Assembly (NCBI GenBank): GCA_030562195.1
Contig: JAUJPP010000005.1
Coordinates: 35,947,106 to 36,011,105 of the forward strand
Origin: Nipponacmea schrenckii
Lineage: Eukaryota > Mollusca > Gastropoda > Lottiidae
DNA length: 64,000 nucleotides
Reading direction: 5' to 3'
Under the pieces are notes generated by a model that saw only the letters and a program-made list of their open reading frames with translations, was not told the DNA's origin and made no database searches. The position numbers and the translations under genes were made by a program. Position 1 is the stretch's first letter. Every line of letters begins with the position of its first letter. This document shows, piece by piece, positions 1 through 64,000 of this stretch.

Positions 1-598
1 TTCTTTTATCCATACTTGATGTTATGTTTCTGAAGAATTTCAGTGTATCATTTTTACATTTCTGGACTATAATTATAGGTAAGGTCTAATCCAAAATAAA
101 ATTTTAAAGCTTATGATTAAGATCAAACAAAAAAATATTTAGTATAAACCAGTACCCCCCGGGTTGTTATTGATAACATAAACTGCTATACCAGCTTTAA
201 GAAAATAAAAGAAAATGGGACTTCCTTTGTCTACCATAGAATTATCTCCCTTGCATTTTCACATAAGCTTAAAGCCATGGTTCATATCAATCATTATTAA
301 ATCATATTCTTTAACTTTTCACTAGCACAAAAAAATTTAACCATTAACTTCCAGCACCAATCTAAAACAAGGAGCTCACACTATTCTACTCCACTGATCA
401 TGCAGTATAAGGTAATCTGATGCTTACTAATCATCAGCACCTATCAGACTTATTACAAAAGAAATTAGGTTGAATAATCCAAGGTAATACCTGACCAGAA
501 GCCAAATGTCCAATTTGCCGAGACAAGACCAAGAAAACTAACCATTAGAACTGACAAACTTCAAGGTCTGAACATACATTTTGAGAATCAACACTTAC

Positions 599-742
599 CC
601 ATTGTTGGTGACATCTGTAATTGTCTTCCATAGATACTCAAAGGTATCCTGAGACATTGGAGGTTGAGAAGGAGGTTGAGAATTGGTATTTCCTGACAGG
701 GAATTCTGTGATGAGGTCATGGCACGGTGGAATTTACCATAC
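599..742 (-). CDS. p53/p63/p73-family protein, N-terminal transactivation-domain exon (partial gene)
   Basis: A single internal exon on the minus strand with clean junctions: acceptor tttcag before position 742 and donor GTAAGT after position 599. The first family-like ATG is at 718-720 and the exon codes 40 residues plus two bases. Residues 23-34 read SQDTFEYLWKTI. This matches the p53-family transactivation helix, with F27, W31 and I34 in the spacing of the p53 F19/W23/L26 triad that binds MDM2. S23-Q24 and T26 fall where p53 has S15-Q16 and T18. A Gln/Pro/Ser-rich stretch precedes it. In this family the segment recruits coactivators and MDM2; the protein is a nuclear transcription factor for damage response and development. 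The frame is also open upstream to the acceptor (YGKFHRA), so an earlier coding exon is possible. The DNA-binding domain lies off the left edge. It could be named p63/p73-like or p53; one exon cannot separate them. The divergent WRAP73 neighbour supports the p73-type locus. Confidence 0.8.
717..740 (-). promoter_or_regulatory. Short uORF overlapping the p73-like start codon
   Basis: In the same exon an upstream ATG (738-740) opens a seven-codon frame (MVNSTVP). Its stop overlaps the putative start in the arrangement ATGA at 720-717. If the upstream exon is non-coding, ribosomes would meet this uORF first and could reinitiate immediately on the overlapping ATG. The sequence arrangement is certain; any translational effect is inference. 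Confidence 0.4.
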
Positions 743-927
743 CTGAAATAATCAGAAAATTAAATTGTTGGACAACTTTTTTATAACTTTTTAAAGAGAA
801 GACAAGTCCCATATGAAATGCAAGACATTTTTCTTGCCAAAATTTCAAAAAGGACAAAAGATAGGAAAAGAATAGGAGAATTTGTTCCTAAAAGAAAAGA
901 CATGCAGATAAAATTAGTAGAAACGTG

Positions 928-1330
928 ATACATAATATTTTCTAATTAATGACATAAACAGAAATAAAGTACTTGTCCGATGCCCGACTTATGAAATTTT
1001 GTTCGTCAGCACATTTTATGAATAATGTTGCACTTGTTTGACTGTCTTGCTGGGATTTGAGGTGCGTTCGATGCCCTCTTTAAGTCGTTTGCCATTGAAA
1101 TAATAGTGGAGGTGTCGCCCAGGAGCAAAAATCGAACGCAACCACCTCACAGATACTCGTAATGCACTGTTCACATGATGTCTTTGAACACTTCTGTCAG
1201 TTCAGAAATTATTTACTCAACCTTCTTTTTTTGTACAGATTACAAAGAGCCCATACATTAAAGAAATACATAAATAGTTTACATGCAGGCCTCAGTACGA
1301 TAGAGACAATATCTTAGAATAAACTTATTC
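928..1330 (-). repeat. Dispersed ~400-bp repeat, copy 1
   Basis: Read on the minus strand, this segment matches 7608-8010 on the plus strand over about 400 bp with scattered substitutions. Shared landmarks are TTTATTCTAAGATATTGTCT at one end, GAGGTGGTTGC then TTCGATTTTTGCTCC in the middle, and a GGACAAGTA block near the other end. It has no long open frame. A small frame, MDCEYEEVYYVRTSSDEE, ends just at its border (about 1326-1382, minus). It is a degenerate interspersed element whose class I cannot tell. It lies in the presumed 5' region or first intron of the p73-like gene. Confidence 0.6.
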
Positions 1331-1457
1331 TTCGTCGGACGAGGTGCGTACATAGTAGACCTCTTCATATTCACAATCCATTGTTATTTTTACTACTACG
1401 AAATGTTTATATTAAAGAAATGTACAAAATAAATTATTTTTATTCACCAAAATATCT

Positions 1458-1574
1458 GTTACCGTTTTGGTGGAGTTGTTACCGTTTTAACCGAAAATTT
1501 TTGTTACCGTTTTGGTGGAGTTGTTACCGTTTTAACTAATAAAATTTGTTACCGTTTTGACATGTTACCGTTTT
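1458..1574. repeat. Six-copy GTTACCGTTTT array
   Basis: The 11-mer GTTACCGTTTT occurs six times without mismatch at 1458, 1478, 1503, 1523, 1548 and 1564. Start-to-start spacings are 20, 25, 20, 25 and 16. The first four copies therefore form two 45-bp units, each with one copy followed by GGTGGAGTT and one followed by AA. The array lies between the p73-like exon and WRAP73. It may be a cluster of protein-binding sites or debris of a repeat; the reverse complement contains AACGG, the core of a Myb-type site. No function can be shown from the sequence alone. Confidence 0.7.
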
Positions 1575-2337
1575 AACTGGATACCCATAGATCTGGTCAT
1601 AATGAAGTTGTGGGTATGTTCTATGACCTATCTAATTCTAATGGAGAATATTTGGTTTCAACTTCCTACTAAGTCTACAGAATAGCATTCAGTTATAGAT
1701 CTAGATCTTTGAGTAAACGGTTTTTACCCTGTTCTTGTTTTTAGGTCTTTACTTGTCACTGTTATTTTGTTATAGATTTGTTATGAAATGATTGTATGTT
1801 TTACTTAATGGAATTATATTTAGCCTCTAAGTGGATGACATTGGATGAAATGTTTCTGTGTTGGGCCAGACATTCCGCTAGAGTTCTTTGTGCTAAATTC
1901 TAGGTATACTCAGCAAAGTGTTAAACTGGAACACCAAAGTTTGGGTTCTAACCAGTAGGCCTAGTTTATTGATTATTTTTATTGCTACAAAAAAGACCAA
2001 GCTAAAGGTGATGTGTAAGGTTTAAAAACTATCAACTTAAACTTAACAGATTTGAATTGAAACCTATGACAAACTCGAGGAAGTACGATATAAAAGCACC
2101 ATCTTTTAAATCAACAATTAATAAGAAAACTAATCTACATCGTCGAGTCAGCAAAATTGTTTTGACAGCGTCTATTTAGCCTATACACTGAGTGACAGTT
2201 CACAGAATTTTATCTCCATTTATAATCAAGACGCCTTTGCTACGAAAGTCAGAGAATATCCGATGGTCATCACCCAAACCCTGAAGCTTTAATTCATTAA
2301 TAAGGAATGTTGTAGTGTTGAAATCTAAAATTCTTAC

Positions 2338-2400
2338 CATACATAAGATTATCATAAAGCCCAGTTTCAGCCTACTCCATTCTGTTAGCAGCACGTGTTT
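2338..2400 (-). other. Possible non-coding 5' exon of the p73-like gene
   Basis: The minus-strand sequence ending at 2338 is followed by a good donor, GTAAGAA (RC of 2331-2337). Splicing this donor to the acceptor at 742 would place a stop upstream of the ATG at 720, which suits a 5' untranslated exon. Its own 5' end is not defined and I picked 2400 only as a rough limit. The same bases could belong to an unrelated frame (2200-2394, minus, GTG-started, ending GDDHRIFSDFRSKGV...). This is a weak prediction. Confidence 0.2.
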
Positions 2401-2630
2401 TGATCATCGCATGCTATGACATATAGGGCATATTCCTCCGCGACAATAATAATAACAAAACACTTTTAGTGATACTCCTTCACGAAATTCACCAAAATAA
2501 AATTAATATATATTTAAATAGTGGTACATTTTTCTCTCCTCCTTTTAGATCAGCTATAACTCCATAAAGTACTTCTGTCAACTTCGAACTATTTCACCTA
2601 ATTACAAATGTAAACAAGCGCTCCACCGTT

Positions 2631-2640
2631 TTTGGCGGGA
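2631..2640 (+). promoter_or_regulatory. E2F-type site in the divergent p73-like / WRAP73 promoter region
   Basis: TTTGGCGGGA is an exact match to the classic E2F/DP binding consensus. It lies about 295 bp upstream of the WRAP73 start codon and between the two divergent genes. A second E2F-like core, TTGGCGC, lies at 2826-2832. Mammalian TP73 is a known E2F1 target. Whether these sites serve either gene here is inference. Confidence 0.5.
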
Positions 2641-2842
2641 GTTGTTGCGCTTGGTCAATTTATCTTGGTGACCTCCCATGACCTGTCAAATTAAATGCCA
2701 CTTAAAAAGTTATCGGCGTCGTTACCAGATAATTAACATCTAATTTAATTTTAATTGAATATCTAAATCTTTAAATCTATTAATTGAATTAACTGTCACA
2801 AATGTAATCACGCAGAAAAACAACATTGGCGCTGTTTTCAAA

Positions 2843-2878
2843 ATGGACGACTTCACAAGTTGGTTCTTGTCAAAATGA
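2843..2878 (+). promoter_or_regulatory. Possible uORF in the WRAP73 leader
   Basis: An ATG in good context (caaaATGG) opens an 11-codon frame (MDDFTSWFLSK) that ends 56 bases before the WRAP73 start codon. It counts as a uORF only if transcription starts upstream of 2843, which cannot be seen here. The main start at 2935 has G at -3 and begins the conserved MNFSELF sequence. Confidence 0.25.
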
Positions 2879-2934
2879 TTTTTTTTTCTCTAAAAGAAGA
2901 CTGCCAGTTAAAGATTTTCTTGAATTTGTAAGAC

Positions 2935-5900
2935 ATGAATTTTTCTGAGTTATTTCATCAATCTGGACAGCTTTGTCGTTTTTCTCCTGATGGAAAATAC
3001 CTGGTAAGTGAAGTTTTTTGGATCTAGAATTTGAAAGTGAAAGTAGGCCCAGTACTACCTGCTAGTAGATAGTTAGCCGTGTATTGCACTGTCCAGTCTT
3101 GTGATTCACATTCCCCTGATTTATTTTAATAATACCCTTTGACACCTTTAATATATGATGATTTGGTGCACTTTTCTACTAGCCATATTATTAATATTCA
3201 AGACTAAGAAATAAAGCAGACCTTTTCGCAATGTTTAGATTATGTCATTTAACCTGAATTTCCACCCACTAGGCCTACTATGGTACAACAATCTGAATAA
3301 AATCAAATACAAATCAATGTTCTCAGAATCTGCGAGCAGACAACGTAGCTTAATTGTTCTATGTGGGGTTCTTTTGAAACTACTTAACGTTGGAAAGTGT
3401 TACTTAGTTACACATTTATCTGCAATTAGATAAATAATTAACACTCGACTCAATTAGGTGTTGATTATAGTGTTATAAACATTTTAATACTTTCTTTGTT
3501 CAGCTGAATAGAATCTAATAAATTTGATTATTAGTACAATGATCTGTCTCCTAAGTTAAATCTTCAGAATCTCTTAAATCTGTTTTTAGTTTAAATATAA
3601 TAGTGTAATAAAGAGTTAGAATAAAACATGGTGAAAAAGCTAAAGAGTTTCAGAAAACAAAATTGACTTCACTGGATTAACAAAAGCTGATGATATACGT
3701 AGTTGAATATTGAGAGAATACATTTTCATAATTCTAAAGTTTAAAAGAGAGGATTTATTCTCCATTGAAAAGAAAGCATATTTAATTACTTCAAGTCTTT
3801 GAACATGAGCAAAACTTACACAAGGAGATACACGATAAACAATTTATTTTGCAGGCATCAGCAGTTGATTACAGACTAGTCATCAGAAATACAGATACAT
3901 TACAAATAGAAAATGTCTTTTCTTGTGTTGATACCATCAAATATATTGAGGTTTGTTCTATGTAGATATTTCTTAGACAAAAAGTTATAAATATTAAAAC
4001 TGTACTTAGCATTTGATGCTAAAAATCTTAATAAGATGTAAAATTCTTACAGATTGTTAATTTTATAGCTTATTTACAGCATAACATGAATCTCTTTAAT
4101 TATACTTGCTTTGATTGAATAGTGATTACAAATATCTTTAGAAAGACTCAATAATTTTCACTTTAACATTCTTCTTTGGAGCTATGGTGGCTTAGTAAAA
4201 TGGATTCATCTACATGTATGTATAGAAATAAATTTTCCTCTGAAAGAGCATACAGGCAGTAAATTGCCAAGTTATCTACTCTGCCATATATCTATATATG
4301 GGTAAATTATATATTTTCAGTGGTCAAGTGACTCAGGCTTTATTCTCTGTGCCATGTTCAAAAGATCTATAGTGCAGGTAAACTATTGATATTGTATTTT
4401 GTTGATGGGTTTACAAACAGATATTTAGCAAAGAAACCTGAAACCAAATTATTTTAATTCTTTGCCTACATTTTCTGGAGACACATTTCTTCGACTTTCA
4501 TAATTTTGAAGTCAAATGTCTTTTATGGTCATTGTGGAATTGTTGTCCACCTGACTCTTAAGTCAACTTGTTTACAATACCGGTATCCATAATACAATTT
4601 GGTTAACTAAGTTTGTTTCATGTAGGTATGGTCTATGGAGCAACCGGAATGGGTATGTAAAATAAATGAAGGACCAGCAGGATTAGTACATGCTGTTTGG
4701 AGTCCTGATGGTCGACATATTCTCACTTCATCAGATTTTAATGTAAGTAAAATCATGACAAAAATGAAATTTTATGATTTTCTCCAAAAATACATTTCCA
4801 TAAATTTTCTGCATTCATCAGTCTTCAGAAAACTTAGCCATTAATAATAATGATAATAATAATAATATCTTTATTAGGGTGATAAAATGAGACCCTGGGC
4901 CTTTCTTACATTTAGCCCTATAACAATGAAACAAATAACATGTATACAACTAACTGTACAAGGGATACAATGGTCATAAAATATAAAGTCATTTATCAGG
5001 TGGTAACTACATAATTATAAATATAGATACAGAAAAGTTTTATAATGTATTTCCATAATGAATTTTAGCTAATCGTTTAAAAACTGTAATAGATCTAGAA
5101 TCTTTTATAGTTTGTGGTAACTTATTCCACAGTTTTCGACTTTATAACTAACTCAATTATTACTCATTTTATAAATCGACTGATGTAACCTCTATCAGTC
5201 ACTTTTGGTGAATTTCAGACACTGGCTTGAAACAAATGTTTCTGGTCATATGATTGCAGACAGTTTGCCTTTTTATTCAGTGACACACAGAATACTTACC
5301 TTAAATAACTTGTGACACCACTTTAAGATTCTCAAAGTAGCAATGATTTGCTCCTGTCTTTTGTATGTTTAGGCCACACCAAATGGATTAATTGGTCGAC
5401 GGATTTGGCGCACAGAAAAAATCAAAAATAGAATTTTTTTTTTTTAAAAAAATTGCCGCACGTAATTTTCTGTCTTAAAATCCGACGACCGAAAATTTTC
5501 ATACGATCAGGTTTTTTGTGGTACTTGATCGCTAAATTCAATGTTATCTAGTTTTTTTTTAATTATACGCCCACATGAAATGGGGGGCGTATATTGTCGT
5601 CACCCACGTCCGTCCGTCCGTCCGTCCGTCCGTCCGTCCGTCCGTCCGTCCGTCCGTCCGTCCGGTCCGTCCGTCCGTCCGTCCACAATTGCTCGTAAAC
5701 ACTCTACACGTTGTAATTCTTGACGGATTTAGATGAAACTTAATATGAGTGTTTATGATCACGCAAGGATGAACCCTATTGAAAATCAGCGAAATCGGAA
5801 AAAAATTAGTATGAGTTCGTGCCCTTGTTCTTGAATGGCTCGTAAACACTCTACAACGTGCAATTCTTGACCGATTTTGATGAAACTTGGTGTGAGAGTA

Positions 5901-8900
5901 TGTTATAACTCAAGGATAAACCCTATCGAAAATCAGCGAAATCGAAAAACATTTAGTATGAGTTATTGCCCTTGTTCTTGAAAACGCGTTCAATTTTAGC
6001 TTGTAAACATTCTTGAGAGAACAATTTTTAATGGATTTTAATGAAACTTGACCTGAGTATTTGTTATCACCCAAGGATGAAGCCTATTGAAAACCAGTCA
6101 AATCGAAAAAAAATTAATATCAGTTATTGCCCTTGTTTTTGAAAACGCGTTCAATTTTTAGCTTGTAAACACTCTAGAAAGCACAGTTATTGACCGATTT
6201 TGACGAAACTTGCTGAAATTGTTTAATACCACCCAAGAATGAACCCTTTTGAAAATAGCACATATCGAAATATATTTAATAGGAATTATTGCCTTTGTTC
6301 TATAAAATGTGTTGGATTTTTGAATTGTAAACACTCTACAAGTCACAATTCTTGAGCGATTTTGACATAACTTGGCATGAGTATTTGTAATCACCTAAGG
6401 ATGAACCCTATTGAAATTCAGTTAAATCGAAAAATATTTAGTATCAGTTATTGCCCTTGTGTTTGAAAACGCGTTCAATTTTAGCTTGTAAGCACTCTAG
6501 AAAGAACAATTCTTAATGGATTTTGATAAAACTTGGCTTGAGTATTTGTTTTTACCCAAGGATGAACCTTATTGAAAATCAAATAAATCAAAATATATTT
6601 AGTGCCAGTTATAGCCCTTGTTCTTGAAAACGCGTTTAACTTTTTGGCTAATAAACACTCTAGAAGGTACAATTTTTAATGGATTTTGATGTAACTTGGC
6701 TGGAGTATTTGTTGTCTCCCAAGGATGAACTCTATTGAAAGTCGAAAAATATTTAGTACAAGTTATTGCCCTTGTTTTTGAAAACGCGTTCAATTTCACT
6801 CGTAAACACTCTAGAAAGAACAATTTTAAAAGGATTTTGATGAAACTTGCTTTTAGTATTTGTTTTCTAAGAAGGATAAACCCTATTGAAAATCAGATAA
6901 ATCGAAAAATATTTAGTGTCAGTTATTGGGCCTGTTTTCAAAATCGCTTTCAACTTTTGGCTTGTGAACACTCTAAACATTCATTTTTGACAAAACTCGC
7001 TGAAATTGTTTAATATCAACCAAGGATGAGCCTTATTAAGAATTAAAAATATCAAAATATTATTAAGGGTGAACCCTATTGCAAATCATAAAAATACCGA
7101 AAAATATTTAATGAGTTGAGTTAGGTACAATTCTTGACAGTTTTTAATGAAACTAGAGACCCTAGAAAAAAATATATGGTGGAAGGCTGAATATTTCATT
7201 CCACTTTTGTAACCTTACTGAAAAGTTTTTATTTGAAATAAATGCTGCCAGTGGGCGTATATTACCTTGCCTGGCAAGCTATCTTTTTTTCTTATCGTCA
7301 TCTGAAGAAATATGTCCCTTCTCATGTGTGCAAAGAGGTATTAATCTTTATCACAACTCGGCCACCGGAAACCCGATCAATTGGACCGTTTTCTTAGACA
7401 ATTCGACCAAGAGATGTTAACGGCCACATGATAAAGATTGTCATAGATATAACAAGGTCGTTCAGGGTCCGAATTAATTTATTTTTTTGCATGGCAGTGT
7501 TTTGCTCTATAGAACAAAATTGGATAGCAATTTAGAATTTGTGGAGCAGTTTGTCTCTGAGAATAACAAAAAGTTGACAAAACTGAGACACCTTAAGTTT
7601 TAGTGCTAAAAATGTTTATTCTAAGATATTGTCTCTGCCGTACTGAGCCTTGCATGAAAACAATTTATGTATTTCTTTAATATGGGCTTTTTGTGATTTG
7701 TACAAATCGAAGCAGCTTGGATAAACAATCTATGAACTGTCAGAAATGTTGAAAGACAACACGTGAACAGTGCATATTTACGAGAATCTGCGAGGTGGTT
7801 GCATTCGATTTTTGCTCCCGGGGTGACACCACCAATATGATTTCAATAGAAAAGGATACTCATCGAACGCGCCCAAACGTCCAAACAGACAATCAAACAA
7901 TTACAACACTATTCATAAAATGTGCCGGCAAAGTAAATTCCATTACTCGGGCACCGGACAAGTAGTTTATTTCCAAATCTTTCATTAATTCGAAAATCGT
8001 ATGTATCGCTAAAAATACTGCACTTCTGCACGGAAAATACATCGCTTTGTATCGATGCGATACGGCTTATTTCGAACCCTGTCGTATTAACTGCATGATC
8101 GAACGCATATTCTGATCTGACCGGAGGTGATTCTATTACCGACTAAGATAGTGAATAACGGATTAACAGTTAATTCTTGGTTTCGTTTTCATGAAGAGCT
8201 GATTTTATTGGCTCTTGGTACATACTTTAGATTTTTTTTCATGAATTATACACTATTAAAGAATAAACAGAACAAACATGTTTATAAAAATAAAAATAAA
8301 TATAAAATCGCGTGTATTTTGATTCACTATAATCCACAGAGCAAAATTAATTAATATATAAAAAAAAAAAACGCGCTTCTATTTTGATACACCAGAATCC
8401 GAGGAACAAAAATAATATCCCAAAAAAAAAAAAAAAAAATTTGCTCGCTCGCTCCCTTTTTTCCAGCTGAAAATCCGTAGACCAATTGTTTTGTTAGGGG
8501 TGGCCTTAACTTATTTTTCATGAAATTTTACAACTTGGCCTTAGTTTATATACTCACTGTTCTTAATATTTTAATTGGGAATACCAAATACAATCATTGT
8601 TTGAGTGAGAAACAGTTTATGTCTTTAAAACAGGATGTTCAACTAGAAACTACAGGACTACAGGATATGTACTGTCACCTAAATATTTATTTGGTTTAAA
8701 TTGCTCAAAAATCAAATTCAATATTCATTTTTAATACCTAAATCTGCTTGAATTCACAATTAACAAATTCCATCAGGCATTAAACGATTTTAAAATAATT
8801 ATATAATTGAATAACAAAATTATTCATTCATTTGTTCATCATTCATTCATTCAATGATAAAATTTGATTTATTTATATTACTTACAACTGAAACCTCCTG

Positions 8901-11900
8901 ATAAGTTATCATTAATCCATTTATGTATGTATAATTCTATGTACTGATAATAATATCAGTCTGTTTCTCTCTAATTGGTTTATAAAAATATTAACTTGTA
9001 GTAAAATTTGATGGAACATCTGTATGCAAATTAGCTGACAATATGGTTACTTAAAATAGACAGTACATGATTTTAAAGATGATGTAAGATTCACAATGTG
9101 TAAAAGATCAATTGTTCAAAAATGAAATTAAGTCTTGTCCATTTTATTGTACCTCTTGACATTGAATACTGAGTTCAATTACCATTACATTGAATGATTT
9201 CAAGTCAATATTAAGTTAGATTTATTTTTTTATGTTATAAATCCCTTATTGTCTTGAAAAAAATATATTGTAGATATTTAAGATTGGGAGTTTTCTTAGG
9301 AGGAAAGTAACATAAAACTTTCTTTGATTTCATTTCTAGTAAAGGAATGTTATTATGATAAAACTGAACATGTATCATACAAATATTTAAACTTGTTACT
9401 AAATAATATTTTCAATTTAACAATTTTACTACAACATTGCTTTCTTGTTTCTAGATTAGAATAACAGTTTGGTCGTTAGTTACCAAGTCTGTCTCTTATA
9501 TTAGATATCCTAAACAATGTGAAAAAGGTAAGTTGATTTAAAACCCATGACAAAAAGGCTTTAATAATCAAGAATAATCATTTTAATGATAATGAAGTAA
9601 CTCATTACTATTTAATCAATGAGTGTGAAAATTTAATTTATTTTCAATAGTGTAAGACTCTGTATTAAGGTTTTTATAGGAATTTGATTATTTTTATCTT
9701 CATTGTAATGGACTATACATGTTAAAAAAAACTTCAATTGATAGAAATGGCTTGAAGCAGAAACCATTTTCACTGTGGCACACAGCCTGGCAATGCCTGT
9801 CTTCATTGTCCATCAATTGAAAGAAGTATGACCTGAAATTTTATTTATATCATTAATTCTAGGTTTAGCATTCAGTAATAATGGTAAATTTATGGCGCTG
9901 GCTGAAAGACGAGATTGTTCTGATTATATCAGTGTGTTTGCCTGTGACAACTGGTCGTTACTAAAGGTAAGATTGATAAACCATTTAAGAACAGCGACCT
10001 CTCAACAGGCTAGATAATTATGGTACCAACTGAAGTCACATGATGTAAAGTCATATTATTTGAATTATATTACCTGGTAACTTGAAGTTTAATATATACA
10101 ACATTATATTGAACTTTCAGAGTTAGTGGGATGTCAGAATGGAGCCCCTGATAATTTTTCTCAATTCAACTTTTCAAATTGTTTTCAAAGCATTTTGTCC
10201 ATCAAAATTGAGTTTTTAGCTTAATTTGTCTATTTTACCTTTGTAGAATTTTGAATGTGAAACAGAAGATCTGGCTGGTATACAGTGGGCACCAAATGAT
10301 TGGGTTCTAGCTGTTTGGGAGTGTGAATTAAAGGTAGGCACACATAGTCTTATAGGTTATAAATCTACTCTCTCTGAATATGATTATTAAAGGAGAGGTA
10401 TGTAAACTTATCATAATGAAAAACATAGTGAATTATCCCTAAAAATATGCTATTACATCTAGGTATTCACTTGATCAAACTGAATTTGTTGAGTATTGTT
10501 AATTAAGCAGCTTTATATATTTTTATTGTTGGCTATGATAAGATTTTCTAGTTATAGTTAAAACATTTGAACATGTAGACTTCAGAGAAATATTATCTAC
10601 AATTAGCCATTCAATTTGCTAAAATCCATTCAGAAGTTTTTTTATACCTAGCTAAAACAATAACAAACATAAATTGTTTTTGTAATGTTTAGGTTAACTT
10701 TTTAAAAAGTTTTGGCTTTTAGAAGTTAACTGTTGGTTATTTTAGGTTAAAACTTTCAGATACGTTCATGTACATATTTTGATAAATTTTTTTCATAAAT
10801 TTGAAAAATATTTTTTTTGCTCCTAAAGGATATAGTTGTCTAAATCCAAGCTTAAACAGATGAAAGAGCCCAATACAGTAACCTGTACTTTTACGAAATC
10901 ACAATTTAAAAATTAACAATAAAGGGGACTGCATTTTAAGAGCCTAAGAGAGGGGTAGTAAAACAAAATCCTTGCTCTTGGTACACTCTATAAGTCAATA
11001 TTGAACATAAGCTGAATAAATAGATTAAAGCATTAGTGAATGCTGATAACAATTATTATGTAAGTTTGAAAGAGGTCATTTGGATTACCTGTAATATAGA
11101 AAGAATGAATGAAATGTTTGAATATTGAAAAGATACTTCAAGAATAATTGGAGACGTAACGTCCAGTCAGCAAGAAGCTAAAACAATATGTGGTTAATAA
11201 GATGTTTCTTCTTAAAACTTCCTGGGTATTTAACTTCATCATTGTTTTTCATTTTATTAGATATTATACAATTTTATTATGGAAAGAAATTTACTCCATA
11301 CTTTGAGAAGAACAATGGAACTTTCCAGATTGATAAATCGGGCATAGGAAGTGCCTTGAGACATTTTGAATAATTGAATGAACGTTTAATCTGAAGAAAT
11401 TTTTGTTTGGTAGCACAGTACATTTGCTAAAGTTTTTTTTATTTTCTTAAATTGAAAAATAAATTTGACCAATTTATAAAATTATCAATTGATATTTGTA
11501 TTAATGAGATAGTGTGTATTACCTTGCCATGCGATAATTTTCATCAATAAAACTATTGATTCACTATTTCCAGGGGAATTCTGGTATAATATAAAATAAT
11601 ATCAAGGTGAGAATCAATCAAGCATGAAAAGAATATTGTCTATCGTTATGGTCAACTGGTCAGACAGTTATTGTTTATTAAAATCATCCTGCGAAACCTC
11701 CGGTCAGTGTTTCCTTGTCTTTTGTTGTCTTCTTGGTAATGACTTTTGACTTACTGTTTTACTGACATGTCAAAAGTCTGGAAAATGATCGATGATTTTT
11801 CTCAATCTTGGACGATGGATAATTTGTAATGGTTATTTTTATTTAATGTTTGTAATTTTATATGGGGGAAAGTGTGGCTTGTTGCCTTTTAAATTTACTT

Positions 11901-14900
11901 GCTAACCTTGAGGTATATAAGATCCTAACAGTTGTTGAGAAAATACCTATAATTTTTTCTACACTACATGTCAAAATTTCCCAGAAAAAAAACCCTGACA
12001 AAAATGACTTTATTTCACACTGCATGAAGTTGGTTTGCCATTCTTTAGCCCAATTAAGACATAATACTTTCAGCTTCATTTAGTATAAGAATACTAGGTA
12101 AAAGAAATGATAGCAACATAAAAACAAAACAACACATACCTGCATCCTGGATTATAGTTGAAGTTAAATTTCTGTTGTAATTGATGAGTTGGTATCATGG
12201 TTGGATGATGGCAGTGTTAAAACTGGACGGATGAAAGGCTAACTAAATTTTGATGACTTTATAAAGAACTCCTGGATTCAGGCATCTCTCTATCTGAAAT
12301 ATGAAACAAGGACTGATTGAAAACCAGTGATTGTTGAACCTGTTGAAGCTAGGATGTAAATTTTCATGGCAGAACCGAATTTGAAGGGTTGCAAAGAGAA
12401 TTTCATGACTTCTGTATGCAATTGCATCGCAAAAACAATGACTGAAATTTGATCTGTAGAAATTGGATGATATCAATATTCTCAATACCCCTTAGATAAA
12501 AACACTAATAAATCCTGACAAGGTCAAAATAGGAGAAAACTGTTAATGTTGATCTATTAGTGTACCTGTATATTAATATGCATAGTGATTACATAGTGAT
12601 ATGATAATCATCTATGTTAAAAAGTCTATTTCATTTTATGAATGATATTTCATAATGTATAAATAGTTGATGTTAAAATGAGGTTCCAAAGCAGGATGTT
12701 GGTTTAAGTGCTGTTTGCATTCCAGGGGTTTATATTGTAAATGTCTAGGACCTGTCATTAGAGACCTCAATATCAATCATGTTATTTGATATGGTGCTGA
12801 ACACCACTTAAGTCTTGATTTAAAATTTTTTGACCATAATATAATAGTAAGGGATAGGCTTAGTTTAAGCTATTGATAAGATATTACTAAGCTACTAGAT
12901 TCTCTAAGTGCTTGACTGGTGATATGCAGATTGTGCAGTGGAGATATTTGCCTGTTCTATTTTCTTGTAATTTGTTTTACAGATCCATCTCATCTTTGCA
13001 GACATTTTGCATAGCAGCATATTTAAAGCTATCTGCTAACAATTTTTATTACAACCCTTGTTTGGTGTAATTAACTATAAAGGAGATGTAAGATAGTATT
13101 CTTGCATAGTCTGAATAGTACATAATTTGTTGAACATGGCAGCTATATAAATCACTGCCTAAACACAACTCTATTTATTTAGGTCAGGTGTATAGGGTAT
13201 ACTTGAGGGACTACAGTATTTATAGATTACAGACCCTTCAAGATAGTAGTATACCTGAGAGACCTGCACGTCGTCCTGATACCCTATATCCTATTTTACT
13301 ATTTATCTTATTACCTAAATATAGGTAATTAAAATAGAAAATGGCCCCTTATAGAATTTCAGGAAATATTCTTTTATCATTATCTTGATCAATTAGATTA
13401 ACTTATCAGTTTGACCTTTAGATTGCTTTTCTTTCTTTTGACTAAACAACATACCTAATTTCTTATGTACGGTAACCGATAAAAATGATTTAGCAATTTC
13501 ATAAAATCTTCCTGCAACAGAAAGTGTTATATATATATTTTTTTGCACCAGAAGGTTTTTAATCTTACTACAACAGACAGTGCTTTATGTTTAAAAATTC
13601 TGCAGATTAAAAACTTTGAATCTGAAGATTTCTTTTTCTGCAGAATTTGCCAGTATGATCCAAGAGAGCTATGGACAAATATTCTTAACCTCTTCTATTT
13701 TCAGTATAAGATACTGATCTATCATCCCGATGGGAGACTGTTATCAACCTATTCAGCATACGATTGGGCGTTGGGAATCAAAACAGTCTGCTGGTCACCA
13801 ACCTCTCAATTCCTGGCAGTTGGTAGTTATGATGAAAAGGTTGGTATAATTCATTGTTTTGTCGGCCTATATCTCCTGACACCTGTTTCTGATATAAACT
13901 CATCATCAAGACATAATAGTTGGATATAGGGTTGAACTTTTTAAAGTTAATATGACATGATCAGAGTAAGTGTTCAGCTACGGTATATTATTATGACAGT
14001 ATTTTTCCTGTAGTTTTGATAACAAAAACTCTCCAGTTTAAGCTGCTGTGATAACAATTTTTTTTAATTTTAAACTGTAGGCTTATAACATGAAAAATGA
14101 GCAAGAAGAACATTTTGCAATCAGTTTGCTTTATAAGGTTGTATAAAAAATGACCATCTTGACAAAAATTCTAAGCATATAAAACTGACAAATAAATCCA
14201 AAATCTAAAACAATATCAATAGTCCTGTCTTGAAGTCATATATAAAAACAAACAAAGAAATTTCTTCAGGACACTGTTGATCTGGGTTGATCTGATCATA
14301 TGTGTTAATAATATGTTGACAATGGGTGACACTTAAAGTACAACACCAACATCTCTAAGTCTAGTATTATTGATATAGTTACCATAGAAACTATAATTTT
14401 ACGATCTTAAGGCTAATAAATTTGTCAATTGAACTCTTATGATCTTAAATTCAGTAAAATACACAAATGTGAGCCGCAAAATTGCATTAAGTGTTTGGAA
14501 AGCATGGACACATCCTATTTACAGTTTATACACATATTTTACTTCAAAACACATTCTTCACATAGACTCAATCCTAACTTTTCTCGATTTTACCTCATGT
14601 CACACTCATTGTACCATTTTTACAATATTTTATTAAAAAAAAAAATTACTATAGCCTTATTCTGTAAATAATATTTCATCATGAGTCAAAATTGCAAGAT
14701 GTATTTTACAAGAGTTCTAGTCTTGTTTATGGATCTCTTTGTGAAGACTATGTTTTTTTAGCATAACTTTTATAAGTTAAATATTGGATGAAAATAGACT
14801 TTGTTTTAGCCCTACTATAATTAAACTATTATGATAAATTAAATCAGGGAGTAGGTAAGTTATAACAGAATCTCATACATAAAGGACCCATTATTGTTTG

Positions 14901-17900
14901 GGAGGTACAACAAGTATAAACATGATTCCCCCAAAACATGTTTAATCTGTCTAGAAAATCATGCATGCACACACTTAAAACATGCAAGCACACACAATTA
15001 TAATCTCGGCATTGTTAATTAGCTTAATCATATAGTCATATGTTCAAATCTTAAATCCAATTGATTCAATAGAAAACATGTTCTGGAGTTATTCTCAAGT
15101 AACCCCATGATTTTCATATGACAGTGTAAACAAATACAGGTCAATGTGGTCCTTTTATAAATTTAAACAAACATAAACACCACATTCTAAACTGTGCTCA
15201 AAATCAGAATTATTATCAAAGTCAAAACTGTCTTACCTGATTGTAATAAGATGTAGTAAATCTAAAATGAAACATTAACTTCTAGTTATATTATACTTTC
15301 CACTCGATGAGTTACTTATCCATGCATATATCACTTGAAATTTATCTTCATTCCCCTACAATTTTATCTTTCGGTTCATACAATAGGGGTTTTATATGAA
15401 ATAACGGTATAACTACAGGGGAGCCAGGTGTTATTGGTGTTACAGTTAGTGTTAAGATAACAGTTACAAGTATCTTAAAAATTAACCCTTGTAACATAGC
15501 CGATATAACACCCTTCGTATACTTCAGAAACAGGGAAATATTTTACTCTTTGTAACCCATTATATGGATTATCGAAACTCTTTATGATTCAACTCTATTC
15601 AATCTGTTTTACTTTTCAAAAAGCGTTTGAATTTACATATACATAACGTTACTGATTTTCTTTCATATTTTTGAACTAAGTTGAATGAAAAAAAGTTAAA
15701 TGATTGTTATTATTATTTTTACAATAGCAATTGTTTAATTTTATTTATCACTAAGACAACACTTCTCAATAGTTCAGTTTGACAAACTTTTGCAGAAGTA
15801 GAACACTTTAGACTTGGATTGATATTTCTTCCAAATTATTTTACTTCACCACTTTTAGCTTCATTACACTTGATTACTTTTAGCTTCATAATACTTGACC
15901 ACTTTTAGCTTCATAATACTTCACCACTTTTAGCTTCATAATACTTGACTACTTTTAGCTTCATAATACTTGACTACTTTTAGCTTCATAATACTTCACC
16001 ACTTTTAGCTTCATTACACTTGACCACTTTTAGCTTCATTACACTTGACCACTTTTAGCTTCATTATACTTGACCACTTTTAGCTTCATAATACTTGACT
16101 ACTTTTAGCTTCATAATACTTGACCACTTTTAGCTTCATAATACTTGACTACTTTTAGCTTCATAATACTTGACCACTTTAGCTTAAACACTTGACCACT
16201 TTTAGTTTCATAATACTTGACCACTTTTAGCTTCATAATACTTGACTACTTTTAGCTTCATAATACTTGACTACTTTTAGCTTCATAATACTTCACCACT
16301 TTTAGCTTCTTACACTTGACCACTTTTAGCTTCATAATACTTGACTACTTTTAGCTTCATAATACTTGATCACTTTAAGCTTCATAATACTTGACCACTT
16401 TTAGCTTCATAATACTTGGCAATACTTCACCACTTTAGCTTCATAATGTTTCATCACGTTTAGCTTCATAATACTTCACCACTTTAGCTTCATTATACTT
16501 CACAATACTTGACCACTGTGGCTTCATAATACTTGACTACTTTAGCTTCATAATACTTGACCACTTTTAGTTTCATAATACTTCACCACTTTAGCTTCAT
16601 AATACTTCACCACTTTAGCTTCATAGTACTTCACCACTTATACCTTCACAATACTTCACCACTTTAGCTTCATAATACTTCACCACTTAAAGCTTCATAA
16701 TACTTCACCACTTTAGCTTCATAATACTTCACCACTTATAGCTTCATATAGCTTCACAATACTTCACCACTTTAAGCTTCACAACTTAAAGCTTCACAAT
16801 ACTTCACCACTTTAGCTTCATAATACTTCACCACTTAAAGCTTCATAATACTTCACCACTTTAGCTTTTATAGCTTCATAATACTTGACCACTTAAAGCC
16901 TCATAATACTTCACCACTTTTAGCTTCATAATACTTCACCACTTATAGCTTCATAATACTTGACCACTTTTAGCTTCATAATACTTCACCACTTTTGGCT
17001 TCATAATACTTCTGCACCACTTATAGCTTCATAATACTTGACCACTTATAGCTTCATAATACTTGACCACCTTAAGCTTCATAATACTTTACTACTTATA
17101 GCTTCATAATACTTGACTACTTTTAGCTTCATAATTCTTCACCACTTTTAGCTTCATAATACTTGACTACTTTTAGCTTCATGACCACTTTTAGCTTCAT
17201 ATACTTGACTACTTTAAGATTCATAATACTTGACTATTTTTAGCTTCATGATACTTGACCACTTTTAGCTTCATAATACTTATTGGCTCTGAAATTTCAG
17301 GAATTTACTTGGTCATTTAATATTTTGGTTTTGATCTTCTTGCACTGTTTGTGAAATATTCTTGGACTTGATTTTGAAAGGATTTTAACTGGTATTTGAA
17401 TCAGGTTGATGTAGTTAAAGGGCCCTGAATTAGGCCCCTGGTCCTATTGGTAGAAATATTACTAAAAGCATGAACACAAAGTGGCATTGCTGTCTACAAA
17501 ATGTTATTTTGATAACCGTTGGTCATCTTCCTTAAACCAAGAAACATGCATATGTGGAGCTTTTCATCAATTAAACAATTCAATTAAACAATTTGAATAT
17601 CTATGATCAGGAGTTGGTAATCATGCTGAAGATTATACAGATATTGGTCCAACCAGGTACACAAGTTTCTTTGTAAATGATAACGCTATTAACAGTAAAT
17701 TTATTATCTTCTCTTCAAGAAAACTGAAGTTCAACAATGTCTGATAACAGTTTGTTTAAAGTTTAAAGGGATCTTGTCCTCTAGATATGGTTTTATCCCT
17801 TTCAACACATACCTAATGATCTTATTGAGCGGATATCACATTATGTCCAATGAAATTCTATGTTTGTAATGTAGAACATAAGTCAGAAATTATTTTGCAC

Positions 17901-20900
17901 TTTCATTTTGTCTTTCTTTGAATATGTAGACAATAACATTATGAAAGGAATAACTTCTGTAACACCTTGCAATTGGATGTTATAGTTTCGAAAGCCCAGT
18001 TAAATGCTATTACAGAATATCAAATGTTTTATTATAATAAAGTTTGTAGAATACATTCACCAATGATGTATTCGACTATTAAAACTGTATTAGTTGTTAT
18101 AGGATACCCCTCAATAGAAGCACAGGCCAAGGTCACAAGTACTTTGTTATAAGATTATTAATTGTTGAAATTTAGGACATTTTTGATAAGTTTTTCTAAG
18201 AAAATTCGGGGAAGTAATAAATATTATATATATATTAAGTCAATAGACAATATAGGACTAAATAATGGTACTTTATACTACAGATAGTAATCATTGTCTG
18301 ATTTAGTACACTGATAACAATATATCAACTAGTAGGTGCTTTTATTAGTAATCTATAGAATAATGATATTATGATATAATACTAGCATAGCTTTTGAATG
18401 GATCAGTTTAAAGGTGCCCTCACACCACAATTATTTCTAGATGGTTATGGTTGAAAATTGTCATGAGTATGGAATGCAACACAACACACAGTTGCATAAG
18501 AGTTGCAATTGAAACTTATGCACCTGATGATTGCTATAGTGTCTGTGTTGTTATAAATATTGACCAATGCTCAGACTTAATTCAACAGAAATTGAGAATG
18601 ATTTATAATTTGAACCGGTGTTAAAGTTGGATAGAAGAAGAAAAGTAATTATTCAAACACATAGTTATGAACCTTTAGTCTGTATATTTCTTATTGCGCA
18701 ATACTCTATGCTTTTGGGCTTTGTCCAGATTTAATTTCATTTAGAATCTTGTTCTATCAAGCTCCAACATGATCAGAAATAAGAATTCAAAAGCCTGATT
18801 TCTTCATTGTGTAATTATTACATATATTTATTAGTTTATTCATGGGTTGATTTGAAATATAAAGAAATTTGGCGACAAGTCTATACTTTAAATTATAGGT
18901 TTAAAAACATGTAATCCCTGCATTCTATCACACACTACACTCGGGATAACATCAACATTTCAACAGTTATTGTCATTTAAAACAGCCTATTATCAGTTTT
19001 TATAGGTATTTATGATTTTCTTTCAAAAAATACCGTTATATTTACGTGAAAATATGTCTCATTTTTTATGAGGATTAAATTATATTTAGGGCTATTATTC
19101 TGAGTTTGAAAACAGTATAATAAAACCATTATGACTTACTCTAGCGTTGAGAGCAGAGTAACAGTATATGGTCAATCTCTGTTAAATAACGGTATTTTTC
19201 TTGAGGGTCTTATGACAAAAGATGTTTAAAGGATGCTTGTATAGTAATTCAAAATATTCTTAAAAAACCACATTTAGTGTTCTATAGCATAGTTGGTTAA
19301 AGTGTCAGTTTCTTTAAATTCTCTTATAATTCCAGTGGACCCAGCTGTATATAGGAGTGAATAAAACCTGCAAAAGACAAATGTCAGTAGATTTTGCCAA
19401 ATGTATATGTACAATATAGTTCTTTCTTTGAAGTCTTAGGGAATTTGAGCTCTTATTCACCTATTCCGAACCAAAACTACCTTGTTGAAAGTATCAGCTT
19501 CGATTTGGTTAGCTTGTGAAAAATTCAGAAATAGTATAAATTAAAAGTGTTAACAGCAAAATCATATACAATCCCAGCCCTGTTCATTTATTAATTGATG
19601 CAGTTCATCATTATTTACTGAAATAAGTTGTAATCTGAAAGAGTTCTGAAGACATTCAATGATAAGAGTAATATCTATAAACAATTCTATCACATCACTG
19701 CTGTATTTCTGACAAAAAAGGATAAAGACACAATACATCTGTAGGAAAGTATACTGATGTGGGGTAAGGGTAAGATTAACCATCTACTGTTGGGTCAATG
19801 GATTCGAAAGCAGCATAATTTAATATTTCTAGTTAAATAATTCAAATGAAATAAGATCTTAATAGGTAAGATGATATCTAAAATACTACCCTAAAATAGG
19901 GTTTTTATAAAATAAAAGAATAGGCAGATTTGCTGATAATAGTTAAAATGATTTCGATGTTTTTGTAATATGATTAATTAAATTATTATATATCACAATG
20001 CAAACACTTAAATTCATCAATTTGCAAATATGGAAATTGGATCTGAATCAACTAACACTAACCTAAACTCTAATTAAAATCTGAAAATATTAATTTGATC
20101 TGTTCAGTTTTAATCTGTAAGGGCCATTAATTCTTGTGACACTTGAACCCTGTTGTATAGTTAATCAACAAACATCCCATTTATTTGGCGACCCTATAAA
20201 CTTACACCTGACCCCTTCAATTTACCTCATTCAATACACTGACCCTAGAAAACACACACACCTATTCTTTCCCGAACCCCTTCATTATTCTCTATCAATA
20301 ATCTGACCTCAAACATGACCTTAAAATTTAATGGTGGACTCTTAAATAATCCAGTCAAATGATTGAACACTCACAAGACATTTGAATAAAGTTTTTAAAG
20401 CTCACTCCCTTCTTATCTGTTTCATATACAACAATACTGTTTCTATGACAACCTAGTATGAAATTATAGAATGTCCTTATGATATATTCACAACTTCACT
20501 TAATGACTTTTTGATGAATTGTTAATTTCAAAAGGGGTCAAAGAAAAAGTAGTTCTCTGAGATTTGAAGAGTTTGAAACTTGATAAGACATGAAATCTAT
20601 CATTTCTGGGGATTGCAATAAATGATTTATGAATGGATCAGAATGATCAATCATTTAATTTGATCTATGATAATTTCTCTTTAAAGTTGTAAATGCTATC
20701 TGTGTATCATTTGGTTTGGTGCTTTGTGTAAATATAATTTATTATATAATTGTTTGTTGTTTTATACTCCAAAATGTACACTCATTTTTATACGCCCACA
20801 AATTTACTCTACTGGCAACAGTTCTCAATGGATTCTTTTGATTTTTATTTTGTAGGTTTATATTGTCAATATGTAGATGATCCCTATTGATTTTCATAAT

Positions 20901-23900
20901 GATCTAATAATTTTTCACCGAAATATTGTGTTTGACTTATGTTCGCGTTTTCATAGTGCAACTCTGCTCACTCTACAGACAACAATTATTTAGGGATTCT
21001 TTTGATTTTTAATTGTCTGCTTAAAATGCTGTATGGAAAAGACATGAACTAAGTGTGATTGGACAACAAACAATGATTTGTACTTGCAATCAAAGCTGCT
21101 GGTGGGCGTATGTCACCTTGTTTCGCAAGGCTATCTTTACATCAAATCTTGACCATAAAGATATACAGATCATGACAAAATATGATGAATACTCATCTAG
21201 AATATTACTAATACAGATGTTGGAACTTTGAAACTTTCTAGAAGTATCAGACCATAATCAAACTAGGATAGATTTGATAATAATTCTAATAATATTTATT
21301 GAAATCATTACAATACATAGCAATATCCATATACATAATAAAAGAGTGATTTCTTTCCTGGCCGTATATGGCCTATGATACACTACATTTAAAGCAATAA
21401 TCGAAACTGTGATGTGGATGCTTGAATGAAGTCCAAAGATTACTCCTTAGCATCAATAGAGTTATCTCCCATACTCATGTTCATTGTAGGTGAGAATATT
21501 GAATAATAGAACATGGCAGAAGTTGATAGAATTTTCACATTCTGAAACTATTGATACAGAAAACGTGGTATGTTTAGTTAAAATAATGAACATTTCACAT
21601 ACTGCCCCTTGTGATTTCATGTCTGGGCATGTTCAATTTGTTTTGCAGAATAATCTCGATAAATTGGTGTAATGTAATGTAGTATAATTCTACATTATGA
21701 TTAACAGTAATATAAATGGGAAAAGTCCAGACTGAGAACAAAACGTATTTAAGCAACCTAGTGTACATGTGGCCAAGCAGTTGATATATTGTTTGTTTGT
21801 TTGTAGGCAGTGTATAAAGAGATAGAAACTAGAACTCCTACAGCACCAGCAGATCTAGATCCTCCTACAGCATCACTCTTTAATTCACAAAGTAAATGTA
21901 AGTAGATGTTAGGAGGCAAATAAAAACTCATTTGTATTTAGTTTATTATACAACAGAGAAATGGTGGTGACCAGCTAGCTTTGATCAGGGGTATGAAATA
22001 AGTCAAATCAGTGTTGTTTGAGAACAATAATTGAGAGCTAGCTTGATAAATGTTTTACTTTATTAACGTGATGTGAAGTAAACACCAACATTTTATTGTG
22101 GTCATTATTGCAGTCTTGATGTTATTGTCTTGATGAATTTTTTATTTAGATGTCTAATGGACTGGAAGTTCATGATATGTTCTTCACATGTCTTTTATAA
22201 TGGAAGTAAAATTTTCAATAATAAACCAAAGGGCAAAGTAAAGATTTTCTTAAAAGGTAGCTATAATATATCCTTTTAAAATATTGTTTATTATATATAA
22301 AATCTGTACTTAATATTTGTTATATTTCAGATGAATGTCAGCCATTACCTGTTGAAGTACCAACAGTCAAACCTAATGTTAACAAAGCTCACCCTAAAAT
22401 AGGTGTTAGCACTGCTTACTTTAGTCCTGATACCAAATACATGCTCACCAGAAACGGTAAGTTTGTACAGACTCAATTTGGAGAGGCTGACAATGAATAA
22501 GTAGTTCCTCTGATAATGGCTGATGACTCAAAGTAAAGCCAACAGTTTGAAAGGGAAATTAAAGGTTAATGCTGCTGTCATTCCTATGTAAAGATTAGTT
22601 TATATTTGGTATAACCATTATACAGGTTCAACTTTTGTTTCTTTTCTCTAAAACCTTTGCACAATAATTTGTAAAATGATAGTATAAAACAATAAACTAT
22701 ATAGAAGACAGCCTTTCTTTTGTGGTTTGGATTTGCTATAGTACTTTAGGATAAGAAATGGTGCGTATTATTTCAATACATGTTGAACAGTATAAATTTT
22801 AATTCTCGATAATAATCTTGTAGATAATATGCCATGTGTACTGTGGATCTGGGAAATTAAAAGATTAGCATTATGTTCAGTTTTAATACAGGCAGCTCCT
22901 ATTAAATGTAAGTTATCATTCAGAACATTCTTTTTCTTCTAAGGGAAGCCAGAGTTCTTGCTAGTTAAAGGCGTTCTTGCTTAGCTAATACCACTTTCTT
23001 CTTTCACCCAATATGGAGTATAAAAATAGGCTGAAACACCATTTCAATCTGAGGAACGCCAATAGCTATGATCTATTTCCTGTGATTTTGTCCCAAACAA
23101 TCTGGAAATAGTTGTGACAAGATTAAACCTGAAACCAGTCTGATATATTCTTGTTGGTTTTTCAGGTGTAAAGTGGGATCCAGTGAAACCACGTTTAGCT
23201 TTATGTACAGGTAATAATAAATTATATATGTGGTCACCAGAAGGTTGTTTATCTGTTGATGTGCCTGCAGGTTGGTAAAACATTTTTTAAATTTCTGCTG
23301 CCTGTCTATTTCTGTTGAAGGAGGATAGGGAGTAAGGTGCTGGGCCTAGGGTTTAGGTAAAACCTCCAGTGATGCCAGTCAGAGGGCCTGATTGATAAAT
23401 AATGCAAGGGAAAGTAGCAGTCTTACTCTATTGGGCATTATATTATTAATTAAAAAGTTTTGTGCTTTACCATGAACATAAAAGTTTTTATTTCAAAATT
23501 AATTTCCTATCAGATGAAAAAAATTATCACCTAGGTGAAAATTAAAGTTTTTAATTCAAAATAAAAATCTGAATATATCACTAAGAAAATTGAACACTTT
23601 TCCTGAGAATGAAAATTACATACTCATATACATCTCTTCCACCAACTATATAAACGTATATATACAAGATAAGTTTGTCAGAGGCCTTGGGAGAAATTTT
23701 GTCAACACAAATCCAATCATCGCTGCGTTTCTTGATAAAAGAAAAGTGGCCATAGCAGCCAAGAAAGTACAAAGTTTGTGTTGGCATGACATTGTGAAGA
23801 TGTCCAGTTGAATTTTTTGTAGTTCCCTATGTGGCTTATTCTAATATTTGATATTGCAGGTCGTTTTGCTGTTCATTCATTATCATGGCATCCTACTGGA

Positions 23901-23975
23901 GATTCTTTGCTATTATTAGATAAAGATATGATGTGTGTGTTGATTAATGCTGACAATCATAAACGCGAATCCTGA
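2935..23975 (+). CDS. WRAP73: WRAP73 (WDR8) WD40-repeat centrosomal protein, complete 14-exon gene
   Basis: Coding exons: 2935-3003, 3855-3950, 4321-4377, 4626-4742, 9455-9527, 9863-9966, 10247-10333, 13705-13839, 21490-21567, 21807-21897, 22331-22456, 22824-22907, 23166-23270, 23860-23975. All introns are GT...AG, phases agree at every junction, and the joined frame is 1338 nt (445 residues). As I recall, the human protein has about 460. The start MNFSELF is the family N terminus. WD-type strands are visible as [72 protein letters not shown] and [13 protein letters not shown], consistent with two propeller lobes. The family acts at centrosomes and centriolar satellites with SSX2IP in spindle anchoring and ciliogenesis. 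It is divergent from the p73-like gene on its left and convergent with TPRG1L on its right. Introns 4 (4.7 kb) and 8 (7.6 kb) are swollen by transposons and a minisatellite. No frameshift or premature stop was seen. Confidence 0.95.
4843..5335 (-). mobile_element. LINE 3' end (degenerate), in WRAP73 intron 4
   Basis: On the minus strand the segment encodes a recognisable reverse-transcriptase C terminus, [12 protein letters not shown]...VFKRLAK (about 5133 down to 5042). It ends in a 3' tail CCCTAATAAAGATATTATTATT (in pieces) around 4878-4843. The LWN.LP...I..S..I..FK pattern followed by an ATT-rich tail is typical of CR1/RTE-like non-LTR retrotransposon ends. The upstream part carries several stops, so it is a dead 5'-truncated copy. 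A comparable fragment lies at 41.9 kb. Confidence 0.65.
5607..5684. repeat. (CCGT)n microsatellite
   Basis: A run of CCGT tetramers of about 78 bp with one interruption (CCGGTCCGT near 5660-5670). It belongs to the left part of the Pearl-like element. It creates Arg-Pro-Ser-Val and Gly-Arg-Thr-Asp repeat peptides in false reading frames on the two strands. Confidence 0.95.
5690..7120. repeat. ~160-bp tandem repeats (about nine units)
   Basis: Units are marked by GTAAACACTCT-like starts near 5695, 5840, 6001, 6163, 6326, 6487, 6651, 6801 and 6962, so the period is about 145-164 bp. Each contains GATTTTGATGAAACTTG, then CCCAAGGATGAACCCTATTG, then a cgaaaaATATTTAGTA block and GCCCTTGTT...AAAACGCG. 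Units have diverged by point changes and small indels, and the last ones decay. The open frames seen here on both strands repeat the same peptides and are by-products of the repeat. Confidence 0.85.
7608..8010 (+). repeat. Dispersed ~400-bp repeat, copy 2
   Basis: Inverted relative to copy 1 (928-1330, minus) and matching along its length. It lies within the Harbinger-like element in WRAP73 intron 4. It may be part of the interior of that transposon family, in which case copy 1 is a relict of a second insertion, or a separate element. No coding frame. Confidence 0.6.
8308..8440. repeat. Diverged ~60-bp tandem duplication with A-rich tails
   Basis: Two adjacent stretches share the pattern CGCG, TATTTTGAT, CAC or ACACCA, ATCC, GAGCAAAA or GAACAAAA, AATATA or AATATC, then a run of 10-17 A. 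The two copies differ at many positions. This is just inside the right end of the Harbinger-like element. Confidence 0.5.
15841..17281. repeat. ~25-bp minisatellite array in WRAP73 intron 8
   Basis: About 58 tandem copies of TTCATAATACTTGACC plus ACTTTTAGC (24-25 bp), over roughly 1.44 kb. Variants are not mixed at random. The left part is mostly 25-mers with GACC or GACT and ACTTTTAGC. From about 16420 to 17000, 24-mers with CACC and ACTTTAGC, ACTTATAGC or ACTTAAAGC dominate, and the right edge returns to the 25-mer type. This suggests local amplification of sub-blocks. The repeat does not interrupt any exon. Confidence 0.97.
19275..19400 (+). mobile_element. tRNA-derived SINE fragment
   Basis: TAGCATAGTTGG at 19285-19296 matches a pol III A box. 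The body contains CCAGTGGACCCAGCTGTATA, a block also seen in the SINE near 60 kb (CCAGTCCACCCAGATGTAAA). The B box is degraded. It is an old insertion in WRAP73 intron 8. Confidence 0.45.
20789..21137. mobile_element. Short Pearl-like relative
   Basis: It starts TATACGCCCACA and ends GTGGGCGTA followed by TGTCACCTTG and GCAAGGCTATCTT. These are the same termini as the larger element in intron 4, which ends GTGGGCGTATA, TTACCTTGCC, GGCAAGCTATC. It is only about 350 bp long and lacks the microsatellite. Each end carries a diverged core with the pattern TCTAC...CAACA and GATTCTTTTGATTTTTA repeated about twice. It lies in WRAP73 intron 8. Confidence 0.6.
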
Positions 23976-24100
23976 TCGACACATTAGTGAAAATCTGGAC
24001 CTTAGTGCTAAATTATCATATACAGACTGCAAATAGTTTTTCGCTGGAACTTGAGTTATTGGTATCGTCATTGCTGTCCTCTATCAAATCATATATTTAT

Positions 24101-24106
24101 AATAAA
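24101..24106 (+). terminator. Candidate WRAP73 polyadenylation signal
   Basis: AATAAA lies 126 bases after the WRAP73 stop codon (23973-23975). It is the first good hexamer downstream and gives a short 3' untranslated region. In this AT-rich sequence the hexamer is common, so this is position-based. Confidence 0.45.
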
Positions 24107-24129
24107 ATTTTTATAAACATAATACATGT

Positions 24130-26675
24130 CATGTTGGTCATTTGTCCTCTTTCTGCCACATGTGTTTGTGGTTAACAAGCTCAGTGGAATTGACATATTT
24201 TCCATCCAGGGTTCGAGTTTTAAACCATTAATTTACTTTTGAGTCTCAAAAGAGAATTCAGAAACAAAGGGATCAATTTTTGAAATCTTCCTTTTTTTAA
24301 GCTCAATATGTTTGCTTGTTCTGCCATACTTTTTTAATGTAGCAGACTTAATCGGACCATATATCCATGTAACAGTCTTAGTGTTAGGATATCATAGAAA
24401 CAAGGTTAAAAGTTAAAGATCCTAGGAAATCCCAGTGCCAAGATTGTTTTGAAGATATATGTGGTCATGACTTAAATAAGTCATATAAATAAATAAAACA
24501 TGAAGGCTATTATGAATTGAATCTTGGAACACCAGTATCTCTTTATATTGTAGTTTATTTTAGTAGTTTATAAAGAAACACAAAATTAATATTAAGCAAC
24601 AGAGAAATCACAGATTGTAAGCATTAACAACTAATTATATTTCGACTCAATATAACAGGGGATCTTTTAAATTTAAGACTAACAATAACCATTAAATGGA
24701 ATGGTCCTTTGACTTAATCATGAAAATATTACAACTTCTACAGAATTACAAATCTGAAAAATGATAAGAACTCTTTGGAAGTATCAACTTGATACTATCA
24801 AGTCATAAAGGGTTTAAATTTTGGTGGGTTGCATTTTGAAAAATTGTGATACATTGTTTGAAATTAAATGATTTCAGGGACATCCTAAGACTGAAGTATC
24901 AAAGATCAATAAATTCCCAAAATTATGAAAATATATATAGCTAATGAGTTTAAAGAATATACTGCTATAATATAATGAAAAATCAAAGATATTAAATATA
25001 AATGCATCTACCAAGTAAAAATCAACAAAATCATAAAGTGAACACTCTAATCACACAACTTCAAAGTATATTATGCATAGTGTACTTCGAGAAATCAGAA
25101 AACAACAACTATGTTCACAACTTGTCTATTTGATATATTCCAGGAGAAAAGAAAGTATTTAATAGCCCAAATGTGTACTTGGTTCAATGCTAGTTATGTT
25201 TGTTTTTAAGTCATGTCGGTATGTGTATATTGCCTGTTTTTATTGTCATTTTAAACTTTCCTTTACCTTTAAATAATTTCAAAATCAACAAGTATTATAA
25301 ATAAAACAAAATCAACAATAAACTTAACTATAAGTTGTAAAATTCTATCCATATGATCCATAATGGGTTGACTTCTCAAAATAAAGCCTTTTAAATAGGT
25401 GAATTGATCATTACCATTAAATACAGATATAACAATGACTTTTTATTTGACAAATCTAGGTTTTCTGACTAAACTGGTCAAAAATTTCAATAATAGTTAT
25501 CTATTGCAACAGGTTATGGACTCGGCATACTTGTACTGTATATATTCTTAAGTGCATAATATACTGTATGTGTGTGTCTTTGTTCAACAACATAGTAGAG
25601 TTTCAACAGCCCACATTTTATATGAATAATAATACAAAACATCTAATAATATGTAAGAAAAATTAAATGTTAAAATATATCCATAAATCACCCAAAATTT
25701 GGAGAAAAAAAGGTTCAGCATACTAAAATAAAGTGTTGAAAAAGGTTTCATGATGTACTATTCAGCAGTCTATGTCATGGATCTTCAAGGTTAATAAGTG
25801 TCTTTTTGATCAAATTATTTCATATTGAAAGTTCTAAATTCAAAAAGATGTGACAATTGACACAAAAAAGAAATGGCAAAGATTGAACGTGGGGTGTAAA
25901 AATCAACATATTGAACCTACAATTGCCCCATGTCTATATAATAAATTTAAGACATAGGTTTAAAAATAAACTAGCTTGACTTCACATTTATCATATAACA
26001 TAGAAATAATAGCAAACATATAAAACAGTACATCACAATAAGAAAGATTTGCATGAACATCACATTTCAAATTTTTCAAACAAGGCACAGTTAAATAATC
26101 TGCCTTTTTCTGTGCATGGACAAGAGATTGTCTCAAACCATTGTTTAATAGATTTGAGATCTGTCATTATCAAATACTAATAATTAAATACAACATTTCA
26201 ATATGAAAACAAATAGATATTGATGCACTTACAAATAACAGTGCAACATTAAATTAAATCTCAACCATATAATCAAAATATAATATTTATTATTAAAATA
26301 GTGATCAATTTATTTATTATTTCTAATAAAAAGTAGACGATATTAATTGTTTGTGGGTTTGACTTCTTGAAATTGTCTACTTTGTGCTCATTAGTTTGTG
26401 GGTGAGATAATTTCCAATTATTTCTGTATTAAGTCTTGAATGATCCTACCTAAAATAGTGCTTTGTTGAATTAGCACCTAAATTGGTTAATTGAAGAATT
26501 ATTAATTTATTACACTGTTCAGCATTAACTGATATATTAAAAGATGATAGCAATTTAGATATGATTTAAAAGAATAGAGTGTCTTCAATTTCTAATCAAT
26601 GTATTATGAGAGCAATTGGCCGTTGAAGATTGGCACAGTTAAAATATGAACTAATTCTGTGCATAATAATGTTAT
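24130..26675. other. Intergenic region between convergent WRAP73 and TPRG1L
   Basis: AT-rich sequence of about 2.5 kb with no open frame resembling a known protein, no clear RNA gene and no transposon ends that I could pair. Both flanking genes end towards it, so it should hold both 3' ends. Confidence 0.6.
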
Positions 26676-26677
26676 TA

Positions 26678-26706
26678 TTTATTTGACAGAAATAAGTATG
26701 TTTATT
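26678..26706 (-). terminator. Candidate TPRG1L polyadenylation signals
   Basis: AATAAA on the minus strand occurs at 26706-26701 and again at 26683-26678, about 50 and 75 bases after the TPRG1L stop codon (26759-26757). Either could be used. Further hexamers occur downstream, as expected in AT-rich DNA. Confidence 0.4.
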
Positions 26707-26756
26707 AATCTGAATTCACAAACAACTGAGCAGATTTTTTGGGGATAATAACGATT

Positions 26757-29248
26757 TCAATAACAAATACCATTTCTATCTCTAAAGAAACCAATCCCAC
26801 TTTGGTTATGTACAACAGCAGCAATACTAGCGTAGCTGTTAATAAGTATTGGACCCTCAACTATTGTGATATTTTCACCAGGACGTTTCACTTCATAACA
26901 TTTACTAGCAGCCTGGACCAAACTCTCATAGAAATCATCTACATTGTAAGTAGTAGTTTCATTTTCTTTAGGGTGATATAGAACAGGGTGATGAGCAAAA
27001 CATAACCATGGAATGTCTGTGGACCAAGGATTCCAGCGCTGACCAAATGTTGGTTCCTGACCTTTATTCCAACGAATCTGGATTCCACCATGCTTTCTAT
27101 CACTATAAAGAAGATAGATTTATATGAAATTGAAACTGTCAGATCCTACAGTCCTTGGTGCTTTCTTGTGTTTCAATATAAATATAAACCAAAAACCATA
27201 TAAATGCCCATATTAAGTATTCTTCACTTTGTTCTTCCATATACCGGTACATGTACATTACACATACAAATATACATATATGTCAGTCCAATATACAATA
27301 ACCAATACTTACGGCATGACAGAATAATCTGGATATTTGAAGTCACCAATAGCGATAGTATCAATACCATGTAACATTATACGTTTAAACTCAAATAAAA
27401 CTTGGGTTATAAAGTTATATTTAAATACCAAAATAGAATTCTCAGTTAATATTACCAACTTCTCTTTCTCCAAATTCCAGTGATCAATTCTGGGTAAAAA
27501 AAATTAACAAAGTCATTAAACATGAAATCAAATCTTAACTTATCATGGATCTACTTTGAACACAAAATTTGTCTGCAATTCCTTCTTAATAAGCTTCTTA
27601 TGTGCTTATAGAGACTTGAGACAAAGAAGTATTTCTACCTATCATAAGAACACCTCTATTTTCGATTTATATATATGTATTAGCTGTCAAATAATCAAAA
27701 ACATATACCGGCATATGAATAACTGAAAATAAGGGAATCCATCTTTAATTTCTTGAGTATTATTTGTATAACTTGAGGAGTCTTGATACATTCATAAAGT
27801 ACTTACTCAGATAACAACCATCTACCAATATATTTTCCATCTAAATCATCATTAATATGTTTCTTACATTCATCTACAGCAATATCAAAATTCTTTCCCT
27901 GTTACAGAAATAAAACATTAACCTAAATAAATTTACTTAAAAAAATATAAATTTAATCAGACTGCAGCACTATCAGCAACATTTAAGCTGAGATGTTCTT
28001 CAATTAAAACAATATTGTATGAAATAGCTTGTTTTTTTATTAATCTGTGCAATAATGTAATAATTAAGGTAAAATTACGAATACAATAAGGAAAAACTTA
28101 GATCTTACAAATTCTATTTTAGTAACAAAGTAACTACCGTACCAGTATATTACTGGACAATAATATAATTCCCCTCTTAATCGAAATTTATAATACAATT
28201 TAAATGAACTTTATACCAAGCAATAATAAAGGATGCAATATTCAACCTAAATTTCACAACTAATGTAGCCTAAAGCCTTTGACTAAGGTTTTTCTCATGT
28301 AGGCTTATTTACCAATACCAAAAATAATTAGATAAGCTATGGTAACACAAAGTTTGAATATAGAATGAACATTATTAATTTTTCACTAATAACAAGATTT
28401 TAAGTGAATACAATTGAACTCCTAAAAAGTCACTTTTATTAACAATTTTAACATGCCGGTTTGCCAAAAACATAGATCATACACACCAGTAAAAGGGCAA
28501 TTAGATCAATGTGCCATTAAAATTTAGAATATGAATGATTAAACTTACTAAGAAGACTTAAATTACCAATACTTAAAATATTTTACTTTATGGAATGCAA
28601 CAATCTAATATGAAATATTATTAAAGGCCTAGGCCTAATCCATTAGACCAACATGCATGTAGGCCTATTTTATATCCTTGTTACATAATGCAAATCTAAC
28701 TTTATGAGGCAAGAGCTAAACTGCTAAAAAAAATAAAAAACTGTAGTATCAACATCAAGGTTAGTACATGTAGCAGGGCAATATAAAGGGTTAGACTAAT
28801 TATCAATAATGTTAGTTTAGGAAAAATGCAATTAAAGCATGCAGGTTGTATTTACCGCTACCTTGTAACTAAAATAACTCTTAGTTTCTCCGTCGGATTT
28901 GATACAGCCAGGTCTCATTGACGTTCTACTTGTTGTACTCTGAACACTTCTGCCACCAATCACAGAGCCTGGACGGTTCCTATTAAACCCACTACCCTCT
29001 TCCTGGTTTCCAGCAGCCGAGTTGGTTGTTGTTGTAGTTTGTTTTGGAGACTTACTGTCCGACCCAGGTCCAGCAAAATTTACTGTAACCGAATCAGACG
29101 CAGTTTTATTGGTGTCATTTAACTCCAATGTTGCGCCGACAAATTGGCCTTCTTGTGTTCCTTTATCCTCATCCTCTAATGGAATGGTGTGGCTTCTTCC
29201 GCCAGTTGCAGGAGAGGCGTTCTTTTCTTGATCGCTTTTTTCTGCCAT
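26757..29248 (-). CDS. TPRG1L: TPRG1/TPRG1L (Mover) family protein, complete four-exon gene
   Basis: Exons in gene order: 29248-28862, 27898-27807, 27489-27313, 27102-26757. All introns are GT...AG and the joined frame is 1002 nt (333 residues). The first 115 or so residues are polar and low-complexity (Ser/Thr/Gly/Gln rich, MAEKSDQEKNASP). The conserved hSac2-type region follows: TKSYFSYK, GRWLLSEIDHWNLEKEKLV, ILVFKYNFI, DTIAIGDFKYP, GIQIRWNKG, RWNPWSTDIPW, then IVEGPILINSYASIAAVVHN near the C terminus. These match vertebrate TPRG1L block for block; as I recall, human TPRG1L is about 272 residues, so the N-terminal tail is longer here. In vertebrates the protein is a synaptic-vesicle peripheral protein. 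Exon 1 could use the donor after 28862 (best protein alignment) or after 28856 (adds Val-Ala). The start ATG is the first in frame. It is tail-to-tail with WRAP73. Confidence 0.92.
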
Positions 29249-29812
29249 TTTGTTTCTAAATAACGAGTTATTTCCCCTTCCTTGACGTGACGGAACGCGT
29301 TCGATTCATTCGCTTATACCTAAACCAGTTCAATATCTCTATAATCTTATTAGCTGTTTAGAAATCGGTGACCAATAAAAACGTAGTTTACATTTTAAAC
29401 TATTACGCTCATGATCACGGGTCCATGGTTCATATATCAATATACCTGATTGAGCAATACCCATAAGTGGAGGTTGTTTTTTAGAAAATTATTGCGCAAT
29501 CTGTTTGTTTATTGATTATTCTAAGAAAATGCAGGCTACACGGCATACACCCTTGATAATTTATTCAAACTTTGAAGCAAATGAGAAATAAAACTCTAGA
29601 AATGAAACCATTGATTATGGTTGTTGAAGTGTTACAAGTTATTTAAGGCACTGGCACAAGGTTTGTGTGGAGTTCACTATTGTTAAGGTTAATATGATGT
29701 TAAAAATGAGAAAACATAGTACTTCTAACATATAGCTCAAAGTCAGAAAAATGATCATAATATCATTATTGTTAGATACTAATACATACAAATACAAATC
29801 CCTTTACTGAGA

Positions 29813-31280
29813 GGAATCTCTCAACTCCATGTAGATCATCTTTGCTGACTTCCGGTAGGTTCTTCAATAAGATAAATGGCAAACAATTTTCTAAAAACGG
29901 TTAACTTTCGTGCCTTAGTACTAACATAATTTATTAGATATCGTATGAAAAATATCCCATGCAATATGTAGGAGAGACGAAAAATTCTTCAAGGGAACAA
30001 ATAAACGGTCACCGATTGGATATCACCCACCATCTTGATAATCCCAACTCCACCAGCCACACACTCAGTAATGTATGAAGGTGATACCAATCGAGCAAGT
30101 GATCTTGGAAGAGGATATCAACACCAAGACTTAACAGGGAGAGCTTTTGGATCAATCAACTACAAACCGGTTCTCCCTCTGGATTAAATATTCAATTTGA
30201 TGCCCAAATATTATTCCATTTGTAAAACAGTAACAGCACTGCCTTCGGTTGTGGTATTTTTCATCATTACCGACGCTTGAAAGCAGCGGTCGTGTATTGA
30301 TATTAGCTGATTGATAACGATATTTAACATCGCTACAGACCGAAATCATAGTATTTTATATACGTTACTGTATAGAGTTGTTTCCCTTGTATCATAATTG
30401 AGTCTAATGTCTCGAATGAAAGGATTATTGGACGATTTAGAAATTTTCTTTCTCAGTTATATTGCATATCTTATGAGAATACAAATTGGCTTACGTTTAA
30501 AACTGATGAGTGGAATTATGATAGTTGGTTCATGGCCCAGAGAGATTGACAAAATAAGATTGTCGATACGCAGGGTTTCGCTTTTTATTCTGAAAAAAAT
30601 GACGTAGGTCAGGGGAAAACAATAAGTAAGATGAGTTGAGTTTTTTTTAATTATAATCATTTAATTTTTCTGAGATGATCCTTCAAATCACTTTTTAGTG
30701 CATTTAAACAATTAATATAATTCTATCGAATATACTAGTAAATAAGGTTTAGAACAAACCACGCTAATGCTAATCCGTCACCCATATTACTTTTTGAGTA
30801 TTGTAACAGCACATCCGAAACCTAGTCTACATAAGCCTAGAGTAATGAATCAGCTGTTACAAATGCAAGTAAAGCCGGGTTAAATTCCTGTATGCTTGAA
30901 GGAAGATTTATATTGGTTGTTTAGAGAGAGAGGACACGATTGGGTTTTAAGAATATTGACACGTGCGTCATTAATAGCCGTCGTTAATGGAAATCAAATA
31001 AAGATGCATTTCCCGATTACAAAGAGACAATCTAAATCGACATTTTACTATTCCAATGAATGTGACAATCGTCTTAAAGAAGATTAGCATTTACACGTGC
31101 TTTTCATATCTGACCTTAAGAGCTTATAAGGTCATCTGAAATTAATATATTTCTTTGAAAACAAAACACTAGTGCAGATGTAAACATATCGGTTATCACA
31201 TTTCACAGACATGTTCGGGTATTTTGAACAAGTGAATTTATTTTCTCTTGAAAATGTAAAAGATCCGCCATTGTGACGAC
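29813..31280 (+). mobile_element. Penelope-like retroelement, internally deleted copy A
   Basis: From about 29955 the plus strand encodes MQYVGETKNSSREQINGHR, a GIY-YIG-endonuclease signature placed C-terminal to the RT in Penelope-like elements. After one stop and a frame change comes RESFWINQLQTGSPSGLNI (about 30137-30193), the usual C-terminal motif of the family. The 39 bases at 29813-29851 are identical to 31619-31657, so a piece of the upstream ORF is joined directly to the endonuclease part and the RT core is missing. From 29852 to 31280 it is nearly the same as 33395-34550. The copy is dead. Confidence 0.65.
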
Positions 31281-33394
31281 CTTACCTTTATTCTTAGCAT
31301 GAATCAATCCCTCTTCAAAGATTACAGCACAACAGAGGCCAAAACAATCGACATGAAATCCATCATTATCAGAGACAAGACAACAGATCTTTGCAACATA
31401 ATAAAAAATGGCATAACCACAGTTATCGTAGAAATCAACGGCAGAACCATAATCAACCTAATAATCGTCAATCCGGATCGTCAGAAGCGTCTGCCAGTTA
31501 CTTCGATAACGATGTTCAACTCAACGCGGACCACAGTAGGCCTACTGCAGAAAAAACAAAAAAGAAACCGATCACCTATCAGCTTCCCATTCTCTTTTAG
31601 AACTCCTTCCAAAAGAAAGAATCTCTCAACTCCATGTAGATCATCTTTGCTGACTTCACCTACCGACATCCCTACCATCTACGTCATCCACTTCTGGTAT
31701 ATCATTAACCTTTGATCAGCCTTTTGCTCAATTTTCATCTTCTCAATCGCTATTACCATCTACATGTACTTCTTCCCCCGCCAATAGCCACAAATCACAA
31801 AATACTTCTACCAAACCTCATGTTCATAACCACTAAAGTGATTAGTCAAAATTCAGGTTCAAAACTGCAAAACTACCAAACCAATCCTAGACATTGGCTC
31901 TTCAAATTAAGGCCATATAGGCCTACCAATTGTTAGGCTACGGTACTTCAAAAACCCATTTAAAGTCAGTCCTCATTAAAGCTGAACCAAGTGAGATACC
32001 AGATAAAGCAGTAATACATGCATCCTGATCAACAGAGAAATTCTACCTATCGGAGATATTACCCAGACCTATTGAAGTTTCGGACTTATAGAACTCATGC
32101 CGAGAAAGAAATTTAAAATAGCTCTCGGAGACCGGAAGTGGGACGAAACGACTTAATGTAAACTAACCTCAAGTAGACGATTTAAGATGGATTCCACACC
32201 GCTCAAACAATTAAGCCAGTCTGTTGTCTTTGCAACGAAATTACTGAGAAAATTCTAATTAAATTGAACTATGCTTATTTATTCTTGCAATTCGCACGAA
32301 TTCTACTATTGTGTAAAAAGTGTAGATTGACTTAAAACATGATGTTTTTACAGACACAAAGTCATATGAAGAGAATGTATTTTATTTGATCAATACTAAG
32401 AGAAAAGACATAAAAAATGTAAGCAAAATAATGTAAATGAGGACAAAATAACTCATTATGATGCGAAATGTCTTTTAAAATTCTTTTAAAAACTCAGATA
32501 CGCTTCCACTATTAAAAATAGTTCGGTATTGCAACTTCTTCAGTAAACACGTTCAGCATTTGACAACTTACTGACAGGCCCGTAGCCAGATTCGATTTTT
32601 CGGGGTGGGGGGGGGGGGCAAGTAGTAAATCCGGAGGGGCGATTGGGGGAGTTGCAGTAATAATATGGGACATTTGCCAGAATTTCCGGGGGGGGGGGCA
32701 ATCCATTTTTCCGGGGGGGGGGGGGCTGTGCCACCCCCTCCTTGCCCCCCCCCCCCCTGTAGCTACGGGCCTGCTTACTGATATCCTTCAGACGTTGTAA
32801 TATTAAATTTGATGCATATCATTCAACTAATATCGCTGAACAAGGTGGCTTGTCACTAGGTTCGTGTCTAGATCTGCGAGCTAGACAAGATGCGAAGTTT
32901 CGTATGTAATACATGTTGGTTTGAATGACAAACAAGAAGATGGAGAGTATTCATATTACTACCAACTGATAGAATTATTGATCATTGACAGAGCCAAAGA
33001 GCCTCTCTGTTTGTTACTCTCCATACCAACATCTTTATCTTTCCCTACTGCCTTCAAAAACCTTTCCAAATTCAACAACCTTCTGTCATCAAAACCATCA
33101 CTAGATGCTTCTACAATCCCAGAATTTACCGGAACTATAAAAGTACAGAAGGACCATATCCATTAGACAGAAACTACAGCCTAGAATGTTCGTGCTCATT
33201 GGGTGGCACATTTGATGTTATGTGGGGTTGGCCGATTTTGGATAAAACTATAGTAAACTTAAGCTCCAAAACACTGACTCTTTAAATTGGCACATGTTTA
33301 CAGACAAAGCCGACAGAAATTCATCGACAAATCTGAATGAACTAATACAAATATATAGGCTATGGTATAAATTACAACATGAGTTTTCAAACAA
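31281..33394 (+). mobile_element. Penelope-like element, N-terminal/internal remnant between the two repeats
   Basis: This sequence separates two near-identical 1.2-1.4 kb repeats. It contains decayed polar and Ser/Pro-rich frames, for example HNHSYRRNQRQNHNQPNNRQ near 31401-31460. It also contains the second copy of the 39-bp block also found at 29813. I read it as the 5' part of a second tandem element whose RT core has decayed or been lost. No RT motif is legible. A hAT-type MITE has inserted at 32575-32773. Confidence 0.4.
32575..32773. mobile_element. hAT-type MITE with poly-G arms and perfect 8-bp target duplication
   Basis: Terminal inverted repeats CAGGCCCGTAGC (left) and GCTACGGGCCTG (right), flanked on both sides by the identical octamer CTTACTGA (32567-32574 and 32774-32781). 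An 8-bp duplication and CAG...CTG ends are diagnostic of hAT elements. The interior holds runs of 9-13 G on the left and about 13 C near the right end, so the whole 199-bp element can fold into a hairpin. There is no coding capacity. The intact duplication suggests a fairly recent insertion. Confidence 0.85.
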
Positions 33395-34550
33395 CCGGTA
33401 GGTTCTTCAATAAGATAAATGGCAACCAATTTTCTAAAAAACGGTTAACTTTCGTGCCTTAGTACTAACATAATTTATTAGATATCGTATGAAAAATGTC
33501 CCATGCAATGTGTAGGAGAGACGAAAAATTCTTCAAGGGAACAAATAAACGGTCACCGATATATATATACCGAAATATTCAATTTGATGCCCAAATATTA
33601 TTCCATTTGTAACACAGTAACAGAATTACATTCCAAGCTTCTCGGGTTGTTAAACGCTATTATTTAGAGTTGCAAAATAGATTCCGAACTATCGTTTATA
33701 AAAAAAAAATAGAAATCTTAGTAATATTGTGGTATTTTTCATCATTACCGACGCTTGAAAGCAGAGGTCGTGAATTGATTGAAACGATATTTGCTAATAG
33801 TAGTTAACAACTCTACAGACCGAATCCATAGTATTTTATATACGTTACTGTATAGAGTTGTTTCCCTTGTATCATATTTGAGTCTAATGTCCACTGAAAG
33901 GATTATTGGATGATTAAGAAATTTTCTTTCTCAGTTATATTGCATATCTTATGAGAATACAAATTGGCTTATTTTTTAAAACTGATGAGTGGAATTATGA
34001 TAGTTGGTTCATGGCCCAGAGAGATTGACAAACCAAGGCTAATGCTAATCCGTCACCCATATTACTTTTTGAGTATTGTAACAGCACATCCGAAACCTAG
34101 TCTACATAGAGTAATGAATCAGCTGTTACACAATGCAAGTAAAGCCGGGTTAAATTCCTGTATGCTTGAAGGAAGATTTGTATTGGTTGTTTGGAGAGAG
34201 AGGACACGGTTGGGTTTTAAGAATATTGACACGTGCGTCATTAATAGCCGTCGTTAATGGAAATCAAATAAAGATGCATTTCCCGATTACAAAGAGACAA
34301 TCTAAATCGACATTTTACTATTCCAATGAATGTGACAATCGTCTTAAAGAAGATTAGCATTTACACGTGCTTTTCATATCTGACCTTGAGAGCTTATAAG
34401 GTCATCTGAAATTAATAGATTTCTTTGAAAACAAAACCCTAGTGCAGATGTAAACAGATCGCTTATCACATTTCACAGACATGTTCGGATATTTTGAACA
34501 AGTGAATTTATTTGCTCTTGAAAATGTAAAAGATCCGCCATTGTGACGAC
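33395..34550 (+). mobile_element. Penelope-like retroelement, repeat copy B
   Basis: It matches copy A (29852-31280) from CCGGTAGGTTCTTC through GATCCGCCATTGTGACGAC, with small differences. The endonuclease segment is cut: after AACGGTCACCGA, copy B jumps through a short TATATATA run to the AATATTCAATTTGATGCC block. This drops about 165 bp, including the conserved WINQLQT region. A different small insertion sits near 33626-33727. Two direct copies about 3.5 kb apart fit the tandem, pseudo-LTR arrangement known for Penelope elements. Confidence 0.6.
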
Positions 34551-37500
34551 AATTCTTCACAGAACATTCTCAATTCAAAAGATCGCGCATTTTCATTTGA
34601 GATTCTTTTATGATGTCGATCTTTCAGTAATCCCAGATCAATTGTGGAATTCAAATCGTATCTATTTCATTTCATCCTATGTTTGCTCACAGTTGTTGTC
34701 TAAGGCTTCCGATCGTCTGTTCAATCTACCAAACGTCAAATTCCCGCCATCTCTATTGAGTCGTGTGATATCTTACAAAACCAAATATTGTGTCCTTGTA
34801 AATGTATATTGATAGACTTCAACTAGTATAATGATTTACATTCGTCGAGTTTCTTGTGGAAGCTAAGCTTAGGATTTGTCCAAACACAATGGCTGTAAAG
34901 TCTGAACATGTCTTTGCTGATTTACAGTTCAGAAAAAGAGGCTTCGGTTTATTACTTGCATTAGGGCCTCGGATCATTTTTCTGTTAACTTCAAAAGCTC
35001 GAATATCATTGAAACATGGACAGATCATACTTTAGTCTCGAGTCGATTTGTTGATTATTAATGAGCTAATATATGGACACATCAATATTCTGACAAGCCA
35101 GTGTTCCAACTGACTGCCAACCGACATGCTCAGTTACCTAGAACGATTCTGTATACACCATTTCTCTTTTATCATTCAAGGTCACTGCCAAGGGCATTGG
35201 ATATTCTATCGTTTACTGACGTCATATTTTACATGAAGCCCTATAGACGGACAATAACGAAAACAATGCATGAAATAACTAAAGTAATTGTTAATTATTA
35301 ATGGCCTACACATACTCAAGTAAAAGAAGGCTAGGAATCTGAAAAGAAATACGAGACAGCAAACTCCAACCAAATTCATCAAACAAATACTAGACCTAAT
35401 TAATACAGACCAAGAAGTGGTGAGTTTTCCAATTATCTATCATATGAACAAAACCACAACAGTCAATTTAAATACCTTGTTTAACCAAACTTTGAGTATC
35501 CATTGGTCCATCAAACATCTGCGTCCAGGTTATTAAAACTCCTTATCCATTTTTTGAACCGACTCGAGTGTACCGATGGTATAGTAATCTTATTTAATCT
35601 TTGTCATTTATAATACAATTCTTTATTCAATGAGTTATTATTTTATCTTAAATAATATTTGATATTTTCATACTTTATTTAATCTGAAAGATTTTAATTC
35701 AACCAATCTTGTCGGAATCTAGCACAAATCTTAGCAATATTTAATTTCCATTGATCTATTTCGATTGTTACAAGAACCTTTTTTCAAGCATCCTCAACCG
35801 CCCCACGAGTTCCGATCCTTAAAGTTAACATCTCAATTATTAAGGTTACATACCTTTACATAAATGAAATGAATAAAGTTTTACGACCTACTCCTTTCCC
35901 TCTTTGGGCTAACGTTAAATAATATACAACAACATGCAGTGTGCATTGAGGGACATTTCAGCAGGAAGACGAAACAAATCGTCTCTCTTTCCATATCAAA
36001 CTGTCGAAGAGCGCACATCTTGTAGCACAAAATGGTGTATATTCGATTCCAGCGACTTGAAGCATCCCTTTTTCCTTTTATTGTCTGAAGAAAAAAGAGA
36101 TCCACAACTGGAAAAAATACACCAAAAATGACTGTCATGAATTATGTATCTAACAGAACGGACAATATAACTCTCTACATTTAGTACATGGATTTTCAGC
36201 ATTGTATCCCAGATTCCACATAATATTTTCATTTCAAAATTTTTGAGATCCTTTGGGAACACTAACGTCAATTGTTTTGTGACAAAGAACTGAGATTAAC
36301 ATGATCTGAATGACCAAACCAGATTAAGAGAACAAACACAATTGTTTACGAGTATTTTATCAAATATTATTGACAGTAGTTCTATCTTATTACTAGGCCA
36401 GATGGTGAAAAATGGAAGAACATGGTCAAAATGTCACAATATTTGACTTGCATTTTAATAACAAATGGGTTTATCTCATTTCAATTTGATTTCATCAGAA
36501 CAACGATTTTTTTCTGGACTTCCTATTTCCAAAATAGCCAGTAACAATTGATGAAGTATAAAAGTATTAACTGAAATGTAGTTTTAAGACTAATTTTATA
36601 CATGGTTCAACAAGAGATGAAAGTACCTGAATTTAAATATTAAAATAATAAAGTTTTATAATCTGTATACATGTACTAGCTTGTTATTTATGATCGAGTG
36701 TTCTTTATTCCACACTCCATATTATGTTAGTCTTCAAACTGATAATTATTATTTTTCATTAAGAAAACGTATTGCTCTATTACATTTCTGTTCGTGTCAA
36801 AATGTACCCCAGAATTATTCAAAATAGGAGGTGTGCATTGTTATTTATGTGTTATGTGCATGACAATTGACATCTTTTATGCAGATGCACGTCCGTTTAA
36901 ATATTTGTACATAATTGACCCAGAGTATCATCTTCGACGGTCCAAAGGGGGTATCCCGTTAACCTCCCTCAATCATCTTACCCCGACAATCATTGTGATC
37001 CGAACCCTTAATTTGGCACGGGAAGTGAAAAGTTCAATAATTCCTGACCAAAAAATTGCATTATTTTGTTATGCAAATGAACTTGTCCCTTATCAACTAA
37101 AAAATATAACACTGAGTACACAACATCTTAGTCTGAATTTCCAGAACGCATTTTCCACAAGTTTGGTCTCTGCATGTATGAGTCACATTATAGTACCCAT
37201 TGTCATCTCGTGGCCTTCGGTACAAACATGTAACCTGCAACTTAAAGTGTTATGTGAAGACACGTTTTGTCTGTAGGCGTTGACTAAACTTTGGTGACAA
37301 ATAGTTTGGTGAGAATATGTAAGAGACAATTCAGTCGACCTGTTCGTGGTGGTATCTATAGATACCATCTTATTATTATGGGTACTCAGGAGCTTATTTA
37401 TATGACATGTACTTGATCAACCTTGTCAGCCTTTTAGCTCATTGTTACATTTTTAAAAATTAAGTTTCTTGATGGCTATTGAGTAATGGTAATTTATAAT
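34551..37500. other. Region without recognised gene
   Basis: AT-rich sequence with several short frames on both strands. The longest stop-free frame is a separate entry at 36794-37276. I see no paired transposon ends, no RNA gene and no recognisable protein domain. Confidence 0.5.
36794..37276 (+). CDS. Unrecognised open frame (up to 160 codons)
   Basis: The longest stop-free frame in the right half of the window. It opens with GTG; the first ATG is at 36854 (about 140 residues, MCMTIDIFYADARPF...). A run this long is rather unlikely by chance in sequence this AT-rich. I see no known domain, no signal peptide and no flanking splice pattern that helps. It may be a decayed element or an exon. 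Confidence 0.15.
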   Translation: MSKCTPELFKIGGVHCYLCVMCMTIDIFYADARPFKYLYIIDPEYHLRRSKGGIPLTSLNHLTPTIIVIRTLNLAREVKSSIIPDQKIALFCYANELVPYQLKNITLSTQHLSLNFQNAFSTSLVSACMSHIIVPIVISWPSVQTCNLQLKVLCEDTFCL

Positions 37501-37846
37501 TTAAAGGGACAGATTCGACATTTTTGCCGGTTATGAATATATTTTGTAAATAATCTTTAGAAGTACCTGAAATGCATCAATATGCACACACGTTCAAAAT
37601 TACCTCAAATTAAGATGTTTTCTTTCTATTTCCATACATGTATATCTTTTCTATATATAGCAGTCTCCAGAAATGACGACTTGTCATTTAAATTTTAAAG
37701 TTCAGATAATTCTAGACTGGATTTGAAGGCTCAATTTTCGACGATGAGCTGTTTTAAACTAGAACTGAATAGCTTAACTAAAATAAAAAACAATTTTTGT
37801 GACTACGGTACGATTTGACAAACGAATGGCGAACCTGTACCTTTAA
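37501..37846. mobile_element. MITE with TTAAAGG ends
   Basis: The left end TTAAAGGGACAGATTCGACA and the right end, reverse-complemented (TTAAAGGTACAGGTTCGCCA), agree at 17 of 20 positions and remain similar a few bases further. The interior of about 300 bp is non-coding. The target duplication is not clear, so the superfamily is unassigned. Confidence 0.5.
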
Positions 37847-37849
37847 GAA

Positions 37850-40800
37850 CACAGTTTCAGCTAACAGTTTAGAAATAAACTATTACAATGACGACATAGT
37901 TATATGCACCATATTATGTAACTGTAAGTGACAAGGATATTCTGGTTGATTAAAGATAAAGAAGTTACAGTTACGTTTCGACCCACCATCAGTTTCAAAT
38001 ATCATACCATTGTTAAATGCCAGGTACTACTGACCTCCACCCCCTCCCCCTTCTGACATTTGTCTCGTTCCCTCCACCCAACTCTTTATAGATACGCCAA
38101 TGAGAAGATATAGTTTAGATATAAGGCGTTTGAGGAGTCTGAAAAAATTTACAACCAGGAATCCATTTGGATAAACAATGTCTGAATAGTATGATGTGAA
38201 TCATTGTTTCAACTCACGGTATTTCTCATTTTGCTTACTTTTTAATGTTTTGAAAAAGCTTAATCTGTTTCCTTTTTATAAGTCCCTCAAGGAAAACGAA
38301 CAATCACTGTAATTATCAACCAATTTACATGAAAACAGGAAAATCCTGGAAAATCTCCTTAAATCTGAAATCCCAACAAGATGGCACCAAAAACAAAATG
38401 GCGTAATCTGATGAAGACAGACGATTGTTTGACGAATATTTTCGAGCTTTTTAATGTGAAATTAATTCCCTTGACATCATCAAATAGCCATTGTTTCTAG
38501 TTTCAGACCGATTTCAATTCCAGATTTGTTTTTTATCAGATTAAATTGGCGTCTTAAAGTATCGTTTATTTACTCTTTTTGATTCCTTCTTCAAACATCT
38601 TAAAGTCGTCAAAGACTTTTCGCCAGAAGTGTTCGCTATTTTCATGATGGAATAGTTTTCAAAGAGGATTACGTTATTGACTCCATAAATACCTTTTTAA
38701 AGAAACTTATGCAAGGACTTGAGATATTTTGCAAATCAATTCAATTCTGAAAGCTTTATGGGGAGATGAAATTCTTTAAATCATTATGGAAAATATTTTT
38801 TAAACGTATTCAAGTTACTGGGTTATTTGCGATGAAAATGAGAATTGGCTTGAAAAGGGATAATCCGCTTAAATACAAAGAGGTCTGGTTGAAAACCTGG
38901 TATTTATGCGATGTCTGAATTTGCATTTTCTTTCCGAATTTCTAAGATAATGAGAAATTTAATTGGCGGAAGGTTATTTCTAAAAATAATGGTTTTGTCT
39001 GCAGTGACAGTGACAGTCAAGCGGATGTTGAAAAAATGTAGAGGTTTACTTTCATTTTGACTAGTTCAAAATTTTCATGGTCATGCTGCATTGAAGTTTT
39101 GTAGGGAAACCAAGTATTGGCTAGGCTTTCATGTGACATACTGTTAAGTTTTCAACGAAATTTCTGGAAAAAGATATGGAAGGTTAAATTTCGTGATTTA
39201 ACATGGAAACAGATGGCAAATGAATTGGTGGACTGAGTCCTTATAGATCAAACTTTTTATGTCAAGAGTATAGTTTCCCCTTTATTTTCGTGTAAGTCCC
39301 ATCTTTCCTTAAACACAACGTTCTATCCCCTCGATGAACATGTTGGTTAGCCAACCCCATTGACGTGTTGTACAACAGGACAATCAACCGAGTAATCTAT
39401 GATTATCTATACGTGACGTGACTTACGGTAGTCAGTGGTCATCTGGAATCAAAATGGAATCACTGGGATAATCTATGAAGTGCCACGTCACGTGACTACT
39501 CAATGAGCTTCCCCATATTTCGTATTAAGGATGAGTCCCAGATGGCGATAATAGATGTTTAATATTTTAAATTCTGTCAATGTTTGTGAGGCGTATTGAA
39601 ATTGGCATAATCAGGGTAGAGGGATCAACGTCCCTTCTAGTTATTATCTCCCCTTTTTTCTATATTAAATACTGGTTGTAGGCTATCGATTTTCGTCGCA
39701 ATAACATCGCGAGGAAGGCTTCAATTTTATTATTACTACACCTTTAATTGTTAATTCAATTGCAACGGATAACCTTAAATTCTTGACTTAATTAAATAAA
39801 TTCACTCAACTTCCGATGTATTAGTATGATTGTCGAGTGTGGTTTTTGATTATTTCTTCGCATCTGTAAGCTTTTTGAAGTCATTTGATACAACTACTTA
39901 TTCAATAAAGCTTCGAAATTCTACAAAACATTTATTTTTCGTGGATCGAAACACTATCTGTCCGTTTTGATATCAATGTAATATTTGACATCGTTTAGTC
40001 ATCCTCTGACATCGATTTCAAATCAAAGAAAGGAAGGGAATTATTTTTGATTTGCTTCATGTTTACAGATTGAAGATCTTCAACCATCAAACAGATAAAT
40101 TTCAGATATTTTCATCCATGCACGTGTTTAAATCTCGATTTCTTCACCAATCAATGAAAGAGACAAAAAATAAAAGAGAAAAAATCTTGTCCGTAAACAA
40201 AAGGACGGAAACTCTGTTTCTGTTGAAAGATAGTCGAAACTTGGGATTGAAAGAAACGTATTTTAGATTGGAGTGTTATTAACTCTTGAGTTTTTACCAT
40301 TGAAGTTTGTTTCAATATTTTAACTTTTAATCATTACACAAATTTATTAGAATCGGAATATTTTACCGTGTTGGTTAACGTGAGGCCTTTGGTTGTCAGT
40401 ATAGTACTTCGCAACACCGTTAAGCCAAATCCATGCAGAAACTTAGCAGAACACGATTGATCAGTGATATTTGTCAAACAATGGCATAAATTCTGTTCAA
40501 TTGACACCTAGCATTTTCATAATGTATTTATGATCTCATAGGGAATGAATGAAGATTATAATATAATATTAGAGTTACCCTCAAAGGGGGGGGGGGTGAC
40601 TGTTGTTGGTCAACCCTTAAACTGTATGGTAGGCCTATAAATAAAGAGCACCTTTTTATGCAGATGAAAATCGGATAATTAATTAAGCTGTTGTTTTAAT
40701 AACATTTATGTTCGTCCCGTAGGTTGTATAGTAGTTAGATAAAAATTTCATTGTAGTAATCATCCATGAGATATTTGATTCTACTATAAGTTCTGAATCA

Positions 40801-41890
40801 TGGCTAGATATCGAATGACCATTGTCCGTGATAGAAATAGTGAGAAAATCGACTTTGTGCTGTTATATTAGACACATACTAAGAAATGTCAATCCATTTA
40901 AACCAAAGTGTCGCATTTCTATGGATTGAGACGATAGCGTGACTTCTGATCAGCCACATAGCACGATAAACAATTTCTTGGTAAATCCCAGAGTCTACGT
41001 AAGGCACTTTATCAGATGTTTCTGTATTTTAATGCTATTGTATTCCGGGATCTGCAATATTTTGTATTTATAGTATTTTTATCAATCTGGTCAGGTTGCA
41101 GGATGTTATTTTCTCTTTTTTAAGGTATAAGTTTTGGACTAATTAAAACAAAACAATTTTACATGAACATAGACTATTTTAAGCCAATTTGCCCCTAACT
41201 TTGTATTTTGTGGATTTATTTTAAGGTATATATTATATTTGTAGGCCCTACATGTAACAAGACACTGATGGTGTGTACGGTGATTGTAAGTTGTATATTA
41301 ATCCTGCAGACCGAATAAAAAATTTGGGTAAACCAGAATCGAATAGCCACACCGAGTTATTCAAGGTGGAAATGAATGACAATGCGAAATTACTGCATTA
41401 CTGTTCTGGACAAAACCACAAAGGACTAGTCCTCTTTTTCACTCATTGTGAATTCTGGAGTATTATTTGAAACATTCCAATTTACATGAAGATACTGTGA
41501 GAACGGGAATATAGGCACAAACTCACACTTCTATAGCATGAATAGAAATTAGAAACAAACACACAAAATAAATAAAAAAACATTCGTTCACCAAATAAAC
41601 CAATATTTCGCAAATTTAACCAAACAACAAAAAACATTACACTTGAGAGTTTCGATAGAGCCACGATTTTGTTGTTGAGACACGGAACTGTAACGGGTTA
41701 AACAAAGTGTATTTGACTATTGACTATTGATTGTTTTGCACTTTTGCCACCCCCCCCCCCCCATGTAAAAACATCAATTTCGAATAGTTTAAAGACCATG
41801 TGTACTTTTAACATTGGTTTCGGATATTTTACCCATTGTAATGTACATGTAATGATATCTTCTTCAAGTTCCTACGTACAATCTAAAAAC
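37850..41890. other. Region without recognised gene
   Basis: AT-rich sequence with no supported coding frame. One small curiosity is two inverted ACGTGACGTG blocks about 75 bp apart (near 39412 and 39484). A G-run lies near 40587. A C-run lies at about 41749-41761. Confidence 0.5.
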
Positions 41891-42117
41891 GTTTAGTGCT
41901 CGTTCTTTTATACACACGTCAGCAATTCTGTGGAATCGTCTATCTTAAAATGTCAGTATCTATACAAGTCTTTAAATCGAAACTAAAGACTCATCTATTT
42001 CAAAGAAAAACTGATTGTATGATTGACACTCATTGTATGATGTACACAAGCGCTCTGAGCATGTCCCTATGTGATGTGGCTATTAGCGCTTTATAAATGT
42101 CCATATTATTATTAGTC
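41865..42117 (+). mobile_element. LINE 3' end (CR1-like), degenerate
   Basis: The plus strand encodes ARSFIHTSAILWNRL and, after a frameshift, IQVFKSKLKTHLFQRKTD. This is the usual C-terminal signature of CR1/L2-type reverse transcriptases (RSF....LWN.L ... FKSKLKTHLF). The sequence then ends GCGCTTTATAAATGTCC plus ATTATTATTA, a typical 3' tail. It is 5'-truncated and frameshifted. The orientation is opposite to the LINE fragment at 4.8-5.3 kb. Confidence 0.7.
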
Positions 42118-42119
42118 AG

Positions 42120-45100
42120 TTGGAAAAAGTACCAATAGCCTGATATATCTTTGTCGAGTCTAGCGAATGATAAAAATTACCGTTATAATCAGAATAAATG
42201 GGATATTATAACATATCACTCAAATAGTGAATGCCTTTTTTGGTACCATAGTACCAAAGCTTAGTCCGTGACCTTTAGGTTAAAGTTTGAGTATTCTCAT
42301 ATTCAGTAGTACATCGATATACATAACAATTCAGTACGGAACTATTAGGCGTTCATGTTCGACAATGTTGACCAAACGTTGATGTGAAACGGATATTAAT
42401 TCCAGTCCACCATTTTGATTGTTTTCAAGTGATTTCTGTGTTTTAGAAAGAGAAATTAAATTACCCAGCTCACTCCTTCACATTGATCTTACAAACATGG
42501 CGAATGCTTGATTCAACAACTTCAAGTTTGCAGGAATCTCGATTTCTGCCACTTGAAGAAATTAAAATGTCTAAAACAAGCATCAACAGATGGCAAAATT
42601 CTTTCACACAATACAATTTCTTTTTCAGTTTTGTTTACATTCATCTCATGCCTTTATTCCTTGTCGTCTGCCTATCCTTTAAAATGGCGGGAATTCAATT
42701 AATTTGGATGGAATGAAATCATTCATTACTTTGAAGATCTTGCTAATTTGTAGCTTTCTGATTTCCTTAACTTGACCTTTGGTCAGGAGGGATGTGTTCA
42801 AGTTTGTTTTGTCGTGTTCCACAGGTTCAAAATAACATCGCCATCTTGGATTAGAATAATAATGATACAATTTCGTTGTTTGTCCAGAATTTGACTGTTG
42901 ACATAGTTTTGGTTAGATCGATTGATTGTATCAGTTACAGCAGAATTTAATATTTGAATATAATGGAGTCTTCGTGAATCAAACGATTTCGGGAATAGAG
43001 AAATACTAGTATTATGTAGGCTTACTTACTGCTCAATGTCTATTCTGTCTGCTTTCGATTTGAGGAAAGAACGTAAGGGAAATACAAAAAGAAACGGATT
43101 TTTTTTTTATTACTTTATTTTTTATTTATTTCACTATTTTTTTTTCTGATGTTGCTTTAGAAATTCTTGAATTCCGATAGAACACATCGATATCATTCTC
43201 GTCATGTTCACCGATGTCTGATTCACCACTAGCCAATAGTCGCCATACCGTTACAAAACTCCAACACCACGAACGGAACAAATCGTCCCGTTTTCTATAT
43301 GCTTTTAGGAAATCTGCCTTCATCAAACAAGACCAGATGTTGAGATTCCAAGCCAGCAATACTTTGGTCAATATTTACACAATCTGAGACTTGTCTCCTA
43401 AGTTTTTTTCCTTGTAGAAATTGAATTGAAAGCGGCAAAGATAGCCACAGGGTGTAACAAAATTAGGACTTTGAGTTCATCAGTAACCATTGACTCCAAA
43501 ATAAAACTTTAATGATTTTTATTTTAAGATTTGTTGAACGGAAACGTGCCAACCTTCATATATTTGATATAAACTGAAGGGAATAATGAGAGATTTATTA
43601 AGATTTTTATGTGTATCAGAGGTTTGTTATCGAAGAGAAAGACGAAACACAATCTAATATGTTTTTATTCGGTGATGATTTTATTCTCAGAAAAGAGATA
43701 TTTTACATCGATTTTGCTAGGAAAAAAATACATGTTTTATGAAGTGCAAATGTCTAGAACTGATAAATGGCGGGAAAATGATACTTCCGGTAGACAGTTA
43801 CAGATCCGCGCTGAAGATCTTGAAGAATATAAGATGTCGATAATGTAAATACATAACAATAATTGATATTTTCTGCGTGAAATAGGTTTTTAAATTGTTT
43901 CTTTTCATAGAAAAACCATCGAAGACTTTATCCATTAAAGTTAAAGACGGTTCACAGATACAAACTTTAAAAGCCATCAATCTATCTCCCTCTTTAATGA
44001 AATATCGGTTTGCACAATAGTTTACATAAAAATGGTTTCCTACTATATAAAAACTCACTTATATAGGCTGAATGCTAATATCTAGAAATGGTCTGAATAA
44101 TGTATATCAATCGCGATTAAGAACCACTTTTTTGTTAAAATATAGAACACGAGAGCCTAGTGGCAATTTGTGTGTGCTTGTTGACAAAAACCAGCAATCG
44201 AAGATCGAATTGAGCCCCTAAATCTTTGCAAGGAAAAGTAGTTGAATGTAGAAAGTGTGATGTGGGGTGTGACTGGTGAGTGAATGGAATCTACACTGAA
44301 TGCAATCTTTCCAGAAAATGAAGAAATGTATATTAATCACAGAAATATTTAGCGGACGGTAAGGAATATTTATGGTGTGTAATTAGTTAGTAAATGTATA
44401 AAACTAGCAATGTTTAAACTGTATGATAGATCAATGTCTTATAGACCAATTGATGAGATAGAGAGGGTTAAAGGTTCGAATACTCGATATTTATGTAAAT
44501 ATACCAACAGTTATGATAAATCTCTAGTATTAGTGTAATTTATTATCGTATTGATCAGTAAGGAAAATATTAAACGTTTCCATCAAAACGAAGGTCAAGT
44601 TTACATGGGGTTAGTGTTATTATACTTTGCATGTAGTCGATTTACCTACTTTGCATTTTGAAACACCACTTGTCAAATACCAATGAAAATTTTTAAAATA
44701 CTGATTCCCTAATTAAAAAATTCATGCGCGAGAAATAAATTCATGTGAATTTACATGTCGTTTCATAGTTTACTTCTATTTTTACATTTCATATCACGCT
44801 ATATTTATTTATTTTGACACCAATGTCTCTTAAGTTAGATCAAGAAAACAAAAGCTTTCTTACATTTTCTTGAGAAACTTAGGTAACTAACTGCATTATT
44901 AAAAATAGTATACAATGTCAGACATAAACCTGAATAATCGTTTCTCAGCCTTCATCGATCTGTTACCAAACTTCTTCAAAGATGAGCAATTAAAAGTTAT
45001 TCAAAAACTTGAGAGGTATAATTTCAAAATGTTTGTGCCCAGAGCAGAAATGATATCATTCGGAGAAATTTCTGACAAGAATCGTATCAGAATGTTTACA

Positions 45101-48100
45101 CCAAATAATTACAGGAGAGAATGGAAATGTCTGCGAGGTGTTGACAGACCTATCACACTGGTTCCATAATGAACGGTAAATATAATTAAAAGGCAAGGGG
45201 AAGATAAGGGACAAAGGAATGCGCCTTGAGTCAAACCTTCATTGAAATTTCGACATTCATGCAAGACATTTATTGCTATTGAGATCTTCGAATAGTTTCA
45301 GGAACCATATAATTTCTCCTTCTGAAGAATTCTATCATTTTATTGATTCCAACCATTTTCAGATTGCTCTTGAAACTGATGTATAAACTGTTATGGCCCC
45401 CAGTAAGGAGATTCTGATACTCTATGAGCGTGGGATAAAACTTATTTATTTATTTTAATCTGTTTCAGACAAGTTTATATTGACAAAAAAAAAACAGTTC
45501 ATCGTCCAGTTAAGTATGGATTAGAACGGTGTATTATAATATTACAAGGTGAAAAAAATTGTCTGAACCCGACTGCTGACGATCAGCAATGTAAAATGAA
45601 GGCAACATACTCTTTTTAATATTTGCGTCTGTAGGCGAAATTTTAACGTACGTAGCTGTTAGCACACAAGAACTTGAGCCGTATCACTGACTGTGAAAAT
45701 CCGTGACCCATGCTGCGATCAACTCTGAACATTATTGTAGGTGTGGTGATTAGCTGTGTAATTCATTGATTATGTCTGTATAAAACTGTTCTGAAATAAA
45801 AAGAAGACATATTATTTACAATGATTACTATACCAATAGATCACCAATTAAAACTATACAATATCATAATACTGGATCATCATAAAATAATCAATATCTA
45901 TTTTATAAAATTCATTTGAATGAACCGATTCATACCATCGCGAATTATTCATTGCGAAAATCTGTCAAAATTTGGCTTTTTCCAGATTTGACCTTATCGT
46001 ATTGTTTTGACCTTTATTTTAATGAAAGAATCAAATTTGATTACATCAATTGTTGAAATTAATTGAAACTTAGGGGAATTGGGTACCAGGTCCTTATTTT
46101 GACAGGGTGAAGTTTAACTTGATAAATGAACGAATGCTTCCAAATCCGTTGATGAAAAATGATACCGACGACCCGTCGTGATCCCGTAGAGGCATCACTG
46201 GATAACATGCTTTAATCGTCTGCTTCTCGCTTTGTTTACAGACGTGGACATGAAATGGACGAGCCTTAATGGTCTCTCGTATGATTCATTAATTATATTG
46301 ATGATTTTTCACTTAATTTTCTTTACGCAAACTCTCCTTAACAGTTTCCATTTTGATTTTCTTGTTCAAACGAACCAATCATCGAGTAATGAACAATGGG
46401 GAAAGAATTACGTCTCGTGAGTAATTATCTGCCCTTGTTTATTCAGAAGACATCAGTCAGGCTTGGCGGGAAATATTTAGTTATTGTCGTCTGCAAGACT
46501 TTTATAATCGCCCCATTCCTGATATTAACTCTGTAGTTTTACACAAAACTTTCAATTCACTGATATCCGTTATTAAACACCGAGTAAACACACTTTTCAT
46601 TTTACAGGGAATGAAAATCCGGAGAATAATTTCAATTTTCAAATGAAAGAAAGAACCTTTCACACAAAATAACTAGTTGTTCGAATTGAAGGGAGAATGC
46701 TACACAAAGAACCGATTCTTGAACGATACTTGAAAGAAAGGAAAAGGGTTTTTTTTTTTCACTTTTATATTACATGCATTTTTCTTCTCACAAAATAATA
46801 TGTCCGCGCGCCATTTTGGCTGTTGCAATGCGCCACAAGTTGAGAAGGCCTGATCTAGAGGTATCGCGAACAGTGGAAAATAATTCAATTCAGCCTCTAA
46901 AGATTTCAGGTCGTGTTATGTTGCCGTGCTATACACCTTTGGCTACGACTCACCCGACCAACCTCACTCTATTCGTTTAAACCAATTCAAGCCAAGGCAA
47001 TGGAATCCAGAAAGAGGTATATGCATTTACACAGTTGATAACGGAGATCATTAAAAAATGATTTTCATAACGACTGTTTACCGTAGAGTTCACAAATTTC
47101 TGTAATGCAAGTTAGAGGTAGTGCGGTCAATGTTTTTAGAAATAATACGAATTACAGGAGGGTCAATTATCTATAGTAAATTGTTTTAAAACATTTGGTT
47201 ACAGTCAACTTGTTCAGCATTACACTTCCGAAGGTGGTACTCATTCATTGACCATGTTTATATCAGTAAAAACATTTCATCACATAATGTTCAAATTTCA
47301 CACTTACCTGTATATTATAGCTACTGCGAGACTATATAAATAACCATACGATAACGTTATATTAGATTAATATTAATCTACCCTTAAGATTTAATAAAAC
47401 TATTTTCCACCTCTTTATGTCAAAGCTTTTTTCACCATTATTATGTACAATTTAACATTTTTGATTGACATTTCTGGAGTGCATGTATAAAGTTGAGTTT
47501 GTATTAGATACCCGAAATTTCTTGTTAATTGCCTGTGAATATTTTTTTTAACTTTAAAACATCGAAATTATAAATGTTAAAAGTTTCAAAAGGTCCGAAA
47601 TCCATGGAATAATGGATCGCTGCCACTCTCGGAACTGTTGACAGTTCTAGTTTTGATTCCTTCTTTTAAAATAAGACTCTGTCATCAAGAATTTCTCGTC
47701 GTAAATTATAATCTTGTTGAGATAGAAATATTATCTACTTTACAATTTCTGACATCTACATATCAGTTATCTGACATTTCTTATAAAAGTTGATATTCGC
47801 TATCAGATCTCATTAATACCTGTCGTGTTACTTCTTGATCGCGGAATGTTGTTTTCTTTCATCTTGATGTAAGTAATGTAACCTCTGATATTCATACACC
47901 CCACAGTGATAAAAACAGGTCCTTGGATAGCCTGGTGTGACTGAAACATTTATTCATGTCTAATTGATATTTCAAACATGACGTAGGGGTAAAATGGAAC
48001 CATAAATAAAATATATAAAACTAGAATATAACGCTGATGAATCAATCAATTATTGTGGTTTATGCAGGTAACACAATTGAAATAGAGCACATGCATGTCA

Positions 48101-51100
48101 GGTAAAATCATTTGAGTTCAGTCCCTTGACTTAAACATCTCATCAAACATGACTTAACAACGTCTGCATATGACCTGCATATCCGTCTTCAACTCAAATC
48201 AACACATTTGCAATTCTTACCAACAGAAATATGCGAAGATTATTATTTGACCACAACCCAGCTCAAACTCCAATTACATCGTAGTTAAATATATTCTGAT
48301 ACCACGGCTAGTGTTTCCAGAATACACTCAATGTACGCTTTACCCGCATCTCACAACCTCGGAGGTTTGGCGATCAGTTTGTAACCCCGATTCCCACAAT
48401 AATGTTTGCAGGCAATAAGCAACCAGAAAATGTATCACAAGGACTACATTTTCAATTGTACTGGATCTAGCGTGATTTCTTATAGAGGTAAATATCTCTG
48501 AATATTGCAAATTATGCGTTTTAGATTTCTTACACACCTACATCTTGCTTTTACTTGATCTACAAACATATCACTTAAACATTTATTTATCTTCCCACCA
48601 GGGGGAGCCACCATCTGTTTACCATCTGAACAGGTTGTGTCATAATAATAGATACAGACATACCGAAATTTATAGAAATAACAAATAACCTTACACCGCT
48701 ACACCGAAGAAATATAGAATTTCATAGAAAAAATAAAAACAGGGCTACATTTCAGCATTGATCGACATACGGAACTTCGTTAAATAAGCAAATGTAAGGT
48801 TACAGATTTTCAAAGAAGACATACGGAATCCCATAATATAAATAAAACACCGAAACACCGCCAAAGTGAAGAGATACTAAATTTCATAACATAACAGAAT
48901 TTACATTACACAGTCTTTTAAGAATGCCTTTGTAAGGTTACAAAAATAAAAGCAATGTGGAAAAAACACGAGACGATAGAAAACTATGTTATGTGACAGA
49001 TTACAGAAATTGCATTAATTCTTAGATTTTGTGATTTCACTCTTAATATGCTAGTCTGGAATGTCGTTTATCTATGACATGCTGATAGTCTGACATTTGT
49101 CAAGAAATTCACAAAAACAACAACATACCCCAAAGTAAAAAAAAAAAACAAGTTGGCTGATGTGGGCGTATTACGATGGCTACCCCTTTTTGCAAATGTT
49201 TGAAAGAACCTCCAATGACCAACAAGGTTTCGCCCTCGATGGCAACATAAACTATATAGAAATGTAAAAAGGTGTTCAATCATTGTCAAAGAGATCTTCT
49301 CTGACAATTTCTGGCTTATTCTTTACAATGGCCATGATGGATGATTTAGGAAGGATATCCAAGCCTATTGTTCGTAGTGTTTAATTTATAATGATACATG
49401 CGTTACCATTCAACTAGAATACAGAATTGTATAAATATTTAAAATATGATTCGTCTTGCTATGAATATGCTGTCGACAATATGTTTTAGTAAAATGTTGA
49501 TGAAACAGCTTTTGATTACACCTTCGACTACGTTGCTACGTTATTGATAGGCTACTTCCTGTTTGAATGAGTACCGGAAGTATTAGCATTGTTTTGTACT
49601 TCTGCCCGCTTTAGATAGTTCTACGTGCAAATATCCCATCGTGGAATTTTCGCCAGAATTTGGTAAGATATCACAGTAATTATAGGTGGTAATGTTAACA
49701 GGCACTATTATATCCAGTCGTGATCGGCTGATTTGATATATTCCAAAATTTGTCTGTGATACAGAATAAATAAATAGTAATTAAAAATTGAAGAACAGAT
49801 ATTCATTGATACTTACAATTATTTAATATTGCTTTGCTGTAACGAGACAAAAGATGTTGTGGACAATTATCATTTAAGACTTGTTATAAAATGTAACTTA
49901 ATATATATCAAAGACATTGTATAATAGTTGGTTTGAAAGGTTATTCTGTACATGTATGAATAACATGCTAACTACATTATAATATAAATATCGTTTTTGT
50001 TTAGAACGCCAAGCACGCATTGTGATCTTTGTATCCTTGCGACTTAATAAACCTAGTATACCGAGGTATTATTACCTTTCATTCCCATTGTTGTCAAATC
50101 TGTCTACATGGTTATCCCCCTTGTCATTTCACGCAAACAACCGATGTTTAATTCAATTATATTTTCTCGAGTTTTATTGTCCCATCTGCTCTTATATCAT
50201 ATAATTTTCACAATTTAACGAGTATTAGATAACTTCTAATTGATTTCTGAATTCCTACACAGTAATTCGAATCGTATCACAAGATAAGGGTCGTAACAAA
50301 AGGTTGTGGGTTCACACAGTGGGACAGTTCCGATACTTAATAGATTTAACTTACACCGATACGCCATTGTGAAATTTTCCACACGAGAAAATTCGAATAA
50401 AAAACGCTACATTTTTTCGACGTCTGTTGTCAAAAGAGAACGGAAATTAAGAAATATTCATTGTTATGTGTAAGATTGAAATGATATTAAATTGCATTAA
50501 TTGATAAAATTATAACTAAAACACGCTTAAAACACGTTTAATAATGGTACAGTCGTATTATTGGATGACGTTAAATGGGGGCAATTGTGTTTCCATGAAT
50601 CATTAGAGAAGCTAGTCGGGACATAAATTATCAAGGGGAGCTCACAGGTAATTCATGTGAAATAATAATGAATTTGCAAGTTGTGTGGAAGGAACCTTCC
50701 ATCAAAACTCGGCGGGTTGAGAGCCAATACCGTAGTCCGTTTCCGGATGGATGATCCAATATATGACGAGAGTGTTCATTTACTTTAGCATTTATTCTCA
50801 TAAATCGCTGCAATGAAACGCTCAATTTATTTTAAAGATCAATGTATATGTATATTAAATCGAAAGGAGAGACGTATCAAAAGAGGGTCTTAAAACGGCC
50901 ACCCAGAATGATGTTACATGAAGTAAAGAGGTTTTGATGTATTTAATGTAATAAGTAATCTAATAAGGTGGGCCGGTTTGACACGAGAGTGACAATAATA
51001 TATTGTACTATTGGAAAGTAAATGGTAAAAACTATTTTTCTCTATGCGAAACATTGTTTAAAGAAGGACATAAGAATCCATTGCATTCGATTAAAATCTG

Positions 51101-54100
51101 GATCTATAAGTGGTAAACGATATTTTTAATGCTAGCCAGTACTTTGTTTGAAATTGGCATTCGATTCGTATGCACTTACAAGACCTCGTATGATGTGTTC
51201 GATGAAAGCTTTGCCATGAATCTGACTTGTATTTGGTATTAATACTTCTTTATCAGTTTGATAAGAGTCATTGTAAACAGTAAATAAAAACTATCAGTTA
51301 TATCAGAACATTAATCTGTCTTTACATAGATCCACCAAAGTTCAGATTGTAAAGGTAGACCACCCACTCATTATAGACTGGCCCACAATTAATTGACAAT
51401 TGTTCAGATAAATGCGTTAAAATAATAAAAGTAAAAGAAGATTCCAAAAGTCAATGTCCGTTACAAAAGAACAATCCCTTTATTTAAAACATCTAGAACT
51501 TGCATGTAGACATTTCAAAATGCTTTCCTCAATGAAAAGAACATACACTCTTCTTTGGGTAACTGGGATCGTAAGCATTATTATTATTACTCCAAAGTAC
51601 CTAATTGCCGTTTACGAGTTCAGTTTTAACATCGATTATTACAATAAAGTAGCGTTATAAATCTAAAATATGTTATTTAAGTTTTAAAAATCTCAATCTT
51701 TGATTAGATTAAATCTGGGTGACCTAAACTGCATTTCCCATACAAACCTAACAACCTAGGAATGAAAACACATAAACCTTCATTAACACGTACATTTGGT
51801 GATAAATACACACCGTGAATGATAAATGTATAATATATTACTATGTATCGGAAGGTTTGTCCACATCAACTACCATCAATGTATTATTTATGATTATCTA
51901 AAGATTCTAATCAATTCAATATTTCTAGATTTATTGCCCATTTGTATCGGATATCACTTTCCTTTGACTAAACACCGTTTTCTAAAGAAATTATTAATTC
52001 GATATTTTTAGTGAAGCTGGTAATAAAACTAAGAATAAACTATATCATTTTTTTGCAAGATGGCCACCGTGTCATGGGTTCCTTACAGTTACAGGTATGG
52101 AGGTGTGTTTGTTTTACAAAGCTGAAATCAATAATGAGAGCTGAAGTTCGATTCCTCAAATATCCAATATATCTTGATATATTAAAACGAAGCACGTTTC
52201 TACTACTAATGGATTTGATTGGCGACGCCTGTTTGAACGAACGACGCCATATTGCTTCCAAAACAGTTTAATATTCGATAAAGAAAATTTCTGGAATAAT
52301 TTTCTCATTTGGATTGAATTGAGGTGACATTGGTCAAAGTTTGACGAGATTTTTATGCAAATGAGGAATAATTCCTGAGAATGGACTAATATGGCCAATT
52401 CTGTTACTAATGGATACTGTATTTATACCGCCATATTAAAAGTAAATCAAGATAGATTTTTCTAGAAAATCTCTCCTCGTTTACGAATGATGTAAACGTC
52501 TAGGGGTCAAGGGTCAAAAGTTATTAATATTAACTGGAAGGAAATAAATAAGATCTATTTGCTTTAGATCAGAATGACCTTGGATACAATTACAGGACAA
52601 GACTGTAATAGACCTAGACAAAAACTCTGAAAGCAGGAAAGAGTAAAAGGAATTTACTCTATTAAGTGACCGGACAAAAGAACATATTTTCAATCATGAA
52701 CAAAGCAATACAGAAAAAATATTTTCACAGATAACAACTTTTCAGAGTTTCCGAAAGTGGCCAACCTCTACCAGAAATTTTAAGTATTATCTATTATATA
52801 CTGCTGGATAGACTGCGACATTAAGCACATTTAAGTTTTACCTAAGATTATCGAAAATGATTTAAATAGATGGCGAGAGAAGGTTATCTTTTACTGAAGT
52901 TGATGGAATTGCCATGAAATTGGTTTTGAAGGGAAGGTAATCATAATAACCATTGTTATTGTGTTTTTTGAATCTTGTGATGGTATTAATACAGCTGGTA
53001 CCAGTCGATGGTACTCGTACTATATTAAATGGTCCTCGAATCTTAATGAAAGCACACTGCAACATAACCACTTTCAACTTCATTACGGCTCTTTGAAATA
53101 TTCGACTCTCTTATATTTTGTACTCCTAAGTACCCCCAAGGATTAGATTTCCAAAATTTTGTTGAGATATGAAAACCCCTTTGACTCAATGGAGTTATAA
53201 ATATTAAATTGATTCTTTGACTTTGAAAAAAAAACCTTTTAAATATATTAATTAGCCGTTGACTTGTCTCTTTAGCGAGATTTATTATTGGGAAAGTTTG
53301 TCGAGAGGAAAGGGGAGATAAAAAGAGATGAGAGGATGATACCCAAGGCCAATATTTGATGTCTATATTTTACCAGATTTTAAAATACTTTATCTTCATT
53401 GATGTGTAAATATTCTGACTGTTTGAGGTTTGTCTGGGTCAATATCGCCAACTTTATTACCACAATTAACTGCTTAGCTGAGAAATGAGGCATATTTCTC
53501 TTCTCGGGGTTAGTTGTATCATCTTGGCAGGAGACATAACAAAGATACTAGACAGCAGAGTCACTGCCAGTGGCTATGGCTGTGAGAGGTAGCCAATTGG
53601 CTAGCCTAGCTTTGCCCTTACCCCTGTGTAGTCTGATAGTATATATTAATTTAATATCATGTGATCTCAGTACTGCACTACCAATAACTAATATAGCAAT
53701 TTATATAGGCCTATAAGGTATTTACAATATATTAGGTAAATCCGTTGAGATTAAGAAAGCCGAGATTGGACCATCTTCATGAAATCAATCTAATTCAATT
53801 TAATTCAATTTATCTTTTTAGAACTACAAGGCATAAGCCTACAGTATTATAAATACATATTATACAACATAGATATATAATATACAGTATATATAGTTTT
53901 AATCAACCAACAATAAATATAATTTTTATCGATAATAAATATAATGACAATCCACTATGGAATAAGATAAAACTACGGCGATAGAGTTTTAGAATTTCAG
54001 CTCTGAGTTCCATAAGTTTCATTGTTCATGGACAAGATGATTCGGTCGTGACTTTAGTTAGGCTTAATATTATTTTCATTATGCATATAAATGAAAACTT

Positions 54101-56035
54101 CATGTATGAAAATAAAAGCTGCAAAAACCATTGATTGAAACACAATGCAGAAGTATACCCACAAATTCGACACAAGAATGTCAGATATGATAAATAGATG
54201 TAAAAAAATATGTAGAATATTGTCTCCATGGTGAAAGATAACTTGAGTTATAAAACAATATGTTAAATGATTTATAATATTTTACTGTATTGTATGAATT
54301 TACACCATCGTTTTGCTGTGGTAATAAAAATAACATAACAGAATCAGATTCCACAATTTAACAACTAACAGTCTTGATTTAAGGAAGTTTAGAGTAAAAA
54401 TAATGTATTATGTATTATGAGAAATACTCTTTCTATATGTGGAATTATATTCACGAGTTAAATTTCTAAAACTGTTTTGACGCCTTTTCTTTCGAAACAT
54501 AGGCTTTAACATAATATACCCCTTATCCTTTTCGAGAATAATATAACCGTGTGAATTTTATGCTTCAATTTGTGCTTAACCACTAGCTGTTTAAGTGTTT
54601 CCGAAAATGATTTGAACCTGTAGCTGAAAAGGGGAATTTCTTTGTTGACCTGTAGACAAATGTTTGACTTTTATTTTCATTTAAAGGAAAAGAAATTTTA
54701 CGAGTAGGAACTCTACTATAACATCTGTCCGATTGAACTTCATCAAATACATATTTGAAATGAACTCAGCCAATATACAAGTGTTTTTATAGAAAATAGA
54801 AAACCACTTGAAATTTTCTGAGCATGGCAGAACACAATATTAAAATACCAACTTTGGTAGAGTTTATTAAAAACATCTTTTGCAATCCAGCTGGTCCAAT
54901 CTCAACTTTCAACTTTGATTTTTATTAACTTCTCCCTTTCATGGCGAAATACAAGCATTATTGAAAAATGGTAGAAAAGACAAAACAGATAATGAGCTAT
55001 ATTATATCAAAAGCCTCAAATTTGACGTCATTTTTTTTTAATATAATCAAAACGTCAATACGTCAAAAGATTAAACGCATGTGATAAATAGAAAATGACC
55101 ATGCAGTCAAAATGTCACACACACTTTCTAAAGACTTTAAATGACCAACATATGTTTAAATGAATAATGACCACCTTAAAAAGATGTTGACTTTTTTGAC
55201 GTTGATCCGACGTTTGATTGCATTATGTCAATTATGTGAGGATTATTTGAGAAATGACCCGTGGTCTCACATTGGCTTAACATCATTATGCATAAATTAA
55301 ATTTTAATAGCAGTTACATTCCAGTAACATTTTGACAGTAATCTGTCGTTAAGTGTCATTACGTGGTCATTGAAAGAGGGAGACTGTAACTATAATCTTC
55401 TCGTTATGAATAACAATATGGAAAAAAGAAGTAGTAAAATAACAATTTTTTCATTAATAAATTGATAATAATAATATAATAAATAAATATTTTAAATAAG
55501 TGAAAAGGTATTTATGTAGGTCAAAATATAAAAATCAATATAAATAAAATATAGCGGAAGACAAGTGATAATTTACATATAATAAGGAAACTTTAAAAAG
55601 AAATATGACAAATAAGTCTGTCTATCAAACAACAAGCACCGCCTACTTATGAATAATGATAATCTATACCTACGTCCGACCGCTGAGTAATATGAGCCAG
55701 TAGATACGAGGGAAATACTTCTAATTCTTCATGAGTGTTTAATTGAAACAAATTACCAATATGATATCACACCTAACATCTACCTAAAGCTTGTACCCGT
55801 GTTTACCTTTACCCGAAACGCTCATATAGCTGACTCATTAGTTAGTAGCTGGCCTAATTTACGTTTGTGTACATCATTTATTTAATAGATTACTCTTCTT
55901 GTGTTTTTTTATCTATTGATGGACGATTGTGAGAATATACCTTCATATAAATTTTAAATTCAATTTCCATTCCTTTTCTGCTACTTAATTTTAATTGTGT
56001 TTCCAATGCCTTAAAAATGCAAAATCATAATTTGT
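42120..56035. other. Long region without recognised gene
   Basis: About 14 kb of AT-rich sequence. Open frames are short and match no family I know. Those at 43126-43371 (minus) and 44915-45169 (plus) are the only ones that look at all protein-like, and the second has its own entry. Around 48660-48940 short motifs recur (CACCGAAACACC and TGTAAGGTTACA). Near 53790-53830 (TTGAATTAAA)-like decamers may be the tail of another LINE on the minus strand. I could pair no transposon ends here. Confidence 0.5.
44915..45169 (+). CDS. Unrecognised small open frame, 84 codons
   Basis: A true ATG at 44915 opens MSDINLNNRFSAFIDLLPNF and the frame runs to a TAA at 45167-45169. The sequence is fairly balanced in composition and charged in its centre. 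It ends GVDRPITLVP. I know no family for it and see neither signal peptide nor membrane segment. It stands alone with no supporting neighbours, so it may well be chance. Confidence 0.15.
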   Translation: MSDINLNNRFSAFIDLLPNFFKDEQLKVIQKLERYNFKMFVPRAEMISFGEISDKNRIRMFTPNNYRREWKCLRGVDRPITLVP

Positions 56036-56047
56036 TGGAATCTTTAT

Positions 56048-56659
56048 CAGTCTAATTAAAATATAGACCTAACTTTCGTTCGTATTTTATTAGTTTCGTT
56101 TCGTATGTTTTTATTTGCTGTGGGTTTGTACGTAACCACTACAGTTAGGTCTAACCAATGGGTCTTACACTGCCCTTCAATACGAACTGTTTGGACGACC
56201 TTTGACCTAACTCATTTTTAACCAAACACGTGGCTTCCATTCCCTGCGAATGGATAAAGGGACGCGAACAATTGGTGCATTCTAAGACTAGCTTATCAAG
56301 TCCGCTCAATAGAAAGTAGAACAATATGGCTGTTTCGACAACCGTTGATAAATTATTTCTTTATTATGGATTCAATATAGACACCGAAGAAGGTTTATAC
56401 TAAAAGAAATGTGTGTTTGATATGAGGAATGGCCTTTGTACCAGGGTTTTTCATTAGATGTTCTGTATCAGTTCAAATTAAGAGGATCGGTTAAAACAGA
56501 GGTAATTAGGTTAAAACTGAGTTAGGTCGTTCGAACATTCCGTATTGAAGGGCAGTGTTAGACCTAACTGTAGTGGTTACGTACAAAGCCAATAGCTAAT
56601 AAAAAAAACACGAAACTAATAAGATACGAACGAAAGTTAGGTCAATATTTTAATTAGAC
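56048..56659. mobile_element. Long-terminal-inverted-repeat element (Mutator-like MITE)
   Basis: The left arm from about 56050 to 56225 and the right arm from 56659 back to about 56495 are reverse complements over roughly 165-175 bp. Shared blocks are GTCTAATTAAAATAT, GACCTAACTTTCGTTCGTAT, TACGTAACCACTACAGTTAG and ACTGCCCTTCAATACG. The same 12-mer, TGGAATCTTTAT, lies directly on both sides (56036-56047 and 56660-56671), which is read as a target-site duplication. Long inverted repeats plus a duplication of about 9-12 bp fit Mutator-like elements. The ~270-bp centre holds no transposase but has a 25-codon ATG frame at 56326-56403. Confidence 0.75.
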
Positions 56660-56671
56660 TGGAATCTTTAT

Positions 56672-59600
56672 ATAAGATCAGAATTTCTATGAAGTCCAGT
56701 GCCAGTCTATCTGATTCTTAATGCTGATACTAATATATACTTCTGCTGGAAAACAGTAGTCTGCTGGGCAATTCAGTATTTTAATTGGTGTACTTTTACA
56801 CTGAAATGATTTAAACTGAACAGCAACAGAAACATTTACACAAAAGATATTACTGGTCTAGTGATATTGATGATGTATCCGGGTATCTTTTATAAAAACC
56901 CAGACAATAACACTCAGAATTCATCAATCCATTCTATCTGCAAGAAAGGGAGACTATTTACTTACACCAGGCATCAAATACAATATCGAACACAGTTCAA
57001 ATCTTAGAAATTAGCTCCATCAATTAGTCACACTCCCTCGGGTTAATAAGTACAATATATCATAGACTAAACTACAATATTAATAATTGTACACTATAAT
57101 AATTCAATAGCCGAGGGGGTGAAAATATTTACTGTAGGAGACAATCAATATGAAAACAGAGAAATATTTTACTTCAGGCGTTTCCTTTTAATTTGTTATC
57201 AGTCACATTCATGAATATTATCTTCAAATCGAATATTTTGTTCTTTTTCTTTAGCTTTTATTTATTTTTCATCAAAAATCAACATTTTTATAGTAAATAA
57301 AAATCCGAGATAAATTTGTAATATTTGAATTGCGTATTTACATAACTAGAAAACGAAATATTATGAATATGTAGTATTAATAAAGACCCTGAAACGAAAT
57401 ATGATATAATCAGTCATTGTTTCAGGACAATAATTGATTTAGGTTTTGAAGTAACAAAGTCATAAAAACAACTGCTTAAGATTTTTTTTCTTCAAAAAAT
57501 GATGTTTAGAATAATAACATTTAAATTAGAAGTGTGCTCGACTTGCATATATAATTAAGGAATTTCCTATTTGCCTTTTCAAAGAACAAAATCAAGTGTA
57601 AAAGATTATCAGTTTTGATGTTATATATATATATATATATATTCAGTTATCCATTATGAAAAGATATTATAACAGTTTCAATAAATAACTGATTCTGTGG
57701 TTCTATCAAACAGGTCATTGAGACAAATTACATGGAGAATGTTTTCCTTGAGACACTTCATGACTATAATTTCACACTTTTATACACTTATATCACACTT
57801 CTCACATATACATTTATACTTACTGAGCACTTGAGGTCGCCAGATAATCATGTTAAGTGTTCTACAGAGACATCGTGGGGCAATTTCTCTTTCTTTCAAA
57901 ATAATCCTATCAGGACCTGTTGGTGACTATTTAACATTCAGTCAATGTGCAATCAATTTCAATAAAGATTCAAATACATTCAACAATGTTTTGAATAAAA
58001 CTAGTCTAATAGCGTCCCCTTGTTTTATGCCTTTTTTATTTTATTTTTAACAAATGGAGGAGTAGGGATAAGTTCTTGTAAAAAATTCGGACAAATAATT
58101 GATGAATGGCTTGGCTTATTGTTGGCGCCTTGCCTTTTCAAGTTTTTATTCATACAATTGTTCTCGTCATCCATCAAAAACTTCTTGAAACCAAATGATG
58201 TAAAATAGGGATTAACATTTCATATATGCAGATTTGTTAGCTGTGTTTGAGCATTACTAATGCAGTCTTTTAGTGGAAGAATTATCTTTTTAAATATTTT
58301 AATTTCTAAAGTATTATCAAGTTAATGGAATTGATGCTGAGAATGTTTATAACGTTCCTTCTGGATTAATATTGAATTCATCAATGTTGAGTATAATTCT
58401 TAGAAGTAATGATCCATTTGACAGGCGCTTGAACATAATGAATTCTTATTATTTTAATATAGGCACGTTTTATTATAATAAAAATAAACTTTTTATTTTA
58501 CATTGGTCAGAATTAGGCCCAATACACAAGGACATGGTCCTGTCTCACATTCAGCCCATGGGGAAATACATTGGGGAACAATCAAAAAAAAAAGAAAAAA
58601 CCAAAAAAAAAAAAGCGAAAATATACAATACTTCAATATATACTTCCTACTATACACGAAATAGGTGCGTTATACTTATATTTGTCACTATCAAATTGTA
58701 AAATATATTGGCTAATAAAGACAGGTAACCACATTCATTTGGCAATGGATGCAATTATCAAGATATATTAGGACAGTGGCAGTAGCTTACTGTTTTTCTT
58801 AAATACTATCTCGGATTATTGTCCCATCAAAAACGACTTTACGCTGTTTCATGCCAGCCCCTCCAACCTGTATCATTAACAAGAGGAAAGCGGAATACAG
58901 TTTGCTAAGAAAAGTCGTAATATACACAAATTATTAACAAAATGTTGTACCCTTGTCAAATCCTCAAATTGTATTTATATATCATAGATGTTATATGAGA
59001 GGAAGGTCCTTGGTGTACACTTGAGTAGGTATTCCAAATTGTCCGTTTATGAAAGGAATATAAGTTAATATAAGCATTTATCATTATTCGGTATTGTTAA
59101 AAACACTTCCAATAATCTAATAAGATATGAGTGACACTGGTCATCATGGGGTCAAGGTGAAGTAAATATATTATTAAAAACAGTAATATGAGTGTCATAC
59201 AGGAGGTGGACATTTCAGACAATTGTTCTGGTCACAAACGGATCTAATATATAAAATACAGTCAACAAACGTACATGGTTACAGTTGTCTATCAATAGCT
59301 GGTTATTGTTGACAAAGTTTTTAGACTACTGAAAGGTGGGCTGGTTTACAAAGCGAAGGAAATACCTGGGCGCCATTATCAAATATCTCATAAAAGCTAT
59401 TCGATATTATTCTAAATGTCTTATTTGATATTCGAATCTGGCGAATATATTTGTACCAATTGTAATTTAAACTACAAAAGAAGGAAATATAGTCGTGAAT
59501 CGTGATCTCCTTTTTTTACACCTACAGATTTGTTCTGTCAAAATGGACAAAGCACTGTACCAGGGCCGGCTGTTGTATAGTACCTTGTACCTTTTCAATC

Positions 59601-59980
59601 ACATATTAAAAACGGCATAATATTGTTTTCCTAAAACGTTTCCATATAATTCAACCATTCAACCGTAAGTCTGTCCAACAAGGAGATATTTTTATACCTG
59701 TATTAATCTTTGTATTATACTGATGATTTTATTTTATAAAACTTATCTAGTACTAATGACTTTTTCCCATAATATAATATGTTATATCGTATATAAATAG
59801 ATTTGGTTTAATTCACGAATAATTATCTGTAGTGAAATATCAGTGAAAGCCCTCAGGTTATTTTGATCAGTGACACGAATATTAAATAAGCATAAGGTAG
59901 TGAATATTTGTAATTCAATAAATGTAAGCATTTAAGGTATTCCTTACTGGTACTTCTGTCATGACGTCATTTGCTTAAAT
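56672..59980. other. Region without recognised gene
   Basis: AT-rich sequence. A short inverted repeat (CACTCCCTCGG near 57030 and CCGAGGGGGTG near 57112) could form a hairpin of about 100 bp. An A-rich run lies at 58584-58613. No supported coding frame. Confidence 0.5.
57622..57642. repeat. (TA)n microsatellite
   Basis: About ten uninterrupted TA dinucleotides. Confidence 0.9.
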
Positions 59981-59984
59981 AAGT

Positions 59985-60195
59985 TGAAAATGTCGGACGT
60001 GAGTTCTAATCCCGATCGGTCTGTGAAAGTCCGATGACCTTTGAATAAGTCATCTTCACTCACAATTCCAGTCCACCCAGATGTAAATGTTTACGGATAA
60101 TCCGGGAAAGATCAATGCCAAGAGGTTTGGCCAAGGACCAGCTGGTAGAAAGGATCCTTGTCATGGCGGACTTGTGAACCTAAGTTGTTATCCTT
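59985..60195 (+). mobile_element. tRNA-derived SINE fragment
   Basis: GTTCTAATCCC at 60003-60013 fits a pol III B box. The body contains CCAGTCCACCCAGATGTAAA and then a tRNA-unrelated tail with GGACCAGCTGG and GGATCC. The CCAG..ACCCAG.TGTA.A block recurs in the fragment at 19.3 kb, so the two are likely relatives. The A box is weak. No gene is visible here. Confidence 0.5.
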
Positions 60196-60199
60196 GTAA

Positions 60200-63100
60200 A
60201 ATATAGTTGTTTCTTTGTTTTCTTTTCTTTCTTAGCCTTTGCTCTTTATGACTACCTATACGAATTATTAGGCATAGCCAGGCATAGCCTATAATATTGG
60301 AATTACTAATTCTTGACATAGACTTGGATAGTGACTAAAAATAACGTTTATTGGCTTTGGCTTGGAATCGATGAGAATTACAATGTTTCACTAATGAATA
60401 TTTTCATAAAGCACCCATTTGAGTATATTTTACCACCAAAAGTCCGTCTCGGGACAAATTGACGCAATAATGGAATCAGTCAACTGGAAAATTTAATTAA
60501 TTTTGTTTACAGAAAAGGTTGACAGGTTAACTATATAGGGCAACTTTCAGACATACCTGTTTTTATTTTTTGTAAAAAAAAAATTCGGGACAAGTTGGAC
60601 AAGTTATTTTTATAGGATAGCCTTGTAGCTTTTTAATAAATCAACGTCCAGACCAGGAAAGAATGTTTTAAATTAAAAACTTAACAAATTACAACACGTG
60701 TTCAAATGTGAAGCTACAAATCATTTACCATGGTTCAACATTTCAGCAGGTTTGTGAAACATATGAGAAAGCATTTTACGTAATTTATATGGATGGATCT
60801 GGGATCTTAGTCTGAAATTCTCATATAGCTTCCATTCTTTAGAATCTATATTTGCTCCTGCAATCAAAATGTGAATAACTTTACACTTCTTTAAACCCCA
60901 TGTAACTGATTTGAGGTAAAAAGGTTCTTTACAATTAAGGTTTTGTGACAGTGTGCAAGAACCGATCCGTCTTCTTCCGACTCTCTTACGTTGAGTTTTT
61001 GGACTAAATGAAGCTGTGTACGTAAACAAACTAAATTTATGCTTTCTGCTGATGTTGTTACTACGCCTCACATTTACCTTTTCACTCAGAATTGAACTTC
61101 ACAATACTGAGAAGTGAAATTAGTCTAGTCGTTTCAATTTCGGCCAAGGGGAACATTTCGATGTCAGTTTAAGATAAGCAGTGAACTATTTCCCGGCTTT
61201 ATTATATTTATTTTATTTTCAAAACTGAATCTGGTGGTCTTCGCTCGATTCACATAAACTGTGACATAAAGGCGACAATGTAGGCTATATTTTGAGAGAA
61301 AACAGCATTGAAGAATGCGTTATTACAGCGAACCAGAAACAATATCCAACTCTATATGCAAGAATGAACCATTGACAAGTTCAGTAATTTTTTACCATAA
61401 TAAATGACCAATTTGGACATCTGGATTGGAACAATGGAAATTTAATGATAATTTTATACGAGAATAATTAATAAATTTCATCAAATTCTTGGCTGCGATT
61501 GACCTCTCGGGGTCACGGGCGATTATCACATTCTAATTAATATTGGACATTTTAATTATAAAGCTTAAATTAAAACAGCATGGAAAATTCTCATGTATTA
61601 AATCTCCATTACCCAATGTTTATTACATTACGGTTTACAGAGGGTGCTTTTTTACAGTGCATATTACTTTCTTAAAATACAAGAGATGGGTGCAATTAAC
61701 TATTGTTTTTGATACAAACAAAAAACTTTCACTGGAACTGCAATCTGTAAATTGAACTATGAAATATAGAAGTGGTAATTGTCAGTCCATCATTCTAAAG
61801 TTCAATAAAGGATCAGTGCAAATACACCTCTTTCATTATACAGAACTCGTAAATTTGACTTAAATACAAAAAATATAAGTAAAGTAATAGTAATTGAGTC
61901 CATAATATTAATGGGGGTAGTAATTGGGTCAAAATGATGTATGATATTTTTGACAGGAGTAAAAAAGGATGTTTGGTTAAATAATTAATGTGTCGTTTAA
62001 ATTGATACAAAAGGAAAACGAACATGGCGACACCATCTTCTCTATTTTATTCAGTGTCACCTACAACAAATGATGAATTTCTTTTTTAATAATTCTAAAT
62101 GATTGGTCATGCTTTAATATTATATCATGCACGCGCAATGACTCCATAAAATTGGCGCCACTTAATGTATTGGCGGGAATCCAAAAAACAATAAAAGACT
62201 AAAAGAGTAACAGACGTGAATAGCAATGGTTCCAGAGTTAATCCTAGAACATAAATCTCAGACAAGTCAATGATAAAAAGATTGGAACGAATTCTTTGTC
62301 TGGGTCTTGTTATCAAGAGAACTGTGGAATGAGGAACCGGACGACCGTTTGAAAGCAACTTCCATGAGTGGATAAGATTAGCATCTCGAGAATTAATTCT
62401 ATTGTTCACGTGAAATAAATCCGCGTGTATTTACAGCCAAACTACTTGTGTTAATTTCTCGTTTCAATGAGGATAACAATGACGTCTTAATTAGAGCAAT
62501 TTCGAGGAAAATAAAACATCCTTGATGTCTTTAATAAGTTTGTGGTGAACTTCTCAATAGCCAGGAATATATTATCGTTTAAAGAAAATTGATCACTTTG
62601 TACTATGCGCATTGTATGCTGTACACGACAATATATCATATTTGAGAGGTAATCTCCCTTTACCAGTCTCTATCCATGTTCCTTTTCATGCCATGGCAAT
62701 GACAGTATTATTAAGCAAGAATGCCATCATGAGCCAAATTCTTCCCAGCCCATGTCTGACATTTTTGTCTAACGATGCTATGTTTATGGTGTATGGTTGT
62801 GTGGAATGGTTGGGGTGGAATTGAGTATCTGGATAAAGTCAGAGGCCTGCAATTTCGATTTAAGAACATTTTTTCTGGGTCTGCACGAATTAGGTGTTCC
62901 GGACCTGTTCCAAGTGTTCTGTTCGGGACTTGTTCTGGACATGAAGTGGAGAGTTCTGTAATGAACTAATATCTGAGTAGTTCTAGACAGGTTCTGAACA
63001 GGAATTATACTGGTAAACAATCGTATTATAAAAGTAGTATCATTTTCCATTTTGGAGGATATCCTTCACGAAGACAGTACTAATGATGAGGGAAACACAG

Positions 63101-64000
63101 ATGAACAGTCAATTATTGCCATATGTGCAGCACTAACAATGTTGGTCATATTAAATGCATAATTTCAAATTTCTGTTAAAATATGCAATATTCAAGTCTC
63201 TTTATAATTATAATAATTTTACTATCACTTGAATTGTGGATAGAAGCTAGTTCACAAAAGTAAAGCTAGTTGTTTATATCAACAACGGGCATCTTACATT
63301 TAGACTTTTGTCACGAGAATGAGAGACGTTATTTGCTATGCACCCCACGTTTATGTATGTTCTTCTTCTTAGTAGTTAATCATTAGTTATTCTGAAAACA
63401 ATGGTCAATTATGTAAAAGAAATGATATTTCTGACATATCGTTGTTATTTATGGTGGCAAACAGCTTGGATTAGTACGAAAATTACATTTATATTCCGTT
63501 CATGTCTCAACTCTCTTTAGTTTTTGTATGTATCTGTCTTAAGCAATTGTCGTAGATGAAATATTTTTTTTATAACTACATTCTGTTTTACATCCCAATA
63601 TCTGGGGAACCTTACAATTCTGGAGATTGGTCGTTCAGATATGTTTTTCTGCTTTTTGACAGACCTTAAAGTGGCGAAGAACTAAACGTAGTTCAGAAAA
63701 TATAATATATTTTGTAATATGTATGTAATATGAAATGGAGGGAACTTTAGACAGGTGAGCAGATCAAGCCTTCACATGTTTCATTTATAACTGACGAAGG
63801 ATCGTCAAAGTGCACAGTTTTAGGAGCAGAGGGCCTTGGACTATCGTCGTATTATAACCACTGGGCGTTTTATCAATGTCCGTCACTCTACACCAGATAA
63901 AGCGGATTGAAAAACACCAAAGAAACACAAATGCACCATATAAGGTCATTCCTATCCCAATCTCACGGATATTCTAAACTTGCAGAAATTGTTTCAGTAT
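60200..64000. other. Region without recognised gene
   Basis: AT-rich sequence to the window edge. The longest frame (60721-61071, minus, opens with GTG) has a basic central part, but no internal ATG gives a credible protein and no domain is seen. At 62895-63001 the motif GTTCTG/GTTCCG recurs several times. No RNA gene or transposon ends were recognised. Confidence 0.5.

What the first reader, a model, noticed from the sequence alone, without database searches (positions are those of the whole stretch)
599..29248. p73-like, WRAP73 and TPRG1L are linked in the same order and orientation as in human 1p36
The window shows a p53-family TAD exon (minus), WRAP73 (plus) and TPRG1L (minus) side by side with no other recognised gene between them. 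In human, as I recall, TP73 is head-to-head with WRAP73, and WRAP73 is tail-to-tail with TPRG1L; TPRG1 likewise neighbours TP63. The same three-gene arrangement in a likely protostome implies the block predates the protostome-deuterostome split and the vertebrate TP63/TP73 duplication. It also suggests that a shared promoter or regulatory landscape has held the genes together.
Basis: partly seen in the sequence, partly recalled or inferred. Interest (0 to 1): 0.9.

Follow-up and report, generated by a model that had tools for sequence, protein, structure and literature searches.

The report
Ancient p53-family, WRAP73, TPRG1L gene block
In a limpet genome an N-terminal exon of a p53-family gene, the centriole gene WRAP73 and the gene TPRG1L lie side by side in the order known around human TP73, and because other animal phyla likely keep such genes linked too, the trio probably dates from the bilaterian ancestor and is predicted to be held together by a shared promoter.

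Summary
Confirmed. The window comes from a limpet close to, but probably not, Lottia gigantea (TPRG1L 94% identical). It holds a p53-family transactivation exon (599-742, minus; Pfam P53_TAD 2.2e-9), a complete 14-exon WRAP73 (2935-23975, plus, 445 aa) and a complete 4-exon TPRG1L (26757-29248, minus, 333 aa), with no other confidently matched Pfam family between them. The order is that of human 1p36 and three fishes. The DNA-binding domain would lie beyond the left edge; the own-genome search did not complete, but the L. gigantea protein with the matching N-terminus has that domain. Four species have gene tags 1 to 5 apart. So the block likely predates the protostome-deuterostome split and the TP63/TP73 duplication. 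CpG content shows an unmethylated-looking 2.2-kb gap between the head-to-head genes, which fits a shared promoter but does not prove one. A new member of a known kind: the ancient microsynteny block.

The parts
599..742 (-). p53-family gene, exon with the transactivation motif; ATG at 720, GTAAGT donor at 593-598; the gene runs off the left edge
   Evidence: Pfam P53_TAD 2.2e-9; Lottia gigantea TAp63gamma N-terminus 73% identical, E 3e-13
743..2934 (.). gap between the head-to-head genes, likely divergent promoter region
   Evidence: CpG observed/expected 0.83 against 0.14 on the p53 side and 0.30 in WRAP73 exons 1-4, but 0.15 in one 250-base stretch (1751-2000); start sites unknown; no convincing upstream coding exon
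2935..23975 (+). WRAP73 coding region, 14 exons: 2935-3003, 3855-3950, 4321-4377, 4626-4742, 9455-9527, 9863-9966, 10247-10333, 13705-13839, 21490-21567, 21807-21897, 22331-22456, 22824-22907, 23166-23270, 23860-23975
   Evidence: homology
23976..26756 (.). gap between the tail-to-tail genes WRAP73 and TPRG1L
   Evidence: CpG observed/expected 0.25, like the gene bodies; no Pfam match in its ORFs of at least 52 aa
26757..29248 (-). TPRG1L coding region, 4 exons: 28862-29248, 27807-27898, 27313-27489, 26757-27102
   Evidence: Pfam hSac2 6.6e-22; 94% identical to L. gigantea. The first exon may end 6 bases later (donor choice; the L. gigantea protein has VA at that place)

Best explanation
This is a three-gene block in a limpet, a p53-family gene head-to-head with WRAP73 and WRAP73 tail-to-tail with TPRG1L, that is likely inherited from the bilaterian ancestor and is predicted to be kept together mainly by a promoter shared between the p53-family gene and WRAP73. 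Inferred: that same contig mostly means near neighbours, and that the arrangement is ancestral. Untested: that the 2.2-kb gap works as one bidirectional promoter. In this reading WRAP73 supplies centriole triplet linkers and the p53-family gene guards cells, and one germline-active promoter would fire both; TPRG1L, on the other side, is freer to leave. In vertebrates genome duplication would have split the block into TP73-WRAP73-TPRG1L and TP63-TPRG1 (the latter pair recalled).
For: Gene models and homology. Same order in human and fish lists. Same contig by identical length: WRAP73/p53 family 12 of 16 species, TPRG1L/p53 family 11 of 16, WRAP73/TPRG1L 5 of 9; coincidences between different species 0 of 716, 0 of 1009 and 0 of 1173. 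Close gene tags: Patella TPRG1L 014417 and WRAP73 014418; Elysia WRAP73 023356 and p53 family 023358; Solemya p53 family 009624 and WRAP73 009627; Nucella TPRG1L 010534 and p53 family 010539. WRAP73 and a p53-family gene on contigs under 1 Mb: Lamellibrachia 382 kb, Physella 428 kb, Lingula 461 kb, Elysia 741 kb. CpG-rich gap bounded by CpG-poor gene bodies. Elysia and Physella have WRAP73 with the p53-family gene but TPRG1L on another contig.
Against: Not on one contig: Candidula, Mya, Paralvinella and Sinanodonta for WRAP73/p53 family; Candidula, Elysia, Mytilus californianus, Physella and Plakobranchus for TPRG1L/p53 family; Candidula, Elysia, Lymnaea and Physella for WRAP73/TPRG1L, though several of these contigs are short. 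Same contig in chromosome-scale assemblies may reflect only old chromosome-scale linkage. Tags are not always close: 49 apart in Batillaria, thousands in Pinctada. TPRG1L/p53-family linkage is about as frequent as WRAP73/p53-family linkage (11 of 16 and 12 of 16), which the promoter model does not predict. Deleting a TP73 enhancer left WRAP73 and TPRG1L stable. The gap's CpG value (0.83) equals that of the whole region right of TPRG1L. No promoter motif was significant after the number tried. The DNA-binding domain of the window's gene was not seen.
Confidence: 0.6

Rival explanations
1. Bystander model: the block is ancient, but WRAP73 and perhaps TPRG1L are kept beside the p53-family gene because enhancers of the p53-family gene lie in or beyond them, not because of a shared promoter.
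For: WRAP73 spans 21 kb with long introns. TPRG1L stays linked about as often as WRAP73, and TPRG1 stays by TP63 without WRAP73 in between (recalled).
Against: A known TP73 enhancer lies inside TP73, and its deletion left WRAP73 and TPRG1L unchanged (PMC12866144). Elysia and Physella lack the TPRG1L linkage. No conserved non-coding element could be looked for, as no other genome's DNA was at hand.
Confidence: 0.2
2. Passive retention: the block is ancient and has simply not been broken yet, with no selection on the arrangement.
For: Molluscan genomes keep many old neighbours; one study of 49 genomes counts 256 microsyntenic blocks as new in the bilaterian ancestor (PMC8851819, passages). Linkage is missing in several species.
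Against: Linkage in six phyla for the p53-family/WRAP73 pair is long survival for chance, but I ran no control with random gene pairs.
Confidence: 0.17
3. Coincidence: three unrelated placements in this one limpet.
For: Given adjacency, about 1 in 24 arrangements of three stranded genes would match by chance (own count).
Against: Same-contig linkage recurs across phyla, and Patella has adjacent tags for TPRG1L and WRAP73.
Confidence: 0.03

Closest known systems
TPRG1L-WRAP73-TP73 at human 1p36, and tprg1l-wrap73-tp73 in zebrafish, medaka and fugu
   Same: The same three genes in the same order; head-to-head and tail-to-tail strands as recalled for human
   Different: Here the p53-family gene is the unduplicated invertebrate one. 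The right side of the block is free of recognised genes for 35 kb in the ORFs scanned, whereas human has MEGF6 and ARHGEF16 nearby
TP63-TPRG1 at human 3q28 (recalled)
   Same: A p53-family gene beside a TPRG1-family gene
   Different: No WRAP73 between them; not examined in any call
TP53-WRAP53 head-to-head pair at human 17p13 (recalled)
   Same: A p53-family gene divergent from a WD40 gene
   Different: WRAP53 belongs to another WD40 family (recalled); the window's WD40 gene is WRAP73, so this pair is probably a separate event
Ancient bilaterian microsynteny blocks (PMC8851819)
   Same: Neighbouring genes kept together across bilaterian phyla
   Different: That paper's main text has no mention of WRAP or p53; its block lists were not readable here

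Membership tests
p53/p63/p73 family | N-terminal transactivation motif | tested here: met
   Pfam P53_TAD 2.2e-9; match to Lottia TAp63gamma
p53/p63/p73 family | DNA-binding domain (PF00870) | tested here: inconclusive
   Not in the window; the gene runs off the left edge and the own-genome search did not complete. The matching L. gigantea protein P0168 has it
p53/p63/p73 family | Tetramerisation and SAM domains | not testable with these tools
   Beyond the window edge; present in L. gigantea P0199
WRAP73 (WDR8) | Full-length WD40 protein closest to WRAP73 | tested here: met
   445 aa; the best hit is a Patella protein named WRAP73 in one source, 85% identical, and the other rows among the 120 listed of 846 are at 55-66% and, where named, mostly WRAP73
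TPRG1/TPRG1L | hSac2 domain and similarity to TPRG1L over the domain | tested here: met
   hSac2 6.6e-22; named hits are mostly 'tumor protein p63-regulated gene 1-like'
Ancient bilaterian microsynteny block | The same genes linked in protostomes and deuterostomes | tested here: met
TPRG1L linkage outside spiralians rests on the human and fish lists
Ancient bilaterian microsynteny block | Same order, strand and short distance in other invertebrates | not testable with these tools
   No annotated DNA of other animals at hand; gene tags are close in four species
Bidirectional promoter | Two opposite start sites close together, with co-expression | not testable with these tools
   Start codons 2.2 kb apart and a CpG-rich gap; no transcript data

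The most novel reading that the evidence does not exclude
One divergent, germline-active promoter has driven a p53-family guardian gene and the centriole gene WRAP73 since the bilaterian ancestor, wiring genome surveillance to centriole supply; the human TP73-WRAP73 pair is its direct descendant.
Probability: 0.2. Interest if true: 0.8.

Novelty: new member of a known kind. Interest (0 to 1): 0.5.

Why it matters
It fixes the likely ancestral neighbourhood of the p53 family. It would explain why TPRG1 sits by TP63 (recalled) and TPRG1L with WRAP73 by TP73: two duplicated copies of one block, one of which lost WRAP73. It makes a shared-promoter hypothesis for TP73 and WRAP73 testable by comparison across phyla. 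It also gives a synteny test for which p53-family gene is the ancestral one where a species has several: in the chiton Liolophura, of four contigs with a listed p53-family gene, one also carries WRAP73 and TPRG1L.

Tried and rejected
p53 DNA-binding or SAM domain inside the window: none found. An upstream coding exon of the p53 gene in 743-2934: eleven candidate ends, none convincing. p53 response elements: 2 loose pairs in 64 kb against 0.62 expected (0 to 3 in 50 simulated sequences), neither near a promoter of the block. Promoter motifs in the gap: 11 patterns tried; one E2F-type core at 2634 (0.042 expected) and seven GTTNCC half-sites (2.9 expected, six of them in or beside a tandem repeat at 1449-1559); neither stands after 11 patterns. 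Genes to the right: Pfam on 130 of the 174 ORFs of at least 50 aa beyond 29300 gave nothing at E up to 0.01; 148 of the 174 were printed, and I left out 18 of those, four of them poly-G/C. tRNA scan and Rfam at gathering threshold: nothing. A supposed link of WDR8 to p73 mouse work was a false text match, WDR81. A multiciliation gene paper does not mention WRAP73 or WDR8.
Full report
The p53-family exon lies on the minus strand at 599-742. It follows a good acceptor, has an ATG at 720 and ends at a GTAAGT donor in phase 2. Its 41 residues hit Pfam P53_TAD at 2.2e-9 and align with the N-terminus of Lottia gigantea TAp63gamma at 73% identity, E 3e-13. That Lottia protein has the p53 DNA-binding and tetramerisation domains, and the Lottia DeltaNp63alpha product also has a SAM domain. 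The window ends 598 bases further left, so these domains cannot be seen here. In-frame sequence before the ATG, YGKFHRA, resembles N-terminal extensions in Haliotis (CRYGKIVVP, P0177) and Physella (CMYGKVNVP, P0196); it is possible that coding starts further upstream, but no matching exon was found.

WRAP73 is complete. A recalled human protein was used to place exons. The model has 14 exons and 13 GT-AG introns in frame. The 445-aa product is 58% identical to the recalled human protein, 85% to Patella caerulea SNE40_014418 and 55-66% to the other rows listed (120 of 846 hits listed). TPRG1L is complete: 4 exons, 333 aa, hSac2 6.6e-22, 94% identical to L. gigantea LOTGIDRAFT_228747 and 68% to Patella SNE40_014417. 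In a 20-row tree it pairs with L. gigantea (100/99) and next with Patella (98/99). So the source is a limpet near Lottia; 94% for TPRG1L and 73% for the TAD exon make L. gigantea itself unlikely.

No other gene was confidently recognised inside the block. Of the 107 ORFs of at least 52 aa that end before 29310, hSac2, P53_TAD and WD40 matched in one ORF each, plus one borderline eIF3a match at E 0.008. To the right, 130 of 174 ORFs of at least 50 aa gave no Pfam match at E up to 0.01. Short exons can be missed by such scans.

Order elsewhere. A list of human 1p genes reads MEGF6, MIR551A, TPRG1L, WRAP73, TP73, SMIM1 (PMC9318831, one passage), and another paper names WRAP73, TPRG1L and MEGF6 among the neighbours of TP73 (PMC3905963, one passage). 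A fish legend lists tprg1l, wrap73, tp73 in a row for zebrafish, medaka and fugu (PMC7014666, passages). The figure itself was not seen, and the human strands are recalled.

Linkage across animals. From the named rows, one search counted as follows. WRAP73 with a p53-family gene: 12 of 16 species (Dendrobates, Dreissena, Elysia, Glandiceps, Lamellibrachia, Lineus, Lingula, Liolophura, Ostrea, Owenia, Physella, Solemya; not Candidula, Mya, Paralvinella, Sinanodonta). TPRG1L with a p53-family gene: 11 of 16 (Argonauta, Batillaria, Bradybaena, Dreissena, Gigantopelta, Haliotis, Liolophura, Nucella, Octopus, Pinctada, Tubulanus; not Candidula, Elysia, Mytilus californianus, Physella, Plakobranchus). 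WRAP73 with TPRG1L: 5 of 9 (Argopecten, Babylonia, Dreissena, Liolophura, Patella; not Candidula, Elysia, Lymnaea, Physella). All three share a contig in Liolophura and Dreissena. Identical lengths between different species occurred in 0 of 716, 0 of 1009 and 0 of 1173 comparisons. The species are those that happened to be named in two lists, not a designed sample. The lists for WRAP73 and the p53 family were capped at 120. Several species have more than one p53-family or TPRG1L gene, and a match of any copy was counted.

Same contig is weaker than adjacency, above all for whole chromosomes. Closer evidence: gene tags one apart in Patella (TPRG1L, WRAP73), two in Elysia and three in Solemya (WRAP73, p53 family), five in Nucella (TPRG1L, p53 family). 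WRAP73 and a p53-family gene share contigs of 382 kb in Lamellibrachia, 428 kb in Physella, 461 kb in Lingula and 741 kb in Elysia. Reading tag numbers as position is an inference; in Batillaria they differ by 49 and in Pinctada by thousands although the contig is shared.

The two junctions seem to break independently. Elysia and Physella keep WRAP73 with the p53-family gene but have TPRG1L on another contig, with the reservation that their contigs are short. TPRG1L stays linked to the p53-family gene about as often as WRAP73 does, which a promoter shared by the head-to-head pair alone does not explain.

CpG profile. Observed/expected CpG is 0.14 on the p53 side (1-742), 0.30 for WRAP73 exons 1-4, 0.25 for exons 5-14, 0.25 between the tails and 0.45 in TPRG1L. 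It is 0.83 in the gap 743-2934, apart from 0.15 in one 250-base stretch, and 0.83 right of TPRG1L. TpG/CpA is 1.19 to 1.35 in the CpG-poor stretches except TPRG1L (1.14), against 1.10 in the gap and 1.14 on the right. I read this as germline gene-body methylation with an unmethylated divergent gap; it is an inference from base composition. The gap is no richer in CpG than the right-hand region, so the profile shows where methylation stops, not that a promoter is there. TPRG1L's upstream edge rises likewise (1.56 at 29251-29500). Intron 4 of WRAP73 is at 1.01; it holds tandem repeats.

Mechanism. The Tetrahymena homologue of WRAP73 is part of the A-C linker of centriole triplets (PMC12506977, passages), and Wdr8, the medaka orthologue, is a maternal factor needed for centrosome assembly (PMC5253655, start of abstract, passages). 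p73 is required for multiciliated cells in vertebrates (PMC5729534, start of abstract; PMC8470418, passages). A common promoter would make sense in germ cells or ciliated cells, but no expression data were at hand. Against a common landscape, deleting an intragenic TP73 enhancer left WRAP73 and TPRG1L stable (PMC12866144, one passage).

Literature. Searches in the held library for WRAP73, TP73 and synteny, p53 family, mollusc and synteny, TPRG1L and WRAP73, WDR8 and p73, p63, p73, amphioxus, synteny and TPRG1, WRAP73 and mollusc (none), conserved microsynteny and TP73, WRAP73 and bidirectional promoter listed no title or abstract that describes this block outside vertebrates. PMC5543598 treats human chromosomes 1, 3 and 17 as a paralogous block for the family and does not mention WRAP (passages and one section). 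PMC8851819 has no WRAP or p53 in its main text. Supplements and subscription journals were not searched, so the block may already stand in a genome-wide table.

Noticed in passing
P0128, P0138 (Babylonia) and P0131, P0147 (Nucella): Two TPRG1L copies in neogastropods. In the tree the Babylonia copy on WRAP73's contig pairs with the Nucella copy that is not on the p53-family contig, and the other way round. This hints at a duplicated block sorted differently, a possible parallel to TP63-TPRG1 and TP73-WRAP73-TPRG1L.
   Followed up: partly
P0202 (Plakobranchus ocellatus): A p53-family protein is named 'WD repeat-containing protein wrap73-like' in its source record, possibly because two adjacent genes were mixed up in annotation.
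   Followed up: no
5607-6975: CCGT repeat and a roughly 150-161-base minisatellite in WRAP73 intron 4, in a CpG-rich stretch inside an otherwise CpG-poor gene.
   Followed up: no
15842-17281: A 25-base tandem repeat of about 58 copies with strong strand skew in WRAP73 intron 8.
   Followed up: no
29893-31161 and 33437-34431: Two copies of a repeat, 90-98% identical in its pieces, just upstream of TPRG1L.
   Followed up: no
29249-64000: About 35 kb without a Pfam-recognised gene in the ORFs scanned and with CpG near 0.83, in sharp contrast to the block.
   Followed up: partly
2629-2641: TTTTTGGCGGGAG, an E2F-like site in the gap; E2F1 control of TP73 is recalled from the literature. Not significant after 11 motifs.
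   Followed up: partly
Liolophura sinensis: p53-family genes on four contigs in one chiton; one of these contigs also carries WRAP73 and TPRG1L.
   Followed up: no
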